NCBI RefSeq assembly: GCF_001425265.1
Contig: NZ_LMEC01000021.1
Span: forward strand, 248,001 to 312,000
From: Massilia sp. Root418
GTDB lineage: Bacteria; Pseudomonadota; Gammaproteobacteria; Burkholderiales; Burkholderiaceae_D
Reading direction: 5' to 3'
Length of the DNA stretch: 64,000 bases
Position 1 is the first letter of the stretch. Each line of letters starts with the position of its first letter. Positions 1-64,000 of the stretch are shown in pieces. A program made the translations under genes and the position numbers. A model generated the notes under the pieces. It was not told the origin of the DNA. It worked only from the letters and a program-made list of their open reading frames with translations, and did no database searches.

Positions 1-140
1 GCCTGCTGCCGACCAAGGGCCTGACCCTGCCGCTGATGAGCTACGGCGGCACCGGCATCATGATTAACTGCGTCGGACTCGCGATCCTGCTCCGGATCGA
101 CTACGAGAACCGGGTCCTGATGCGCGGCGGCAGAATATGA
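1..140 (+). CDS. ftsW: Cell division lipid II polymerase FtsW (3' end only)
   Basis: Only the last 45 codons are in the window, read from base 3. The visible C-terminus has the SEDS-family pattern: a [15 protein letters not shown] loop, a final hydrophobic helix ([12 protein letters not shown]) and a short basic tail ending RGGRI. In the family this loop lies near the active site of the septal peptidoglycan glycosyltransferase, which works with FtsI. The stop overlaps the murG start as ATGA, so the two genes are probably translationally coupled. Identity is secure from the motif and the dcw position; the rest of the gene lies outside. Confidence 0.93.
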
Positions 141-1216
141 AACGACTGATGATCATGGCGGCCGGCACTGGCGGCCACATTTTCCCGGGCCTGGCGATCG
201 CGCAGACCATGCGCGCGCGCGGCTGGGAAGTGAGCTGGCTGGGCACCAGCCACGGCATGGAGCAGGAGCTGGTGCCGCAGCACGGCATCGCCATGGACGC
301 GATCCACTTCTCCGGCATGCGCGGCAAGGGCATCCGGCACAGCGTGGGCGGCGCCATCAAGATGCTGGGCGCCTTCGCTGACTGCTTCCGCTTCCTCGGC
401 CAGCGCAAGCCGGACGCGGTGCTGGGCATGGGCGGCTACGTCACGGTGCCGGGCGGCCTGATGGCGCGCCTGCGCGGCGTGCCTTCCGTGCTGGTGAACG
501 CCGACGCGGCGCTGCTGCTGTCGAACAAAACGCTGGCGCCGTTCGCCGAGCGCGTGTGCTTCGGCTTCCCGGCCGATTTCGGCGCGGCGGCCGGCAAGGC
601 TGTGGTCACCGGCAACCCGGTGCGCAAGGAAATCCTGGACATGGCCGCGCCCGAGGCGCGCTTCGAAGGCCGCGGCGGCGCGCTGCGCGTGCTGGTGGTG
701 GGCGGCAGCCTGGGCGCCAAGGCGCTCAACGACAACCTGCCCGCCGCGCTGGCGCTGATCCCGGATGCCCAGCGCCCGGTGGTGACGCACCAGTCGGGCA
801 AGAAGAACATCGACGCGCTGCGCACGGCCTACGCCGAGGCGGGCGTGCAGGCCACGGTGGTGGACTTCATCGACGACATGGCGCGCGCCTACGCCGAGGC
901 CGACGTGGTGGTCTGCCGCGCCGGCGCCATCACCGTATCCGAACTGACGGCGGCGGGCGTGGCCAGCGTGCTGGTGCCGCTGGTGGCCTCGACCACCAGC
1001 CACCAGCGCGACAACGCGCAGTGGATGGCGAAGCAGAACGCTGCCATCCACATGCCGCAGACGGAAATGAATCCGCGCAGCGTGGCAACCCTGCTGGAGA
1101 CGCTCACGCGCGGCGCCTGCCTGACCATGGCCGCGGCAGCCCGCAAGGCGGGCAAACGCGACGCCAACGAGGCGATCGCACAAGTACTGGAACAGATTGT
1201 GGAACACAAATCATGA
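137..1216 (+). CDS. murG: UDP-GlcNAc:undecaprenyl-PP-MurNAc-pentapeptide GlcNAc transferase
   Basis: MurG adds GlcNAc to lipid I on the inner face of the membrane, giving lipid II. The 359 residues are the usual family length. The N-terminal glycine loop [11 protein letters not shown] is at residues 8-18, a second glycine loop GGSLGAK lies near 189-195, and the UDP-GlcNAc binding stretch [16 protein letters not shown] is near 259-274. The ATG overlaps the ftsW stop, and the murG stop overlaps the murC start as ATGA, so translation is coupled on both sides. It belongs to the same transcription unit as the rest of the dcw cluster. Confidence 0.98.
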
Positions 1217-2613
1217 AGCATAAAGTCAAGAACATACACTTCGTCGGCATCGGCGGCAGCGGCATGAGCGGCATCGCCGAAGTGCTGCTCACGCTGGGCT
1301 ATAAGGTCAGCGGCTCCGACCTGGGCGCCAACGCCGTCACCCAGCGCCTGGTCGACATGGGCGCCACGGTGCACCAGGGGCACGCCGAAACCCACATCGG
1401 CGACGCCGACGCGGTGGTCACCTCCACCGCCGTCAAGGCCGACAATCCGGAAGTGGTGGCGGCGCGCGCGCGCAAGATCCCCATCGTGCCGCGCGCGGTG
1501 ATGCTCGGCGAGCTGATGCGCCTGAAGCGCGGCATCGCCATCGCCGGCACGCACGGCAAGACCACCACCACCAGCCTGGTGGCCTCGGTGCTGGCGCAGG
1601 GCGGCCTGGACCCGACCTTCGTGATCGGCGGCCGCCTGACCGCAGCCGGCGCGAACGCGAAGCTGGGCAGCGGCGACTACCTGGTGGCGGAGGCCGATGA
1701 ATCGGACGCTTCCTTCCTGAACCTGACGCCGATGATTGAAGTGATTACCAATATCGACGCCGACCATATGGAAACGTATGAGCACGACTTCGAAAAGCTG
1801 AAACAGGCCTTCGTCCACTTCACGCACCGCCTGCCGTTCTACGGCCGCGCCATGCTGTGCATCGACGACGAGCACGTACGCAGCATCATCCCGCACGTGA
1901 CCAAGCCGATCACCACCTACGGCTTCCGCGAGGAGGCCGAAGTGCGCGCCGTGAACGCGCGCGCGGTCGGCGTGCAGATGCACTTCACCGTGCTGCAGGA
2001 AGGCTATCCGGACCTGGACGTGGTGCTGAACCAGCCCGGCATGCACAATGTGCTGAACGCCTGCTCGGCGGTCGCCATCGCGCGCGAAATCGGCATCAAG
2101 GACAGCGACACCCAGGCCGGCCTGGCCGGTTTTGCAGGCGTGGGCCGCCGCTTTACCCGCTACGGCGACGTTGCCGTCGGCGGCGACACCGCCAAGGGCA
2201 GCTTCGCCCTGGTGGACGACTTCGGACACCACCCTGTGGAAACGGAAGTGACCGTGGCCGCCGCGCGCGCAGCCTATCCGGGCCGGCGCCTGGTGCTGGC
2301 CTTCCAGCCGCACCGCTACAGCCGCACGCGCGACCTTTTCGAGGACTTCGCGCGCGTGCTCAGCTCCGTGGACGTGCTGGTGCTGGCCGACGTGTACGCG
2401 GCCGGCGAGCAAGCGATTGTGGCGGCCGACGGCCGCTCCCTGGCGCACGCGATCCGTGCGCGCGGCAAGGTCGAGCCGGTGTTCGTCGAGAACATCGCCG
2501 ACATGCCGGAAACCATCATGAACGTGGTGCGCGACGGCGACGTCGTGCTCACCATGGGCGCAGGCTCGATCAGCGGCGTCCCTGCAAAACTGACTACTTA
2601 CGCTAAGGCCTGA
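1213..2613 (+). CDS. murC: UDP-N-acetylmuramate--L-alanine ligase
   Basis: MurC is the cytoplasmic ATP-dependent ligase that adds the first peptide residue, L-Ala, to UDP-MurNAc. The 466-residue protein has the N-terminal Rossmann loop GIGGSGMSG (12-20) and the Mur-ligase P-loop GTHGKTTTT near 112-120. The central ligase segment includes [13 protein letters not shown], and the C-terminal Mur-ligase domain has DDFGHHPVE and [12 protein letters not shown] chose the ATG at 1213 because it overlaps the murG stop and leads straight into the Rossmann strand; the open frame extends further upstream but only inside murG. Only 4 bases separate its stop from ddl. Confidence 0.98.
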
Positions 2614-2617
2614 AGAA

Positions 2618-3589
2618 GTGAACGCGACGACACAATTCCTCTCCGCGCAAGAAGCGCAAGCCTTCGGCAAAGTGGGCGTGCTGTTCGGCGGCCGCTCGGC
2701 CGAACGCGACGTGTCCATCATGTCCGGCAGCGGCGTGCTGGCGGCGCTGCAAAGCCAGGGCATCGATGCCCACGCCTTCGACCCCGGCCAGCGCTCGCTG
2801 GCCGAGCTGGCCGCTGAACAGTTCGACCGCGTGTTCATCGCGCTGCACGGCCGCTTCGGCGAAGACGGCAGCCTGCAGGGCGCGCTGGAACTGCTGGGCA
2901 TTCCTTACACCGGCAGCGGCGTGCTGGCCAGCTCGGTGGGCATGGACAAGATCACCACCAAGATCCTGTGGCTGGCAGAAAACCTGCCGACCCCGAAGTA
3001 CGCCGTGCTCAATGCGCACTCCGACCTGGGCCAGGTGGCGGCCGACCTCGGCCTGCCGCTGATCGTCAAGCCGCCGCATGAAGGCTCGACCATCGGCATC
3101 ACCAAGGTGGAGCAGGCCGGCGCCTTCCAGGCCGCCTACGACATCGCCGCCGCGCTGGACGACTCGGTGCTGGCCGAGGAATTCGTCACCGGCCGCGAAT
3201 TCACGGTGGCCGTGCTGGGCACCGGCGCCAGCGCGCGCGCGCTGCCCGTCGTCGAGATCGTGGCGCCGCAGGGCAATTACGACTACCAGAACAAATACTT
3301 CACCGACGACACGCAGTATTTCTGCCCGGCGGCGCTGGACCCGGCCCTGGCGGCGGAAATGCAGCGCATCGCCGTGCAGGCTTACCGTTCGCTGGGCTGC
3401 GAGGGATGGGGCCGGGTCGACGTGCTGCTGCGCGTGGCCGACAACAAGCCCTTCCTGCTGGAGGTGAACACCTCGCCCGGCATGACCAGCCACTCGCTGG
3501 TGCCGATGGCGGCGCGTGCGGAAGGCATCAGCTATGAACAGTTGTGCGTGGAGATCCTGCGCAGCGCACGACTGAAGATGAAGGGATAA
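2618..3589 (+). CDS. ddlB: D-alanine--D-alanine ligase
   Basis: Ddl makes the D-Ala-D-Ala dipeptide that MurF adds to the cell-wall precursor. It is an ATP-grasp enzyme of 323 residues, typical for DdlB. Visible motifs are [14 protein letters not shown] (24-37), [13 protein letters not shown] (about 77-89), the PYTGSG loop before the ATP-grasp core, and the C-terminal Mg-binding stretch [12 protein letters not shown] starting at residue 282. The start is GTG, 4 bases after the murC stop. An in-frame start near codon 1 is the only one that keeps the N-terminal strand. Its stop lies 5 bases before the ftsQ ATG. Confidence 0.97.
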
Positions 3590-3594
3590 GCAGC

Positions 3595-4362
3595 ATGTGG
3601 CAAGACGCGAAAGCCTTGAACGCAACCGCCAGCGGCATTTTTGCCGCGGTGGTGCTGGCTTGCGCGGCTTCCGTGGTGTGGTGGGTATCGCAGCGGCCGA
3701 TGTTCAACCTGCGCACCATCCGCGTTGAAACGATGGACCGCGCCGAACTGCGCCATGTGAACCACCTGACGCTGCAGGCCGGCACCGCCGGCCGCATCCG
3801 GGGCAATTTCTTCACCAGCAACCTGGACTCGGTGCGGCAGGCATTCGAATCCGTGCCCTGGGTGCGGCGCGCCACAGTGCGCCGCGAATGGCCGGACCAG
3901 CTGGTGGTGGCGCTGGAAGAGCACGAGGCGCTGGGCACCTGGGGCGAGGATGGCCGCCTGCTGTCGACCAAGGGCGACGTGTTTACCGCCAACCTGGCCG
4001 AGGCGGAAGAGGACCACGAGCTGCCTGCCTTCTCCGGACCGGAGGGCAGCGAGAAGGAAGTGCTGTCGCGCTTCGGCGAACTGAAGGCGTGGTTCGCGCC
4101 GGCGCAGCTGGAGCCGCAGGCGCTGGACCTGTCGGGCCGATACGCCTGGAAGGTGAAGCTGAACAACGGCATGAGCGTGGAGCTGGGGCGCGAGCAGTCG
4201 CGCTCCATGCTGAAGGAGCGGGTGGACCGGCTGGTGGGCATCTGGCCGCAGCTGGCGAGCCGGGTGCAGAACATTGAAACGATAGACATGCGGTACCAGA
4301 ACGGATTGGCGCTGAGCGCAACGGGTTTGAAGATTCCGCCCGAAGTTAAGAAAACCAAGTAA
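3595..4362 (+). CDS. ftsQ: Cell division protein FtsQ
   Basis: FtsQ is the bitopic divisome protein that links FtsA/FtsZ-associated early proteins to FtsL, FtsB and FtsW/FtsI. The 255-residue protein has a short cytoplasmic N-terminus and one membrane helix at about residues 15-32 (IFAAVVLACAASVVWWVS). A POTRA domain begins at FNLRTIRVE, followed by the FtsQ/DivIB beta domain with VPWVRRATVRREWPDQL. I took the ATG at 3595 because it gives the family N-terminus directly before the helix. An upstream in-frame start at 3544 would run inside ddl. Confidence 0.95.
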   Translation: MWQDAKALNATASGIFAAVVLACAASVVWWVSQRPMFNLRTIRVETMDRAELRHVNHLTLQAGTAGRIRGNFFTSNLDSVRQAFESVPWVRRATVRREWPDQLVVALEEHEALGTWGEDGRLLSTKGDVFTANLAEAEEDHELPAFSGPEGSEKEVLSRFGELKAWFAPAQLEPQALDLSGRYAWKVKLNNGMSVELGREQSRSMLKERVDRLVGIWPQLASRVQNIETIDMRYQNGLALSATGLKIPPEVKKTK

Positions 4363-4376
4363 AGCAGGCAAAACAG

Positions 4377-5609
4377 ATGACAAAAGACGCGAAAAACCTG
4401 ATCGTCGGCCTCGACATCGGCACCTCGAAAGTGGTGGCCGTGGTGGCCGAGGTGATGGGCGATGGACGCCACGAAGTGATCGGGCTGGGCCAGCACGAAT
4501 CGAAGGGCTTGAAGAAGGGCGTGGTGGTCAACATCGAAGCGACCGTCGAGTCCATCCAGCGCGCGCTGGAAGAAGCCGAGCTGATGGCCGACTGCAAGAT
4601 CCGCAATGTGTACGCGGGCATCGCCGGCAGCCATATCCGCTCCTTCAATTCGAGCGGCATGGTGGCCATCAAGGACAAGGAAGTGACGGCCACCGACGTG
4701 GCGCGCGTCATCGAAACGGCCAAGGCGGTTAACATCCCGACCGACCAGCAGCTGCTGCATACGGTGCCGCAGGAATTCATCGTCGACAGCCAGGAAGACG
4801 TGCGCGAGCCGATCGGCATGAGCGGCATCCGCCTGGAAGTGAAGGTGCACATCGTCACCGGCGCGGTGAGCGCGGTGCAGAACATCGTCAAGTGCGTGCG
4901 CCGCTGCGGCCTGGAAGTGTCGGACCTGATCCTGCAGCCGATGGCCTCGGCCGACGCGGTGCTCACGCCGGACGAGAAGGAACTGGGCGTGGTGCTGATC
5001 GACATTGGCGGCGGCACCACCGACGTGGCCGTGTTCTCGGACGGCGCCATCCGCCACACCGCGGTGATTCCGATCGCCGGCGACCAGATCACCAACGACA
5101 TCGCCATGGCGCTGCGCACCCCGACCTCGGAAGCGGAAGAGATCAAGATCCGCTACGGCGTGGCCAAGCAGGTGCTGGCCGATCCCGGCGAGCACCTGGA
5201 AGTGCCTGGCCTGGGCGACCGCGGCCCGCGCAACCTGTCGCGCCAGGCGCTGGCGGCGGTGATCGAGCCGCGCGTCGAAGAGCTGTTCGCCATGGTGCAC
5301 CAGGTGGTGCGCGAATCGGGCTACGAAGGCGTGCTGTCTTCGGGCATCGTGCTCACCGGCGGCACCTCCATCATGCCGGGCATGGTGGAAATGGCGGAAG
5401 ACATATTCCTCAAGCCGGCGCGCATGGGCACGCCGGACTATCGCGGCCAGCTGGCGGACGTGGTGCGCTCCCCGCGCTACGCCACCGTGCTGGGCCTGTT
5501 GTTGGAAGCGAAAAAGCAGTACCTGCGCGGCCATATCGTTACGCGCCAGGATGGGTCGGTGAAGGCAGTGTGGCAGCGCATGAAGGAATGGTTCCTCGGT
5601 AATTTCTGA
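4377..5609 (+). CDS. ftsA: Cell division protein FtsA
   Basis: FtsA is the actin-like ATPase that tethers FtsZ filaments to the membrane. The 410-residue protein has the phosphate-1 loop GLDIGTSKVVAVVAEV near the N-terminus, the SHS2-type 1C subdomain, the phosphate-2 loop IDIGGGTTDVAVF and the adenosine motif VLTGGTSIMPG. The C-terminus (VKAVWQRMKEWFLGNF) is an amphipathic helix fitting the membrane-targeting sequence. It follows ftsQ by 14 bases. A 124-base gap with a large hairpin separates it from ftsZ, so ftsZ can probably be expressed independently. Confidence 0.98.
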   Translation: MTKDAKNLIVGLDIGTSKVVAVVAEVMGDGRHEVIGLGQHESKGLKKGVVVNIEATVESIQRALEEAELMADCKIRNVYAGIAGSHIRSFNSSGMVAIKDKEVTATDVARVIETAKAVNIPTDQQLLHTVPQEFIVDSQEDVREPIGMSGIRLEVKVHIVTGAVSAVQNIVKCVRRCGLEVSDLILQPMASADAVLTPDEKELGVVLIDIGGGTTDVAVFSDGAIRHTAVIPIAGDQITNDIAMALRTPTSEAEEIKIRYGVAKQVLADPGEHLEVPGLGDRGPRNLSRQALAAVIEPRVEELFAMVHQVVRESGYEGVLSSGIVLTGGTSIMPGMVEMAEDIFLKPARMGTPDYRGQLADVVRSPRYATVLGLLLEAKKQYLRGHIVTRQDGSVKAVWQRMKEWFLGNF

Positions 5610-5661
5610 AGTAGTGGTTTGCGGCGTGAAGTTCGGATAAATATTTTTAATTGAAACCGCA

Positions 5662-5711
5662 GTTTTCAATCCCCAGCTCTCCTAACGATATGAGGACTGG
5701 CGATTGAAAAC
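5662..5711 (+). promoter_or_regulatory. Large inverted repeat in the ftsA-ftsZ gap
   Basis: Two 15-base arms (5662-5676 and 5697-5711) are complementary at 14 of 15 positions. A short inner pair lies inside (TCCT at 5680-5683 with AGGA at 5693-5696), so transcript or DNA could fold into one long hairpin. It sits 22 bases before the ftsZ ATG, just upstream of the ribosome-binding site ATAGGAG. There is no T-tract, so it does not look like an intrinsic terminator. A role in RNA stability, translation control or protein binding is inference. Confidence 0.6.
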
Positions 5712-5733
5712 GGCATTCTGATAGGAGCACATC

Positions 5734-6954
5734 ATGGAGTTTGATATGGTCGATAACGCAGCTTTGGGCACCGTCATCAAGGTCGTCGGCGTCGGCGGAG
5801 CAGGTGGCAATGCAGTTCAGCACATGATCAACAAGGGTATGAGCGGCGTGGAGTTCATCGCCGCCAATACCGACGCGCAGGCGCTGTCGGCCTCGAAGGC
5901 GAGCAACATCATCCAGATCGGCGAGACCGGCCTGGGCGCGGGCATGAAGCCGGAAGTGGGCCGCAAGCTGGCCGAAGAATCGCGCGCGCGCATTGAAGAC
6001 GCGCTGCGCGGCGCGCACATGGTGTTCATCGCCGCAGGCATGGGCGGCGGCACCGGCACCGGCGCCGCGCCGATCGTCGCAGAAGTGGCGAAAGCCATGG
6101 GCGCGCTGACCGTGGCGGTGGTGTCGAAACCGTTCTCGCACGAAGGCCAGAAGTGCATGGACATCGCCGACGAAGGCCTGGAGCAGCTGAGCCAGAACGT
6201 CGACTCGCTGATCGTGATCCTGAACGAGAAGCTGGAAGAGATCTACGAAGACGAATCGCTGATCGAGTGGCTGCAGCACGCCGACGATGTGCTCAACAAC
6301 GCGGTGGCCGGCATTGCCGAGATCATCAACGTGCCGGGCCACATCAACGTCGACTTCAACGACGTGAAAACCATCATGGGCGAGCAGGGCAAGGCCATGA
6401 TGGGCACCGCCACCGCGTCCGGCGTGGACCGCGCACGCATCGCCGCCGAGCAGGCCGTGGCCTCGCCGCTGCTGGACGGCGTGGACCTGTCCGGCGCGCG
6501 CGGCGTGCTGGTGAACGTGACCGCGTCGCGCGGCCTGAAAGGTAAAGAGATCAAGGAAGTCATGGCTGCCGTGCGCGCCTTCGCCGCGCCGGACGCGTCG
6601 ATCGCGCAGGGCATCGCCTACGACGACGAGATGGGCGACGCGATCCGCGTGACCGTGGTGGCCACCGGCCTGGGCAAGGGCAAGAAGCATGTGCAGCTGG
6701 TACAGCAGCCAATGCTGCGCACCGGCACCCACAACGCCCCGCAGGCAGCGCTGGGCGGCGGCGCCGTGACCTCGTCGGTGACGATGGGCGGCGCGGGCGG
6801 CGGCATTTCGGGCGGCGGCGCGCAAGCGTTCGACGGCATGAAAGCACCGGCCGTGTGGCGCCGCGAATCGGCTTCCGAGCAGGTCAACGCGCTGCAGAAG
6901 TCGGGCATGGAGACCTACGACATCCCGGCCTTCCTGCGCAAGCAAGCCGACTAA
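5734..6954 (+). CDS. ftsZ: Cell division GTPase FtsZ
   Basis: FtsZ is the tubulin-like GTPase that builds the Z ring. The 406-residue protein has the nucleotide loop GVGGAGGNAVQHM (about 19-31), the tubulin signature GMGGGTGTGAAPI (about 104-116), and the T7 loop NVDFNDVKTIM, which completes the neighbour's GTPase site. A Gly/Ala/Val-rich linker leads to the conserved tail YDIPAFLRKQAD, which binds FtsA, ZipA and ZapD. ATG 5734 has a good ribosome-binding site (AGGAG); an internal ATG at 5746 is an alternative. ZapD, a partner protein, is encoded at 23.4-24.1 kb. Confidence 0.99.
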   Translation: MEFDMVDNAALGTVIKVVGVGGAGGNAVQHMINKGMSGVEFIAANTDAQALSASKASNIIQIGETGLGAGMKPEVGRKLAEESRARIEDALRGAHMVFIAAGMGGGTGTGAAPIVAEVAKAMGALTVAVVSKPFSHEGQKCMDIADEGLEQLSQNVDSLIVILNEKLEEIYEDESLIEWLQHADDVLNNAVAGIAEIINVPGHINVDFNDVKTIMGEQGKAMMGTATASGVDRARIAAEQAVASPLLDGVDLSGARGVLVNVTASRGLKGKEIKEVMAAVRAFAAPDASIAQGIAYDDEMGDAIRVTVVATGLGKGKKHVQLVQQPMLRTGTHNAPQAALGGGAVTSSVTMGGAGGGISGGGAQAFDGMKAPAVWRRESASEQVNALQKSGMETYDIPAFLRKQAD

Positions 6955-7013
6955 GTCCGCTTCCGACGCTTCCCCGTAACCTCTGGCATACTGCTAGTTC
7001 GTGCCAGAGGCAT

Positions 7014-7036
7014 GCCGCGCCCTGCGCGGCTTTTTT
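7014..7036 (+). terminator. Intrinsic terminator after ftsZ
   Basis: Stem GCCGCGC (7014-7020) pairs perfectly with GCGCGGC (7024-7030) across a 3-base loop and is followed by six T (7031-7036). It ends the dcw transcription unit 60 bases after the ftsZ stop and directly precedes the peroxiredoxin leader. Confidence 0.88.
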
Positions 7037-7061
7037 ACAACCATACAAAAGGAGTCAAGAC

Positions 7062-7565
7062 ATGACCATCAAGATTGGCGACAAACTGCCGGAAGGCACC
7101 CTGTCCGAATTCATCGAAACCGAAACCGAAGGCTGCTCGCTGGGCCCGAACACGTTCAAAGTCGAAGACCTGGTCAAGGGCAAGAAGATCGCGATCTTCG
7201 GCCTGCCAGGCGCCTACACCCCTACCTGCTCGGCGCAGCACGTGCCGGGCTACGTCAAGCACGCCGCCGACCTGAAGGCCAAGGGCGTGGACGAGATCTG
7301 GTGCATCAGCGTGAACGACGCCTTCGTCATGGGCGCCTGGGGCCGCGACCAGAAAGCCACCGGCACCGTGCGCATGATGGCTGACGGCAACGCCGCCTAC
7401 TCCAAGGCACTGGGCCTGGACGCCGACTTCAGCAAGTTCGGCATGGGCACCCGCTCGCAGCGCTACTCCATGCTGGTGGAAGACGGCGTGGTCAAGCAGC
7501 TCAACGTGGAACAGGGCGGCAAGTTCGAAGTCTCGAACGCGGAAACCCTGCTGGGCCAGCTGTAA
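7062..7565 (+). CDS. Peroxiredoxin, Prx5 type
   Basis: This thiol peroxidase reduces hydrogen peroxide or organic hydroperoxides with glutathione, glutaredoxin or thioredoxin as donor. The 167-residue protein shows the Prx5/AhpC-TSA pattern PGAYTPTCS with the peroxidatic cysteine at C56, the conserved Arg in the downstream segment, and the family pieces DEIWCISVNDAFVMGAWG and FGMGTRSQRYSML. There is no fused glutaredoxin domain. ATG 7062 follows AAAGGAGTCAAGAC, a strong ribosome-binding site. It lies alone between two terminators, so it is probably monocistronic. The reductant cannot be told from sequence. Confidence 0.93.
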   Translation: MTIKIGDKLPEGTLSEFIETETEGCSLGPNTFKVEDLVKGKKIAIFGLPGAYTPTCSAQHVPGYVKHAADLKAKGVDEIWCISVNDAFVMGAWGRDQKATGTVRMMADGNAAYSKALGLDADFSKFGMGTRSQRYSMLVEDGVVKQLNVEQGGKFEVSNAETLLGQL

Positions 7566-7591
7566 TCACAGCCCCTCCGCAGCACAGCAAG

Positions 7592-7614
7592 ACGGCGCCG
7601 AGGCGCCGTTTTTT
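7592..7614. terminator. Terminator between convergent genes
   Basis: ACGGCGCC (7592-7599) and GGCGCCGT (7602-7609) form a perfect 8-bp stem with a 2-base spacer, followed by a T-run to 7614. It lies between the peroxiredoxin stop and the stop of the convergent SET gene, and serves the plus-strand gene. Confidence 0.85.
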
Positions 7615-7616
7615 GT

Positions 7617-8120
7617 TTACGCGGCTTTTTGCGCGGCGCTTTTTACCGGCTTGCGGCTGCGGCGCTTGGGGGCCAGCATGACGCCGCTGCAGGACGGGGC
7701 GCCGCAGTAGCAGGCGAAGGCGCGCTTGACGGCGGGCGTGTGGCGCGCCTCGTAGATCAGGGCGTAGTTGTAGTTGAGCTCATCGCCGGCTTCGATGTGG
7801 TGCAGCGAGTAGATGAACACCCGGCCGTCTTCCTCGTAGGCTTCGCAGTTCGGTTCGCAGGCGTGGTTGATGAAGCGCGCCTCGTTGCCGCCGCTGCCGC
7901 CGTCGATCAGATTGCCGTCTTCCAGGCTGAAGAAGAAGGTGTGGTTGATGGGGCCGCCGCCCGCTTCCGCGCGGCGCGCCGACTCGTCGCTGGTGATGCG
8001 CTCGCCGGTGTACTCGATGATGCGCGTGCCGGGCGGGATATCCACGCGCGCGAACACGCCGCGGCCGTGGATGGGCGATTCTTTGACGATGAAGAGCGGG
8101 GTGTCGGTGGAGGTCAGCAT
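7617..8120 (-). CDS. SET domain protein with post-SET cysteines
   Basis: SET domains are S-adenosylmethionine-dependent protein lysine methyltransferases. The 167 residues are almost all SET domain: HGRGVFARVDIPPGTRIIEYTGE (split as SET-N, about 18-40), the signature ARFINHACEPNC (81-92), and the catalytic Tyr region ELNYNYALIY. A post-SET CxCx4C zinc motif follows at C137, C139 and C144, with a basic tail of Lys/Arg repeats. I chose ATG 8120, which starts just before the SET fold; an upstream in-frame start at 8156 is weaker. Small SET proteins like this occur in many bacteria. Their substrates are mostly unknown, so a function beyond the fold is not claimed. Confidence 0.88.
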   Translation of the reverse strand: MLTSTDTPLFIVKESPIHGRGVFARVDIPPGTRIIEYTGERITSDESARRAEAGGGPINHTFFFSLEDGNLIDGGSGGNEARFINHACEPNCEAYEEDGRVFIYSLHHIEAGDELNYNYALIYEARHTPAVKRAFACYCGAPSCSGVMLAPKRRSRKPVKSAAQKAA

Positions 8121-8183
8121 GGCGGTAATATACCGTGCTTGCGGCGCGCGTGCCATACCCGCCGCAAGCGTGTCATGCCGCCG

Positions 8184-8618
8184 TCAGAACCAGCCGTTCT
8201 CGGACAGCATTACCTTCTTGTAGTAGTCGATATTGGCGCGCGTGGCGAACCAGGCGGCGCCGACGATCCACAGCGCGCGGTCGACCGATTGCTCGGGCAT
8301 GCCGAGCGCCACCAGCACCAGGCCGATGAGGGTGCTGGCCACCATGGTCAGCAGGGTGTAGCTGATGGCTTTGCGCCACATGCCCTTGACCAGGTAGTAG
8401 ATCGTGCTGAACAGGAAGGCCCAGATATTGAAGCTGACCCGAAAGCGCTCGCCGAAAGCCAGCTCCTTGAACCTGGGCAGCTTCACGCCGCCCGCTTTTT
8501 CCAGCAGTGCGAATTTGTGTTTCCAGCCGGGCGACAACGACAGGTAGGCGGCGTTGTCTTTGCTGGTGGTTTCGGACAATGATGCGGCCGGCGGGGCGTA
8601 CGGGGAAGGCTGGTCCAT
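8184..8618 (-). CDS. DUF2628 membrane protein
   Basis: The 144-residue protein has two or three hydrophobic segments in its C-terminal half (around WAFLFSTIYYLVKGMW, then TLLTMVASTLIGLVLVAL, then ALWIVGAAWFATRA). It matches the DUF2628 pattern SPGWKHKFALLEKAGG near the start and RANIDYYKKVMLSENGWF at the end. The function is unknown. A paralogue with an added zinc ribbon lies about 2 kb away at 10389-10844, sharing both landmark stretches. It lies on the reverse strand, 63 bases from the SET gene start. Confidence 0.75.
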   Translation of the reverse strand: MDQPSPYAPPAASLSETTSKDNAAYLSLSPGWKHKFALLEKAGGVKLPRFKELAFGERFRVSFNIWAFLFSTIYYLVKGMWRKAISYTLLTMVASTLIGLVLVALGMPEQSVDRALWIVGAAWFATRANIDYYKKVMLSENGWF

Positions 8619-8764
8619 GTGGTCTTTTTCGCGGATGGTGGATGGAGTCGAATTCTACGACTCCGTCACCGCGCGAATGTACGTGCATTGTCACAAATCT
8701 GTATCTGAGTGGAAATTATTGTATCCCTGGCGTACAGCCGGCCGGTGGGCCGGCTGCGCCGCGT

Positions 8765-9301
8765 TCAGTCGGCGGCCGGGAAGTCCAGCGCCGTGTCGTT
8801 GACGCGGTTCACCAGGTTGGTGAACGTGATGCTGGAAATCGCGAGCAGGGTGTCGACGATTTGCGCGTCGCTGTAGCCTGCCGCTTTCACTGCCGCCACC
8901 ACCTCGGCCGGTACGGTACCGCTGCTGGTGGCCAGGGCGTGGGCGAAGCTGGCCAGGGCGTCGGTGCGTTCGTCGCCGGAGGGCTCGCCTTTGCGCACGG
9001 CCAGGATGGCTGGACGGCTCAAGCCGGCTTTCGACCCCATCAGCGTGTGCGCGGCCAGGCAGTAGTCACAGCCCGCGTCTTCGCTGATGGCCAACTTGAT
9101 GACCTCGATTTCCCTGGCGCTCAGGCTGGATTTTTTCAGCGCGCCGTCCAGGTTGAGGGCGGCTTCCAGTGCTACCGGGCTGTTGCTGCCCACTGCCACA
9201 TAGGCGTTCGGCACCATGCCGATGGCGCCTTTGATGGCGGTGAACAGCTGGGCGGCGTGGCCGGTGGCTTCAGGGATGGCGATGGTGTGCAGGCGGCTCA
9301 T
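8765..9301 (-). CDS. AhpD-like carboxymuconolactone decarboxylase family protein
   Basis: The 178-residue all-helical protein has the AhpD active-site pattern CxxCxxxH (C78, C81, H85) within DAGCDYCLAAH. In the family this supports alkylhydroperoxidase activity through the two cysteines. Other matching parts are SAREIEVIKLAIS before the motif and FTNLVNRVNDTALDFP at the end, typical of the uncharacterised peroxidase-related group. It is divergent from an AraC regulator with a 132-base shared upstream region, so regulation of this gene by that protein is likely. The substrate is unknown. Confidence 0.88.
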   Translation of the reverse strand: MSRLHTIAIPEATGHAAQLFTAIKGAIGMVPNAYVAVGSNSPVALEAALNLDGALKKSSLSAREIEVIKLAISEDAGCDYCLAAHTLMGSKAGLSRPAILAVRKGEPSGDERTDALASFAHALATSSGTVPAEVVAAVKAAGYSDAQIVDTLLAISSITFTNLVNRVNDTALDFPAAD

Positions 9302-9433
9302 GATGGTTTCCTTTTCAGTTGGGGACCGACTGGTTTGTGTGTCGGCATGGAAAGAAGTTTAAGCCGCTGGGATGAATCTTTTAATGCCTGAAATGCGCTA
9401 AAATTTGCTCAACCGTCTCATCTGAGGAAGGTC

Positions 9434-10363
9434 ATGGATGCCTTGAGCCGTTTGTTGTCGCTGCACCCGGTACACACCGCGCTGGACATCCGCTGCCATT
9501 TCGGCGCGCCGTGGATGCTGGACCATCCGGCGGAGGCGCCCGGCGTGGCGCCGTATCACCTGATCGTCAGCGGCGGCGGGTGGCTGGACATGGACGGGCG
9601 GCAGCGCATCGCTGTGCAGGCGGGCGACATCGTGCTGTTCCCGCACGGCGCAGCGCACCGCCTGCACACGGGCGCGCCGCAGCCGCTGGCGCCGGTGCAG
9701 CGCGCAGCCGATGCCGGCGGCGTGGTGCGCGTGTTCGAGAACGGCGGCACGGGCGCCGTCACCGACATCCTGTGCGGCAGGCTGGAGTTCGGCGCGGCCG
9801 GGCAGGCCGGTGCGCAGCACGCCTTGCTGGCGGCGCTGCCGGACCTGATCCATGTCCGCACGGCAGGGCGCGCCGATTTTGCCGGACTGCACGCGCTGAT
9901 TGCCATGCTGCGCGCCGAGACGGAAACGGTAAGGCCGGGCGCAGGCGCCGTGGTGTCGCAGCTGGCCTCGGCCCTGTTCGCGCTGCTGATGCGGGCCTGG
10001 CTGGAGCAGGCGGCCGCCATGCCGGGCCTGTTCGCCCTGCTGGCCGAGCCGCGCCTGCAGCCGGCGCTGCTCGCCATGCTGGCCGAGCCTGACAAGCCCT
10101 GGACCCTGGAACAGCTGGCAGGCCGGTGCCACATGTCGCGCGCCACGTTCGCGCGGGTGTTCCAGAAGGCGGCGGGCGGCACGCCGGCCGCCGTGCTCAC
10201 GCAAACGCGGATGGCAAGGGCAGCGGGCTTGCTGGCGCAGGGCCGCCTGCCGGTGGGGCAGATCGCGGAACAGGTGGGCTATCAGTCCGAGGCCGCGTTC
10301 AACCGCGTGTTCAAGCGCAGCTACGGCGTCGGCCCCGGCGCCTACCGCCGCAGCGCTGCCTGA
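9434..10363 (+). CDS. AraC-family regulator, cupin sensor domain
   Basis: The 309-residue regulator has an N-terminal cupin-like domain (YHLIVSGGGWLDMDG and AGDIVLFPHGAAHRLHTG, about residues 38-78) and a C-terminal AraC DNA-binding domain. The latter has two helix-turn-helix units: LEQLAGRCHMSRATFARVFQ, then VGQIAEQVGYQSEAAFNRVFKR followed by the typical GVGPGAYRR ending. This cupin_6/AraC architecture often sits next to and activates oxidoreductases or small antioxidant genes. Here the divergent AhpD-like gene is the likely target. The effector is unknown. Confidence 0.9.
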   Translation: MDALSRLLSLHPVHTALDIRCHFGAPWMLDHPAEAPGVAPYHLIVSGGGWLDMDGRQRIAVQAGDIVLFPHGAAHRLHTGAPQPLAPVQRAADAGGVVRVFENGGTGAVTDILCGRLEFGAAGQAGAQHALLAALPDLIHVRTAGRADFAGLHALIAMLRAETETVRPGAGAVVSQLASALFALLMRAWLEQAAAMPGLFALLAEPRLQPALLAMLAEPDKPWTLEQLAGRCHMSRATFARVFQKAAGGTPAAVLTQTRMARAAGLLAQGRLPVGQIAEQVGYQSEAAFNRVFKRSYGVGPGAYRRSAA

Positions 10364-10388
10364 ACCGACGCACGGCAAGGTGCGCAGG

Positions 10389-10844
10389 CTACAGCCAGCC
10401 CTCGTCGTCCAGCACCATCTTCTTGAAGTAGTCGATATTGGCGCGGGTGGCGAACAGGGCGGAGGGAATGAAGCAGACCAGCGCCGACGCCATCACGCTT
10501 TGCAAGCCCAGCGCGCCTGCCACCAGCCGCGCGGCGCCCACCAGCACGGCCGCCAGCAGGCACAGCGCCAGCGCCTTGCGGCCCATGCCCTTGGCCAGGT
10601 AGTAGAACGGCCCGAACAGGAAAGCCCAAGGATTGAACAGCACCATGGCGCGCTCGGCCAGGCTCAGTTCGATCGACTGCGGCAGCTCCACGCCGCCGCC
10701 TTTGTGCAGCGCGGCGAAAATGGACTTCCAGCCCGGCGACAAACCCGGCAGCGCGATCGCCGTGGCCGCGACGTCGGCGCCGCAATTGAAGCAGAAGTGG
10801 GCGGTGGACGAAGCCTGGGATCCGCAGTGCTGGCAGAACGGCAT
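10389..10844 (-). CDS. Zinc-ribbon DUF2628 membrane protein
   Basis: The 151-residue protein begins with a zinc ribbon (CQHC near residue 4 and CFNC near residue 18), followed by SPGWKSIFAALHKGGGVELP. Membrane segments (WAFLFGPFYYLAKGMG, ALALCLLAAVLVGAA, ALVCFIPSALFA) lead to a C-terminal RANIDYFKKMVLDDEGWL. The last parts match the protein at 8184-8618, so the two are paralogues and only this one keeps the ribbon. I chose ATG 10844 because it starts exactly at the ribbon; the upstream open frame to 11075 has no family match. The function is unknown. Confidence 0.78.
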   Translation of the reverse strand: MPFCQHCGSQASSTAHFCFNCGADVAATAIALPGLSPGWKSIFAALHKGGGVELPQSIELSLAERAMVLFNPWAFLFGPFYYLAKGMGRKALALCLLAAVLVGAARLVAGALGLQSVMASALVCFIPSALFATRANIDYFKKMVLDDEGWL

Positions 10845-10988
10845 GGGTTTCCTTGCGAAACTTGGGTAGAGGGATGCTTGCCATGATACCGTCCCGCACC
10901 GCCGCAAAAACACTCGCTTTGTCACAGCGGGGCGCGCGGCGCGGAATAAAGTCCGTGCGCCGGCCCGCCTGTGCGTAAACGCAACAGT

Positions 10989-10997
10989 TGCTATAAT
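10989..10997 (+). promoter_or_regulatory. Extended -10 promoter of the EamA gene
   Basis: TGC followed by TATAAT (10992-10997) is a perfect extended -10 element. No good -35 is seen at 17-18 bases, as is common for extended -10 promoters. Transcription would start near 11004, upstream of an AAGGAG ribosome-binding site at 11032-11037. Confidence 0.6.
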
Positions 10998-11043
10998 GGT
11001 TCGCTCCCTCACACACGCCGCCCGCCGCGCGCAAGGAGCTCCT

Positions 11044-11925
11044 CTGACACCGCAAGCCGAAAACCTGCGCAGCATCTACGCCATGCTGATCGCTGTCGCC
11101 ATGTTCGCGCTGATGGACACGGCCATGAAACTGCTGTCCGCCCACTATCCCGCCGTGCAGGTGACTGCGCTGCGCTCGCTGTCCTCGCTGCCGCTGCTGT
11201 GCGCCTACATTGCCTACCGCGGCAAGTTCGGCGGCCTGCACAAAGTGCGCTGGCCCTTGCAGCTGCTGCGCGGCGTGCTGGGTATCGGCATGCTCACCAT
11301 GTTCGCCTACGCGCTGCGCAGCCTGCCGCTGGCCGACACCTATTCCATTTTCTTCATCGCTCCCGCGCTGATCACGGCGCTGTCGGTGTTCATCCTGAAG
11401 GAAAAAGTGGACGCCATGCAGTGGGTGGCCATCGTGGTGGGCCTGGCCGGCGTGCTGGTGGTGCTGCGCCCGGACGGCAGCAACTTTATTTCGCTGGCGG
11501 GCCTGGCCGTGCTGGGCTCGGCCGCCTGCTATGCGGTGTCCGCCATCGCCAGCCGCATCCTGAGCCGCACCGACGCCAGCGAGCACATCATGTTCTGGCT
11601 GCTGGTGATGATGAGCACCGGCTCGGTGGCCATGGCGTGGCAGGGCTGGGTGGCGATCCGGCCCGAAGACTGGCTGGTCATCGGCGGGCTGGCGCTGAGC
11701 GGCTTCTTCGGCCAGCTGGCCATCACCATTGCCTTCAGCACCGGCAAGGCGTCCATCGTGGCGCCGTTTGAATATTCGGCGCTGGCCTGGGGCGTGGCGA
11801 TCGACTGGCTGCTGTGGGACACGCTGCCGGACGCCTACACCCTGCTGGGGGCGGCCATCATCATCGGCAGCGGCGTCTACCTGGTGCGGCGCGAGGCAGT
11901 GCACGCCGAAGCCGAGCACCCCTAA
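11044..11925 (+). CDS. EamA/DMT family transporter
   Basis: This is a ten-helix drug/metabolite-superfamily exporter made of two EamA repeats. The first begins IYAMLIAVAMFALMDTAMKLLS and the second begins LAVLGSAACYAVSAIASRILS. The substrate cannot be told. The start is unusual. The first ATG in frame (10996) lies inside the TATAAT promoter and cannot be in the transcript. The CTG at 11044 sits 6 bases after AAGGAG and gives a normal short N-terminus (about 293 residues). An internal ATG at 11083 is the other option but would begin inside helix 1. The gene ends 18 bases before the lpxC ATG. Confidence 0.85.
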   Translation: MTPQAENLRSIYAMLIAVAMFALMDTAMKLLSAHYPAVQVTALRSLSSLPLLCAYIAYRGKFGGLHKVRWPLQLLRGVLGIGMLTMFAYALRSLPLADTYSIFFIAPALITALSVFILKEKVDAMQWVAIVVGLAGVLVVLRPDGSNFISLAGLAVLGSAACYAVSAIASRILSRTDASEHIMFWLLVMMSTGSVAMAWQGWVAIRPEDWLVIGGLALSGFFGQLAITIAFSTGKASIVAPFEYSALAWGVAIDWLLWDTLPDAYTLLGAAIIIGSGVYLVRREAVHAEAEHP

Positions 11926-11931
11926 CTCCGC

Positions 11932-11937
11932 TATAAT
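11932..11937 (+). promoter_or_regulatory. TATAAT 6 nt before the lpxC ATG
   Basis: A perfect TATAAT hexamer ends exactly 6 bases before the lpxC start codon, and no ribosome-binding site lies between. If it is a -10 element, transcription would begin at the A of ATG and give a leaderless mRNA. No clear -35 is visible, so this is a candidate. Confidence 0.45.
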
Positions 11938-11943
11938 TTGCCG

Positions 11944-12882
11944 ATGTTAAAACAACGCACCATCAAAGAAAAAGTCTGCACCACCGGCGTCGGCCTGCAC
12001 TCGGGCACCAAGGTGGTGCTCACCCTGCGTCCCGCCGCGCCGGGCGTGGGCGTCGTGTTCCGCCGCGTGGACCAGGAGCCGCCGGTGGAATTTCCGGCCA
12101 GCGCCATGGCCGTGACCGACACCCGCATGGCTACCGTGCTGAGCAAGGGCGACATCCGCATCTCCACTGTCGAGCACCTGATGTCGGCCTGCGCCGGCCT
12201 GGGCATCGACAACCTGTACGTGGACGTGAGCGCCGAAGAAATCCCCATCATGGACGGCTCGGCCTCGTCCTTCGTCTACCTGTTGCAGCAGGCCGGCGTG
12301 CAGGAGCAGGACGCGGCCAAGAAATTCATCCGCGTGCTGAAACCCGTGGAAGTGCGGGAGGGCAAGCCCGGCAACGAGAAGTGGGCGCGCCTGGTGCCGC
12401 ACGACGGCTTCAAGCTGGATTTCTTCATCGAGTTCAACCACCCCGCCGTGGACGGCACGGCGCAGCGCGCCACGGTCGACTTCGGCGACGTCACTTATGT
12501 GCAGGCAATCGCCCGCGCGCGCACCTTCGGCTTCATGCAGGACGTGGAAATGCTGCGCGGCATAGGCCTGGCGCGCGGCGGCTCGCTGGAGAACGCCATC
12601 GTGATGGACGAGTACCGCATCCTCAACGCGGACGGGCTGCGCTATGACGACGAGTTCGTGCGCCACAAGATCCTGGACGCGATCGGCGACCTGTTCCTGG
12701 TCGGCCACCCGCTGGTGGCCAGCTACGAGGCGCACAAGTCCGGCCACGCGCTGAACAACCAGCTGCTGCGCGCGCTGCTGGCGGACCCGGAAGCGTATGA
12801 AATCGTGACCTACGACACGCTGGAGGCGGCGCCGGAATCCTACGTGCGCCAGATGACGCACGAGTGGGACCTGAGCCAATAA
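11944..12882 (+). CDS. lpxC: UDP-3-O-acyl-N-acetylglucosamine deacetylase
   Basis: LpxC catalyses the committed step of lipid A synthesis, a zinc-dependent deacetylation in the cytoplasm. The 312-residue protein has the N-terminal motif TTGVGLHSG and zinc ligands in [14 protein letters not shown] (H78) and in [10 protein letters not shown] (H241, D245). The catalytic region [13 protein letters not shown] and the segment IPIMDGSAS are also present. ATG 11944 matches the family start [11 protein letters not shown]. An alternative TTG two codons upstream is less likely. No Shine-Dalgarno sequence is seen. Essential gene; its dcw-proximal place is usual in betaproteobacteria. Confidence 0.98.
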
Positions 12883-12892
12883 TCAATAATCC

Positions 12893-12939
12893 GTGATCAG
12901 TGATCAGTGATCAGCGATCAGCGATCGTGATCAGTAATC
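12893..12939. repeat. Tandem GTGATCA heptamers
   Basis: Five to six head-to-tail copies of a 7-base unit, GTGATCA or GCGATCA, followed by a degenerate copy (GTAATC). The array fills the gap after lpxC and reaches into the last codons of the convergent dciA-like gene, supplying its stop. Each unit contains GATC, giving six GATC sites in about 45 bases. Confidence 0.85.
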
Positions 12940-13413
12940 GGGCCGGTCGCGGCGGCGCTGCACCAGTAGCTGCAGCGCCTGGATCAGGCTGTCGTTCTGC
13001 TTGCTCTGTTCCAGCGACTTGCTCAATTCCTCGAAAGCGGTGACGGCCGTGGGCGGCAGGGTCAGCGCCCGCATCTGCTCCTTGATCTCGGCCGCCTTCA
13101 TCATCTGCACCCGCAGCTTGATGTTGGTGACATGCCAGCCGCGCTTGAGCAGTGCGTCCTGCAGTTTCGGCAACTGCTGTTTGAGCTTGGCCGCCACGGC
13201 CGAACTGGGCGTGGACAAGAGCAGGTTGCCCTCCTCGAACGCAAGGATCTCGCACAGGCTGAACATGCTGGGCAGGGTGGCGGCGCAATCCTTCTGCAGC
13301 GCGGCCATGCGCTCGACTGCCGGCAGCAGGGCAGCCATCTTGTCGTTTCTTTTAAGAAAGTCCGTGGCGACCTTGGGTGTCCGGCCTTGATTGAGGGAAT
13401 TGAAAAAGCGCAT
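12931..13413 (-). CDS. DUF721 / DciA-like protein
   Basis: The 160-residue protein fits the DUF721 family, whose studied member DciA loads or activates the replicative helicase DnaB in bacteria without DnaC. Visible features are a basic, helical N-terminal half and a KH-like segment (EGNLLLSTPSSAVAAKLKQQLPKLQDALL, read in pieces) followed by a charged helical tail ending RRRDRPDY. I chose ATG 13413 (MRFFNSL); the open frame to 13464 adds a sequence without family features. DUF721 genes next to secA are common in proteobacteria, which supports the call. The last codons lie in the GATC repeat array. Confidence 0.8.
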   Translation of the reverse strand: MRFFNSLNQGRTPKVATDFLKRNDKMAALLPAVERMAALQKDCAATLPSMFSLCEILAFEEGNLLLSTPSSAVAAKLKQQLPKLQDALLKRGWHVTNIKLRVQMMKAAEIKEQMRALTLPPTAVTAFEELSKSLEQSKQNDSLIQALQLLVQRRRDRPDY

Positions 13414-13446
13414 GGCCGAAACATACCACAGCCCGCCTGCCCGCCC

Positions 13447-13520
13447 AAGCGAACTGAGCCGCATTTTGCCGACTTCGGGGTCTGACCCCGATTGGGTGGC
13501 AAATGCGGCTCAGTTCGCTT
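13447..13520. repeat. 20-bp inverted repeat with inner GGGGTC hairpin
   Basis: Arms 13447-13466 and 13501-13520 are perfectly complementary over 20 bases. Inside them TCGGGG (13475-13480) pairs with CCCCGA (13486-13491) around TCTGA. The element lies between the divergent dciA-like and secA genes. A second element with the same GGGGTC core is at 23120-23177, so both probably belong to a dispersed REP-like palindrome family. That is inference without a genome search. Confidence 0.8.
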
Positions 13521-13689
13521 GTAGGAATGGGACGAAAGTGGCGGAAAAATCCGGATTAGTTACAATTGTGGCTATTGTTATACAGGGCAATAACCCAACC
13601 TTGGCCGGACGGCATGATAAAATCATCGGTCTTTTGCCCCCGGCAAGCTGAGCACCTTACACCATAGCTTTTTTTAACGGCGTTAACCA

Positions 13690-16443
<2,754 letters not shown>

Positions 16444-16452
16444 GCAAGATCG

Positions 16453-16480
16453 AACCGGAGCCTGGCTCCGGTTTTTTTTT
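16453..16480 (+). terminator. Intrinsic terminator of secA
   Basis: AACCGGAG (16453-16460) pairs with CTCCGGTT (16466-16473) over a 5-base loop, followed by an unbroken T-run to 16480. It overlaps the stop of the convergent histidine kinase gene. Confidence 0.92.
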
Positions 16481-18464
16481 ACGCGCGCACCGGCGAGCTG
16501 CGCGGAATCACGATGCGCACCGCCGTGCCCTGGCCCGGCTGCGATTCCACCGCAACCCGTCCGCCCAGCACGCCGGTGACGATGTTGTAGACGATGTTCA
16601 TGCCCAGCCCGGTGCCGCCGCTGCCCATCTTGGTGGTGAAGAAGGGATCGAACACGTGGCGCCTGACCTCGTCGGGCATGCCGGCGCCGTTGTCGCTGAA
16701 CAGCACCTCCACCATGTTCCCGTCCAGTTCGCGCGCGCTGATGGCGATGGCGCAGTCGCTGCGCCCGTCGAAGGCGTGCACCAGGGCGTTGTTGATCAGG
16801 TTGTTGAAGATCTGGTACCAGCTGCCCGGATAGGAGTCCAGCGCCAGGCCGGGCGGCACGTCGAAGGTGGTGGCGCAGCAGGCGCGGCGCAGGCGCGGCA
16901 CATAGGTCGCCGCCGTGTCCAGCACCACTGCCTGCAGCTTGAACACGCGGCGCTGGTCGTTGGTCTGGTCCACCGCGATCTGCTTGAATGACGCGATCAG
17001 GTTGGCCGCCTTGTTGAGCGAGCTTGAAATCAGCCCGGAGGCCAGCTTCACTTCCGCATTGTAGTTGGTGAGCGCGGAGCGGCGCAGGGTGCCGCCGCTG
17101 AGCATGGCCTCGAATTCCTGCACGCGGTCGCCCAGCGCGGTGGAGGCCAGCAGGCTGTTGCCGATCGGCGTGTTGAGCTCGTGCGCGATGCCGGCCACCA
17201 GCGAGCCCAGCGACGCCATCTTCTCGGCCGCCAGCAGGTCGTGCTGGGTGCGCTGCAGGGTCTGCAGCGCGTGCGACAGGTCGGCGTTGGCGCGCTCCAG
17301 CTCGGCCGAGCGCTCGCGCACCCGGCTTTCCAGCGAGGCGTTCAATTCCTCCAGCTCCTGCTTGGCCCGCAGCTCGGCCGTCATGTCCAGCAGCGCCCAG
17401 ATGATGGCGTCCACCCCGTCCAGGTTCAGCGAGGACGACCAGATCGCCACCTGGCCGGTGCCCCCGTCGCGCAGGGCCATGCTGGCCACTTCGCCGTGCA
17501 CGCTGCCGTTGCGCATGTAGAGCTGCCAGATGCGCTCGCGCTCCTCCGGCGCCCCCCAAAAGGTAAAGGCGTCCGAGCGCTTGCCGATCAGCTGCTCCGG
17601 GCCGTAGCCGAAGGCGCGCGTGAGGGCCTGGTTGGCGCCGATGATGTGGCCGTGGCGGTCGGTCACGCTGAGCGGCACGGGCGCCATGTCGAACAGGGTC
17701 TTGAAGCGCGCTTCCGATTCGGACAGGCGCTGCTGCGACGCTTCCAGCTGCAGCACCCGTTCGCGCAGCGCCTCGCTCATCGAATTCAGCGAGCGCGCAT
17801 ACACTTCGATCTCGTCGCCTTCGCCTTCCGGCAGGCGGCGGCCGAAGGCGCTCAGCATCATCTGCTCGGTCTGGCCGGTGAGGGTGCGCAGGCGCCGGCC
17901 TATGCCTTGGGTGAAGGCGAAGAACAGCAGCACGCCCAGCGCCAGGCCGAACAGGGAAATCAGGCCCGACTGCAGGAACACTTCCTCGCGCGCCTTGCTC
18001 AGCTCGCTCGTCGAGAGGCCGAAGTTGAGCGAGCCGATCTGGTTATCCTTGAGCAGGATGGGGGCGCGCGCGTGCAGGGTGCCGTCGCGCTGCCAGGTGC
18101 GCACGCCATTCATGGCCGGCGCGCTGCCGTCGCGCAGCGCCGCCGGCAGTTCGGCCGGGCGCTCGCCGGCGGTGGCCACCGGCACGTCGTTCTGGTCCAG
18201 CACGACGATGTAGCGCACGAAGCTGTCCTGCGGGTCGGACAGCATCTCGCTCCAGTAGTCGCTCAACTCGCTGAGCCGGCCGCGGATGGCGTAGGGGCTC
18301 AGGGTGAGGTTCAGCGTGACGGCGTACTCGTGCGCTACGCGCTCGGCGTTCTTGCCCACCGCGTTGTCCATCACGCGCTGGCTGTTGCCGATCAACAGGG
18401 CCACCACCAGCGCCTGGACGATGGCACTCAACAACAGAAACTTCGCGCGCAGCGATAAAGTCAC
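16479..18464 (-). CDS. Membrane sensor histidine kinase with HAMP and PAS domains
   Basis: The order of parts is an N-terminal membrane helix (FLLLSAIVQALVVALLIG), a periplasmic sensor of about 150 residues, and a second helix (LISLFGLALGVLLFFAF). A HAMP segment follows, then a PAS domain (SEARFKTLFDMAPVPLSVTD onward) and a coiled coil. Next comes an H-box with the phospho-acceptor in GIAHELNTPIGN, and an HATPase domain with NNLINNALVHAFDG, DNGAGMPDEV, FDPFFTTK and GTGLGMNIV. The HELNTP version is typical of the large stand-alone Cache/PAS kinases. No response regulator gene is adjacent. Start codons near the N-terminus are GTG or TTG (18464, 18470, 18509); I use 18464, which begins just before the first helix. 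Confidence 0.9.
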   Translation of the reverse strand: MTLSLRAKFLLLSAIVQALVVALLIGNSQRVMDNAVGKNAERVAHEYAVTLNLTLSPYAIRGRLSELSDYWSEMLSDPQDSFVRYIVVLDQNDVPVATAGERPAELPAALRDGSAPAMNGVRTWQRDGTLHARAPILLKDNQIGSLNFGLSTSELSKAREEVFLQSGLISLFGLALGVLLFFAFTQGIGRRLRTLTGQTEQMMLSAFGRRLPEGEGDEIEVYARSLNSMSEALRERVLQLEASQQRLSESEARFKTLFDMAPVPLSVTDRHGHIIGANQALTRAFGYGPEQLIGKRSDAFTFWGAPEERERIWQLYMRNGSVHGEVASMALRDGGTGQVAIWSSSLNLDGVDAIIWALLDMTAELRAKQELEELNASLESRVRERSAELERANADLSHALQTLQRTQHDLLAAEKMASLGSLVAGIAHELNTPIGNSLLASTALGDRVQEFEAMLSGGTLRRSALTNYNAEVKLASGLISSSLNKAANLIASFKQIAVDQTNDQRRVFKLQAVVLDTAATYVPRLRRACCATTFDVPPGLALDSYPGSWYQIFNNLINNALVHAFDGRSDCAIAISARELDGNMVEVLFSDNGAGMPDEVRRHVFDPFFTTKMGSGGTGLGMNIVYNIVTGVLGGRVAVESQPGQGTAVRIVIPRSSPVRA

Positions 18465-18569
18465 ACCCACTCCCAGCTGTCCAGGACCGCGTGGTCCTCC
18501 AGCCAGCAATATACCGTATGCAACTATGCAAGGGGAGGGGCTGGCGCCTTTTCCCCCGCGTAAACGGCA

Positions 18570-18601
18570 CAGCGCCCGCCGGGCGGACCGGGCGGGCGCT
18601 G
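18570..18601. terminator. GC-rich stem-loop downstream of the PstS-like gene
   Basis: CAGCGCCCGCC (18570-18580) pairs perfectly with GGCGGGCGCTG (18591-18601). It lies 27 bases beyond the stop of the reverse-strand PstS-like gene. There is no T-tract in that direction, so it may protect RNA 3' ends or terminate only weakly. Confidence 0.5.
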
Positions 18602-18628
18602 CTGGGGTAGGCTGCCGGTAAGGTGGGC

Positions 18629-19036
18629 TTACGGCAGGGTCAGGATGACCTTGACGCTGTCGTCCACGGCCGACTTGTCGATGTAGCCGATGGCCTTGGG
18701 ATCGTCCGCCACGGCCTTCTTCACCTCGGCGTTGGACTTGTACTCCTTGGGCGGCGTGGCCTTGCCGGTAAACACCAGCTTGGACCAGATGGCTTTCACC
18801 TGGGCCGCATCCTTTTCCGCCACTTTCTGGTAGAAGTCGTTGCGGATGGCCGAGCCTTCGGCCTGGTCCACCGGCGTGAACATATTCGATTTGCCCAGGA
18901 AGAACTGGGAGGCCTGCTCCGAGAACATGCGGGTGGCCGGGTTGGCCTTGTTGACGATCACCACCGTTTCGGCCGAGGCCGGCACGGCAGCCGCGGCGAA
19001 GGCAGCCAGGATCAGGGAGGTCGTTATTTTTTTCAT
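18629..19036 (-). CDS. Small PstS-like periplasmic protein
   Basis: The 135-residue protein has a clear signal peptide (KKITTSLILAAFAAAAVPASA) and resembles one lobe of phosphate-type solute-binding proteins. Typical pieces are VVIVNKANPATRMFSEQASQFFLGK and the later ADDPKAIGYIDKSAVDDSVKVI. It is much shorter than PstS (about 330 residues), and no ABC permease or ATPase is nearby. It follows the porin gene in the same direction, 10 bases downstream. ATG 19036 has the ribosome-binding site AAGGTGAT; a GTG at 19045 is also in frame. Short PstS-like proteins paired with porins are common, with unclear function. Confidence 0.8.
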   Translation of the reverse strand: MKKITTSLILAAFAAAAVPASAETVVIVNKANPATRMFSEQASQFFLGKSNMFTPVDQAEGSAIRNDFYQKVAEKDAAQVKAIWSKLVFTGKATPPKEYKSNAEVKKAVADDPKAIGYIDKSAVDDSVKVILTLP

Positions 19037-19046
19037 AGAGATCACC

Positions 19047-20264
19047 TTAGAATACGAAATCCAGACCGGCTGCCACCACGGTCACGCTGTCCTTCTGGCC
19101 GGCGGCCGGCGTGAAGATCAGCTGGCCCGACTTGACCTTGGGCTTGACGCGGTCGACCTGCACCTTCAGCGCCATGGACTTGGCGAAGTCCCAGCGTACG
19201 CCGACCAGGTCGGTCGATTGCTCGGGCGAGACCAGCAGGTTGTTGACGGCGGCGTTCAGCGCGGGAATCTTGGCCAGCGCGGCCGGCACGGTAATCGAGC
19301 TGCCGGCGCCCTTGCTGGCGGCGTGTGCGTAGTAGGGCAGCACTTTGCCGACGCGGTAGCCGGCCATGGCGTACCAGGAATTGGTTTCCGGGATGTAGAC
19401 CGGGTCGTGCGCGCGGCGCTGCGCGTACTCGGACTGGATCACGATGTTGTTCCAGTCCACCGTCAGGCCCAGTTCGGTGAAGCTCATTTTCTTGCCTTGC
19501 ACGATGCCCAGGTCCTGGCCCAGCTGGCCGAAGCCCACTTGCTTCAGGGTGGCGGCCAGGCTGTTGATCGGCAGCAGGTTGTCGCTATGCAGCTCGGCGC
19601 GGGCGTGGCCCAGGCGCAGGGTGACCGGACCGCGTTCCAGCGACAGGCTCACGCCCTGGGCCGGCGCGCGGTACTTGGCGACCGAGCCGCCCGCGGTCGG
19701 CACGAACAGCTTGCCGCGGCTGGAGCCGAAGAAGGCTTGCGCGGTGAAGTTGGTGTCGCCGAAGGCGTGCTGGTAGTTCATGTCCACGCCGTCCACGTTC
19801 TCGATCGGGTCCTGGCCGTAGACTTCGATCGGCGGACGCATCATGGTGTTGGCGTAGCCCACGTTCTGGTAGTCGGAGATCAGGAAGGCCGGGATCACCA
19901 CGCGGCCGACGCGCACGCTGATTTCGTCGTTCACCTTCATCTTCAGGAAGGCCCAGGTCAGGTCGGTGGTGAAGCTGGGGCTGGTGTTCTTGCGGGTCAG
20001 CACCTGCGCGGTGCCGGACAGCCAGTCGTTGATCTTGTAGGTGGCTTGCAGGCCGAGATTGGTGTCCAGGCCCAGGCGCGGGCTGTCGCCGACGCCGGTG
20101 GCCTGGTTGTAGCGGGCGAACTGGGCGGTGTCGCTGTCGCTCTTGGCGGCAGCCAGCGTGCCGAAGCCGCTGATGCTCAGGTTACCGTCGTCCAGGGAGC
20201 CTGCCTGGGCTTGCATGACGCTGCAGGCGGCCAGGACGGATGCTACTAGAAGTTGCTTTTTCAT
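19047..20264 (-). CDS. Outer-membrane porin-like protein
   Basis: The 405-residue protein has a signal peptide (MKKQLLVASVLAACSVMQAQA) and alternating beta-strand sequence throughout. It ends in the C-terminal aromatic motif DFVF expected for outer-membrane insertion by BAM. Early segment LSISGFGTLAAAKSDSD resembles the first strands of phosphate/sulfate-type or DUF-porins in Oxalobacteraceae. I chose ATG 20264, which starts the signal peptide; the longer frame to 20321 lacks one. It is upstream of and probably co-transcribed with the PstS-like gene. Substrate unknown. Confidence 0.85.
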   Translation of the reverse strand: MKKQLLVASVLAACSVMQAQAGSLDDGNLSISGFGTLAAAKSDSDTAQFARYNQATGVGDSPRLGLDTNLGLQATYKINDWLSGTAQVLTRKNTSPSFTTDLTWAFLKMKVNDEISVRVGRVVIPAFLISDYQNVGYANTMMRPPIEVYGQDPIENVDGVDMNYQHAFGDTNFTAQAFFGSSRGKLFVPTAGGSVAKYRAPAQGVSLSLERGPVTLRLGHARAELHSDNLLPINSLAATLKQVGFGQLGQDLGIVQGKKMSFTELGLTVDWNNIVIQSEYAQRRAHDPVYIPETNSWYAMAGYRVGKVLPYYAHAASKGAGSSITVPAALAKIPALNAAVNNLLVSPEQSTDLVGVRWDFAKSMALKVQVDRVKPKVKSGQLIFTPAAGQKDSVTVVAAGLDFVF

Positions 20265-20574
20265 CGTACGGATTCCAATCACATTATTTTTCAAGAAAGC
20301 GGCGAGCACGGGGCACCGCATGCGTCGCCTACCTTAGATGAATTTCTTTCAGGCATCATCGAGAAAACGTTGTACTGAGCAAGTACTCTAAAATTCTGTG
20401 GCTTTTTAGCGATAAATAGTGGGCAATTCGGCATGATTGCCGTGCTGTTGAGCGATTTTGCAAAATTGGACAAAATACAGTGGGCGCCGCCGCTGTGACT
20501 GAAAGTAGCGGACCGCATGGGGCCGCCGCAGGTATTACAATAACGGCTTCCCATACACTTGCCCGAGAACCCAC
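20265..20574. other. Intergenic region between divergent porin and argJ genes
   Basis: The 310 bases hold the two divergent promoters. A TACAAT hexamer at 20536-20541 is a possible -10 for argJ, but without a good -35. A small inverted pair GGCAAT (20422-20427) and ATTGCC (20436-20441) is present. The central part is clearly more AT-rich than the surrounding genes. I see no coding region or recognisable RNA. Confidence 0.5.
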
Positions 20575-21813
20575 ATGGCCGTCAATTCCCCCATCCCCGT
20601 CGCTGCTGATCTGAAGCCGGTTGCCGGTATCGAGATCGGTTTTGCCGAAGCCGGCATCAAGAAACCGAACCGCAAGGACTTGCTGGTGCTGCGCCTGGCG
20701 CCGGGCGCCACCGTGTCCGGCGTGTTCACCTTGAACCGCTTCTGCGCCGCGCCGGTGCAGATCTCGAAGGCCAACCTGGCGGCCGTGAACGCCGGCGGCC
20801 AGCCGATCCGCGCGCTGATGGTCAACACCGGCAACGCCAACGCCGGCACCGGTGACGAAGGCCTGGCGCGCGCGCAGCAGAGCTGCGCCGCGCTGGCCGG
20901 TCTGCTGGGCTGCGAAGCCGGCCAGATCCTGCCGTTCTCCACCGGCGTGATCCTGGAGCCGCTGCCGGTCGACCGCATCGTGGCCGGCCTGCCCGCCGCC
21001 GTGGCCAACCTGACGGGCGACAACTGGTTCAACGCGGCCGAAGCCATCATGACCACCGACACCCAGCCCAAAGCCGGCTCGCGCACGGTGGACATCGGTG
21101 GCCACAAGGTGACCCTGACTGGCATCTCCAAGGGCGCCGGCATGATCAAGCCGAACATGGCCACCATGCTGGGCTTCCTGGCCTTCGACGCCAAGGTGGC
21201 GCAGCCGGTGCTGGACGTGCTGGTCAAGCAGGCTGCCGACCAGTCCTTCAACTGCATCACCATCGACGGCGACACCTCCACCAACGATTCCTTCATGCTG
21301 GTCGCCACCGGCGCCGGCACGCTGGAAGTGAATTCGGTCGACTCGCCCGAGTTCAAGGCGCTGGCCGCCGCGGTGACCGAGCTGTCCGTGTTCCTCGCCC
21401 AAGCCATCATCCGCGACGGCGAAGGCGCCACCAAGTTCATGACGATCACGGTGGAAGACGGCAAGGACGTGGATGAATGCCGCAAGATCGCGTATTCCAT
21501 CGCCCACTCGCCGCTGGTCAAGACCGCCTTCTTCGCCTCCGACCCCAACCTGGGCCGCATCCTGGCCGCCATCGGCTACGCGGGCGTGGAAGACCTGGAC
21601 GTGAGCACGCTCAACCTGTACCTGGACGATGTGTGGGTGGCCAAGAATGGCGGCCGCAACCCGGACTACAAGGAAGAAGACGGCCAGCGCGTGATGAAGC
21701 AGAGCGAGATCGGCGTGCGCGTGAAGCTGGCGCGCGGCAACGCCAAGGCCACTGTGTACACCTGTGACCTGTCGCACGACTACGTCAGCATCAACGCCGA
21801 CTACCGCTCCTGA
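20575..21813 (+). CDS. argJ: Bifunctional ornithine acetyltransferase / N-acetylglutamate synthase
   Basis: ArgJ moves the acetyl group from N-acetylornithine to glutamate, recycling acetyl in arginine synthesis. Many versions also use acetyl-CoA. The 412-residue precursor cleaves itself between Ala196 and Thr197 in the motif [10 protein letters not shown]; Thr197 becomes the nucleophile of the beta chain. Other family parts are [11 protein letters not shown] and [16 protein letters not shown]. The start ATG is supported by the family N-terminus. It is followed after 1 base by an ATPase gene and then mutT, a usual order in betaproteobacteria. Confidence 0.97.
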
Positions 21814-21814
21814 T

Positions 21815-22702
21815 ATGGCGACCCCACTTGAGCAGTTCCTGGTGCGCGCCGAGGCCTTGCTGCAAAGGGTGGAGGCCATCCTGCCGCAAGCGCCGCGCGA
21901 GCCGGACTGGAAGCTGGGCCATGCCTACCGCTGGCGGCGCGGAAACGGCGGCGGCGGCGCCAGCCACCTGCAGGCGGTGAAGCACGTGTCCAGCATTGCG
22001 CTGGACGACCTGCACAACATCGGCCCGCAAAAGGCCGCCATCGAGCAGAATACGCGCCAGTTCGTGTCCGGCCGGCCGGCCAACAACGTGCTGCTCACGG
22101 GCGCGCGCGGCACCGGCAAATCGTCGCTGATCAAGGCATGTTTGAACCAGTTCGCGCAAGATGGGCTGCGCCTGATCGAAGTCGACAAGGCCGACCTGGC
22201 CGAACTGCCGGACATCGTGGACCTGGTGGCGGGGCGTCCCGAGCGCTTCATCATCTTCTGCGACGACCTGTCGTTCGAAGAAGGTGAGAGCGGCTACAAG
22301 GCGCTCAAGGTGGCGCTGGACGGCTCGATTGCCGCCCAGTCCAACAACGTGCTGATCTACGCCACCTCCAACCGGCGCCACCTGATGCCGGAGCGCATGG
22401 CCGACAATATGAGCTACACGCACGACGAGGACGGCGACCTGCATCCCGGCGAAACGGTGGAAGAGAAGATCTCGCTGTCCGAGCGTTTCGGTTTGTGGCT
22501 GTCGTTCTACGCCTTCAAGCAGGACGACTACCTCGACATCTGCGCGCACTGGCTGGCCAGCTTCGGCTGCACGCCGGCGCAGGTGGACGCGGCGCGCGGC
22601 GACGCGCTGCGCTGGGCGCTGCAGCGCGGCTCGCGCTCGGGCCGCGTGGCCTGGCAGTTCGCCAAGGACTATGCCGGCAAACTTCCCGAGGGTACGGCAT
22701 GA
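21815..22702 (+). CDS. DUF815 AAA-type ATP-binding protein
   Basis: The 295-residue protein has a clean Walker A GARGTGKSS (G96-S104), a Walker B-like region (RFIIFCDDLSFEEGESGY), and the sensor segment IYATSNRRHLMPERM. These fit the DUF815 AAA+ family, of unknown function. I chose ATG 21815, one base after the argJ stop; longer open frame upstream lies inside argJ. Its stop overlaps the mutT start as ATGA, so the three genes are coupled. The conserved argJ-DUF815-mutT order may hint at a housekeeping role, but no function is claimed. Confidence 0.87.
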   Translation: MATPLEQFLVRAEALLQRVEAILPQAPREPDWKLGHAYRWRRGNGGGGASHLQAVKHVSSIALDDLHNIGPQKAAIEQNTRQFVSGRPANNVLLTGARGTGKSSLIKACLNQFAQDGLRLIEVDKADLAELPDIVDLVAGRPERFIIFCDDLSFEEGESGYKALKVALDGSIAAQSNNVLIYATSNRRHLMPERMADNMSYTHDEDGDLHPGETVEEKISLSERFGLWLSFYAFKQDDYLDICAHWLASFGCTPAQVDAARGDALRWALQRGSRSGRVAWQFAKDYAGKLPEGTA

Positions 22703-23112
22703 GCGACCAGAAAGTGGACGTCGCGGTCGGCATCCTGATCCAGCCTAACGGCGACGTGCTCCTGGGCCAGCGCCCGGCCGGCAAACCCTATGACGGCTAC
22801 TGGGAATTCCCCGGCGGCAAGGTCGATCCGGGCGAGACGGTGCTCGAAGCGCTCAAGCGCGAGTTTCTTGAAGAGCTGGGATTGACGATCAACAGCGCGC
22901 AGGCGTGGTGCGGTATCGAGCACGTCTACCCGCACGCCCACGTGCGGCTGCACTTCTACATCAGCCGCGACTGGCACGGCGAACCGCAAAGCCTGGAAGG
23001 CCAGGCTTTCGCATGGCAAGGCACGGTGGGCGTCGAACCGCTGCTGCCGGCCACCATCCCTCTGCTCGCATGGCTGGAGCAGATCCGCCACGATCCGGCT
23101 GCGCTGCCCTAA
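22699..23112 (+). CDS. mutT: Nudix hydrolase, MutT type (8-oxo-dGTP diphosphatase)
   Basis: The 137-residue protein carries the complete Nudix box from G40 to L62 (GKVDPGET, then REFLEELGL). It also has the MutT-type start VDVAVGILIQPNGDVLLGQRP. MutT removes oxidised 8-oxo-dGTP from the nucleotide pool. The ATG overlaps the stop of the DUF815 gene. There is no C-terminal thiamine phosphate synthase fusion, as some relatives have. Convergent with yacG; a 21-bp inverted repeat ending in a T-run lies between the two. Confidence 0.92.
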   Translation: MSDQKVDVAVGILIQPNGDVLLGQRPAGKPYDGYWEFPGGKVDPGETVLEALKREFLEELGLTINSAQAWCGIEHVYPHAHVRLHFYISRDWHGEPQSLEGQAFAWQGTVGVEPLLPATIPLLAWLEQIRHDPAALP

Positions 23113-23119
23113 AAAATGG

Positions 23120-23177
23120 AAAAATGGGGTCAGGGTTAGTCTTCGCGTCCGCGAAAACTAACCCTGACCCCATTTTT
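23120..23177. terminator. Long inverted repeat acting as terminator between mutT and yacG
   Basis: A perfect 21-bp stem (23120-23140 with 23157-23177) encloses a further TTCGCG/CGCGAA pair. On the plus strand it ends in T8, and on the minus strand in a T-run from the A-rich left end, so it could terminate both convergent genes. Its GGGGTCAGGGTTAG core resembles the GGGGTC element at 13447-13520, pointing to a dispersed palindrome family reused as a terminator. Confidence 0.85.
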
Positions 23178-23178
23178 T

Positions 23179-23349
23179 TTATTCTTCGTCGAGCGGATCG
23201 CGCGGCGGCGCGGCGGGGATGGCGTATTTCTCTTCAGCCCAGGCGCCCAGGTCGATTTGCTTGCACCGTTCGGAACAGAAGGGGCGGTATTTGTTTTTTT
23301 CGCTCCACTCCACTTTGGCGGAGCAGGTCGGGCATTCAACTACGGTCAT
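23179..23349 (-). CDS. yacG: DNA gyrase inhibitor / zinc-binding protein YacG
   Basis: A 56-residue protein with the treble-clef zinc pattern of YacG: C6 and C9 (ECPTC), then C25 and C29 (FCSERCK). It continues with the family stretch [15 protein letters not shown] and an acidic end DPLDEE. YacG of E. coli binds GyrB and inhibits gyrase. The ATG at 23349 lies 9 bases after the zapD stop, in the usual order coaE-zapD-yacG. The gene is short and easily overlooked. Confidence 0.93.
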
Positions 23350-23358
23350 GGCTATTCT

Positions 23359-24114
23359 TTAAAAATTACAGAGCGTGAGCTCGAATGGTACATCTTCTTC
23401 CAGCGGCTTGGGTTTCAGGTCGCCGCCCTGGGTGGTGAAGCGCACCCACAGCATGTATTTGTTGGCCGAGATTTCGGGAATCGCACCCATGGATTCGTCC
23501 AGCGTCAGCCGCAGCATCTGGTACACCTTGCCTTGCAGCATTTGCTGGTAGCTGCCGGCGTTGGCGATCATCTTGACCGGGCCGCCCGAGTCGCGCAGCA
23601 GGCGCAGCACCAGGGCCAGCGCGTCGAACAGCGGCGCCAGCGGGGCGAACCAGCCGGCGATGTCGTTGAAGCGCTGCTCGGCGCTGCGTTTTTGCCAGGC
23701 GTAGTAGGAGGGCAGGTCGAATTCGCAGGCGCCGCCGGGGATGATGGTGCGGCCGCGTATGCTCATCAGCCATTCATTGTCGCGCACGTTCTGGCCGGTC
23801 TTGCCCTGGGCGGCGACGAGGGCGCTGCTCACGCTGTCCAGCTCGGACAGGATGGCATCCAGCGTTTCTGCCTGTACATTCGGGTTGGAACGGTAGCTCA
23901 GCAAAGTCTGGCGCTGGCGCTCCAGTTCCTGCAGCAAGTCCGACTTCAGGTCCGCCCGGCCTGCCACTTCGAGCATGTCGAAGATCGTGGCCAGCGCGAC
24001 GTGGTGCTGCATGGGGTGTTCTTGATGCACAAAGAACTTGAATTTCTCGTACAGGTCTTCCAGCCGCAACAACGTGCGTATGCGCTCGTTGAAAGGGTAT
24101 TCGTAGACAATCAA
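23359..24114 (-). CDS. zapD: Cell division protein ZapD
   Basis: ZapD cross-links FtsZ filaments by binding the FtsZ C-terminal tail, stabilising the Z ring. The 251-residue protein begins with the conserved [19 protein letters not shown]. It has the central segment [15 protein letters not shown] and the C-terminal beta strands around [14 protein letters not shown]. It lies between coaE and yacG on the reverse strand. Its target FtsZ is encoded at 5734-6954 with an intact tail. No oddities. Confidence 0.96.
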
Positions 24115-24178
24115 AATGACTTCCCTCTATAGATGGGCCTGCAAAGAATTCCGTGATTCTGAACCAAGCGAAGCAAAA

Positions 24179-24835
24179 TTACAAACGTTGCGATGGTATT
24201 GTTATCGTTCCTGCGGAAAATGCCAGGTATAAATTGTGTAATCGCGCAATTTGCGGCCCCAATGCGGCCAATTCCCCCTCATTATTAATGATATCGTCCG
24301 CCGCTGCCAACCGCGCTGAACGGGGCGCCTGCGCCGCCATGATGGCTTGCACCTGGGCGGCCGGCATGTTGTTGCGGGCCATCACACGCGCCACCTGCAC
24401 CGCCTCGGGGCAGTCGACCACCAGCACGCGCTGCACCCGGCTGCGCCAGGTGCCGGACTCGACCAGCAGCGGCACGTCGTAGATCACATAGGGGCCGGTG
24501 GCGGCCGCGCCTGCCGCTTCGGCGGCGCTGCGGATCAGGGGATGGAGGATGGCTTCGAGCCTGGCCTTGGCGGTGGCGTCGCTAAACACCAGCGCGCGCA
24601 TGCGGGCGCGGTCCAGGGCACCGCTGGCGTCGGCGAATTCGGCGCCGAATTCGGCCAGCAGGGCCGGCATGGCGGGGCCGCCCGGCACGGTCATGCTGTG
24701 GGCGATGCGGTCAGTGTCGACTATGGTGGCGCCCAGCTCGGCGAAGCGCGCCGCCACTGCACTCTTGCCGCTGCCGATACCGCCGGTGAGGCCGACGCTG
24801 AACTTGCCTTCCACGCTGGGTGTGCCGGCCGCCAC
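24179..24835 (-). CDS. coaE: Dephospho-CoA kinase
   Basis: CoaE phosphorylates dephospho-CoA in the last step of coenzyme A synthesis. The 218-residue protein has the P-loop TGGIGSGKS (about 17-25), the DTDRIAH segment, the lid region [10 protein letters not shown] and the substrate stretch [14 protein letters not shown] and VMARNNM follow. It begins a base after the pilD stop and is co-transcribed with pilD, the classical pilD-coaE arrangement. Extra residues at the N-terminus ([11 protein letters not shown]) make the exact start slightly uncertain. Confidence 0.96.
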
Positions 24836-24836
24836 G

Positions 24837-25706
24837 TCAGTTGCCCAGCAGGCTGGAGGTGAGGTTGGCCAGCGGGCCGCCGAACATCAGGGCGATCATG
24901 CCGGCTGCCGCCAGGTAGGGGCCGAAAGGGATGGGATTGTTGCGGCCGCGTTTGGCGAACACCATGAGGCAGATGCCGACCACCGCGCCCACCACGGACG
25001 ACAGCAGGATGATGGTGGGCAGCGTGGCCCAGCCCAGCCAGGCACCCAGCGCTGCCAGCAGCTTGAAGTCGCCGTAGCCCATGCCTTCCTTGCCGGTGGC
25101 CAGCTTGAAGAGCCAATAGATCGACCACAGCGCCAGGTAGCCGGCCGCCGCGCCGATCACGGCGTCCTGCAGCGGCACGAACATGCCGTTGATGTTGAGC
25201 AGCAGGCCGGCCCACAGCAGTGGCAGGGTCAGGTCGTCCGGCAGCAGCTGGGTGTCGGCGTCGATGAAGGTCATGGCGATCAGCATGTAGGCGAAGAACA
25301 GCGTGGCCAGGCCCATCCAGCCGCTGCCGAACTGCCACACCAGCGCGGCCGACAGCAGGCCCGTGAAGGCTTCGATGACGGGGTAGCGCGGCGAGATCTT
25401 CGCCTTGCAGTTGCTGCACTTGCCGCCCAGGACCAGGTAGCTCACCACGGGGATGTTTTCCAGCGCGGTGATCTGGTGCTGGCAATGCGGGCAGGCAGAG
25501 CGCGGCGCCACCAGGCTGTAGCGCGTGGTGTGCGGCAGCTCCTTGCCCAGTTCGGACGCCACGTAGTTGTCCGACTCGCGCTGCATCATGATGGGCAGGC
25601 GGTGGATGACGACGTTCAGGAAGCTGCCGATCAGCAGGCCGAATATGCCGGCCGCAACGGCGGCAATCAGGGTGGCGGGCGGGGCGAACAGCAAGATATC
25701 CTGCAT
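24837..25706 (-). CDS. pilD: Type IV prepilin peptidase / N-methyltransferase
   Basis: PilD cleaves prepilin leaders in the inner membrane and methylates the new N-terminus. The 289-residue protein has the cytoplasmic zinc pair of CxxC motifs (C72, C75, C97, C100) and the aspartic protease motifs [12 protein letters not shown] (D149) and GYGDFKLLA (D213). About eight membrane helices are visible. I chose ATG 25706; the frame extends to 25760 without family sequence. pilB and pilC normally sit directly upstream, but here a 4.3-kb cassette intervenes. Confidence 0.96.
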
Positions 25707-25760
25707 CGGTGGGTTCCGGTGGTGTTGTGTGCAGACAGTATAAGGCAGGGCGTGGCACAA

Positions 25761-27296
25761 CTACAGTTGCAGCTGCGCCATTTTTTCGTACAAGGTGGCG
25801 CGTGAAATGCCGAGCAGGCGCGCGGCCTCGGTCTTCTTGCCGCCCGCCGCCAGCAGGGCCGCTTCGATGGCGCCGCGCTCGGCCACCGCCACCGCCTGCG
25901 CCAGCGGCTGCACCGCAGCTGGTCCGCCCGGTCCGCCCGGTCCGTGCAGGCGCGCGGCGGGCACGGCATCGGCCACGGCGCGCGGCAGGATGGCGTCGAA
26001 GTCGTCCGCCACCAGGCGCCGGTTGTCGCTGTGCAGCACGGCTTTCTCCAGCACGTTGCGCAGCTCGCGCACATTGCCCGGCCAGTCGTAGGCGGCCAGG
26101 CGCTGCAGCGCGCCCGGCGTAAGTTCGCGCCGGCCCATGCCGGTGCGTTCGACGATCTGCTCCAGCGCGCCTTCGCACAGCGCTTCCAGGTCGCCCAGGC
26201 GCTCGCGCAGCGGCGGCAGGGTGATGGACAGCACGTTCAGGCGGTAGTACAGGTCGCGCCGCAGGCGGCCCTGGGCCAGCGCCTGCACCAGGTCGATACT
26301 GGTGGCCGCGATGATGCGCACGTCCACCTTGATCACCTTGTTCGATCCCAGCGGCTCCACCTCCTGCTCCTGCAGCACGCGCAGCAGCTTGGCCTGGATC
26401 TGCAGCGGCATGTCGCCCACTTCGTCCAGGAACAGGGTGCCGCCGTGGGCCAGCTTGAATTTGCCGTCGCGGCCGCGCTTGTCGGCGCCGGTGTAGGCCC
26501 CCGGCGCGGCGCCGAAGAATTCGGATTCCAGCAGCGCCTCGGGAATGGCGGCGGCGTTGACGGCGATGAAGGGCTGGCCGGCGCGCTCGGAGCTGGCGTG
26601 GATGGCTTGCGCCAGCAGCTCCTTGCCGGTGCCGGTTTCGCCCAGCAGCAGCACGGTGCTGCCCAGCTGCGCGGCGCGCCGGGCCTGGCGCTTCACTTCC
26701 AGGCTGGCCGGGCTGTTGCCCACGTAGCTGGCCAGCGTGTAGCGCGGACGCCGGTCCTGCACCAGCAGGCGCCGGGTTTCCGCCAGCTCGTCCTGCAGCT
26801 GGGCGAACTTGCCGAGCAGGGGCTTGAGGTGGTGCAGCTTGTCGTACAGGCAGATGCCGACCGCGCCGATCACCTTGCCGTCCGGCCCGGTCAGCGGCAG
26901 GCGCGACACGACGAAGGTGTCGCTGCCGAAGGCCATCAGGTCCAGCAGGATGGGCTCGCCGCTCTTGACCACCTGGCGCATCAGGCTGTTGGGGATGATC
27001 TCCTCCACGTCCCGGCCCAGCAGGGACTGCGGGTCGGTGTAGCCCAGCATGTGCAGGTATTTGTCGTTGCACCAGACGATGCGCGCTTCGGTGTCCACCG
27101 CGATGGTGCCTTCGCATAGCGCATCCAGCCGTTCCAGCAGCTTGGGAATGGCCAGATGGCGCAGGCCGCCGCCGCCGGGATTCCCGGTAAACCAGTGCAT
27201 CAGCTCCATCGTGTCCGCCCGCCAAAAAGGCCGATTCTGGCTGCTGCCGGGCCGGCTGTCCAGTATTTCATACGCGGCGTCCGGTTTTCCAGACAT
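25761..27296 (-). CDS. Sigma-54-dependent transcriptional activator with PAS domain
   Basis: The protein has an N-terminal PAS domain (GTIAVDTEARIVWCNDKYLHMLGY). A sigma-54 AAA+ domain follows with Walker A GETGTGKE, the sigma-54 contact loop GAYTGA (a variant of GAFTGA), Walker B GGTLFLDEVGD and the arginine finger region RRDLYYRLNV. A Fis-type helix-turn-helix sits at the end (KTEAARLLGISRATLYEKM). It faces a GntP permease and 3-hydroxybutyrate dehydrogenase with a sigma-54 promoter between, so it probably activates 3-hydroxybutyrate use. Start codons at 27296 and 27209 are both plausible; 27296 gives 511 residues. The ligand is unknown. Confidence 0.92.
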   Translation of the reverse strand: MSGKPDAAYEILDSRPGSSQNRPFWRADTMELMHWFTGNPGGGGLRHLAIPKLLERLDALCEGTIAVDTEARIVWCNDKYLHMLGYTDPQSLLGRDVEEIIPNSLMRQVVKSGEPILLDLMAFGSDTFVVSRLPLTGPDGKVIGAVGICLYDKLHHLKPLLGKFAQLQDELAETRRLLVQDRRPRYTLASYVGNSPASLEVKRQARRAAQLGSTVLLLGETGTGKELLAQAIHASSERAGQPFIAVNAAAIPEALLESEFFGAAPGAYTGADKRGRDGKFKLAHGGTLFLDEVGDMPLQIQAKLLRVLQEQEVEPLGSNKVIKVDVRIIAATSIDLVQALAQGRLRRDLYYRLNVLSITLPPLRERLGDLEALCEGALEQIVERTGMGRRELTPGALQRLAAYDWPGNVRELRNVLEKAVLHSDNRRLVADDFDAILPRAVADAVPAARLHGPGGPGGPAAVQPLAQAVAVAERGAIEAALLAAGGKKTEAARLLGISRATLYEKMAQLQL

Positions 27297-27320
27297 GATT
27301 CCGCATTGTTTGGCGGCCGC

Positions 27321-27338
27321 TGTCTGCTTATCCGGACA
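27321..27338. promoter_or_regulatory. Possible upstream activator site
   Basis: TGTC (27321-27324) and GACA (27335-27338) form a small inverted pair about 75 bases upstream of the sigma-54 promoter. This position suits an enhancer site for the divergent activator. The match is short, so this is only suggestive. Confidence 0.3.
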
Positions 27339-27413
27339 ATATGCACCTGAGCGGCACCCCGGCATCACGGCCGCTTATATCTAAGCTCTTGAATTTACAG
27401 GACTTTATGTCTC

Positions 27414-27430
27414 AGGCATGGATAGTGCTT
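27414..27430 (+). promoter_or_regulatory. Sigma-54 (-24/-12) promoter of the gntP-hbdH operon
   Basis: The sequence AGGCATGGATAGTGCTT has GG (27415-27416) and GC (27427-27428) separated by exactly 10 bases. It keeps most of the GGCA and TGC consensus of RpoN promoters. It lies 31 bases upstream of the GntP ATG and next to a sigma-54 activator gene, which makes it convincing. Confidence 0.75.
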
Positions 27431-27460
27431 TAGACAACGTTCTACCTTAATGGAGCGTGT

Positions 27461-28852
27461 ATGAGCTTTCTGATCGTTTTGCTGGCGCTGGTCTTCCTGA
27501 TGGTGGTCGCCTACCGCGGCTTCAGCGTCATCCTGTTTGCCCCGGTGGCGGCCATGCTGGCCGTGCTGCTGACCGATCCCGGCCTGGTGCCGCCCATGTT
27601 TACCAGCGTGTTCATGGACAAGATGGTGGGCTTTGTGAAGCTGTATTTCCCTGTGTTCCTGCTGGGCGCGGTATTCGGCAAGGTGATCGAGCTGTCGGGC
27701 TTTTCCAAGTCCATCGTCGCGCTGGTCATCCGCCTGGTGGGACGCGAGCGCGCCATGCTGGCCATCGTGCTGGTGTGCGCCGTGCTCACCTACGGCGGCG
27801 TGTCGCTGTTCGTGGTGGTGTTCGCGGTGTACCCGTTCGCTGCCGAGATGTTCAGGCAAAGCAACATCCCCAAGCGCCTGATTCCCGGCACCATCGCGCT
27901 GGGCGCCTTCACCTTCACCATGGACGCGCTGCCCGGCACGCCGCAGATCCAGAACATCATTCCCACCTCCTTCTTCCAGACCGACACCTGGGCCGCGCCC
28001 TGGCTGGGCGTGATCGGCTCGGTGTTCATCCTGGCCACCGGCCTGGCCTACCTCGAATGGCGCCGCCGCCAGGCGCTGGCCAAGGGCGAAGGCTATGGCA
28101 CCGGCCACAGCAACGAGCCGGAGGAATTCACCCAGCAGAACCTGCCGCATCCGCTGCTGGCGCTGCTGCCGCTGGTGCTGGTGGGCGTGCTGAACAAGGT
28201 GTTTACCGTGATGATTCCGCTTTACTACGGCAAGAGCCACAGCCTGGCGCTGGCCGGTTCGGCCAAGCCGGTGGTGACCGAGGTGTCGAAAGTGGCGGCC
28301 ATCTGGGCCGTGGAAGCGGCGCTGCTGGTGGGCATCGCCAGCGTGCTGCTGCTGGCCTTCGACACCGTGCGCCGCCGCTTTGCCGAAGGCAGCAAGCTGG
28401 CCATTTCGGGCGCGCTGCTGGCGTCCATGAACACCGCCTCCGAGTACGGTTTCGGCGCCGTCATCGCCGGCCTGCCGGGCTTCCTGGTGGTGGCGGACGC
28501 GCTGCGCGCCGTGCCCAATCCGCTGGTCAACGAGGCCATCGCCGTCACGTCGCTGGCCGGCATCACCGGCTCCGCCTCGGGCGGCATGAGCATTGCGCTG
28601 GCCGCCATGTCGGACACCTTCATCCAGGCCGCCAGCGCCGCCCATATTCCGATGGAGGTGCTGCACCGCGTGGCCGCCATGGCCAGCGGCGGCATGGACA
28701 CCCTGCCGCACAACGGCGCCGTCATCACCCTGCTGGCGGTGAGCGGGCTGACGCACCGCGTGTCCTACGGCGACATTTTCGCCGTCACCTGCATCAAGAC
28801 CATGGCCGTGTTCGTGGTCATCGGTGCCTACTACGCATTTGGAATCTACTGA
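27461..28852 (+). CDS. GntP family permease (probable hydroxybutyrate uptake)
   Basis: The 463-residue integral membrane protein has about twelve hydrophobic segments and fits the GntP/gluconate-type H+ symporter family. Recognisable stretches are YGGVSLFVVVFAVYPFAAEMF, FTMDALPGTPQIQNIIPTSFF (read in pieces), and the C-terminal GGMDTLPHNGAVITLLAV. This subgroup often lies beside D-3-hydroxybutyrate dehydrogenase, so 3-hydroxybutyrate import is the best guess; gluconate is less likely because no gluconate kinase is present. It is first in an operon behind a sigma-54 promoter. ATG 27461 is preceded by TGGAG. Confidence 0.88.
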   Translation: MSFLIVLLALVFLMVVAYRGFSVILFAPVAAMLAVLLTDPGLVPPMFTSVFMDKMVGFVKLYFPVFLLGAVFGKVIELSGFSKSIVALVIRLVGRERAMLAIVLVCAVLTYGGVSLFVVVFAVYPFAAEMFRQSNIPKRLIPGTIALGAFTFTMDALPGTPQIQNIIPTSFFQTDTWAAPWLGVIGSVFILATGLAYLEWRRRQALAKGEGYGTGHSNEPEEFTQQNLPHPLLALLPLVLVGVLNKVFTVMIPLYYGKSHSLALAGSAKPVVTEVSKVAAIWAVEAALLVGIASVLLLAFDTVRRRFAEGSKLAISGALLASMNTASEYGFGAVIAGLPGFLVVADALRAVPNPLVNEAIAVTSLAGITGSASGGMSIALAAMSDTFIQAASAAHIPMEVLHRVAAMASGGMDTLPHNGAVITLLAVSGLTHRVSYGDIFAVTCIKTMAVFVVIGAYYAFGIY

Positions 28853-28862
28853 GGAGCTAGCC

Positions 28863-29642
28863 ATGTTGAAGAATAAATCCGCCATCGTCACCGGTTCCAC
28901 CAGCGGCATCGGGCTGGGCATCGCCCGCGCGCTGGCCGCGCAGGGCGCCAACGTCATGCTGAACGGCTTTGGCGACGCCGCCGCCATCGACGCCATCGCT
29001 GCCGAGCTGCGCGCGCTGGGCGTGCAGGTGCGCCACAGCGCGGCCGACATGGCGCAGCCGGAGCAGGTCGCCGCCATGGTGGCCGAGGCCACGGCGGCTT
29101 TCGGCGCGGTGGACATCCTGGTCAACAACGCCGGCATCCAGCACACCGCGCCGGTGCACGAGTTCCCGCTGGAGAAATGGGACCAGATCATGGCCATCAA
29201 CCTGTCCTCCAACTTCCACGCCATCCGCGCCGCGCTGCCGCTGATGCAGCAGCGCGGCTGGGGCCGCATCATCAACGTCGCGTCGGTGCACGGGCTGGTG
29301 GCCTCGGTGAACAAGTCCGCCTACGTGGCGGCCAAGCACGGCGTGATCGGGCTGACCAAGGCGGTGGCGCTGGAGAACGCGCGCAGCGGCATCACCTGCA
29401 ACGCCATCTGCCCGGGCTGGGTGCTGACGCCGCTGGTGCAAAAGCAGATCGACGACCTGGCCGCTCGGTCCGGCCTGGGTGCGGACGACGCGCGCGCCAG
29501 GCTGCTGGGCGAAAAACAGCCATCGCAGGAATTCGCCACGCCCGAGCAGATCGGCGCGCTGGCCGTGTTCCTGTGCAGCGAGGCGGCCGCCCAGATCCGC
29601 GGCGCAGCCCTGAACATGGATGGCGGCTGGGCCGCGCAATGA
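28863..29642 (+). CDS. D-3-hydroxybutyrate dehydrogenase
   Basis: A short-chain dehydrogenase of 259 residues with TGSTSGIG (10-17), NNAG (88-91) and catalytic S141, Y154 and K158 (SAYVAAKHG). The stretches NNAGIQHT, SVHGLVASVNKSAY and NAICPGWVLTPLVQKQI are characteristic of D-3-hydroxybutyrate dehydrogenases, which convert 3-hydroxybutyrate to acetoacetate with NAD. The ATG at 28863 follows GAGGAGCTAGCC. The gene sits 10 bases after the permease. Its stop overlaps the next start as ATGA. 3-Hydroxybutyrate would come from PHB breakdown or from outside. Confidence 0.92.
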   Translation: MLKNKSAIVTGSTSGIGLGIARALAAQGANVMLNGFGDAAAIDAIAAELRALGVQVRHSAADMAQPEQVAAMVAEATAAFGAVDILVNNAGIQHTAPVHEFPLEKWDQIMAINLSSNFHAIRAALPLMQQRGWGRIINVASVHGLVASVNKSAYVAAKHGVIGLTKAVALENARSGITCNAICPGWVLTPLVQKQIDDLAARSGLGADDARARLLGEKQPSQEFATPEQIGALAVFLCSEAAAQIRGAALNMDGGWAAQ

Positions 29643-30046
29643 GCGCCGGCGCGGACGACCGCCAGCATGCGGACGGCCTGCGCACGCGCAAGCAGGTGAT
29701 GGGGGAGGAGTTCGTGGCGCGCGCGCTGGACGGCGCCACCGCCTTCACGCAGCCGCTGCAGGACTACATCACGCGCGAAGCCTGGGGCACAGTGTGGCAG
29801 CGCCCCGGCCTGGACCTGCGCACGCGCAGCCTGGCGACGGTGGCCATGCTGGCGGCCATGGGCCGCACGCACGAACTGAAGGGCCACATCCGCGGCGCCC
29901 TGAACAACGGCGCCACGGTGGGCGAGCTGCAGGAAGTGCTGCTGCACGCCGCGGTCTACTGCGGCGTGCCGCTGGCGGCGGAGGCCTTCCGCGCCGCGCA
30001 GGAGGGGCTGCGGGAGGCAGCCCTTACACCACCGAACCCAGCTTGA
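29639..30046 (+). CDS. Carboxymuconolactone decarboxylase family protein (PcaC-like)
   Basis: The 135-residue protein matches the CMD/PcaC pattern: LDLRTRSLATVAMLAAMGR, HIRGALNNGAT and VLLHAAVYCGVPLAAEAF. It lacks the AhpD CxxC motif, so PcaC-like chemistry rather than peroxide reduction is suggested. No other protocatechuate genes are near, and its role in a 3-hydroxybutyrate operon is unknown. The ATG overlaps the dehydrogenase stop. The gene's last 23 bases overlap the end of the convergent pilC gene. Confidence 0.85.
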   Translation: MSAGADDRQHADGLRTRKQVMGEEFVARALDGATAFTQPLQDYITREAWGTVWQRPGLDLRTRSLATVAMLAAMGRTHELKGHIRGALNNGATVGELQEVLLHAAVYCGVPLAAEAFRAAQEGLREAALTPPNPA

Positions 30047-31247
30047 AGATCGGCAGGTACATGGCGATCACCAGGCCGCCGATCAGCACGCCCAGGATCA
30101 CCATGATCAGCGGCTCCATCAGGCTCGACAGCGAAGCCACCGCCTCGTCCACTTCGTCTTCAAAGAAGTCGGCCACCTTGCCCAGCATGGCGTCCAGCGA
30201 GCCGGATTCCTCGCCGATGGACACCATCTGCGTCACCATATTCGGGAACACGTCGGCGTTCTGCATGGCCACGGTCAGGCTGGTGCCGGTGCTCACTTCC
30301 TTCTGGATGCGGCGCGTCGCTTCCAGGTAGACGATGTTGCCGGAAGCGCCGCCCACCGAGTCCAGCGATTCCACCAGCGGCACGCCTGCCGCGAACATGG
30401 TCGACAGGGTGCGCGTCCAGCGCGCGATGGTGGCCTTGCGGATCACCTCGCCGAAGATCGGCAGCTTGAGCAGGGTCACGTCCATGAAGCGCTGCACTTG
30501 CGGCGAGCGCCGCCAGGCCTGGAAGAAGAAGTAGATCGAGCCGAACAGGCCGCCGAAAATGATGTACCAGTAGGACACGAAAAATTCGGAAATCGCCATC
30601 ACCGCCAGCGTGGGCGCGGGCAGGTCGGCGCCGAAGCTGGCGAACACCTGCTTGAACGCCGGCACCACCCAGATCATGATCACGGCGGTGACGATGAAGG
30701 CCACGCCCAGGATGGACACCGGATAGGTCAGCGCGGACTTGATCTTGGCCTTCATGGCCAGGGTCTTTTCTTTGTAGATGGCCAGCCGCGTCAGCAGGTC
30801 TTCCAGGATGCCGGCCTGCTCGCCGGCGCCCACCAGGTTGCAGAACAGCGGGTCGAAATACAGCGGGAACTTGCGGAAGGCCTGGTTCAGGCTGGTGCCG
30901 GTCTCGATGTCGGCGCGCAGGTCCATCACCAGCTTGGATACCGATGGATTCGAGTGGCCCTTGCCGACAATGTCGAAGGACTGCAGCAGCGGCACGCCGG
31001 CCTTCATCATGGTGGCCAGCTGGCGCGTGAACAGGGAGATGTCCTTGTCGGTGACTTTCTTGCCGCTGCGGTAGACCTTTTTCTTGACCTTGGTCACCAT
31101 GATGCCCTGGCGCCGCAAGGTCACGTTGACCACCGCCTCGCCCCCTGCGCGCAGCTCGCCGCGCACGGTCTTGCCGGTTTTGTCCTTGCCTTCCCAGGCG
31201 AAGACCGATTCCTTGACCGGATTGCCCGGGGTGCTGGTAGTGGCCAT
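30024..31247 (-). CDS. pilC: Type IV pilus inner-membrane platform protein PilC
   Basis: PilC is the polytopic platform on which the assembly ATPase PilB acts. The 407 residues hold two T2SF/GspF repeats. The first contains LFTRQLATMMKAGVPLLQSFD and the second ARWTRTLSTMFAAGVPLVESL. Three membrane segments lie in between and at the end (VMIWVVPAFKQVF; IIFGGLFGSIYFFF; IMVILGVLIGGLVIAMYLPIF). It lies 10 bases downstream of pilB. Its 3' end overlaps the convergent CMD gene, showing that the inserted cassette abuts pilC directly. Confidence 0.97.
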   Translation of the reverse strand: MATTSTPGNPVKESVFAWEGKDKTGKTVRGELRAGGEAVVNVTLRRQGIMVTKVKKKVYRSGKKVTDKDISLFTRQLATMMKAGVPLLQSFDIVGKGHSNPSVSKLVMDLRADIETGTSLNQAFRKFPLYFDPLFCNLVGAGEQAGILEDLLTRLAIYKEKTLAMKAKIKSALTYPVSILGVAFIVTAVIMIWVVPAFKQVFASFGADLPAPTLAVMAISEFFVSYWYIIFGGLFGSIYFFFQAWRRSPQVQRFMDVTLLKLPIFGEVIRKATIARWTRTLSTMFAAGVPLVESLDSVGGASGNIVYLEATRRIQKEVSTGTSLTVAMQNADVFPNMVTQMVSIGEESGSLDAMLGKVADFFEDEVDEAVASLSSLMEPLIMVILGVLIGGLVIAMYLPIFKLGSVV

Positions 31248-31257
31248 GATTCACATC

Positions 31258-32988
31258 CTATTCATTGGTGCAGCCGAGGACTTCCTCAAGGCTGGTCAAG
31301 CCGTTTTTCACCTTGACCAGGCCGGACTGGCGCAGGGACTTCACGCCCTCGCTTTCCGACTGGGCCGCAATCTGCATCGAGTTGCCGTGTGCCAGGATAA
31401 TGGCCTCGATGGCCGGCGTGATCGGCATAATCTGGTAGATGCCGACCCGGCCCTTGTAGCCGCCGCCGTTGCAGCGCTCGCAGCCCACCGGGCCGTAGGG
31501 CTTCCAGCTGCCGTCCAGCTCTTCGGGCTTGTAGCCGGCCTTGAGCAGCAGGTCGTTGGAGATGTCCACCGGCTGCTTGCAGCTGCACAGGCGGCGCGCC
31601 AGGCGCTGCGCGGTGATCAAAATCACGGAGGAGGCGATGTTGAACGGCGCCACGCCCATGTTCATTAAGCGGGTCAGGGTGGACGGCGCGTCGTTGGTGT
31701 GCAGGGTGGAGAACACCATGTGGCCGGTCTGCGCGGCCTTGATGGCGATGTCGGCCGTTTCCAGGTCGCGGATCTCGCCCACCATGATGATGTCCGGATC
31801 CTGGCGCAGGAAGGACTTCAGCGCCACCGGGAAGGTCAGGCCGGCGCGGTCGTTCACATTCACCTGGTTCACGCCCGGCAAGTTGATCTCGGCCGGGTCT
31901 TCGGCGGTGGAGATGTTGATGCCGGGCTTGTTCAGGATGTTCAAACAGGTGTACAGCGACACCGTCTTGCCCGAGCCGGTCGGCCCCGTCACCAGCACCA
32001 TGCCGTAGGGGCGCTGGATGGCGTCCAACAGCAGCGCCTTCTGGTCCGGGTCGTAGCCCAGCGAGTCGATGCCCATCTGGGCCTGGGTCGCGTCCAGGAT
32101 ACGCATCACGGTCTTTTCGCCGAACAGCGTGGGCAGGGTGGACACGCGCAGGTCGATGGTCTTGGTGGGCGAGACGATCAGGCGCATGCGGCCGTCCTGC
32201 GGCACGCGCTTTTCCGAGATGTCCAGCTTGGCCAGCACCTTGATGCGCGACACCAGCTTGTCCTTGATCGACACTGGCGGCTGCGCGTGTTCCATCAGCA
32301 CGCCGTCCACCCGGAAGCGGATGCGGTAGAACTTTTCGAATGGTTCGAAATGCAAGTCCGATGCACCCATGTTAACGGCGTCCATCAGCATCTTGTTCAG
32401 GAAGCGCACGATGGGCGCGTCTTCCACCTCGTTGGCGGCCTGCTCGGCGGCGGCCGAGGGTGCTTCGGTCTCGTCGGCGAACTGGATTTCCTGCTCGTCG
32501 CCGGCCAGTTCGTTCAGGTTCTGCTCGGCGCTGCGGCCCAGGCTGCCCAGCATGGCCAGCAGCGCGTCGTGCGCCACGATCACCGGTTCCACCAGCGACT
32601 CGGTCTGGAACTTGATCTGGTCCAGCGCCTGGGTGTTGGTGGGGTCGGAGATCGCCACCGACATCTTGTTGCCGCGCTTGGCCAGCGCAATCACGCGCTG
32701 CGCCTGCATCAGCTTGGCGTCGATGATCTTGGGCGGCAACGCGTCGATGCTGAACGCCGCCAGGTCCATCAGCGGGTAGGCAAAGGTCTCGGAACAGAAG
32801 GAAGCCAGCTCGCGGGGCTGGATGGCGTTGGCGGCCAACAAGGTGTCAATGAAGGGCAGCTTGTCGGCCAGGGCCTTCTTTTGCAGCGCGTCGGCCTGCG
32901 CCGGCGTCAGCCGGCCGGCCTGCATCAAGGCCCGCGCCAGACCCGCCATGGGGGCGCCGGACGCTGGATTGGGTTGAACTGCTGCCAT
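31258..32988 (-). CDS. pilB: Type IV pilus assembly ATPase PilB
   Basis: PilB powers pilus extension. The 576-residue protein has an N-terminal GspE-N (MshEN) domain and a zinc tetracysteine region late in the protein (LCSCKQ and GCERCNGGGYKGR). The AAA core has Walker A GPTGSGKT, the Asp box STAEDPAEINLPG, Walker B FLRQDPDIIMVGEIRD and the His box TGHMVFSTLHTNDA. Length and order are normal. It leads a pilB-pilC unit; pilD is separated from it by the 3-hydroxybutyrate cassette. Confidence 0.97.
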   Translation of the reverse strand: MAAVQPNPASGAPMAGLARALMQAGRLTPAQADALQKKALADKLPFIDTLLAANAIQPRELASFCSETFAYPLMDLAAFSIDALPPKIIDAKLMQAQRVIALAKRGNKMSVAISDPTNTQALDQIKFQTESLVEPVIVAHDALLAMLGSLGRSAEQNLNELAGDEQEIQFADETEAPSAAAEQAANEVEDAPIVRFLNKMLMDAVNMGASDLHFEPFEKFYRIRFRVDGVLMEHAQPPVSIKDKLVSRIKVLAKLDISEKRVPQDGRMRLIVSPTKTIDLRVSTLPTLFGEKTVMRILDATQAQMGIDSLGYDPDQKALLLDAIQRPYGMVLVTGPTGSGKTVSLYTCLNILNKPGINISTAEDPAEINLPGVNQVNVNDRAGLTFPVALKSFLRQDPDIIMVGEIRDLETADIAIKAAQTGHMVFSTLHTNDAPSTLTRLMNMGVAPFNIASSVILITAQRLARRLCSCKQPVDISNDLLLKAGYKPEELDGSWKPYGPVGCERCNGGGYKGRVGIYQIMPITPAIEAIILAHGNSMQIAAQSESEGVKSLRQSGLVKVKNGLTSLEEVLGCTNE

Positions 32989-33110
32989 AGAAGCGCGCTG
33001 TCAGGAAAACTACACAAGGGAGGCTGGCCCTGCGGCCATCCTCCGGATGATGCCCGTGGGCATCACTTTTGTAAAGCAAGATCCCTACCGTGCGCCGATC
33101 TGCGACTAGC

Positions 33111-34385
33111 TTAGGCGCCGGCCCGTATCAATTTCACGACTTTGATTGCCTGGTTCTGCACCTGCACCACTTCAATGACGCAACCGCCAAGGCGCACGCT
33201 GATGGCTGCCTCGGGGATTTCCTGCAAATACTCCAGCAGCATGCCGTTCAGGGTTTTCGGTCCGTCCAGGGGAAAGTGTAATCCCAGTCGCTTATTGATG
33301 TCACGCAAGGCCGTGGTGCCTTCCAGCAGGCAGTCGCCGGCTGCGGTCCAGTTGAAGCTGTCGGCGCGCGCGGCGCCCGGCGTTGATGTCGTAAAGTCAC
33401 CGATCATTTCCTCGATGATATCGTCCAGCGTCACCAGGCCCTGCACCTCGCCGTACTCGTCCACGATGATGCCCAGGCGTTCCTTGTTTTCCTGGAAGTA
33501 CTGCAGCTGGGCGAACACACCGGTGTCCTGCGGGATGAAGTAGGGCTCGGACAGCAGCGCGCGGAAGTGCTCGGCCGTCAATTCCTCTTCCTGCGTCAGC
33601 AGCGACATGGCCTTGCGCACGTGCAGAATGCCGGCGATCTGGTTGATCTCGCCTTCGTACACCGGCAGCTTGTTGTGGTAGCAGGTGGTCAGCTGCTGCA
33701 CGATTTCCTCCACCGGCGCGGCCAGGTTGAGGGCCTCGATCTGGGCGCGCGGGGTCATCACGTCCTCGATCGAAATGGCTTCCAGGTCGAACAGGTTGAG
33801 CAGGATGCTCTTGTGCTTTTGCGGAATGAAGTTGCCGCCTTCCAGCACCAGCGAGCGCAGTTCCTCGGGCGATAACCTGGTGTCGCGCAGCGGCGTGCCC
33901 ATCTTGATGCGGAACAGTTTCAGCACCACGCCCACGAACAGGTTGATGAACCAGATGACAGGCTTGGCGGCCGCCATCAGCGGGCGCAGGATGGTGGCGG
34001 TGGGCAGGGCGATCTGCTCGGGATAGGTGGCGCCTATCATTTTCGGCGAAATCTCGGCGAACACCACCAGCAGGAAGGTCATGCAGGCGGTGGAGGCCAC
34101 GATCAGCCATTCGTCGTAGCCGAAGGTGTGGATCACGATGGCGGTGACCAGCGCGATGGCGGTGGCGTTGATCAGCGTGTTGGCGATCAGCACCAGCGAC
34201 AGCAGCTTGTCAGTGCGGTCGAGCAGCCACAGGGTGGCCAGCGCGCGCCGGCTGCCGCGCTTGGCCTGGTGGCGCAAGCGGAAACGGTTGGCCGCCATCA
34301 GGGCGGTTTCGGCCATGGCGAAGAACGCCGAGCAAAATATCAGGAAGGCGAGCGCAAGAAATTGCGCCCATATGGGAACGGTATC
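33111..34385 (-). CDS. HlyC/CorC family membrane protein with CBS domains
   Basis: The architecture is a DUF21/CNNM membrane domain with three or four helices (ALAFLIFCSAFFAMAETALMAANR first), a CBS pair (VMTPRAQIEAL, then GIIVDEYGEVQGLVTLDDIIEEMIGD), and a C-terminal CorC/HlyC transporter-associated domain. This family is linked to magnesium and cobalt efflux or resistance. It is upstream of pilB on the same strand, a frequent betaproteobacterial neighbour. I took TTG 34385, which follows GGTGA and begins just before helix 1; a GTG at 34460 is also in frame but has no ribosome-binding site. Confidence 0.9.
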   Translation of the reverse strand, partial: DTVPIWAQFLALAFLIFCSAFFAMAETALMAANRFRLRHQAKRGSRRALATLWLLDRTDKLLSLVLIANTLINATAIALVTAIVIHTFGYDEWLIVASTACMTFLLVVFAEISPKMIGATYPEQIALPTATILRPLMAAAKPVIWFINLFVGVVLKLFRIKMGTPLRDTRLSPEELRSLVLEGGNFIPQKHKSILLNLFDLEAISIEDVMTPRAQIEALNLAAPVEEIVQQLTTCYHNKLPVYEGEINQIAGILHVRKAMSLLTQEEELTAEHFRALLSEPYFIPQDTGVFAQLQYFQENKERLGIIVDEYGEVQGLVTLDDIIEEMIGDFTTSTPGAARADSFNWTAAGDCLLEGTTALRDINKRLGLHFPLDGPKTLNGMLLEYLQEIPEAAISVRLGGCVIEVVQVQNQAIKVVKLIRAGA

Positions 34386-34537
34386 CAATGGGTCACCGTG
34401 AAGAAACTGGCATGGGGAGTAGCTGGTCAGGCGTTGCCGGCCCAGAGCGGGAAGCTGCACAATGCGGCTTCAGAGTTGTGGATTTTAAGTCAAGCCCAGC
34501 CGGGGTGCAAGCCGGGCACATTTTCCGCAGTGCAAGC

Positions 34538-34569
34538 TTGACAATTTTCAAACGGGGCGGGGCTATAAT
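34538..34569 (+). promoter_or_regulatory. Promoter-like elements before the second araC gene
   Basis: TTGACA (34538-34543) and TATAAT (34564-34569) are both perfect, but the 20-base spacer is longer than the usual 16-18. TATAAT ends exactly 6 bases before the ATG and no ribosome-binding site intervenes, so a leaderless transcript is possible. Confidence 0.45.
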
Positions 34570-34575
34570 CCGGCC

Positions 34576-35445
34576 ATGGACCTTCCATCTCATCCCGCCC
34601 GGGCGGCATTGCGGCTGGCGCTGGCGCCGCCGCCCGCGCTGGCCGGCCTGGTGCACCATTTCCACGTCGAGTACGCCAGCGCTGGCCGGGTGGTGGTGCC
34701 CGCCTCGCCGCTGGCCCAGCTGACTTTTTTCATCGCCGGCGGCTCGCTGCTGCCGCCCGAACAGGGACGGCGGCGCCTGCTGGACCGGGCCTTCGTGTGC
34801 GGGCCCATGTCGCGCGCCATCCCGGCCGAGTGGCAGCCGGGCACCACCTTCGTGAGCGCGCTGATCGAGCCGTCGCGCTTCAGCGGCCTGTTCGGCTTGC
34901 CGCTCAATGCCTTGCTCAACCTGCCCGTGCCGCTGGACGACGCCGTGCCCGGCCTGCCATACCGTGAACTGCAGGAAGCCTTGCTGGCCACCCGGCACGC
35001 CGCAGCCTGGGTGGAGCTGGTGTCGGCCTGGCTGCTGCGGCTGGCGGCGCGCCGCGAGGACGCGCTGCGCACGGCCTTCCGCCTGCCTGCCGCCCTGCTG
35101 TTCAGCCCGGCCGAGACCCTCGCCCGTGAGCACGGCATCAGCGTGCGCCAGTTCGAACGCCGCTTCCTGGCCGCGTACGGGCAGAACCTGCGCGAGAGCC
35201 GCCGGCTGGCGCGCTATGCGTGCGCGCTGGGGATGATGCTGACCGGGCCGCAGCCCTTGCCGCGCGGCCAGCTGACGCGCATCGCGATGGACGCCGGCTA
35301 CCACGACCAGGCCCACATGGTGCGCGACTTCACCGAGCTGCTGGGCCAGGCGCCGGGCAGCCTGCTGGCGGGGCCGGAAGCCGGCGAGCTGCGTCTGCTG
35401 CGCTACGACGAACGCTCGCGCCTGGCGGTGGCGCGGGGCTGGTGA
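34576..35445 (+). CDS. AraC-family transcriptional regulator
   Basis: The 289-residue protein has an N-terminal DUF6597-like sensor (LAGLVHHFHVEYA, PLAQLTFFIAGGSLL, FVCGPMSRAIPAEWQPG) and a C-terminal helix-turn-helix domain. The DNA-binding part has ETLAREHGISVRQFERRFLAAYG and then IAMDAGYHDQAHMVRDFTELLGQAPG. This layout is common in regulators of unknown effector. It is followed by an isolated nuoB gene 79 bases on in the same direction. There is no divergent target gene close by, as the CorC gene begins 190 bases upstream on the other strand. Confidence 0.87.
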   Translation: MDLPSHPARAALRLALAPPPALAGLVHHFHVEYASAGRVVVPASPLAQLTFFIAGGSLLPPEQGRRRLLDRAFVCGPMSRAIPAEWQPGTTFVSALIEPSRFSGLFGLPLNALLNLPVPLDDAVPGLPYRELQEALLATRHAAAWVELVSAWLLRLAARREDALRTAFRLPAALLFSPAETLAREHGISVRQFERRFLAAYGQNLRESRRLARYACALGMMLTGPQPLPRGQLTRIAMDAGYHDQAHMVRDFTELLGQAPGSLLAGPEAGELRLLRYDERSRLAVARGW

Positions 35446-35524
35446 ATTTCCCGCGCGTGTCGTGTCGGTACAATGAAGCGCGCGCTGTTCCACTTATCGT
35501 GTGGCCAAACGAAAGGGGAATGCG

Positions 35525-36055
35525 ATGAATGACACCAGCAATATCGCGCCGGCCGGCGCGGCGCCCATGCCCACGCTGGAAGGCGACGGCTTCATACTGG
35601 CCTCGGTGGACGCGCTGCTGCACGCGGCCAAGAGCGACAGCCTGTGGTACCTGAGCTTCGGCCTGGCGTGCTGCGCGGTGGAGATGATGCAGGCCGCAGC
35701 GGCGCGCTACGACATGGACCGCTTCGGCATGGTGCCGCGTCCGTCGCCGCGCCATGCGGACCTGATGATCATCTCCGGTACGCTGACCAACAAGATGGCG
35801 CGCGCCGTGCGCCGCTCCTACGACCAGATGCCGGAGCCGCGCTACGTGGTGTCCATGGGCTCGTGCGCCAACGGCGGCGGCTACTACCACTACAGCTATT
35901 CGGTGGTGCGCGGCTGCGACCGCATTGTGCCGGTGGACATCTACGTGCCCGGCTGCCCGCCGACGCCGGAAGCGCTGCTGTATGGCCTGCTCCAGCTGCA
36001 AAACAAGATACGCGGGCCGAAGGCCGGCCGGCTGCCCAACGAGATCGCCCGCTAA
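35525..36055 (+). CDS. Isolated NADH-quinone oxidoreductase subunit B (NuoB paralogue)
   Basis: The 176-residue protein is a full-length Nuo[24 protein letters not shown], then [16 protein letters not shown], then [17 protein letters not shown]. All four ligands of cluster N2 are present (C49, C50, C114, C144). NuoB is normally encoded inside nuoA-N; here neither nuoA nor nuoC is adjacent. An AraC regulator lies upstream and a secreted beta-helix protein downstream. I chose ATG 35525 (ribosome-binding site AAAGGGGAA); an in-frame start at 35501 adds a lysine-rich tail. It could be an isoform, a spare or part of another hydrogenase-like complex. Confidence 0.9.
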
Positions 36056-36093
36056 TTTCCCGCTAATTCCCCGCTGACCGGCCGCTGACCGCC
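36050..36093. repeat. Four tandem 11-bp units at the nuoB 3' end
   Basis: Two copies of CGCTAATT plus CCC/TCC (36050-36060, 36061-36071) are followed by two copies of CGCTGACCG plus GC/CC (36072-36082, 36083-36093). The first unit supplies the stop of the nuoB-like gene. GC-rich degenerate sequence continues to about 36130. Probably slippage-prone DNA without a known role. Confidence 0.7.
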
Positions 36094-36192
36094 CGCCCAG
36101 CGCCCCCCCAGCGCCCGCTCAGCGCCGAAAATCTGCGGGCAGGCGCCGGCTTCGGCGTAAAATTGCAATTCCAAAAATTAGGAGAATTGCAC

Positions 36193-37407
36193 ATGAAGTT
36201 GCGCGCCTGCAGCCTGGCTATGGCCTTATCGATGACTTTCTGCGCCGCCGCCTGGGGCGCCACGCTGAGCGTGGGGCCCGGCATGGCGTACGCGCGCCCC
36301 TGCCAGGCTTTCGCGGCCGCCCGCAGCGGCGACACGGTGGAAATCGAGGCGGGCCTGTACCCGGGCGAGCTGTGCCGCATTGCGCCCAACTTCCTCACCA
36401 TCCGCGGCATGCGCGGCCGCGCGCGCATCGACGCGCAGGGGCGCGGCGTGGAAGGCAAGGGCGCCTGGATCATCGCCGGCAACGACGTGACGGTGGACAA
36501 TGTGGAAATCTTCAACACCAGGGTGTCGGACAGGAACGGCGCTGCATTGCGCATCGAGGGCAACAATTTCACCCTGAAGAACAGCTTCTTGCATGACAAC
36601 GAGAACGGCGTGCTGACGGGCGCCTCGCCCACCAGCCGCATCGTCATCGAGAACAGCGAGTTCGGCCACAACGGCGACGGCAGCGGCCAGACCCACAACA
36701 TCTACGTCGGCGACGTGGCCAGCCTGAGCTTCCGCTTCAATTATTCGCACGACGCCAACATCGGCCACAACCTGAAGTCGCGCGCGCGCATCAACACCAT
36801 TGCCTACAACCGCTTCTCCAGCCTGGCCCCGGGCGAGAAGGGCTCCACTGCCGCCGGCCGGCCCAGCTTCGAGATCGACCTGCCGAATGGCGGCGCAGCC
36901 TATGTGCTGGGCAACGTCATCGAGCAGCCGGCCGACAACGACAACAATACCCTGCTGGCGTACGGCAACGAGGCCAGCGGCCCGAACGACATGCTGTACG
37001 TGGTGAACAACACCTTCCTCAACGACGACAAGCGCAACGGCGTGTTCGTGCGCGTGCACGAACGCATCCAGGCACCCGCCCATATCCAGAACAACCTCTT
37101 CGTGGGCAAGGGCATCGTCACCAACCAGGCCAAGGCCATCGACCGGCGCAACTATGCGGCCATGGAAGTGGACTTCGTCGACCGTGCAAACTACAACCTG
37201 ATCCCGACCGAGAACGCCAGGATCATCAACGCCGGCGCCGAGCCGCCGATGCTGCCGTCCGGCGTGGCGCTGCGGCCCGTCATGCAGTACAAGCACGTGG
37301 CTGGCGGCATGACCCGGCCGGTGGTCGGCACGCTGGACATCGGCGCCTACCAGGCGGTGATTGTGGAGAAGAGCAAGAAGAGCTGGTACGAGGGCCTGCT
37401 GAAGTAA
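36193..37407 (+). CDS. Secreted right-handed parallel beta-helix protein
   Basis: The 404-residue protein has a signal peptide (KLRACSLAMALSMTFCAAAWG). It then shows the rung pattern of a right-handed beta-helix, with many Asn and short beta strands (VENVEIFNTRVSD-like, LRIEGNNFTLKNSFLHDN, IENSEFGHNGDGS, FRFNYSHDANIGHNL). Such folds serve as pectate lyases, alginate epimerases or adhesins. No clear catalytic signature is visible, so no enzyme is assigned. ATG 36193 follows AGGAGAATTGCAC. It is cut off from neighbours by repeats upstream and a convergent gltS gene downstream. Confidence 0.82.
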   Translation: MKLRACSLAMALSMTFCAAAWGATLSVGPGMAYARPCQAFAAARSGDTVEIEAGLYPGELCRIAPNFLTIRGMRGRARIDAQGRGVEGKGAWIIAGNDVTVDNVEIFNTRVSDRNGAALRIEGNNFTLKNSFLHDNENGVLTGASPTSRIVIENSEFGHNGDGSGQTHNIYVGDVASLSFRFNYSHDANIGHNLKSRARINTIAYNRFSSLAPGEKGSTAAGRPSFEIDLPNGGAAYVLGNVIEQPADNDNNTLLAYGNEASGPNDMLYVVNNTFLNDDKRNGVFVRVHERIQAPAHIQNNLFVGKGIVTNQAKAIDRRNYAAMEVDFVDRANYNLIPTENARIINAGAEPPMLPSGVALRPVMQYKHVAGGMTRPVVGTLDIGAYQAVIVEKSKKSWYEGLLK

Positions 37408-37433
37408 GCGCAGGCGCGGCCCCGTGTGCCCGG

Positions 37434-38720
37434 CTAGCTCAGCATGCGCAGGAAGGCGCTGATCACCGGCGCATTGGTCAGGTCGATCAGGAAGCCGCCG
37501 GTGGGCGGCACGATGGTGGTGGCGCGCGGCGCCGGTCCGCGCTGGCGCGTGATGGCGTCCATCGCGGCAACCGCCGTGGCGGTGGAGCCGATGCCGTAGC
37601 CCGACAGGCCCGCCGTGGCCACGCCTGCTTCATGGTTGCGGCCCAGCAGCGGCCAGACGATGGCGGCGCAGAACAGCAAGGTCAGCGCAATGTTGACAGC
37701 CAGGATGGCCAGCATGGGGCCGGCCACGGTGGCCAGGTCGGCCAGGTTCAGCGCGGCCAGCGTCACGGCCAGGAATAGCGGCAGCAGCACGGCGGCGATG
37801 CGGGCGATGGTCTCGCCGCGCAGCCAGCTGCCGCCGAGCGCGTCGTGGACGGCGCGCACCGTAAAACCCAGCAGCAGCGCGCCCATGTAGGCGGGCAGGG
37901 CGGCGCCGGCGCGGTCCAGCCCGAAGCTCACCCACGCCCCCGCTTTCACACAGGCCGCCACCACCAGCAGGTGCAGCACGGCCCCGCGCCCCAGCGCGAG
38001 CAGCGCCCGCACATCGGCCATGAAATTCGCCACCGCAGGCAGCGCGCCGGCGTGCCGGCCGGCAGGCGCTTCAGCGCTTGCCAGGGGCGGGACCCTGCGC
38101 AGCAGCCACGCGCCCAGCGGCCCGGACAGCAGCGCACCGGCGACCAGCCCGAAGGTGGCGGCCGAGGCGCCGATGGCGGCGGCCGACGTCAGCCCGGCCT
38201 GCTCGAAGCGCGACGCGAAGCCCAGCGCCGTGCCGTGCCCGCCGACCAGGGTCAGCGAACCGCACGCCACGCCCAGCAAGGCCGGCGCGCCGAGCGCCAC
38301 GGCCACCGCAACGCCCGCCGCGTTCTGCACGGCCGCCAGCGCCGTGGTCGCCAGCAGCAGCACCACCAGCATGCGTCCGCCGCCCAGCAGCACGCGCAGC
38401 GGCGCGCCCAGGCCCACGCACGTGAAGAAGGCGATCAACAGCGGTAAATTGAGGTTCTTGGCCGGGCGTGCCAGCCATTCGGTATCCGGCGTCACCAGCC
38501 AGGTCCACCAGCCGGCGCTGACCTTGGTGCCGAAACTGACGTGCGCCAGGCCGGACAGATTGATGCACAGGCAGGCTGCGCTGAACAGCAGCCCGCCTGC
38601 GACGGGGACGGGAATATTGATGCGTGCCAGCAGCGGTATCCGTCTCAGCAGCCATTCCCCCAGCAACAGGATGGGAATGGCGAGCAGCAGCAGATACCAG
38701 GGTGAATAGGCTGGCGTCAT
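37434..38720 (-). CDS. gltS: Sodium/glutamate symporter GltS
   Basis: The 428-residue membrane protein has the GltS two-repeat layout, with glycine-rich re-entrant loops. The motif GSLTLVGGHGTALGF is in the first half, and the matching region GLSGYGIGSTATAVAAMDAI is in the second. About ten to twelve hydrophobic segments are visible. GltS takes up glutamate with sodium. It is slightly longer than E. coli GltS (401). It runs opposite to the beta-helix gene and 7 bases downstream of the psiF gene. The symbol is by family; substrate is inferred. Confidence 0.86.
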   Translation of the reverse strand: MTPAYSPWYLLLLAIPILLLGEWLLRRIPLLARINIPVPVAGGLLFSAACLCINLSGLAHVSFGTKVSAGWWTWLVTPDTEWLARPAKNLNLPLLIAFFTCVGLGAPLRVLLGGGRMLVVLLLATTALAAVQNAAGVAVAVALGAPALLGVACGSLTLVGGHGTALGFASRFEQAGLTSAAAIGASAATFGLVAGALLSGPLGAWLLRRVPPLASAEAPAGRHAGALPAVANFMADVRALLALGRGAVLHLLVVAACVKAGAWVSFGLDRAGAALPAYMGALLLGFTVRAVHDALGGSWLRGETIARIAAVLLPLFLAVTLAALNLADLATVAGPMLAILAVNIALTLLFCAAIVWPLLGRNHEAGVATAGLSGYGIGSTATAVAAMDAITRQRGPAPRATTIVPPTGGFLIDLTNAPVISAFLRMLS

Positions 38721-38727
38721 CAGCGCT

Positions 38728-39057
38728 TTACTTCTTGGCGCTCAGGCATTCCTTCATGAAGGCTTTGCGTTCGTCGCCTTTTTTGCCGGTGGCGTCGGCG
38801 TTGCAGGTTTTCATCTTGTCCTGCTGCGTGACAGGCGCGGCAGGCTTGGCGCTCAGGCATTCCTTCATGAAGGCCTTGCGCTCGTCGCCCTTCTTGCCGG
38901 CGGCATCGGCGTTACAGGTCGCCATCTTGGACTGCTGCGAATTCTTCGGCGCCGTCGCTGCTGCCGGTGCCGAGGCGGACGCCGAAGCGGACGCGGGCGC
39001 GGCGAACGCCGAGCTGGCGAAACCGAAGGCAGCGATAACAGCAATAATTTTTTTCAT
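38728..39057 (-). CDS. PsiF-repeat periplasmic protein
   Basis: The 109-residue protein has a signal peptide (KKIIAVIAAFGFASSAFA), an Ala/Ser-rich spacer, and two near-identical PsiF units. Each unit is of the type CNADAxGKKGDERKAFMKECLSAK. PsiF is phosphate-starvation inducible in E. coli and of unknown function. The two units are also nearly identical in DNA, which points to a recent internal duplication. It is the first gene of a reverse-strand pair with gltS. The upstream gap to the META gene is 115 bases. Confidence 0.9.
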   Translation of the reverse strand: MKKIIAVIAAFGFASSAFAAPASASASASAPAAATAPKNSQQSKMATCNADAAGKKGDERKAFMKECLSAKPAAPVTQQDKMKTCNADATGKKGDERKAFMKECLSAKK

Positions 39058-39172
39058 GTCGTATTCCTGTAAAGTTGAGTGGCGGAACTGCTAGGGCTAA
39101 CTATACGACAGTATTTCCGATTCCATGGTATCTAAGTGTTTCGTTAGCAACACAAACTGAAAGGAGTGCGCT

Positions 39173-39619
39173 ATGCAAACGTTGGGAAAATGGATGATGG
39201 CCGCCGCCGTGAGCGGCACGCTGGCCCTGGCCGCCGGCTGTAGCACCAGCGGCACCGGCGGCACCGGCGGCACCGCCGCCGCGCCGTCGAGCACAGCGCT
39301 GGCCGGCACGTCGTGGCAGCTTGCCGAACTGGGCGGCCAGCCTGCGGGCAAGCAGTCGCTGACGTTTGACGCGTCGAAGGGTATGGTGTCCGGCAGCGGC
39401 GGCTGCAACAACTTCAACGGCGCCTACCAGTGGAGCGGCAAGTCCCTGAAGATGGGCCCGCTCGCCTCCACCCGCCGCGCCTGTGCAGAAGAGTCCGCCA
39501 GCCGCCAGGAAACCGCCTACCTGCAAGCGCTGGACGCCACCCGCACCTGGAAGGTGGAAGGCAACACCCTCATCCTCAGCGGCGACAGCGGCCCGCTGGC
39601 GCGGTTTACCGCGCAGTAA
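39173..39619 (+). CDS. META domain lipoprotein
   Basis: The 148-residue protein has a lipobox LAAGC with the lipidated cysteine at C23, a Gly/Thr spacer (GTGGTGGT), and a META domain. The latter begins GTSWQLAELGGQPAG and includes the conserved SGSGGCNNFNGAYQWSG. META proteins such as HslJ are linked to heat-shock and antibiotic tolerance in E. coli, but the molecular role is unclear. ATG 39173 follows AAAGGAGTGCGCT, a strong ribosome-binding site. Probably monocistronic, with an M20 peptidase gene 48 bases downstream. Confidence 0.9.
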   Translation: MQTLGKWMMAAAVSGTLALAAGCSTSGTGGTGGTAAAPSSTALAGTSWQLAELGGQPAGKQSLTFDASKGMVSGSGGCNNFNGAYQWSGKSLKMGPLASTRRACAEESASRQETAYLQALDATRTWKVEGNTLILSGDSGPLARFTAQ

Positions 39620-39667
39620 GCCGGTTACGCTATGATTTGCTCACCAATATTTCCTGCGGGAGTAGCG

Positions 39668-40927
39668 ATGGGCAAACGGAGAGGCGTGACGAAGGGCGGC
39701 GTGCCGCTGGCGGCGTTTATTGCAGCGCTGGCCTTGGGCACGGTGGCCGCCAGCGCGGCGGCGGCCGAGGCGGGCAAGCCGGACAGGGCACTGCTGGCCA
39801 AGGCGGAACAGGCCAGGCCGGAGGCGCTGAAGCTGCTGGAGCGCCTCGTCAATATCGACTCCGGCACGTTCAATGGCGCAGGGCTGGACCGGATCGGCGC
39901 CATCGCCCAGGAAGAACTGCAGCGGCTCGGTGCGAAGGTGGAGACCTTTCCCGCCACGCCCGCCCTGAGCCGCAACATCCAGGCCACGCTTACCGGCACC
40001 GGCAAGGGCCGCATCCTGCTGGTGGCGCACATGGACACCGTATTCCCGGACGGCGCAGCGGCCGCGCGCCCGTTCCGCATCGAGGGCACGCGCGCCTACG
40101 GGCCGGGCATCATGGACGACAAGGGCGGCATCGTGGTGGCGCTGGCGGCGCTGAAGGTGCTGAAACAGTCCGGCGACACCGGCTACGCCAGGATCACCCT
40201 GCTGCTCAACACCAACGAGGAAACCGGTTCGCAGGGCACGCGCGCGCTGATGGACAAGCTGGCACGCGAGCATGACGTGGCGCTGAACTTAGAGCCTGGC
40301 CGCCCAGCGGACGGGCTGGTGGTGGTGCGCAAGGGCAGCGGGGAAATCGAACTGGAGGTGAGCGGCAAGGCCGCGCACGCGGGCGTGGCGCCGGACGCGG
40401 GCCGCAACGCGGCCATGGAGGCGGCGCACCAGGTGCTGCAGCTGTCCAGGCTGGCGGACCCGGGCAAGCAGACCACGGTCAATTTCACCGTCATCAAGGC
40501 GGGCGAGCGCACCAATGTGATCCCGGACCGCGCCATCGCCCAGGCCGACGTGCGGGTGGCCGTGCCGGAGGAATTCGACCGCGTGGAGCAGGACCTGGCG
40601 CGCATCTCGGCCGCGCATCTGATTCCGGACACCAAAGTCAGCGCCAGGCTGCGGCGCGGCTTCCCGCCCATGCCGAAAAGCGCCGTGACGGATGCGGTGG
40701 CGGCCAGGGCGCAGGCGGTGTATGGCGAGCTGGGACGCAAGCTGACGCTGGAGGGTTCCGGCGGCGCGGCGGACTCCAGCCTGACCTTTGCCGCCGGCGT
40801 GCCGACCATCGACGGGCTGGGCATCGTCGGCGGGGGCATCCATACCCCGGAGGAGTATGCGGAGGTGGAGTCCATCGCGCCGCGCGTGTATTTGCTGGCG
40901 CGGCTGATACAGGAGTACGGGCGGTAG
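39668..40927 (+). CDS. M20 family metallopeptidase, glutamate carboxypeptidase type
   Basis: The 419-residue protein has a signal-like N-terminus (PLAAFIAALALGTVAASAAAA). Zinc-site motifs are LLVAHMDTVFP, GPGIMDDKGG (bridging Asp) and NTNEETGSQG (catalytic Glu pair). A dimerisation domain carries SGKAAHAGVAPDAGRNA, and a late zinc His lies in GGIHTPEEYAEV. The layout matches CPG2-like exported carboxypeptidases that release C-terminal glutamate from folate-like or peptide substrates. I chose ATG 39668 so the hydrophobic stretch is N-terminal. Convergent with the beta-lactamase gene; a stem-loop lies between. Confidence 0.88.
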   Translation: MGKRRGVTKGGVPLAAFIAALALGTVAASAAAAEAGKPDRALLAKAEQARPEALKLLERLVNIDSGTFNGAGLDRIGAIAQEELQRLGAKVETFPATPALSRNIQATLTGTGKGRILLVAHMDTVFPDGAAAARPFRIEGTRAYGPGIMDDKGGIVVALAALKVLKQSGDTGYARITLLLNTNEETGSQGTRALMDKLAREHDVALNLEPGRPADGLVVVRKGSGEIELEVSGKAAHAGVAPDAGRNAAMEAAHQVLQLSRLADPGKQTTVNFTVIKAGERTNVIPDRAIAQADVRVAVPEEFDRVEQDLARISAAHLIPDTKVSARLRRGFPPMPKSAVTDAVAARAQAVYGELGRKLTLEGSGGAADSSLTFAAGVPTIDGLGIVGGGIHTPEEYAEVESIAPRVYLLARLIQEYGR

Positions 40928-40943
40928 CGGGAGCAGCGGCGCT

Positions 40944-40987
40944 GGCGGGTTACGCACCTGCGGTGCTAACCCGCCCTACGGTTTTTT
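40944..40987. terminator. GGCGGGTTA palindrome with T-run
   Basis: GGCGGGTTA (40944-40952) pairs with TAACCCGCC (40967-40975), with an inner GCACC/GGTGC pair, followed by CTACGGTTTTTT. It matches two further copies at 49624-49653 and 49687-49716, so it is a dispersed REP-like element, here placed to end the M20 gene before the convergent bla gene. Confidence 0.8.
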
Positions 40988-40997
40988 CTGCCTGCGT

Positions 40998-41879
40998 TTA
41001 TGTGCTGCGGAGGAGGGCGATTGCGGCGCTGGTGGCGCCGGCGATGATGTCTTCGCGGTATTTGGCGTCCTTGCTGTCGTGCGCGGTGTAGACGGCGATG
41101 ACGATGGGCGCCTGACCGGGCGGCCAGATGACCGCGATGTCGTTGCGCGCGCCGTAGGCGCCGCCGCCGGTCTTGTCGCCAACCGTCCAGCCGGCTGGCG
41201 TGCCGGCACGGATCAGCTTGCCGCCCGTGGTGTTCCCGACCAGCCAGTCCTTCAGCTGCTGGCGCTGCGTCGCGGGCAGCGCGTCGCCCACCACCAGTGC
41301 CTGCAGGCTGCGCATCATGGCCAGCGGCGTGGTGGTGTCGCGCGGGTCGCCGGGAATGGCGCTGTTGAGCTCGGTTTCCCAGCGGTCCAGGCGGAAATCG
41401 GTGTCGCCGATGCTGCGCGCGTAGGCAGTCACGGCTTCCGGGCCGCCCAGCACTTTCATCAGCAGGTTGGCGGCCGGGTTGTCGCTGTATTGCACGGTGG
41501 CCGCGCACAGCTCCGCCACCGTCATGCCTTGGGCGATGTTTTTTTCCGTGATGGGCGCGTGCGGCACCATGTCCTTGCTGGTATAGCTGATGCGCCGCTG
41601 CAGCAGCGCAGGGTCGCTAACGCTGCGGTGCAGGATGGCGCCGGCCAGTACGGCCTTGAAGGTGCTGCACACGGGGAAGCGCTCGCCCGCGCGGTGGCCC
41701 ACCTGCTTGCCGGTCGCCAGGTTGATGGCGGCAATGCCCAGGCGGCCGCCCAGGTCTTTTTCCAGCGAGGCGAAGGCGCTCATGGGGGCGTCGGGCGCGC
41801 CGGGCGCCTCGGCCGCGAAGGCGTCCAGGCTGGCGAAGGGAATCAGGGCGGCGGCGCCCAGGAAGTGTCGGCGTCGCAT
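40998..41879 (-). CDS. Class A beta-lactamase
   Basis: The 293-residue serine beta-lactamase has the active-site STFK (S72-K75, preceded by C71), SDN at 132-134, the omega loop ETELNSAIPGDPRDTTTP with the general base E168, and KTG at 236-238 in DKTGGGAYG. The omega loop and KTGGG resemble the CTX-M/PenA-like branch more than TEM. The N-terminus RRRHFLGAAALIPFASL has a twin-arginine look, so Tat export is possible. The start shares a base with the uraH stop (TGATG), showing translational coupling to a purine gene. Resistance phenotype is not predictable from sequence alone. Confidence 0.95.
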   Translation of the reverse strand: MRRRHFLGAAALIPFASLDAFAAEAPGAPDAPMSAFASLEKDLGGRLGIAAINLATGKQVGHRAGERFPVCSTFKAVLAGAILHRSVSDPALLQRRISYTSKDMVPHAPITEKNIAQGMTVAELCAATVQYSDNPAANLLMKVLGGPEAVTAYARSIGDTDFRLDRWETELNSAIPGDPRDTTTPLAMMRSLQALVVGDALPATQRQQLKDWLVGNTTGGKLIRAGTPAGWTVGDKTGGGAYGARNDIAVIWPPGQAPIVIAVYTAHDSKDAKYREDIIAGATSAAIALLRST

Positions 41880-42232
41880 CAGCTGCCCCGGTAGGTGGAG
41901 TAGGACCATGGCGTCACCACCAGCGGCACGTGGTAGTTCTGCGCCGGGTCGGCAATGCCGAACGCCAGCGTGACCAGGTCGATGAAGCGCGGCGACGGCA
42001 GGTCCACGCCCTGGCCGGCGAAGTAGTCGCCGGCGTTGAACACCAGCTCGTATTGGCCGGCCTTCATGCTGTCGCCTTCCAGCAGCGGCGCGGCGCAGCG
42101 GCCGTCGGCGTTGGTGATGTCCATCTTCAGCAGGACCTTGCCTTCCGGCCGGACTGCAAACAGCGCCACTTTCACGCCCGCGCCGGGCTTGCCGGCCGAG
42201 GTGTCGAGCACGTGCGTACTGAGTTTTCCCAT
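41879..42232 (-). CDS. uraH: 5-hydroxyisourate hydrolase
   Basis: This transthyretin-like enzyme hydrolyses 5-hydroxyisourate, the urate oxidase product, to OHCU. The 117-residue protein has the family hallmarks STHVLDT (H7), GRCAAPLL (R45), NYHVPLVVTPWSYSTY (H101) and the C-terminal tetrapeptide YRGS. I chose ATG 42232, preceded by AGGAAG; the longer frame to 42274 adds no family sequence. It is divergent from puuE and coupled to the beta-lactamase. No urate oxidase or OHCU decarboxylase gene lies in the window. Confidence 0.95.
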   Translation of the reverse strand: MGKLSTHVLDTSAGKPGAGVKVALFAVRPEGKVLLKMDITNADGRCAAPLLEGDSMKAGQYELVFNAGDYFAGQGVDLPSPRFIDLVTLAFGIADPAQNYHVPLVVTPWSYSTYRGS

Positions 42233-42260
42233 GTCGCTTCCTATATCCGTTGAGTGAAGC

Positions 42261-42270
42261 ACGATATCGT
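42261..42270. promoter_or_regulatory. Palindrome ACGATATCGT between uraH and puuE
   Basis: A perfect 10-bp palindrome in the 82-base divergent region. It lies 29 bases from the uraH start and 45 bases from the puuE start, a sensible place for an operator controlling both. The cognate regulator is not in the window. Confidence 0.45.
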
Positions 42271-42314
42271 ACAAATCTTATACTGATGTCGGCAATGCCA
42301 TATATTATTGGCGG

Positions 42315-43268
42315 ATGAGCACTTACGACAACTACCCCCGCGACATGATCGGCTACGGCCGCACTCCACCCCATGCGCAATGGCCGGGCGGCGCCCGCGT
42401 GGCGCTGCAGTTCGTTCTCAATTATGAGGAGGGTGCCGAGAACAACGTGCTGCACGGCGATCCGGCCTCCGAAACCTTCCTGTCCGAGATCATAGGCGCT
42501 GCCGCGTTTCCCATGCGCCACCTTAGCATGGAGACCATCTACGAGTACGGCTCACGGGCCGGCTTGTGGCGGTTGCTGCGCATGTTCGAGGAACGCAAGC
42601 TGCCGCTGACCATTTTCGGCGTCTCCATGGCGCTCAAGCGCAACCCGGAAGCGGTGGCCGCCTTCCAGGAGCTGAACCACGAAATCGCCTGCCACGGCCT
42701 GCGCTGGATCTCCTACCAGAACATGGACGAGGCCACCGAGCGCGCCCACATGAAGGAAGCGGTCGAGATCATCAAGGACCTGACCGGCAGCGCGCCGCAG
42801 GGCTGGTACACCGGGCGCGATTCGCCCAACACCCACAAGCTGGTGATGGAGCACGGCGGCTTCCGCTACGACGCCGACCACTACGGCGACGACCTGCCGT
42901 TCTGGCTGCCGGTGGCGCACAAGAACGCAGCGGGGCTGGATGTGGTGAGTCCGCAACTGATCGTGCCCTACACCTTGGACACCAACGACATGCGCTTTGC
43001 CGCCATGCAGGGCTTCAATTCGGGCACCCAGTTCTTCGATTATCTCAAGGACGCCTTCGACACCCTGTACGCCGAGGGCGACCCGAATGGCCTGAACCAG
43101 CCGAAAATGCTGTCCATCGGCCTGCATTGCCGCCTGATCGGCCGTCCCGGCCGCGCCGCCGCCCTGGCGCGCTTCCTGGACTACGTGCAGAGCGTGGACA
43201 AAGTCTGGATCACGCGCCGCATCGATATCGCCGAGCATTGGCACGCGACCCACCCTTATTTAGCCTGA
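42315..43268 (+). CDS. puuE: Allantoinase PuuE (polysaccharide deacetylase type)
   Basis: PuuE is a metal-dependent allantoinase of the polysaccharide deacetylase fold, opening allantoin to allantoate. The 317-residue protein has the family stretches GGARVALQFVLNYEEGAE, EIACHGLRWI and GWYTGRDSPNTHKLV, and the C-terminal SIGLHCRLIGRPGRAAAL. The N-terminal polar segment YDNYPRDMIGYGRTPPHAQWP is also typical. No Shine-Dalgarno sequence is seen. A TATTAT hexamer ends 6 bases before ATG, so a leaderless start is possible. It precedes xdhA in the same direction and shares its upstream region with uraH. Confidence 0.94.
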   Translation: MSTYDNYPRDMIGYGRTPPHAQWPGGARVALQFVLNYEEGAENNVLHGDPASETFLSEIIGAAAFPMRHLSMETIYEYGSRAGLWRLLRMFEERKLPLTIFGVSMALKRNPEAVAAFQELNHEIACHGLRWISYQNMDEATERAHMKEAVEIIKDLTGSAPQGWYTGRDSPNTHKLVMEHGGFRYDADHYGDDLPFWLPVAHKNAAGLDVVSPQLIVPYTLDTNDMRFAAMQGFNSGTQFFDYLKDAFDTLYAEGDPNGLNQPKMLSIGLHCRLIGRPGRAAALARFLDYVQSVDKVWITRRIDIAEHWHATHPYLA

Positions 43269-43353
43269 CGAATATCTGACATCATCAGAATAATATAAGT
43301 AACGGGGGCCGTGAACTGCTAACCTTGTAATCTGGGACAACGCCGAGGCTACA

Positions 43354-44826
<1,473 letters not shown>

Positions 44827-44837
44827 AAGGAGCCGCC

Positions 44838-47222
44838 ATGAACCATCCCGGCGCAACGGACATCAAAGCCATGGCGTGGACCGCCGTCGGCCTCGGAAAA
44901 CCGCACGAGTCGGCCGCGCTGCACGTGCTCGGCCAGGCTACCTACACCGACGATATCCCGGAGCTGCGCGGCACCTTGCACGCCGCGCTCGGCCTGTCCT
45001 CCAAGGCGCACGCCAACATCCTCGCGGTGGACCTGGACGCGGTGCGCGCCGCGCCCGGCGTGGCGGCGGTGTACACGGCGAAGGATATCCCCGGCACCAA
45101 CGACTGCGGCCCCATCATCCACGACGATCCCATCCTCGCCGACGGCAAGGTGGAATACGTGGGCCAGCCCATCTTCATCGTGGTGGCGGATACGCACGAC
45201 AACGCCCGCCGCGCCGCGCGCCGCGCCAACGTCACCTACGAAGAGCTGCCGGCCATCCTGACGCCGCAGGCAGCCAAGGCCGCGCAGTCCTACGTGCTGC
45301 CGCCCATGCAGCTGAAGCGCGGGGACTACCAGGCCGCGTTCGAGCAAGCGCCGCGCACCGTGAAGGGCACGCTGTACGTGGGCGGCCAGGAGCAGTTCTA
45401 CCTGGAAGGCCAGATCGCCTATGCCATCCCGAAAGAGCAGAACGGCATGCAGGTGCTGTGTTCCACCCAGCACCCGAGCGAGATGCAGCACGTGGTGGCG
45501 CATGCGCTGGGCGTGCATTCGCATCACATCCAGGTCGAATGCCGCCGCATGGGCGGCGGTTTCGGCGGCAAGGAGTCGCAGTCGGCGCTGTGGTGCGCGG
45601 CGGCCGCCATCGCCGCGAAGAAGACCGGGCGCCCGGTCAAGCTGCGCGCCGACCGCGACGACGACATGCTCGTTACCGGCAAGCGCCATTGCTTCTACTA
45701 TGAATATGAGGTGGGCTACGGCGACGACGGCAGGATCATCGCCGCCAAGGTGGACATGGTGTCGCGCGCAGGCTATTCGGCCGATTTGTCCGGGCCGGTC
45801 GCCACGCGCGCGGTCTGCCACTTCGACAATACCTATTACCTGAGCGACGTGGACATCCGCGCCGCCTGCGGCAAGACCAACACGCAATCCAACACCGCCT
45901 TCCGTGGCTTCGGCGGCCCGCAGGGCGCCATCGCCATCGAATACATCATCGACGAGATCGCGCGCGAACTGGGGCAGGACGCGTACGATATCCGCCGCCT
46001 GAATTTCTACGGCAAGGACGAGCGCAACGTCACCCCTTACGGCCAGGTGATCGTGGACAACGTGATCGCCGAGCTGACGGCGGAACTGGAGCAGAGCAGC
46101 GAATACCGCGCGCGCCGCGCAGCCATTGCCGCGTACAACGCCACCAGTCCGCTGCTGAAGAAAGGGCTGGCGCTCACGCCGCTCAAGTTCGGCATCGCCT
46201 TCAACGTCACACACCTGAACCAGGCCGGCGCGCTGGTGCACGTGTACGTGGACGGCTCGGTGCTGGTCAACCACGGCGGCACGGAGATGGGGCAGGGCAT
46301 CAACACCAAGGTGCTGCAAGTGGTGGCGCATGAACTGGGTCTGGACCTGGAGTACGTGCGCATCACCGCCACCGACACCAGCAAGGTGGCCAACACGTCC
46401 GCCACTGCTGCCTCCACCGGCGCGGACCTGAACGGCAAGGCCGCCCAGGACGCGGCGCGCCAGATCCGCGAGCGCCTGTCCGCCTATGCCGTGAAGCTGT
46501 ACGGCGGCGACGCCGCTGCGGTGCAGTTCTACGACAACCGCATCCACGTCAACGGCCATGCCGTGCCGTTCGCGGAACTGGTGCAGAAGGCATACCTGGC
46601 GCGCGTGCAGCTGTGGTCGGACGGCTACTACGCCACGCCGCACCTGCACTGGGACCCGAAGACCATGAACGGCCATCCCTTCTCCTACTACGCTTACGGC
46701 GCGGCCGTATCGGAAGTGGTGGTGGATACGCTCACCGGCGAATGGAAGCTGCTGCGCGCGGACGCGCTGTACGACGCGGGGCAATCGCTGAACCCGGCCA
46801 TCGATATCGGCCAGGTGGAAGGCGCTTTCATCCAGGGCATGGGCTGGCTCACCACCGAGCAGCTGTGGTGGAACGCGGGCGGCAAGCTGATGACGCATGC
46901 GCCGTCGACCTACAAGATTCCCGGCGTGTCCGACTGCCCGGAAGACTTCCGCGTGCGCCTGTTCGAGAACCGCAACGTGGAAGACAGCATCCACCGCTCC
47001 AAGGCCGTGGGCGAGCCGCCGCTGCTGCTGCCGTTCTCGGTGTTCTTCGCTATCCGCGACGCCATTTCGGCCGTGGGCGGCCACAAGGTCAACCCGCCGC
47101 TGAATGCGCCGGCTACTGCCGAAGAAATCCTCAAGGCCATCGCCGCTGTCGAGGTGGCTGTTGAGGTGGCTGTTGAGGCGGCTGCGAAGCGCGGCGGCGT
47201 ATCGTCCACGGATATGCCATGA
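44838..47222 (+). CDS. xdhB: Xanthine dehydrogenase large subunit XdhB (molybdopterin)
   Basis: The 794-residue subunit holds the molybdenum cofactor and oxidises hypoxanthine and xanthine to urate. Visible are the ald_Xan_dh_C head, GGGFGGKE, FRGFGGPQGA, the GTEMGQGINTKVLQ loop, and the catalytic Glu region VGEPPLLLPFSVFFA. Downstream, the last about 20 residues form an Ala/Glu/Val run (EVAVEVAVEAAAKRGG) encoded by 12-bp repeats (47145-47180), unlike the normal family end. ATG 44838 follows AAAGGAGCCGCC. Its stop overlaps xdhC as ATGA, so translation is coupled. Confidence 0.97.
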   Translation: MNHPGATDIKAMAWTAVGLGKPHESAALHVLGQATYTDDIPELRGTLHAALGLSSKAHANILAVDLDAVRAAPGVAAVYTAKDIPGTNDCGPIIHDDPILADGKVEYVGQPIFIVVADTHDNARRAARRANVTYEELPAILTPQAAKAAQSYVLPPMQLKRGDYQAAFEQAPRTVKGTLYVGGQEQFYLEGQIAYAIPKEQNGMQVLCSTQHPSEMQHVVAHALGVHSHHIQVECRRMGGGFGGKESQSALWCAAAAIAAKKTGRPVKLRADRDDDMLVTGKRHCFYYEYEVGYGDDGRIIAAKVDMVSRAGYSADLSGPVATRAVCHFDNTYYLSDVDIRAACGKTNTQSNTAFRGFGGPQGAIAIEYIIDEIARELGQDAYDIRRLNFYGKDERNVTPYGQVIVDNVIAELTAELEQSSEYRARRAAIAAYNATSPLLKKGLALTPLKFGIAFNVTHLNQAGALVHVYVDGSVLVNHGGTEMGQGINTKVLQVVAHELGLDLEYVRITATDTSKVANTSATAASTGADLNGKAAQDAARQIRERLSAYAVKLYGGDAAAVQFYDNRIHVNGHAVPFAELVQKAYLARVQLWSDGYYATPHLHWDPKTMNGHPFSYYAYGAAVSEVVVDTLTGEWKLLRADALYDAGQSLNPAIDIGQVEGAFIQGMGWLTTEQLWWNAGGKLMTHAPSTYKIPGVSDCPEDFRVRLFENRNVEDSIHRSKAVGEPPLLLPFSVFFAIRDAISAVGGHKVNPPLNAPATAEEILKAIAAVEVAVEVAVEAAAKRGGVSSTDMP

Positions 47223-48307
47223 GCGGCTGGCTGACAGAGCCCTCGGCGCCGTCGGTGCTGATCACGGTGGCGCGCGTGGACGGCTCCGGCCCGCGCGAGG
47301 CCGGCACCAAGATGCTGGTGACGGCGGAGCACGAGTTCGACACCATCGGCGGCGGCCACCTGGAAATGCGCGCCATCGACATCGCGCGCGAGATGCTGTC
47401 CGGCCAGGCGGTGCGCTATGAACGCTTCGCGCTCGGCCCCAGCCTGGGGCAGTGCTGCGGCGGCGTGGTCTACCTGCTGTTCGAGCGCGTCGATACCCGC
47501 CTGGGGGCCGTCATGGCGGCGCTGCGCGAGCGCCGCCGCGAAGACTGCTGGCGCCTGACCGCCGTTGACGGCCCCGCGTGCGTGGCGCTGTTCGACATGC
47601 ACGGACAGCCGTTGTCGGCTGGTCACCCTCCCGCTGCCGCTGCCGGCCCGCTGGCCACGCCTGTGAGCGATCCGCTGTCGGCCCCCGCCTTTGCGCGCGA
47701 CCGTGGCGCCCACCTGATGCAGGACGCCTCCGGCCGCCGCTGGATGGTCGATCCCATCCTGGCGCCGCGCGCGCACCTGACCCTGTTCGGCGCCGGCCAC
47801 GTTGGCGCCGCCATCGTGCGCGCGCTGGCCGAGCTGCCGTGCACCGTCACCTGGGTGGACGAACGCGAGGACATGTTCCCCGCCGATATCCCTGCCAACG
47901 TCACGGTGGAGGCGAGCGAGCTGCCGGAAGCCTGCGTGGCCGAAGCGCCGCCCAACAGCAGTTACCTGGTGCTGACCCACAACCACGCGCTGGACCAGCG
48001 TCTCACCGAAACCATCCTGCAGCGCCAGGACGTGTACTGGTTCGGCCTGATCGGCTCCAAGACCAAGCGCATGCAGTTCGAGCACCGCCTGCAGGCCAAG
48101 GGCATAGACCAGGCCCGCATCGACGCCATGGTGTGCCCGATCGGCATCGCCGGTATCACCAACAAGGCGCCGGCCGTTATCGCCGCCTCCGTGTGCGCCC
48201 AGCTGCTGGGCGTGTGGGAGCAGCAGGACGCCGAACGCATGCCCAAGCCACTCAGCCAGACCGCGACCCTGCTGCGCGCAGCCGGTTCCACGCAATACAA
48301 GATTTAG
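47219..48307 (+). CDS. xdhC: Xanthine dehydrogenase accessory protein XdhC
   Basis: XdhC sulfurates and inserts the molybdenum cofactor into XdhB. The 362-residue protein has an N-terminal domain with GSGPREAGTKMLVT, GGGHLE and a cysteine pair LGQCCGG. A C-terminal Rossmann domain has LTLFGAGHVGAAIVRAL and IGSKTKRMQFEHRL. The gene starts within the xdhB stop and ends 11 bases before guaD. The order xdhABC-guaD is a standard purine operon in betaproteobacteria. Confidence 0.95.
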   Translation: MSGWLTEPSAPSVLITVARVDGSGPREAGTKMLVTAEHEFDTIGGGHLEMRAIDIAREMLSGQAVRYERFALGPSLGQCCGGVVYLLFERVDTRLGAVMAALRERRREDCWRLTAVDGPACVALFDMHGQPLSAGHPPAAAAGPLATPVSDPLSAPAFARDRGAHLMQDASGRRWMVDPILAPRAHLTLFGAGHVGAAIVRALAELPCTVTWVDEREDMFPADIPANVTVEASELPEACVAEAPPNSSYLVLTHNHALDQRLTETILQRQDVYWFGLIGSKTKRMQFEHRLQAKGIDQARIDAMVCPIGIAGITNKAPAVIAASVCAQLLGVWEQQDAERMPKPLSQTATLLRAAGSTQYKI

Positions 48308-48318
48308 AAAGCCCCACT

Positions 48319-49623
48319 ATGCAAACGACCCAGGTGCAAGCCTACCGCGCAGGCTTGCTGCACTTTCACGCCGATCCCGCCTTCACGCCGGACGCCCACC
48401 ACTGGCACGAGGATGGCCTGCTGGTGGTGGCGGACGGGAAGGTGCAGGCGGCAGGGGATTACGCCGCGCTGCACGCCACGCTGCCGCCCGGCGCGCAGGT
48501 GCACGACTATCGCGGCAAGGTGATCACGCCCGGCTTCATCGACACCCACGTGCACTATCCGCAGACCGACATGATCGCCTCCCCGGCGCCCGGCCTGCTG
48601 CCCTGGCTGAACACCTACACCTTCCCGACCGAGCGCCAGTTCGAGGATCCGGCGCACGCCGCCGCCACCGCCGAGTTCTTCCTCGACGAGCTGCTGCGTG
48701 TGGGCACTACCACGGCCATGGTGTACTGCACCGTGCATCCGCAATCGGTGGACGCTTTCTTTGAAGCGAGCGCAAAGCGCAACCTGCGCATGGTGGCCGG
48801 CAAGGTGCTGATGGACCGCCATTGCCCCACGTTCCTGCAGGACTGCGCGGAAACCGGCGGCCGAGAAAGCGAGGAGCTGATCAAGCGCTGGCACAATCGC
48901 GGCCGTGCGCAGTACGCCATCACGCCGCGCTTCGCGCCCACCTCCACCGAGGCCCAACTGGGCGTGGCCGGAGAACTGGCGCGCGCCTACCCGGACACTT
49001 ACATCCAGACCCACGTTTCCGAGAACGAGGACGAAGTGAAGTGGGTGCGCGAGCTGTTCCCGCAGGCGCGCAGCTACCTGGACGTGTACGACAGCTACGG
49101 CATGCTGCGGCCGCGCGCCATGTACGGGCACTGCATCTGGCTAGACGAGGGCGACCGCCGCCGCATGGCCGAGACGCAGGCGGCGGCCGCCGTGTGCCCG
49201 ACCTCCAACCTGTTCCTGGGCAGCGGCCTGTTCGACTTCGAACGTGCCGATGAAGCGGGCATGCTGCTGTCGCTGGCGACGGACGTGGGCGCGGGCACTT
49301 CCTTCTCCATGTTGCAAACCATGAACGAAGCCTATAAAGTAGCGCGCTTGAAGGGCAGTTACCTGCCGGCGCTGCGCATGTTCTACCTGGCCACGCTGGG
49401 CGCGGCCCGCAGCATGCAGCTGGAAGGCACGATAGGCAGTTTCGTGGCCGGTGCGGAGGCCGATTTCGTGGTGCTGGACCCGACAGCGACGCCGCTGCTG
49501 GCGCGCCGCACGGGGCATACCGAAAGCCTGGAAGAGCTGCTGTTCGCGTTGGCCTTGCTGGGCGACGACCGCGCTGTGGCCGCGACGTATTCGGCGGGCC
49601 GCGAGGTGCACCGGCGTCCGTAG
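48319..49623 (+). CDS. guaD: Guanine deaminase
   Basis: GuaD deaminates guanine to xanthine, feeding XdhABC. The 434-residue amidohydrolase has the metal-binding PGFIDTHVHYPQTD, the His region THVSENEDEVKWV, GHCIWLDEGD, and the metal Asp in SLATDVGAGTSFSM. VYCTVHPQSVDAFFEAS and KVLMDRHCPTFL are also guaD-typical. I chose ATG 48319, 11 bases after xdhC; the open frame reaches far upstream inside xdhC. Its stop is at the edge of a GGCGGGTTA palindrome pair that separates it from the adenosine deaminase gene. Confidence 0.96.
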   Translation: MQTTQVQAYRAGLLHFHADPAFTPDAHHWHEDGLLVVADGKVQAAGDYAALHATLPPGAQVHDYRGKVITPGFIDTHVHYPQTDMIASPAPGLLPWLNTYTFPTERQFEDPAHAAATAEFFLDELLRVGTTTAMVYCTVHPQSVDAFFEASAKRNLRMVAGKVLMDRHCPTFLQDCAETGGRESEELIKRWHNRGRAQYAITPRFAPTSTEAQLGVAGELARAYPDTYIQTHVSENEDEVKWVRELFPQARSYLDVYDSYGMLRPRAMYGHCIWLDEGDRRRMAETQAAAAVCPTSNLFLGSGLFDFERADEAGMLLSLATDVGAGTSFSMLQTMNEAYKVARLKGSYLPALRMFYLATLGAARSMQLEGTIGSFVAGAEADFVVLDPTATPLLARRTGHTESLEELLFALALLGDDRAVAATYSAGREVHRRP

Positions 49624-49653
49624 GGCGGGTTAGCGCAACGCGCGTAACCCGCC
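49624..49653. repeat. GGCGGGTTA palindrome, copy 2
   Basis: GGCGGGTTA (49624-49632) pairs with TAACCCGCC (49645-49653) around a GCGC/GCGC inner pair. It begins at the guaD stop. Same family as the copy at 40944-40975. Confidence 0.85.
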
Positions 49654-49686
49654 GAGCGCCGCCAAGCGCCGCCGGGCTGCCCACTT

Positions 49687-49716
49687 GGCGGGTTCCGCAC
49701 TGCGTGCTAACCCGCC
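49687..49716. repeat. GGCGGGTTA palindrome, copy 3
   Basis: GGCGGGTT (49687-49694) pairs with AACCCGCC (49709-49716), with an inner GCAC/GTGC pair, then the CTAC end seen in the copy at 40944. With the copy at 49624 it forms a doublet between guaD and the adenosine deaminase gene. Confidence 0.85.
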
Positions 49717-49739
49717 CTACAATTAACCGAGGGCAGCTG

Positions 49740-51257
49740 ATGAACAAAATTTTCCCGAAACTGATGATGGCGCTGGCCGTGGCGGCAGCGTGCAATGCGC
49801 AGGCTCAAAAAGCCGCGCCTGTGGCCGCGAGCGCCAACGAGCAGGCCACCAGCCGCCATTTCGCGTCCCTGGTTTCGGGCGGGCAGCCCAAGTCGGCCGA
49901 ACTGACTTTGTTCTTCACCATGATGCCCAAGGGCGGCGACCTGCATCACCACTATTCCGGCGCCATCTACGCCGAGCAGTTCCTGCACTGGGTGGACAAG
50001 CAGGGCTACTGCGTCCACAAGGGCACCTACCAGATTGAAACCGACGCCGGCAAGCTGGCCATGGAGCGCGCCGCGTCGCCGGCCACCCGCACCTGCATCA
50101 GCGGCGAAGCCGTGATGCTGGACAACGGCATGCTGGCCGAGCTGCTGCAGCGCTGGGGCACCAAGGACTTCTACAACCACAGCGCCCTGCAGACGCCGCC
50201 CGACCGCACCTTCTTCGACACCTTCGGCTACTTCAACCCGGTGGCTTCCACCAACACCGCGGACGGCCTGCGCACGCTGAAGCAGCGCGCCATCAACGAG
50301 AACGTCAGCTACATCGAAACCGTGTTCGAACTGGCGCCGTTCACCGTGAACGCCGATTTCGACAAGGCCGTGCTGGCCCCCGGCCTGGACAGCGCCGCGC
50401 TGAACGCCAGGCTGGAAGCGCTGCTGCCGGTGCTGGACAAGGACGCCGGCTGGACCGGCTGGCTGGAGGCCTACAAGAAGAATGTGGACAGCGCCAGCGC
50501 CGGCATCGACGACGAGCAGTTCACCATGCGCTACCAGCCCTTCGTGCTGCGCTTCCAGTCGCCGTCCCAGGTATTCTCGTCCATGGTGTCGGCCTTCAGG
50601 CTGGCGCGAGAGAACCCCAAGGTGGTGGGCGTGAATATTGTCGGCCAGGAAAGTACCTACGTTTCCATGCGCGACTACAAGCTGCACATGCAGATGTTCA
50701 AGTTCCTGAAAACGAAGTACCCGGAGGTGAAGCTGTCGCTGCACGCGGGCGAGCTGGCGCTGGGCATGGTGCCGCCGGAAGGCCTGCAGTCCCACATCGC
50801 GGACGCCATCAACGTGGCTGGCGCCGGCCGCATCGGCCACGGCATGGACATCGCGCACGAAGCGAACGCGCTGGCCACCATGAAAGCCATGCGCGAGCGC
50901 GGCATCGCGGTGGAAGTGAACCTGACCAGCAATGATTTCATTCTCGGCATCAAGGGCGATGCCCACCCGGTCACCCTGTACCGCAAGTACGGCGTGCCCT
51001 TTGTCATCTCCACCGACGACGCCGGCGTATCGCGTAATAATCTGGCCAACGAGTACACCCTGTTCGCCAGCCGCTACCCGACCTCCTACGCGGAAGTAAA
51101 GAAACTGTCATATGACAGCATCCGCTACTCCTTCCTCTCCGCTGCTGAAAAACAACGCTTGAGCGCCCAGCTGGACACGCGTTTCAAGAAGTTTGAAGCC
51201 GATGTGGCCGCCGGCAGCGCCACCGCGGCAGCCGCCGCTGCGGCCCGCCCGCGCTGA
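49740..51257 (+). CDS. Exported adenosine deaminase (ADGF-like)
   Basis: The 505-residue protein has a signal peptide (FPKLMMALAVAAACNAQAQ) and the adenosine deaminase fold. The metal-binding HxH lies in GDLHHHYSGAI (H69, H71), then SLHAGE, GRIGHGMDIA and the catalytic FVISTDDAGVSRNNL. The long spacer before the metal site resembles secreted ADGF-type enzymes rather than the short cytoplasmic Add. It would turn adenosine into inosine outside the cytoplasm. ATG 49740 follows GAGGGCAGCTG. It ends in an Ala-rich tail (AAAAAARPR). Neighbouring exported nucleotidase and nuclease fit the same pathway. Confidence 0.92.
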   Translation: MNKIFPKLMMALAVAAACNAQAQKAAPVAASANEQATSRHFASLVSGGQPKSAELTLFFTMMPKGGDLHHHYSGAIYAEQFLHWVDKQGYCVHKGTYQIETDAGKLAMERAASPATRTCISGEAVMLDNGMLAELLQRWGTKDFYNHSALQTPPDRTFFDTFGYFNPVASTNTADGLRTLKQRAINENVSYIETVFELAPFTVNADFDKAVLAPGLDSAALNARLEALLPVLDKDAGWTGWLEAYKKNVDSASAGIDDEQFTMRYQPFVLRFQSPSQVFSSMVSAFRLARENPKVVGVNIVGQESTYVSMRDYKLHMQMFKFLKTKYPEVKLSLHAGELALGMVPPEGLQSHIADAINVAGAGRIGHGMDIAHEANALATMKAMRERGIAVEVNLTSNDFILGIKGDAHPVTLYRKYGVPFVISTDDAGVSRNNLANEYTLFASRYPTSYAEVKKLSYDSIRYSFLSAAEKQRLSAQLDTRFKKFEADVAAGSATAAAAAAARPR

Positions 51258-51266
51258 TGTAATAAG

Positions 51267-51308
51267 CGGTATCAGGCTGAAATTGCCAGACTTTTTCGCC
51301 TGATACCG
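51267..51308. terminator. 11-bp inverted repeat after the adenosine deaminase gene
   Basis: CGGTATCAGGC (51267-51277) and GCCTGATACCG (51298-51308) are perfectly complementary with a 20-base loop that includes CTTTTTC. It begins 10 bases after the stop. It could terminate or punctuate transcription before the receptor gene, but the T-rich part is inside the loop, so termination is not certain. Confidence 0.55.
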
Positions 51309-51351
51309 TAATTTTCCGGCAAGTTTGTGGTCCTTATGCCACAGATAACCA

Positions 51352-51380
51352 TTCTTTCATGAAAGAAACCCATGAAAGAA
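51352..51380. promoter_or_regulatory. Palindrome TTCTTTCATGAAAGAA plus half-site
   Basis: A perfect 16-bp palindrome (51352-51367) is followed by CATGAAAGAA (51371-51380), which repeats its second half. This looks like an operator with an extra half-site about 330 bases before the TonB-dependent receptor. A TTGACG lies right after it (51391-51396) and a TATAAT at 51404-51409. Their spacing (7 bases) is too short for one promoter, so the actual promoter is not resolved. Confidence 0.5.
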
Positions 51381-51490
51381 TTTCATCCGCTTGACGAAGC
51401 CCTTATAATTCCGCCCATATAGGTCACGCGACCGGCACGTCTACGTCTTCCAACATCTGCTTTTCTCTCGCTTTTTTCCGTATTTATATG

Positions 51491-51557
51491 GTTTTCGTAT
51501 GAATCGCCAAACGAAAACGTATTTGTCATGCATTTTTTACTAATGCATAGTTGGCGA
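51491..51557 (+). promoter_or_regulatory. Structured leader with mutually exclusive stems before the TonB receptor
   Basis: Stem A pairs GTTTTCGT (51491-51498) with ACGAAAAC (51511-51518). Stem B pairs TCGCCAA (51504-51510) with TTGGCGA (51551-51557) and encloses ATGCATT (51528-51534) paired with AATGCAT (51542-51548). The two outer stems interlock, so they form a pseudoknot or exclude one another, as in riboregulators. It lies 150 bases upstream of the ATG. No known riboswitch class was recognised. Confidence 0.4.
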
Positions 51558-51707
51558 TAGCGTTGCTGAAGTTGCAGTCCATTCGTGTCATGAAGCCGTC
51601 ATAAAGATGACATCAGTAGGAAATATTGCCAGGTTAGACTGCTCCGTTTCTTGCAGAGTCTGACTGCAGTTTTAAAGAAAATTCACATAACCCCACGGGA
51701 GTTTTAC

Positions 51708-54092
51708 ATGCAATACGTTAATCAGCCCAAGCTGCGTTTGAGCCTGATCGCTGTGGCTTGCCAGATGGCATGCGCTTCGGCCGCCTTCGCGCAAACCGCG
51801 TCCGAAGTCGCGCCGCAAGTGACCACCGGCAGTGGTACCAACCAGGTCGTCATTACCAGCAAGAAACTCGGCATGGGCCTGATGGTGACGGAAGACGCGC
51901 CAAAAGCACGTTCGACGATCACTGCCGAAGAGCTGGAAAAACAGCGTCCGACCGGTAACGCATATGAAGCGCTGGAAATGCTGCCTGCAGTGAACAGCTA
52001 CAACTACGATGCAACCGGCCTGTTCGGCGGCGGCATGACCCTGCGCGGCTTCAACAGCGACCAGATCGGCGCCACCATCAACGGCGTGCCGGTCAACGAT
52101 TCGGGTTCCTTCTCGGTCTACCCGCAAGAATACGTGGACCAGGAAAACACCTGCTCGCAGTTCGTGACCCAGGGCTCGACCGACGTGGACTCCCCGCAAG
52201 TGGGCGCAACTGGCGGTAACTTCGGCATTAACACCTGCAACCCCGAGAGCAAGCAGCGCCTGCGCTTCATGCAGACCTTCGGTCAGCTGAACATGAAGAA
52301 GACCTTCCTGCGCTATGACAGCGGCCTGTTCCCTGACGGCCGTTCCAAGCTGTTTATCTCCGCCTCGCACGCCGAGACCGACAAATGGAAAGGCAAGGGT
52401 ACCGCCAAGCGCGACCACATCGACGCCGGCTTCAACTACGACTGGGACCGCTTCAACTACATCCACGCCACCGCGCTGTGGAACGATGCTGTCAACAACA
52501 ACATCAACAACCTGACCCTGACCGAACTGCAAACCCAGGGCTACCATGGCGACTTCGCCGATACCTTCAAGGGCCACCTGACCCCGGTCAAGGGCACCCC
52601 GCAAACTGAAACCACCCAGTCGCCGGCCTACTACAAGCTGGGCATCAATCCGTTCAAGAACGCGATCGTGTCGGCCACCGCCAAGTTCCGCCTGAACGAC
52701 AACCTGGACATCAAGATCCTGCCATACCTGTGGTACGGCTTCGGCAACGGCGGCATCCAGCAGCGCGCACAGCGCGAGAACCAGTTCTACAGCACCGCCA
52801 ACGGCACCCGCACGTCCGCCAAGGACCTGAACGGCGACGGCGACACCCTGGACACCATCCTGGTGGCCAACGCGTCCGTGACCAAGACCTACCGTCCTGG
52901 CGTGACCGCGTCCGCCATCTACACCCTGGGCAACCACGAAATCCTGGGCGGCTTCTGGTGGGAGCGCGCACGCCACGAGCAGACCGGCCCGATGCTGGCA
53001 CTGAGCAACGAAGGCGAACGCGAAGACATCTACCTGCAAGACGGCAAGATCACCCGTCCTGACGGCACCTTCGCCAACAGCCGCGACCAGCTGACCATTT
53101 CGACCGCACGCCAGGTGTTCATCCAGGACACCATCAGCATGATGGACGACAAGCTGAAAGTGAACATCGGCGTGCGTACGCCGGACATCAAGCGTGACTT
53201 CACCAACTGGGGCGACGAGAACAACACCGTGCGCCAGTACAAGATGGTGCGCAAGTATGACGACGTGCTGCCGCAGCTGGGCGCGCGCTACCGCATCACC
53301 AACGACGACCAGGTCTTCATGTCGGTCGCCAAGAACATGAAAGCGCCGCCTAACTTCGTGTTCGGCAACGTCGGCACCAACGTGATCGTCACCAACGGCG
53401 TGGGCAACTTCGTCGGCGAAGTGAAGCCTGAAGTGTCGTGGAACACCGACGTGGGCTACCGCCACCAGGATTCCAAGTACATCGCCACCGTGACCGTGTT
53501 CGCAGTGGACTTCAAGGACCGCCAGGCAACCGCCTTCGATCCAGTGACCCAGGTGAGCAGCTACACCAACGTGGGCCGCGTGAAGAGCCATGGCCTGGAA
53601 GTTGAACTGGGCAATACGCCGATCAACGGCTGGGCGTTCTACGGTTCGATCGGCTACAACAAGTCGGAGATCCAGGACAATATGCGCGTTGGCGCCAATG
53701 CCTTCCTGCCAACCGCAGGCAAGGAAATGATCAACGCGCCCAAGCTGAAGACCAGCGTGTCGGCCGAGTACCAGGACGGTCCGTTCTGGGCCCGCCTGAA
53801 AGCGCGCCAGACCGGCAAGCAGCAGGCATCGTTCGTCAACGACGAAACCGCGCCAGGCTACACCACCTTCGGCCTGGACGGCGGCTACACCTTCGCCAAC
53901 TTCGGTATCTTCAAGCGTCCGAAGCTGACCTTCAACGTGAGCAACATCACCAACAAGGAATACCGCAACCCGTCGTCGGTGTCGATCACCAACGTCAAGC
54001 CGGTACCGGGCGTGACCACCACCACCGGCACCCAGCGCTACTACCTGGGCGCGCCACGCTTCTTCTCGGCCACCCTGTCGATCGATATCTAA
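51708..54092 (+). CDS. TonB-dependent outer-membrane receptor
   Basis: The 794-residue receptor has a signal peptide (PKLRLSLIAVACQMACASAAFA), a plug domain (EELEKQRPTGNAYEALEMLPA onward, then GMTLRGFNSDQIGATINGVPV), a 22-strand barrel and the outer-membrane end FFSATLSIDI. It resembles receptors for small organic compounds, without a clear siderophore signature. It sits between an exported adenosine deaminase and an exported nucleotidase, so import of nucleosides, nucleobases or nucleotides is the best guess. I chose ATG 51708 because it starts the signal peptide and follows GGGAG. A terminator follows directly. Confidence 0.93.
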   Translation: MQYVNQPKLRLSLIAVACQMACASAAFAQTASEVAPQVTTGSGTNQVVITSKKLGMGLMVTEDAPKARSTITAEELEKQRPTGNAYEALEMLPAVNSYNYDATGLFGGGMTLRGFNSDQIGATINGVPVNDSGSFSVYPQEYVDQENTCSQFVTQGSTDVDSPQVGATGGNFGINTCNPESKQRLRFMQTFGQLNMKKTFLRYDSGLFPDGRSKLFISASHAETDKWKGKGTAKRDHIDAGFNYDWDRFNYIHATALWNDAVNNNINNLTLTELQTQGYHGDFADTFKGHLTPVKGTPQTETTQSPAYYKLGINPFKNAIVSATAKFRLNDNLDIKILPYLWYGFGNGGIQQRAQRENQFYSTANGTRTSAKDLNGDGDTLDTILVANASVTKTYRPGVTASAIYTLGNHEILGGFWWERARHEQTGPMLALSNEGEREDIYLQDGKITRPDGTFANSRDQLTISTARQVFIQDTISMMDDKLKVNIGVRTPDIKRDFTNWGDENNTVRQYKMVRKYDDVLPQLGARYRITNDDQVFMSVAKNMKAPPNFVFGNVGTNVIVTNGVGNFVGEVKPEVSWNTDVGYRHQDSKYIATVTVFAVDFKDRQATAFDPVTQVSSYTNVGRVKSHGLEVELGNTPINGWAFYGSIGYNKSEIQDNMRVGANAFLPTAGKEMINAPKLKTSVSAEYQDGPFWARLKARQTGKQQASFVNDETAPGYTTFGLDGGYTFANFGIFKRPKLTFNVSNITNKEYRNPSSVSITNVKPVPGVTTTTGTQRYYLGAPRFFSATLSIDI

Positions 54093-54116
54093 GATATCCA
54101 GGCACGGCATAGCTGC

Positions 54117-54145
54117 AAAGCGGACCTGCGGGTCCGCTTTTTTTT
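54117..54145 (+). terminator. Intrinsic terminator of the TonB receptor gene
   Basis: AAAGCGGACC (54117-54126) pairs with GGTCCGCTTT (54131-54140) over the loop TGCG and runs into a T-tract to 54145. Strong intrinsic terminator; the nucleotidase operon downstream thus needs its own promoter. Confidence 0.95.
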
Positions 54146-54244
54146 GAGCCGTCTTTTTTGTATCAGCCTTGTTTCGGCGGCGCAGTGGCGGCGCCGTTTC
54201 AGGTATGCTGCAATTCTTTTCCGTAGCGCTTTTTTCCCTTCGCA

Positions 54245-55945
54245 ATGACCACATTTTTCAAGCTCCGCGCCGGCGCGCTGGCAATGGCCGCCGCGCTGCT
54301 GGCCGGCTGCGCCAGCCAGCGTCCCGCCACCGTGGTGGACATCAACATCGCCACCCTGAACGACTTCCATGGCTACATCGAAGCGAGCAAATTCACCTAC
54401 ACCGACGCGCGCGGCAATGAACGCAGCCAGCTGGCCGGCGGCATCGACACCATCGCCGCCGCGCTGCAGGCCTGGCGCAAGGAAGACCCGCAGCTGCTGC
54501 TGGTGGGCGCGGGCGACCTGATCGGCGCCAGCCCGGCCATCTCCTCCATGTGGGCCGACGAGACCACCCTGGGCGCGCTCAACCTGCTGCGCATGAACGC
54601 CACCTCGGTGGGCAACCATGAATTCGATGCCGGCCGCGCCGAGCTGCTGCGCCAGCAGAAGGGCGGCTGCGTGTCGCCGCGGCCGGACAAGGCCTGCAAA
54701 TTCGAGCCGGTCTACCCCGGCGCCAAATTCCAGTACCTGGCCGCCAACGTGGTGGACATGGCCACCGGCAAGCCCTTCCTGCCGGCCTATCACGTGGAGG
54801 AGGTACGCGGCGTGAAGGTGGGCTTCATCGGCGCCGTGCTCAAGGACACGGCGCAGGTGGTGCTGGCCTCCGGCATCGCCGGCCTGCAGTTCAACGACGA
54901 GGCGCAAGCGATCAACCGCGTGCTGCCGGAGCTGCGCGCGCAGGGCGTGAACGTGTTCGTGGTGCTGATTCACCAGGGCGGCCGCACCAAGGATGCGCTG
55001 GACCAGCCGGACTGCCCCAACCTGCAAGGCGAAATCGTGGACGTGGTGAAGCGCCTCGACCCGGCCGTGCGCGTGGTGATCAGCGGCCATTCGCACAAGG
55101 GCTATCTGTGCCGCGTGGACGGGCGCCTGGTGACGCAGGCTGAAACGGCGGGCCACGTCATGTCGCGCATCACCCTGAGCGTGGACACGGCCAGCAACAG
55201 CGTGGTGGGCGAGCGCGCGCGCAACGTGGTGATGGAGCAGGACCGCTACCCGGCCGATCCGGCCATGGTGGCCTACATGGACACCGTGCGCAAGCGCAGC
55301 GCCGAAGTGCTGGGCAAGCCGGTGGCGCGCCTGGCCGTGGCCAGAGTGGCGCGCGCCACGGGCGACGACAGCAGCGAATCGGCCATCGGCAACCTGGTGG
55401 CGGACTCCATGCTGGCGGCCGCCAAGCCGTATGGCGCGCAGATCGCCTTCATGAACCGCGGCGGCCTGCGCAACGACCTGCTGTCGGGCGCCGGCAACGT
55501 GGCCGCGCTGTCGCACCTGCACGCCGTGCTGCCGTTCGGGAATACCCTGGACGTGATGAACCTCACCGGCGCGCAGTTGCGCGCGCTGCTCGAAGAGCAG
55601 TGGCGCGAAGGCCGTAATATTTCGCGCGGCCTGCTGCAAGTGTCCGAGGGCTTCAGCTATCAATGGGATGGGAAGAAGCCGGAAGGCCAGCGCGTGGTGC
55701 CGGGCAGCGTGCTGCTGCACGGCGTGCCCATCGAGGACGGCGCCAGCTACCGCGTGGTGACCAACCACTTCCTGGCCGAGGGCGGCGATTACTACCCGAC
55801 CTTCGCGCGCGGCACCGGCCGCGCCCCCACCACCATACGCGACATCGACGCGCTGGCCGGCTACCTGGTCCAGCGCGACCGCGACGGCAAGCCTGCCGGC
55901 GCGGCCCGCCAGGCCGGCCGCGTGCAGCGCCTGCAATCACCATGA
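54245..55945 (+). CDS. Lipoprotein 5'-nucleotidase / UshA-like phosphoesterase
   Basis: The 566-residue protein has a lipobox LLAGC (C22) and two UshA-type domains. The N-terminal metallophosphoesterase has NDFHGYIEASK, GAGDLIGASPAIS, GNHEFDAG and SGHSHKGYLC. The C-terminal 5'-nucleotidase domain has AIGNLVADSML, NRGGLRNDL and LPFGNTLDVMNLTGAQ. It should dephosphorylate nucleotides to nucleosides in the periplasm or on the outer membrane. An unusual KGGCVSPRPDKACKFEPVY loop with two Cys is inserted after GNHEFD. Next in line, after 17 bases, is the PLD gene. Confidence 0.93.
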   Translation: MTTFFKLRAGALAMAAALLAGCASQRPATVVDINIATLNDFHGYIEASKFTYTDARGNERSQLAGGIDTIAAALQAWRKEDPQLLLVGAGDLIGASPAISSMWADETTLGALNLLRMNATSVGNHEFDAGRAELLRQQKGGCVSPRPDKACKFEPVYPGAKFQYLAANVVDMATGKPFLPAYHVEEVRGVKVGFIGAVLKDTAQVVLASGIAGLQFNDEAQAINRVLPELRAQGVNVFVVLIHQGGRTKDALDQPDCPNLQGEIVDVVKRLDPAVRVVISGHSHKGYLCRVDGRLVTQAETAGHVMSRITLSVDTASNSVVGERARNVVMEQDRYPADPAMVAYMDTVRKRSAEVLGKPVARLAVARVARATGDDSSESAIGNLVADSMLAAAKPYGAQIAFMNRGGLRNDLLSGAGNVAALSHLHAVLPFGNTLDVMNLTGAQLRALLEEQWREGRNISRGLLQVSEGFSYQWDGKKPEGQRVVPGSVLLHGVPIEDGASYRVVTNHFLAEGGDYYPTFARGTGRAPTTIRDIDALAGYLVQRDRDGKPAGAARQAGRVQRLQSP

Positions 55946-55962
55946 CAACCAAGGAGTCCACC

Positions 55963-57180
55963 ATGCGCAAACTCTTCCTCTCAGCACTGCTGGCAGCGGG
56001 CTTCGGCAGCGCCCGCGCCGATTTCAGCATCCCCGGCTACGAGCTGGTGCTGACCACGCCGGTGGAAACCACGCTGGCCAACCCGGACCTGCGCGAAGCG
56101 GCGGCGGTGTGGGCGGAGCTGTTCGACAACGCCAGGAAGGACATCGCCATCGGCCAGTTCTACGCCGTGGTGCGCGAGGGCAGCGCCTTCGAGAAGGTGT
56201 TCGAGCGGCTGGAGGCGGCGGGCAAGCGCGGCGTGAAGATCCGCTTCCTGCTCGACAAGAAGGGCATCGGCCTGTCCGAAGCGCCCACCATCGAGCGCCT
56301 GAAGGCCATTCCCAACCTGGAACTGCGCATACTTGATTACAACCAGCTGACCGGCAACGGCATCATCCACGCCAAGTACCTGGTGGTGGACCACCAGGTG
56401 GCGTACATGGGCAGCCAGAACTTCGACTGGCGCTCGTTCGCGCACATCCACGAAACCGGCCTGCGCATCACGGACGGCAAGGTGGTCAAGCAGATCCAGG
56501 CCATCTTCGACCAGGACTGGAACGCCCAGTCGCGCCTGGCGCACGGCCAGCGCGTGGCGGAAATCGGCACGGCGGTGTCGAGCGCGAACTACGCGCCGGA
56601 CGCCTTCCTGATGGCCAGTCCCTACGCCTACAATCCGCCCGGCGTGGCCGATTCCGAGCGCGGCCTGCCGGCCCTGCTGGAGGAGGCGCAAAGCGAAGTG
56701 CGGGTGCAGCTGCTGGACTACGCGCCGCTCAGCTACGGGCCGAAGGGTACGCGTCCCTACTATCCGGTGGTGGACAACGCGGTGCGCGCCGCCGCGCAGC
56801 GCGGCGTGAAGATCAAGCTGATGGTATCGAACTGGAACACCGAGGCGCCCGCCATCGCCTACCTGAAAAGCCTGGCGATGCTGCCCAACGTGGAAGTGCG
56901 CGTGGTCACATTGCCGAAGGCATCGGACGGTTTCATCCCGTTCGCGCGCGTCATCCACAGCAAGACCATGAGCATCGACGGCAAGGTGGCCTGGGTGGGC
57001 ACCAGCAACTGGGCCGGCGGCTACTTCGACCTGTCGCGCAACCTGGAAGTGGTGATGCGCAATGCGCAGATGGCACAGCGCCTGGCCGCGCTGCACCAGC
57101 AGCTGTGGGACTCGTCGTACGCCGCGCCGCTGGACGTGAACAAGAACTATCCGAAACCTAGCAAAGGGAAAGAAGAATAA
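55963..57180 (+). CDS. Secreted phospholipase D-family (HKD) protein
   Basis: The 405-residue protein has a signal peptide (RKLFLSALLAAGFGSARA) and two complete HKD motifs: HAKYLVVDHQ (H136, K138, D143) and HSKTMSIDGK (H332, K334, D339). Each is followed by the GSQNFD or GTSNWAGG stretch. Two HKD motifs support phosphodiester cleavage. The family includes lipases and nucleases (PLD3/4-like architecture). With a 5'-nucleotidase upstream and an S1/P1 nuclease downstream, nucleic acid or nucleotide cleavage is favoured over phospholipid. The stop directly abuts the next ATG. Translation of all three genes appears coupled. Confidence 0.9.
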   Translation: MRKLFLSALLAAGFGSARADFSIPGYELVLTTPVETTLANPDLREAAAVWAELFDNARKDIAIGQFYAVVREGSAFEKVFERLEAAGKRGVKIRFLLDKKGIGLSEAPTIERLKAIPNLELRILDYNQLTGNGIIHAKYLVVDHQVAYMGSQNFDWRSFAHIHETGLRITDGKVVKQIQAIFDQDWNAQSRLAHGQRVAEIGTAVSSANYAPDAFLMASPYAYNPPGVADSERGLPALLEEAQSEVRVQLLDYAPLSYGPKGTRPYYPVVDNAVRAAAQRGVKIKLMVSNWNTEAPAIAYLKSLAMLPNVEVRVVTLPKASDGFIPFARVIHSKTMSIDGKVAWVGTSNWAGGYFDLSRNLEVVMRNAQMAQRLAALHQQLWDSSYAAPLDVNKNYPKPSKGKEE

Positions 57181-58290
57181 ATGAAGAAGCTCGCATGTGT
57201 GCTGGCGCTGGGCGCCGCCTTTGTATCGACCAACGCGCTGGCCTGGGGTAACGATGGCCACCGCATCGTCGGTGCCATCGCCGACCAGCTGATCAAGGGC
57301 AGCTACGCCGAGAAGCAGGTGCGCGCGCTGCTCCTGCCGGGCGAGAGCCTGGAGAAGGTCTCCACCTGGATGGACTGCGTGAAGGGCACGTATTGCGGCC
57401 CGCAGACGCCGGAGATGACCGACTACACGGCCGCCAACCCCAAGCACACGGAATACCATTACACCGACGTGCCCTTCCAGCTCGATGAGTACCACGACCA
57501 CGGCGTGGGCACCGAGGAGCACGACATCGTGCAGTCGCTGCGCCAGGCCATCTGGGTCCTGCAGGGCAAGGACGGCGCAGCCGTCAATCCGCACAAGTTC
57601 ACCAGGCGCCAGGCCCTGCTGCTGCTGGCCCACCTGGCAGGCGACGTGCACCAGCCGCTGCACGTGGGGTCGGCCTTTATCAGCAAGGATGGCGTGTTCG
57701 TGGTGCCGCTCAAGCAGGAGCAGATCGACGGCGTCAACATCTTCAATCCGCAGGGCGGCAACAACATGCTGCTGGACGACGCGCGCATTGCGGCCCTGGG
57801 CGGCGCGCTGATTCCTGCGCCGGCGCCGAAGGAAAGCGAGGGCGCCAAGCCCGCCGCCGCCGCCGGTGTTCCGGCGGCCGCCGACGCCAAGCCGGCCGTG
57901 AAGACCAAGCCCTTCCACTCCTACTGGGACACCACCGTGGTGGACTACGCCATGCGCCGCGTGAGCGCGCGCACGCCGGAGCAGTTCGCGCAGATCGCCA
58001 TCGCCGGCAAGCCGGCCGTGGCGCTCAACACCGGCGACCCCGCCGAGTGGCCGTACCAGTGGGCCAACGATGCGCTGGCGGTGGCCAAGGCTGCGCACGC
58101 AGACGTGACCGTGGGCCCGGCCGGCAAGCAGACCAGCCGAAACGGCACCGTCTACACCGTGTGGCAGCTGAACGTGCCGGACAACTATCCGGTGCCGTCG
58201 TCGGCCATCGCCAAGGAGCAGCTGGTCAAGGGCGGCTACCACCTGGCGTCGCTGCTGCAGGCCATCTGGCCCGAGCCGGCGGCAAAGTAA
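57181..58290 (+). CDS. Secreted S1/P1 nuclease
   Basis: S1/P1 nucleases are trinuclear zinc enzymes that cut single-stranded DNA and RNA and remove 3' phosphates. The 369-residue protein has a signal peptide ending AFVSTNALA, so the mature chain starts with W22, the N-terminal Trp that binds zinc in this family (WGNDGHRIVG, H27). Other parts are LPGESLEKVSTWMD, HYTDVPF and AHLAGDVHQPLHVG, and a distal HSYWDTTVVD. A Pro/Ala-rich stretch near residues 213-240 is inserted before the last zinc part. It abuts the PLD gene without a gap. Confidence 0.93.
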   Translation: MKKLACVLALGAAFVSTNALAWGNDGHRIVGAIADQLIKGSYAEKQVRALLLPGESLEKVSTWMDCVKGTYCGPQTPEMTDYTAANPKHTEYHYTDVPFQLDEYHDHGVGTEEHDIVQSLRQAIWVLQGKDGAAVNPHKFTRRQALLLLAHLAGDVHQPLHVGSAFISKDGVFVVPLKQEQIDGVNIFNPQGGNNMLLDDARIAALGGALIPAPAPKESEGAKPAAAAGVPAAADAKPAVKTKPFHSYWDTTVVDYAMRRVSARTPEQFAQIAIAGKPAVALNTGDPAEWPYQWANDALAVAKAAHADVTVGPAGKQTSRNGTVYTVWQLNVPDNYPVPSSAIAKEQLVKGGYHLASLLQAIWPEPAAK

Positions 58291-58291
58291 G

Positions 58292-59206
58292 CTATTTGGC
58301 GGCGGGCGGCCGGTACCATAACTCCGGCCGGTTCAGCGGCGTCTCCGGCGAGATGCCGGGATGGCGCAGCGACAGCACGCGGCGCTTGTCCAGGCCGCAG
58401 CGCTCGATCACCGGGCCCTTGTGCTTGCGGAACAGGGCGTTCAGCGTCCCGTCCTGCACCATGCTTTCCAGGCCGGCCGTGATGCGCCTGGCCAGCCGTT
58501 CGCCCTCGGCGTCGCGCCGCACGAAGAGGTAGCGCGGCAGGGGGTACTCCAGCAGCAGGCTCGGTTCCAGCGCCATGCCGGGATACAGGGCCCCGGCCTC
58601 ACGCAGCTCGCGCGGCGCTTCATCCACCCCGCGCGAATAAAAATCGAAGCGGCCCGCCATCAGCATCGAATACAGGCGTTCATAGGTGCCCTCGATCACC
58701 TCGATGCCGGCCGCGCGCAGGATGGCCACGTCGGCCCAGTCCTTGCCCTGGCCGGCGCGCATGGCGCGCAGGTCCGGCACGCTGCGGATGGCCGCGAAAC
58801 GCGGCAGGTCGGCTGCGCGCACCAGGAACACGCGCAAGCCCAGCAGGCCTTTATCGATGGGGATGCGGATCGGCAGGAACTGCTGCTCCACCGCCGGCGA
58901 GGTGGCGCGCGCGAGCACGTTGATGCGGCCCTGCGGCAGCGTCAGCTCCTGCGCCACGCGCGGCGGCGACATGGCTTCGCCCAGCTGCCGCATCTCGAAC
59001 GGCCCGAAGGCCGCAGCGGACTTCTCCAGCGCGGTGCGCAGGATCAGCCAGTCGTAGTCGTAGCGGTTGTCCAGCGTGTCGATGTGGCGTGGATAGACGA
59101 CGAGCTGCGGGGCGGTGCGCGCGTGTGCGCTGCCGAGCAGCGGCAGCAGGCAGCCGGACACGCTGCCCTGGAGGAACCGCCTGCGGGTGGGGAAGGAGCT
59201 CGCCAT
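58292..59206 (-). CDS. Tat-exported solute-binding-like protein
   Basis: The 304-residue protein has a twin-arginine leader (TRRRFLQGSVSGCLLPLLGSAHA) and looks like an SBP_bac_3-type periplasmic binding protein. The landmarks are DYDWLILRTALEKSAAAFGP near the start, IPIDKGLLGLRVFLV, and RRDAEGERLARRITAGLESMVQDGTLNALFRKH near the end. No permease or ATPase is nearby, so a sensor or orphan binding protein is likely. ATG 59206 is chosen, since the upstream open frame lacks a leader. It is convergent with the S1/P1 gene with one base between stops. Confidence 0.75.
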   Translation of the reverse strand: MASSFPTRRRFLQGSVSGCLLPLLGSAHARTAPQLVVYPRHIDTLDNRYDYDWLILRTALEKSAAAFGPFEMRQLGEAMSPPRVAQELTLPQGRINVLARATSPAVEQQFLPIRIPIDKGLLGLRVFLVRAADLPRFAAIRSVPDLRAMRAGQGKDWADVAILRAAGIEVIEGTYERLYSMLMAGRFDFYSRGVDEAPRELREAGALYPGMALEPSLLLEYPLPRYLFVRRDAEGERLARRITAGLESMVQDGTLNALFRKHKGPVIERCGLDKRRVLSLRHPGISPETPLNRPELWYRPPAAK

Positions 59207-59398
59207 GCACCCAGTGTGCCACGTCCAGTGGCGCGGCAGCAAGCACCGTACAGACTCGCTTCACATTTGATTGTCAATGTCGCAATTTTTTACAATCGCG
59301 AATGTTAGAATAATTGAATCCTTTTCCAATCATGGACTTAGGCGCTTGGCATGGAACGTGCTCGGCATGGCGTACGCCCATTTCCGCCGGAGCCGTCC

Positions 59399-60019
59399 AT
59401 GACCTTTCTTACGCGCTGTGTCGCCACCCTGCTGGCCTCGCTTGGTATCGGCCTCGGCGGCACGGCATCGGCCGCCACCTTGACCTACGGTTTTGACACC
59501 TTCGGCGACGGCACCAGCCTGAGCACGCAGTACGCGGGACTGACGTTCAGCCATGCCTCCGTGCTCAAGGCGGGCATCAGCCTGAATGAGCTGGCTTTCC
59601 CGCCGCGCTCCGGCGACGGCGTGCTGTTCGACGACGGCGGCCCGATCGAGATCGGCCTGGGTGCGCTGGCCCACAGCGTATCCGTGTACGTCACCTATCT
59701 GGAAGGCCTGACCCTGTCGGCCTACGACAGCAACAACAATCTGCTATCCAGCGCCACGGCGGCCTATCTGGTCAACGTGGCCGACGGCAGCGGCGATCCC
59801 GGCAGCAGCCCCAACGAATTGCTGACCGTGAGCAGCGCGGACGGGCTGATTGCCCGCATCGTGGTCGCTTCCAGCGCCGGCGGCGGCTCCCTGACGCTGG
59901 ACGACCTGACCATCGCCGGCGCCGCCGCCGCAGTGCCGGAACCGGGCACGCTGCCGCTGCTGCTGGCCGGCCTGGGCGCCGCCTGCTGGCGGCGATACCG
60001 GCGGCCGCTGCGGCCTTAG
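59399..60019 (+). CDS. PEP-CTERM secreted protein
   Basis: The 206-residue protein has an N-terminal signal peptide (RCVATLLASLGIGLGGTASA), a body rich in Gly, Ser, Leu and beta strands, and a PEP-CTERM tail. The tail has VPEPGT, a hydrophobic helix (LPLLLAGLGAACW) and a basic end (RRYRRPLRP), at residues 179-206. PEP-CTERM proteins are processed by exosortase, usually in exopolysaccharide-producing Gram-negatives. No exosortase is in the window. I chose ATG 59399. The target of the body is unknown; no family was recognised. Confidence 0.9.
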   Translation: MTFLTRCVATLLASLGIGLGGTASAATLTYGFDTFGDGTSLSTQYAGLTFSHASVLKAGISLNELAFPPRSGDGVLFDDGGPIEIGLGALAHSVSVYVTYLEGLTLSAYDSNNNLLSSATAAYLVNVADGSGDPGSSPNELLTVSSADGLIARIVVASSAGGGSLTLDDLTIAGAAAAVPEPGTLPLLLAGLGAACWRRYRRPLRP

Positions 60020-60097
60020 CATCGGCAGTCCTTCCATTCCACCCCTGGTAAGCAAGCCGCGCAGCGCGCACCGACGCGCGTGCGCCAAGGAGCTAGC

Positions 60098-63000
60098 ATG
60101 CGTCTTCCCCGCACTGTCAAGAAGCTGGCTGCGCTGGCCGGTGCCGTGCTGTTCGGCCAGGCCGCAGCGGGCAACCTCGGCACGCCGGCGCTCAGTCCCG
60201 CCAGCATCACGGCCGGGACCCCGGCCACGGTCCGCTTCACGGTCGCCATCAGCGACCCGAACTATCTGGCGGGCAGCGCCAATGTGCAGCGCCTGAACGC
60301 GGACGGCAGCGTGCAAAGCGTGCTCGGCCTGATGCGCGACGACGGCCAGGGCGGCGACGCTGCCGCCGGGGACCAGGTCTATACGCTCAGCCTGCCGGTG
60401 CAGGAGGCGGCGGCGGGCACGCTGCGCTTCCAGGTGTCGGCAGCCTACAAGCGCGAACTGAAGCGCACGGTGTCGGCGCCGCTCTCGCTCACGGTGAACC
60501 CGGCCACGGCCGCGCCGGCCTTCCGCGCCGCGCGCCTCAGCGTCGGCAGCGTGGCGGCCGGCAGCGGCGTGGTGGCGCTGGCCAGCGCGGAACTGGAAGG
60601 CGGGGTACCGGCCACCATCGTGCTGCAGAAGATCGACAGCGCCGGCAATGTGCTGGCCAGCCTGGGCGCGCTGCACGATGATGGCGCCGAGGGCGACGCG
60701 GCTGCCGGCGACGGCACCTACAGCGTGCGCGCCACATTGCTGGAAAATGCGCCTGGCAACGTGCTGTACCGCATCGCCGCCGGCTTCGCCGGGGTGGCGC
60801 AGCCGGTGTACTCGGCCCAGCTGGCCGTGGTGGTCACCGGCGTGGCCACCGGCGTCACGATCAGCGCGCCCGCCAGCGGCGCTTACCTGAATACCCCCGT
60901 CATCACGGTCTCTGGCCAGGCCGCCGATCCGTCCGCGCAGGTGACGCTGAACGGCGTGCCCGCCGTGCTGAGCGGCACATCGTTCAGTGCGTCCGTGCCG
61001 CTCAACGAGGGGCCCAACACCATCACCGCGGTGGCCGCCAATAGCGGCGGCAGCACCAGCACCAGCAGCATCCTGGTCACCCTGGACACCACCGCGCCCA
61101 AGGTGGAGATCTACAGCCCGTCGGCCGGCGGCAGCACCGGCGCGGCCAGCGTCACCGTCAGCGGCATGGTCAACGACATCGTGGTGGGCACCGTCAACCC
61201 GCAGCAAGCCACGGTCACGGTCAACGGCGTGGCGGCCGAGGTGCTCAACCGCAGCTTCGTGGCGCGCGGCGTGCCGCTGGCGCTGGGTGCCAATACCGTG
61301 CAGGCGGTGGCCACCGACCGCGCCGGCAACCGCGCCACCACCAGCGCGGCCGTCACGCGGGTGGCGGCGGCCGGTTTGACGCTGGTGTCCGGCAACAACC
61401 AGAGCGCGCCGGCCGCCAGCACGCTGCCCGCGCCGTTGGTGGTGGCACTGGCGGGCCCGCAGGGCGCGCCGCTGGCCAACCGGCCCGTGGTGTTCAGGGT
61501 GCTGGGCCTGGACGGCACGCTGGGCGCGAGCAGCGCCGCCCTGGCAGCGGCCGGCGGCGGCCTGTCCGCGCTGGCCGTCAATACCGACAGCGAAGGCAAG
61601 GCGCGGGTGTACTACAAGCTGGGTCGGCGCGCCGGGGCCGGCAACCTGGTCGAGGCCAGCAGCGCCGGCGTGGCCGCCACGGCGGACTTCGTGGCCACCG
61701 GCACGCCCGGCGGCGCCAGCCTGGTGGTGGTCGATTCGGGCAACAGCCAGACCGGCGTGGTGGGCCAGCCGCTGCCACTGCCCTTCATCGCCATCGTCAC
61801 CGACGGCAACAACAACCGCCTGGCCAATGTGCCGGTGACGTTTGCAGTGAAAGAGGGCGGCGGCGGCTTCGGCGTGGCGCGCCTGAAGACCTTCAACACC
61901 ACCAGCGACAGCGATGGCCGGGTGGCGGCCACCCTGGTGCTGGGCCCGGAACAGGGCGTCAACAACAATGTGGTGGAAGCGAATTACAGCGGCGGCACCG
62001 GCTACGCGGCCGCGTTCGCCGCCACCGGCCTGGTGCCGGGGCCTGCGGCGCAAACCCGCATCAGCGGCGTCGTGCTCGACAACAGCAACCAGCCGCTGCC
62101 GGGCGTGACCATCCGGCTGCTGCAGATCACGCAGGGCAACCGCAGCAACATCCCGCAGGAGATGGCCACGGCGGTGCAGACCGATGCGCAAGGCCAGTTC
62201 CTGATGCAGCCGGTGCCGGTCGGCGTGTTCAAGCTGATGACGGACGGCGGCACGGCGCAGCGCGCCGGTACCTGGCCGACCCTGGACTTCGACATGATCA
62301 CGGTGTCCGGCCGCAACAACACCCTGGGCATGCCGATCTTCCTGCCGGAAATCAATCCGGCCAACCGCATCTGCGTCAACGAGACCACCGGCGGCACGCT
62401 GACCCTGGCCGAGGTGCCCGGCTTCGCGCTGACCATCGCGCCCGGCTCGGCCACTTTCCCGGGCGGCGCGCGCAGCGGCTGCGTGTCGGTCACCCCGGTC
62501 AATATGGACAAGGTGCCGATGTCGCCCGGCTTCGGCCAGCAGCCGCGCTTCGTGGTTACCATCCAGCCGGCCGGCACCCACTTCAGCCCGGCCGCCCGCA
62601 TGACCATTCCCAACGTGGACGGCCTGGCGCCGCGCGCCGTCACCGAGATGTATTCCTACGACCACGACCTGGCCAGCTTCGTCGCCATCGGCAGCGCCAC
62701 CGTGAGCGAGGACGGCGCCACCATCACCTCCGACCCCGGTTCCGGCGTCATCAAGGCCGGCTGGCACTGCGGCGGCGACCCCAATACCACCGGCTCGGCC
62801 GGCACCTGCCCCACCTGCAAGCGCTGCGAAGGCACCAGCTGCGTGCCGGTGGCGGACAGCCCGCCCATCGCGCCGGCCGCCGCGTCGCCGGTCCCGCCCG
62901 CCGTGCAGGACGCCGGCGACGCGGTGGCGCTGAACGAATTCGGCGCCAACACCGGCTTCGGCTATACGCCGTCGCTGACCTGCAGCGCGATGTGCGTGGC

Positions 63001-63385
63001 CGGCGGCGAGAAGGCGGGCATGAGCGGCGACATCACGCCGGCCGCCGCCTGGAGCGTCAAGATCCATACGCGGGCCCAGCTGCCCGGCTGCGCGGCCGCC
63101 ACGCGCACGGCCGCCAATATTGCGCGCACCACGACCCATGAGCTGAAACACGCGAGCCTGCTCATGTCCGTCATCAATAACGCGAAAAGCGTGGTCGGCA
63201 CCGTGTATGGTTCCATGCAGGCCTGCACGCAGGCCAAGACCGCCGCGATCAGCCAGCTGCAGGCGGCCTGGAGCGCCATGGTGGCGCGGCAGGTGGCGCA
63301 CACCGATTTTGCCGGCGAGATGCGCTACGGCTTTGCTTGCCAGGGCGGGGTGACAGTCGAGGTCCCAAGTGGTACAACATACTGA
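60098..63385 (+). CDS. Large secreted Ig-like repeat protein with HELKH motif
   Basis: The 1095-residue protein has a leader (KKLAALAGAVLFGQAAAG) followed by several beta-sandwich repeats. These show the recurring VTGVATGVTISAPASGAYLNTP, VNGV(A/P)A and NTV/NTI(T/Q)AVA patterns and a Big-1-like stretch. A carboxypeptidase-regulatory-like part follows (GVVLDNSNQPLPGVTIRLLQ), then a Cys cluster (CPTCKRCEGTSC) and a final domain with HELKH (H1014-H1018). HExxH is the zinc-peptidase signature, and the surroundings resemble DUF922-type predicted secreted proteases. The upstream start at 60080 is alternative. No clear anchor at the end. The next gene starts 19 bases on and is probably co-expressed. 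Confidence 0.82.
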   Translation: MRLPRTVKKLAALAGAVLFGQAAAGNLGTPALSPASITAGTPATVRFTVAISDPNYLAGSANVQRLNADGSVQSVLGLMRDDGQGGDAAAGDQVYTLSLPVQEAAAGTLRFQVSAAYKRELKRTVSAPLSLTVNPATAAPAFRAARLSVGSVAAGSGVVALASAELEGGVPATIVLQKIDSAGNVLASLGALHDDGAEGDAAAGDGTYSVRATLLENAPGNVLYRIAAGFAGVAQPVYSAQLAVVVTGVATGVTISAPASGAYLNTPVITVSGQAADPSAQVTLNGVPAVLSGTSFSASVPLNEGPNTITAVAANSGGSTSTSSILVTLDTTAPKVEIYSPSAGGSTGAASVTVSGMVNDIVVGTVNPQQATVTVNGVAAEVLNRSFVARGVPLALGANTVQAVATDRAGNRATTSAAVTRVAAAGLTLVSGNNQSAPAASTLPAPLVVALAGPQGAPLANRPVVFRVLGLDGTLGASSAALAAAGGGLSALAVNTDSEGKARVYYKLGRRAGAGNLVEASSAGVAATADFVATGTPGGASLVVVDSGNSQTGVVGQPLPLPFIAIVTDGNNNRLANVPVTFAVKEGGGGFGVARLKTFNTTSDSDGRVAATLVLGPEQGVNNNVVEANYSGGTGYAAAFAATGLVPGPAAQTRISGVVLDNSNQPLPGVTIRLLQITQGNRSNIPQEMATAVQTDAQGQFLMQPVPVGVFKLMTDGGTAQRAGTWPTLDFDMITVSGRNNTLGMPIFLPEINPANRICVNETTGGTLTLAEVPGFALTIAPGSATFPGGARSGCVSVTPVNMDKVPMSPGFGQQPRFVVTIQPAGTHFSPAARMTIPNVDGLAPRAVTEMYSYDHDLASFVAIGSATVSEDGATITSDPGSGVIKAGWHCGGDPNTTGSAGTCPTCKRCEGTSCVPVADSPPIAPAAASPVPPAVQDAGDAVALNEFGANTGFGYTPSLTCSAMCVAGGEKAGMSGDITPAAAWSVKIHTRAQLPGCAAATRTAANIARTTTHELKHASLLMSVINNAKSVVGTVYGSMQACTQAKTAAISQLQAAWSAMVARQVAHTDFAGEMRYGFACQGGVTVEVPSGTTY

Positions 63386-63403
63386 TTGTGGTGGGAGAAC
63401 CGT

Positions 63404-64000
63404 ATGAAGCAATTTGTCAGAGCACTGCTGATGCTGGCTGTGTGGAGCGCCAGCGTGCCGGTCATGGCGGAAGAGGTGTGGTATCCGGGTGGCAAGCGGC
63501 TGATTCTGCCGCTCGCGGACAAGATTCAGCGCAGCATGAGCGGCGCGGCCTTCGTCGCTGAAGGCATGTTCGTGGAGCTGCAGCCGGAGCGGCCCCTGGA
63601 GGTGCTGGACGAGCGCCGCGGCCTGCGCGAAGTGGGCTTCCAGGTCACGCGCCGGCTGGACCAGGGCAAGGCCTTGGCCGGCCCCCTGGTCACCTTGAAG
63701 CTGGTGGCCTACCGGCCGCTCGCGGGTGCAGCCAACGCACCGGCCGACAGCGCGGCGCTGGCCATGAGCCGCGAGGTGGAACGCGCCGCCGGCGGCAACC
63801 TGGTCGTGTACAAGCAATACCTGGACGCGATGAACGGCGCCACCGCCGCGCTGCTGTCCGCGCGTGGCTACATGAAGGACTTCTTCGTGCTGCCGGTGGC
63901 GGTGGGCGGGCTGGACGCGCCCTACCGGGTGGCCGACGTCGTGGTTCAGTTCGGCAAAAAATACGTCATCTTTGTCATGCGCGATATTGCCGGCGCCGCT
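63404..64000 (+). CDS. Secreted protein of unknown function (3' end outside window)
   Basis: The open frame begins at ATG 63404 (after GTGGGAGAACCGT) and runs without a stop to base 64000, giving 199 codons. It has a signal peptide (KQFVRALLMLAVWSASVPVMA) followed by EEVWYPGGKRLILPLADK, short repeated beta-like segments and hydrophobic strands. Nothing matches a family I know. It starts 19 bases after the Ig-like gene in the same direction, so the two are likely co-transcribed. Confidence 0.75.
   Translation, partial: MKQFVRALLMLAVWSASVPVMAEEVWYPGGKRLILPLADKIQRSMSGAAFVAEGMFVELQPERPLEVLDERRGLREVGFQVTRRLDQGKALAGPLVTLKLVAYRPLAGAANAPADSAALAMSREVERAAGGNLVVYKQYLDAMNGATAALLSARGYMKDFFVLPVAVGGLDAPYRVADVVVQFGKKYVIFVMRDIAGAA

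What the first reader, a model, noticed from the sequence alone, without database searches (positions are those of the whole stretch)
41879..58290. A nucleic-acid-to-urate catabolic locus combining exported and cytoplasmic enzymes
One 16-kb block holds an S1/P1 nuclease, a PLD-family protein, a lipoprotein 5'-nucleotidase, an exported adenosine deaminase and a TonB-dependent receptor. It also holds GuaD, XdhABC, UraH and PuuE. Read together this is a complete plan to cut external nucleic acid, dephosphorylate nucleotides, deaminate adenosine outside the cell, import purines across the outer membrane and degrade them through xanthine and urate. Seen: all the genes and motifs. Known: each family's usual chemistry. 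Inference: that they act as one system and that the receptor carries purines or oligonucleotides. I know of no name for such a locus.
Basis: partly seen in the sequence, partly recalled or inferred. Interest (0 to 1): 0.75.

Follow-up and report, generated by a model that had tools for sequence, protein, structure and literature searches.

The report
Conserved nucleic-acid foraging locus, swappable receptor
A block of genes that probably lets bacteria of the Duganella/Massilia group digest nucleic acids and break down the purines is kept together in most genomes examined, while its outer-membrane receptor, which by its promoter belongs with the nucleoside-use genes, has been replaced by other versions again and again.

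Summary
The block is syntenic: xdhABC+guaD+ada+receptor+5'-nucleotidase+S1/P1 in 66 of 74 genus genomes and 20 of 23 loci sampled from related genera. It is not a complete pathway; nucleoside phosphorylase, importer, urate oxidase, OHCU decarboxylase and permeases lie elsewhere in the genome. A 47-bp LysR-type promoter element (93 of 93 receptor leaders) links the receptor to nucleosides: where read, its other copies precede a PNP-deo-type operon (13 of 13 genomes) and a Bmp-type ABC importer plus a second receptor (3 of 3). A PHO-box-like site also lies in the leader. The xdh and puuE promoters lack the 47-bp element. The slot between ada and nucleotidase always holds a receptor, but of one of two barely similar types (26 versus 48 of 74). 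The tree needs 15 changes of type (14 forced), and in selected pairs the barrel differs while plug and flanks stay alike. Ligand and regulator are inferred, not shown. Verdict: a new variant of a nutrient-utilisation locus, with a rapidly exchanged receptor.

The parts
41879..42232 (-). uraH, 5-hydroxyisourate hydrolase
   Evidence: PF00576, TIGR02962 over cut-off; start chosen at ATG
42315..43268 (+). puuE, allantoinase
   Evidence: TIGR03212 519 bits, over cut-off
43354..44826 (+). xdhA, FAD/2Fe-2S subunit of xanthine dehydrogenase
   Evidence: PF00941, PF03450, PF01799
44838..47222 (+). xdhB, molybdopterin subunit
   Evidence: PF20256, PF02738, PF01315; motifs
47219..48307 (+). xdhC, Moco insertion chaperone
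   Evidence: PF13478, PF02625
48319..49623 (+). guaD, guanine deaminase
   Evidence: TIGR02967 589 bits, over cut-off
49740..51257 (+). exported ADA-superfamily deaminase, related to secreted ADGF/ADA2/AMP deaminases
   Evidence: PF00962, PDB relatives, motifs; present and next to guaD in 74 of 74 genus genomes
51482..51528 (+). 47-bp promoter element: ATTTAT-type dyad with 7-bp spacer (LysR-type box, assignment recalled) plus AAA..G.ATTTGTCA ending in a -35-like hexamer TTGTCA (51523-51528)
51546..51551 (+). extended -10-like (TG)CATAGT of promoter P1, 17 bp after TTGTCA
   Evidence: best spacer 17 (69) or 18 (22) of 93 leaders; spacers 14-20 were tried, ties going to the one nearest 17
51585..51613 (+). 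overlapping PHO-box-like sites (GTGTCATGAAGCCGTCAT, continuing to TGACAT)
   Evidence: score 21.6 of 25.2, highest of the window
51635..51640 (+). TAGACT, possible -10 of a PHO-type promoter P2
   Evidence: Read by eye, 10 nt after a further 11-bp repeat; the script found no TAnnnT 6-14 nt after the window's best box. In 50 of 92 leaders TAnnnT begins exactly 10 nt after the best box
51708..54092 (+). type A TonB-dependent receptor, 794 aa
   Evidence: PF07715 + PF00593; type A in 26 of 74 genus slots
54117..54145 (+). intrinsic terminator-like hairpin after the receptor (AAAGCGGACC-TGCG-GGTCCGCTTTTTTTT)
   Evidence: Sequence printed, read by eye
54245..55945 (+). lipoprotein 5'-nucleotidase
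   Evidence: PF00149 + PF02872; lipobox and metallophosphatase motifs; best PDB match 3ivd 'Nucleotidase', many CD73 chains
55942..57180 (+). exported PLD-superfamily protein, closest to 7E0M, then to the PLD3/PLD4 5'-3' exonucleases
   Evidence: two HKD motifs
57181..58290 (+). exported S1/P1 nuclease
   Evidence: PF02265; zinc-ligand motifs

Best explanation
This is a conserved nucleic-acid foraging locus of the Duganella/Pseudoduganella/Massilia group and some relatives. Exported S1/P1 nuclease and a PLD3-like PLD protein cut nucleic acid, the lipoprotein nucleotidase removes phosphate, and the exported deaminase converts adenosine (or AMP) to inosine (or IMP). The TonB-dependent receptor brings nucleic-acid fragments or nucleosides across the outer membrane. 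It is transcribed from a nucleoside-responsive promoter, most likely activated by the LysR regulator encoded beside psuG and the deo operon, and from a second, PHO-box promoter used in phosphate starvation. A Bmp-type ABC importer and a purine nucleoside phosphorylase of the same regulon take nucleosides in and split them. GuaD and XdhABC then make urate, which goes through PuuD (elsewhere), UraH, UraD (elsewhere) and PuuE. Shown here: gene content, synteny, shared promoter elements, receptor exchange. Inferred: regulator identity, PhoB control, order of steps, compartment, receptor ligand.
For: Synteny: 66 of 74 genus genomes hold xdhABC+guaD+ada+receptor+5nt+s1p1 together, and 74 of 74 have guaD next to ada and a receptor in the slot; 20 of 23 loci that I chose from ADA-positive genomes of other genera (loci). 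Promoter element: 93 of 93 receptor leaders at 0-4 mismatches of 25 fixed positions, against a minimum of 8 in 279 Markov-shuffled leaders. Genus-wide, up to 3 mismatches: 74 of 74 genomes, 220 matches (summed), reversed-pattern control 0 in 74. Other copies that were read lie between a psuK-like gene and PNP in 13 of 13 genomes and between a Bmp ABC operon and another receptor in 3 of 3. In the own genome XapA/PNP, DeoB, DeoC, DeoA and Cdd score over a cut-off and the Bmp/PnrA-like substrate-binding protein over its Pfam cut-off. PHO-like site: best match of its own locus (about 13-24 kb, both strands) in 68 of 92 leaders. PLD protein: PLD3/PLD4 are its next solved relatives; the paper on its closest relative describes nuclease-like pocket features (PMC8004604, passages).
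Against: No expression, binding or transport data. The 47-bp element is in no other promoter of the window, and no PHO-like site of score 20 or more lies in the 260 bp before 5nt in any of 91 loci, so the catabolic and hydrolytic genes are not shown to be co-regulated with the receptor. xdhA (and in four of them xdhB) is missing from the block in 6 genomes besides the truncated L061. PLD is absent in 17 of 23 loci of the family sample. The LysR-box and PHO consensus forms are recalled. In 24 of 92 leaders the PHO-like site is not the best of its locus, in one of them far from it (177 better). Relatives outside the family give little: type A none in 369 genomes, though only two candidates per genome were scored; of 8 type B relatives read, only L225 has a 5'-nucleotidase-like gene (23% identity) beside it.
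Confidence: 0.66

Rival explanations
1. The locus is mainly for scavenging phosphate from cell debris (nucleotides and, if PLD is a phospholipase, lipids); the receptor carries a phosphorylated compound and purine catabolism is only a neighbour.
For: PHO-box-like site in the receptor leader; nucleotidase, nuclease and PLD all release or expose phosphate; 7E0M is named phospholipase. A phytase sits beside a different TonB receptor, with an NCS2 permease two genes on, elsewhere in the genome (L233).
Against: The leader also has the nucleoside-regulon element in 93 of 93. The 5nt upstream region has no PHO-like site at score 20 or more in any of 91 loci. The authors of the 7E0M paper raise nuclease activity themselves (PMC8004604, passages).
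Confidence: 0.2
2. Plain synteny: neighbours kept by descent in a young family, with no joint function.
For: In this sampling the full block is confined to the family. Of 21 loci around ADA homologues from outside it (13 of the order, 8 from the genome collection), none holds the block; one, L124, has a guaD (51%) next to ada and partial hits to xdhA and s1p1.
Against: The slot is refilled with another receptor rather than lost (26 type A, 48 type B, 0 empty of 74), with 15 changes of type, 14 forced, while the promoter elements stay in place. PLD comes and goes in one fixed position.
Confidence: 0.07
3. The receptor is induced by nucleosides but imports something else, for example a metal complex needed by the zinc nuclease or the molybdoenzyme, or a vitamin.
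For: TonB-dependent receptors of unknown ligand are often metal or cofactor receptors (recalled); no relative by sequence in the PDB at E<=0.001. The only NCBIfam hit of the co-regulated Bmp protein at E<=1e-20 is a putative vitamin-B6 transporter family, far below its cut-off (93 of 400 bits), so its nucleoside ligand is itself inferred.
Against: Shared promoter element with a deo/PNP operon and a Bmp-type ABC importer.
Confidence: 0.15

Closest known systems
xdh/ureide purine-catabolic loci of proteobacteria (xdhABC, guaD, uraH, puuE, puuD, uraD)
   Same: Same cytoplasmic enzymes; the genome has a second such locus (guaD2, uraH2, puuD, LysR, uraD fused to an M20 peptidase domain, NCS2 permease, xdhA2; L230)
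   Different: Joined to exported nuclease, nucleotidase, deaminase and a TonB receptor; lacks urate oxidase, UraD and permease
TonB/Sus-type nutrient-utilisation loci, including the Bacteroides ribose/nucleoside locus (rus) and Xanthomonas CUT loci (recalled, not read here)
   Same: Outer-membrane receptor next to exported hydrolases and catabolic genes, substrate-linked regulation
   Different: Substrate inferred to be nucleic acid; no SusD partner among the genes of the block; two barely similar receptor types share one slot
Bacterial users of extracellular DNA (PMC8289736 and PMC9273947, search listings; P. aeruginosa PASS4, PMC6555301, passages)
   Same: Nucleic acid as nutrient
   Different: No TonB receptor dedicated to it appeared in the listings or passages seen; in PASS4 the TonB genes mentioned are put with iron and sulfate acquisition
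Recombining TonB receptors such as HpuB of Neisseria (PMC3783016, passages)
   Same: Recombination and strong variation in surface regions of a TonB-dependent receptor
   Different: Here the promoter stays and the barrel, or the whole receptor type, is replaced; a host-immunity cause is not obvious
7E0M, PLD of Serratia plymuthica AS9, and PLD3/PLD4 exonucleases
   Same: Two HKD motifs, full-length similarity
   Different: Nuclease activity of the bacterial form is an open question in the paper (PMC8004604, passages)

Membership tests
Purine-to-urate catabolic locus | xanthine dehydrogenase, guanine deaminase, HIU hydrolase, allantoinase | tested here: met
Purine-to-urate catabolic locus | urate oxidase, OHCU decarboxylase and permease in the locus | tested here: not met
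   Whole-genome family searches place them elsewhere
TonB-dependent nutrient-utilisation locus | receptor conserved next to exported hydrolases for one substrate class | tested here: met
   74 of 74 slots filled; 5nt 72, pld 72, s1p1 70 of 74
TonB-dependent nutrient-utilisation locus | receptor co-regulated with catabolism of that substrate | tested here: inconclusive
   Shared promoter element with deo/PNP and Bmp ABC; no expression data
TonB-dependent nutrient-utilisation locus | receptor transports the substrate | not testable with these tools
   needs uptake or binding assay
LysR-regulated nucleoside regulon | T-N11-A dyad about 65 bp upstream of the start, activator gene linked | tested here: inconclusive
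   Dyad with 7-bp spacer about 30 bp upstream of the -35-like hexamer; LysR gene beside psuG in 4 of 4 loci long enough; binding not tested
PhoB promoter | PHO box with -10 ten nt downstream | tested here: inconclusive
   Best site of its locus in 68 of 92; TAnnnT at exactly 10 nt in 50 of 92 and nowhere from 6 to 14 nt in the other 42, the window among these; PhoB binding not tested
Adenosine deaminase (cytoplasmic Add) | NCBIfam TIGR01430 cut-off | tested here: not met
   75.5 bits against 216.55
Secreted ADGF/ADA2-like deaminase | TIGR01431 cut-off and signal peptide | tested here: not met
   75.2 of 315 bits; signal peptide present by eye; related by PDB search, so ADGF-like, not filed as a member
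S1/P1 nuclease | PF02265 over cut-off, mature N-terminal Trp, zinc ligands | tested here: met
   (ligand list recalled, cleavage site by eye)

The most novel reading that the evidence does not exclude
A TonB-dependent outer-membrane import route for nucleic-acid fragments in proteobacteria, controlled by both nucleosides and phosphate starvation. Its importer is exchanged as a cassette: two barely similar receptor types share one promoter and slot, and within a type barrels are replaced on a conserved plug, probably under phage or bacteriocin pressure.
Probability: 0.45. Interest if true: 0.78.

Novelty: new variant of a known kind. Interest (0 to 1): 0.63.

Why it matters
How Gram-negative bacteria other than enterics (which have Tsx; recalled) or naturally competent cells bring nucleic-acid fragments through the outer membrane for food is, to my knowledge, poorly known. 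This gives a candidate receptor, a candidate regulator, two candidate promoters and at least 14 natural changes of receptor type to test. It also gives a genomic context that argues the 7E0M-type PLD is a nuclease, a question its structure paper left open.

Tried and rejected
Riboswitch control of the xdh leader: nothing in the block reaches an Rfam gathering score (two weak matches at E 0.09 and 0.2); seven other loci, six of them of the own genome, gave only two tRNAs. Ligand by homology: type A profile matched only the own genome among 369 genomes of the class at E<=1e-60; type B matched 8 of 369 at E<=1e-100. In both searches only two candidates per genome were scored, so misses are possible; one search scored at most 13. 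Of the 8 type B relatives, 7 have no block gene near them by tblastn and one (L225) has a 5'-nucleotidase-like gene at 23%. The four read by gene calling (L220-L223) lie among genes that look like housekeeping, purE/purK and pilus genes (by eye). Structure of receptor A: poor model (mean pLDDT 57.4), so no fold search was run. Regulation of xdh/puuE by the same element: one site only in the window. PHO-like sites elsewhere: at 18.5 or more the window also has single sites at 8170, 51094, 60114 and, on the minus strand at 43265 beside the puuE-xdhA gap, one of 18.9; of 28 sites of 20 or more outside the counted leader stretch, 12 lie in ada and 7 in the ada-receptor gap. Type B exchange test: receptor B distance correlates with flanks at 0.48 against 0.44-0.79 for other genes, so that measure does not support exchange within B, although single pairs show it. 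Orphan type A receptor L052 has only a weak element (15.4 bits). Exported set outside the family: none of 21 loci holds the block; L124 has guaD next to ada.


Full report
1. What is there. UraH, PuuE and GuaD pass NCBIfam cut-offs. The motifs looked for were found in all nine enzymes examined, except that a trial pattern for a C-terminal cysteine in XdhA matched nothing; I recalled which residues matter, and the script only located them. The deaminase carries a signal peptide (by eye) and the ADA motifs, but falls far below the cut-offs of cytoplasmic adenosine deaminase and of the ADGF subfamily. Its solved relatives include an ADGF chimera, CECR1/ADA2 and a snail AMP deaminase, besides ordinary adenosine deaminases. 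The PLD protein is closest to 7E0M (E 5e-151) and next to PLD3/PLD4 5'-3' exonucleases and a viral nicking-joining enzyme. The paper on 7E0M (passages) describes nuclease-like pocket features and asks whether it hydrolyses nucleic acid. Terminator-like hairpins follow ada and the receptor (read by eye), so receptor and 5nt-pld-s1p1 look like separate transcription units. 58292-59242 on the minus strand is a convergent exported protein without a Pfam or NCBIfam match.

2. Conservation. The exported ADA is in 74 of 74 genomes of the genus and next to guaD in 74 of 74. I fetched the block from every one of them and mapped it. Of 74: receptor in the slot 74, 5nt 72, pld 72, s1p1 70, guaD at over half length 73, xdhB 69, xdhC 68, xdhA 67, puuE 65, uraH 64; 66 have xdhABC+guaD+ada+receptor+5nt+s1p1. 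Contig ends explain some misses (L061, for instance, is a 5.5-kb contig). In the family search, 189 of 392 genomes and 11 of 44 genera hold the ADA at E<=1e-100, the window's genus included. Of 23 loci that I picked from ADA-positive genomes of other genera, 20 have the full set; PLD is in only 6. Of 21 loci around ADA homologues from outside the family, none holds the block; L124 has a guaD at 51% next to ada and partial hits to xdhA and s1p1. Record titles of loci with this ADA name Pseudoduganella, Duganella, Rugamonas, Massilia and one Janthinobacterium MAG.

3. The receptor slot. In 26 of 74 genomes it holds the window's type A (794 aa, Plug + TonB_dep_Rec). In 48 of 74 it holds type B (about 1140 aa; the three scanned have CarboxypepD_reg + OMP_b-brl_4 with a weak Plug or TonB_dep_Rec match). 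Profile comparison of the two aligns only a 72-column plug stretch at 5% probability. On a tree of 93 loci built from five other block genes, the label needs 15 changes, 14 forced by well-supported branches, shuffled mean 25; the count cannot tell gain from loss. G005, close to the window's genome (block genes 86-98% identical), has type B. Among 29 type A genomes, receptor distance does not follow the other genes (Spearman 0.10), while the ten other block genes do (0.86-0.97); in 64 type B genomes the receptor value is 0.48 against 0.44-0.79. I then looked at eight pairs, most of them among those with the highest receptor-to-flank ratio. In the four type A pairs the first 150 residues (signal, plug) are 84-98% identical per 50-residue window and the barrel mostly 44-82%. 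In the four type B pairs the N-terminal windows are 74-100% and the middle falls to 42-74%. The last window is back at 100% in five of the eight. DNA on both sides is mostly 93-99% in the two pairs profiled, with a dip to 85-88% in the leader of one (L053/L057, L071/L072). This looks like exchange of the barrel as a cassette. Pressure from phages or bacteriocins is my inference; a change of ligand is the alternative.

4. Promoters. The leader between ada and receptor holds a 47-bp element with fixed positions ATTTAT-N8-C.T.T.AAT-N5-A-N3-AAA..G.ATTTGTCA, in 93 of 93 loci and with both receptor types: 39 with 0, 23 with 1, 21 with 2, 9 with 3 and 1 with 4 mismatches of 25; 279 Markov-shuffled leaders gave no fewer than 8. 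The element ends in TTGTCA, and an extended -10-like (TG)CATAGT follows with a best spacer of 17 or 18 bp in 91 of 93 (14-20 tried, ties to the one nearest 17). The dyad has the T-N11-A form of LysR-type boxes and lies about 30 bp upstream of the -35-like hexamer, where such activators usually bind (recalled). Genus-wide, with up to 3 mismatches, 74 of 74 genomes have it: 49 with three copies, 12 with four, 12 with two and 1 with one, 220 in all, and none for the reversed pattern (the list of places was cut off after about two thirds of the genomes). In the own genome the other copies are at C21:346980 and C21:327375 (1 mismatch each) and C26:486373 (3), all outside the window.

5. What the other copies control. 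C21:346980 lies between a divergent psuK-psuG-lysR group and an operon of xanthosine/purine nucleoside phosphorylase, deoB, deoC, aldehyde dehydrogenase, deoA and cdd. PsuK is named from PfkB with a helix-turn-helix and a sub-cut-off pseudouridine-kinase match, PsuG from the Indigoidine_A family. The same two genes flank the site in 13 of 13 genomes where it was read; the LysR gene is present in 4 of 4 loci long enough to show it. C21:327375 lies between a Bmp/PnrA-like ABC importer operon and another TonB-dependent receptor, in 3 of 3 genomes read. Genes in relatives were recognised by their N-termini, not each scanned. The block's receptor therefore belongs, by promoter, with nucleoside uptake and breakdown. 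The fourth, weaker site precedes an exported 760-aa protein.

6. A possible second promoter. Scoring with a PHO-box consensus recalled from memory, the best match of each locus (about 13-24 kb, both strands) falls in the receptor leader in 68 of 92 loci. 51 leader sites score 20 or more, against 28 in the rest of 3.66 million strand-bases, of which 12 are in ada and 7 in the ada-receptor gap itself. A TAnnnT hexamer begins exactly 10 nt after the best box in 50 of 92, and at no place from 6 to 14 nt in the other 42. In the window the boxes are at 51585-51613; there the hexamer lies further on, after another 11-bp repeat. The 260 bp upstream of 5nt have no site at 20 or more in any of 91 loci. 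So the receptor is likely under nucleoside and phosphate control, which fits nucleic acid as a source of N, C and P.

7. Completeness. The own genome supplies them elsewhere: urate oxidase PuuD twice, NCS2 permeases three times, OHCU decarboxylase twice, PNP and the Bmp-type importer in the regulon, and a second purine locus with guaD, uraH, puuD, a LysR gene, a permease and xdhA. The xdh and puuE promoters have conserved features of their own (by eye) and not the receptor's element, so two control systems probably meet in one locus.

8. Literature. Ten searches (one of them only for the code 7E0M) listed no title or abstract describing such a locus or a proteobacterial TonB receptor for nucleosides or nucleic acid. 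The lists were cut at 20 of 32 and 20 of 2,842 papers, and the library lacks most subscription journals. Papers seen in passages: PMC8004604, PMC6555301, PMC3783016. The others are known from listings only.

9. Judgement. The new content is the regulon link, the PHO-like site and the receptor exchange.

Noticed in passing
window 40998-41879 (-): Class A beta-lactamase of the PEN-like group directly beside uraH (ends share one base); seen in the same place in G044 and G005 and not in the other loci, many of which end close to uraH.
   Followed up: no
window 42233-42314 and 43269-43353; relatives: uraH-puuE divergent promoter carries an inverted pair like ATCATATAC...ATATATGAT in many of the relatives printed, and the puuE-xdhA leader a GTGTTAATCT...GGGATAA..CCGAGGC-like stretch; regulator unknown, no Rfam match in the window's block.
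   Followed up: partly
L230 (G000:C26:117000-136999): Second purine locus: guaD2, uraH2, aromatic amino-acid lyase, puuD, LysR gene, OHCU decarboxylase fused to an M20 peptidase domain, NCS2 permease, xdhA2.
   Followed up: partly
L233:2763-10505 (G000:C1): TonB receptor followed by an exported phytase and, two genes on, an NCS2 permease.
   Followed up: no
L052:11983-14310 (G027): A type A receptor outside the block in a genome whose block holds type B; weak copy of the element upstream.
   Followed up: partly
L264:10560-12815: A second TonB-dependent receptor divergent from the Bmp ABC operon and sharing the element; only weakly similar to the block receptor.
   Followed up: partly
L266:5374-7758 (G000:C26): Fourth element site upstream of an exported 760-aa protein with a weak InhA-like MAM match.
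   Followed up: no
window 30024-32988 (-): T2SSF and T2SSE genes (PilC/PilB-like or type II secretion).
   Followed up: no
L069, L074, L075, L077, L099, L101: xdh genes missing from the block wholly or in part (in L074 and L077 an xdhB-like gene at 78% remains), while guaD-ada-receptor remain.
   Followed up: partly
L124 (outside the family, ADA at 35%): guaD at 51% directly after an exported-type ADA, with partial hits to xdhA and S1/P1 in the same 20 kb: perhaps an older, looser form of the linkage.
   Followed up: no
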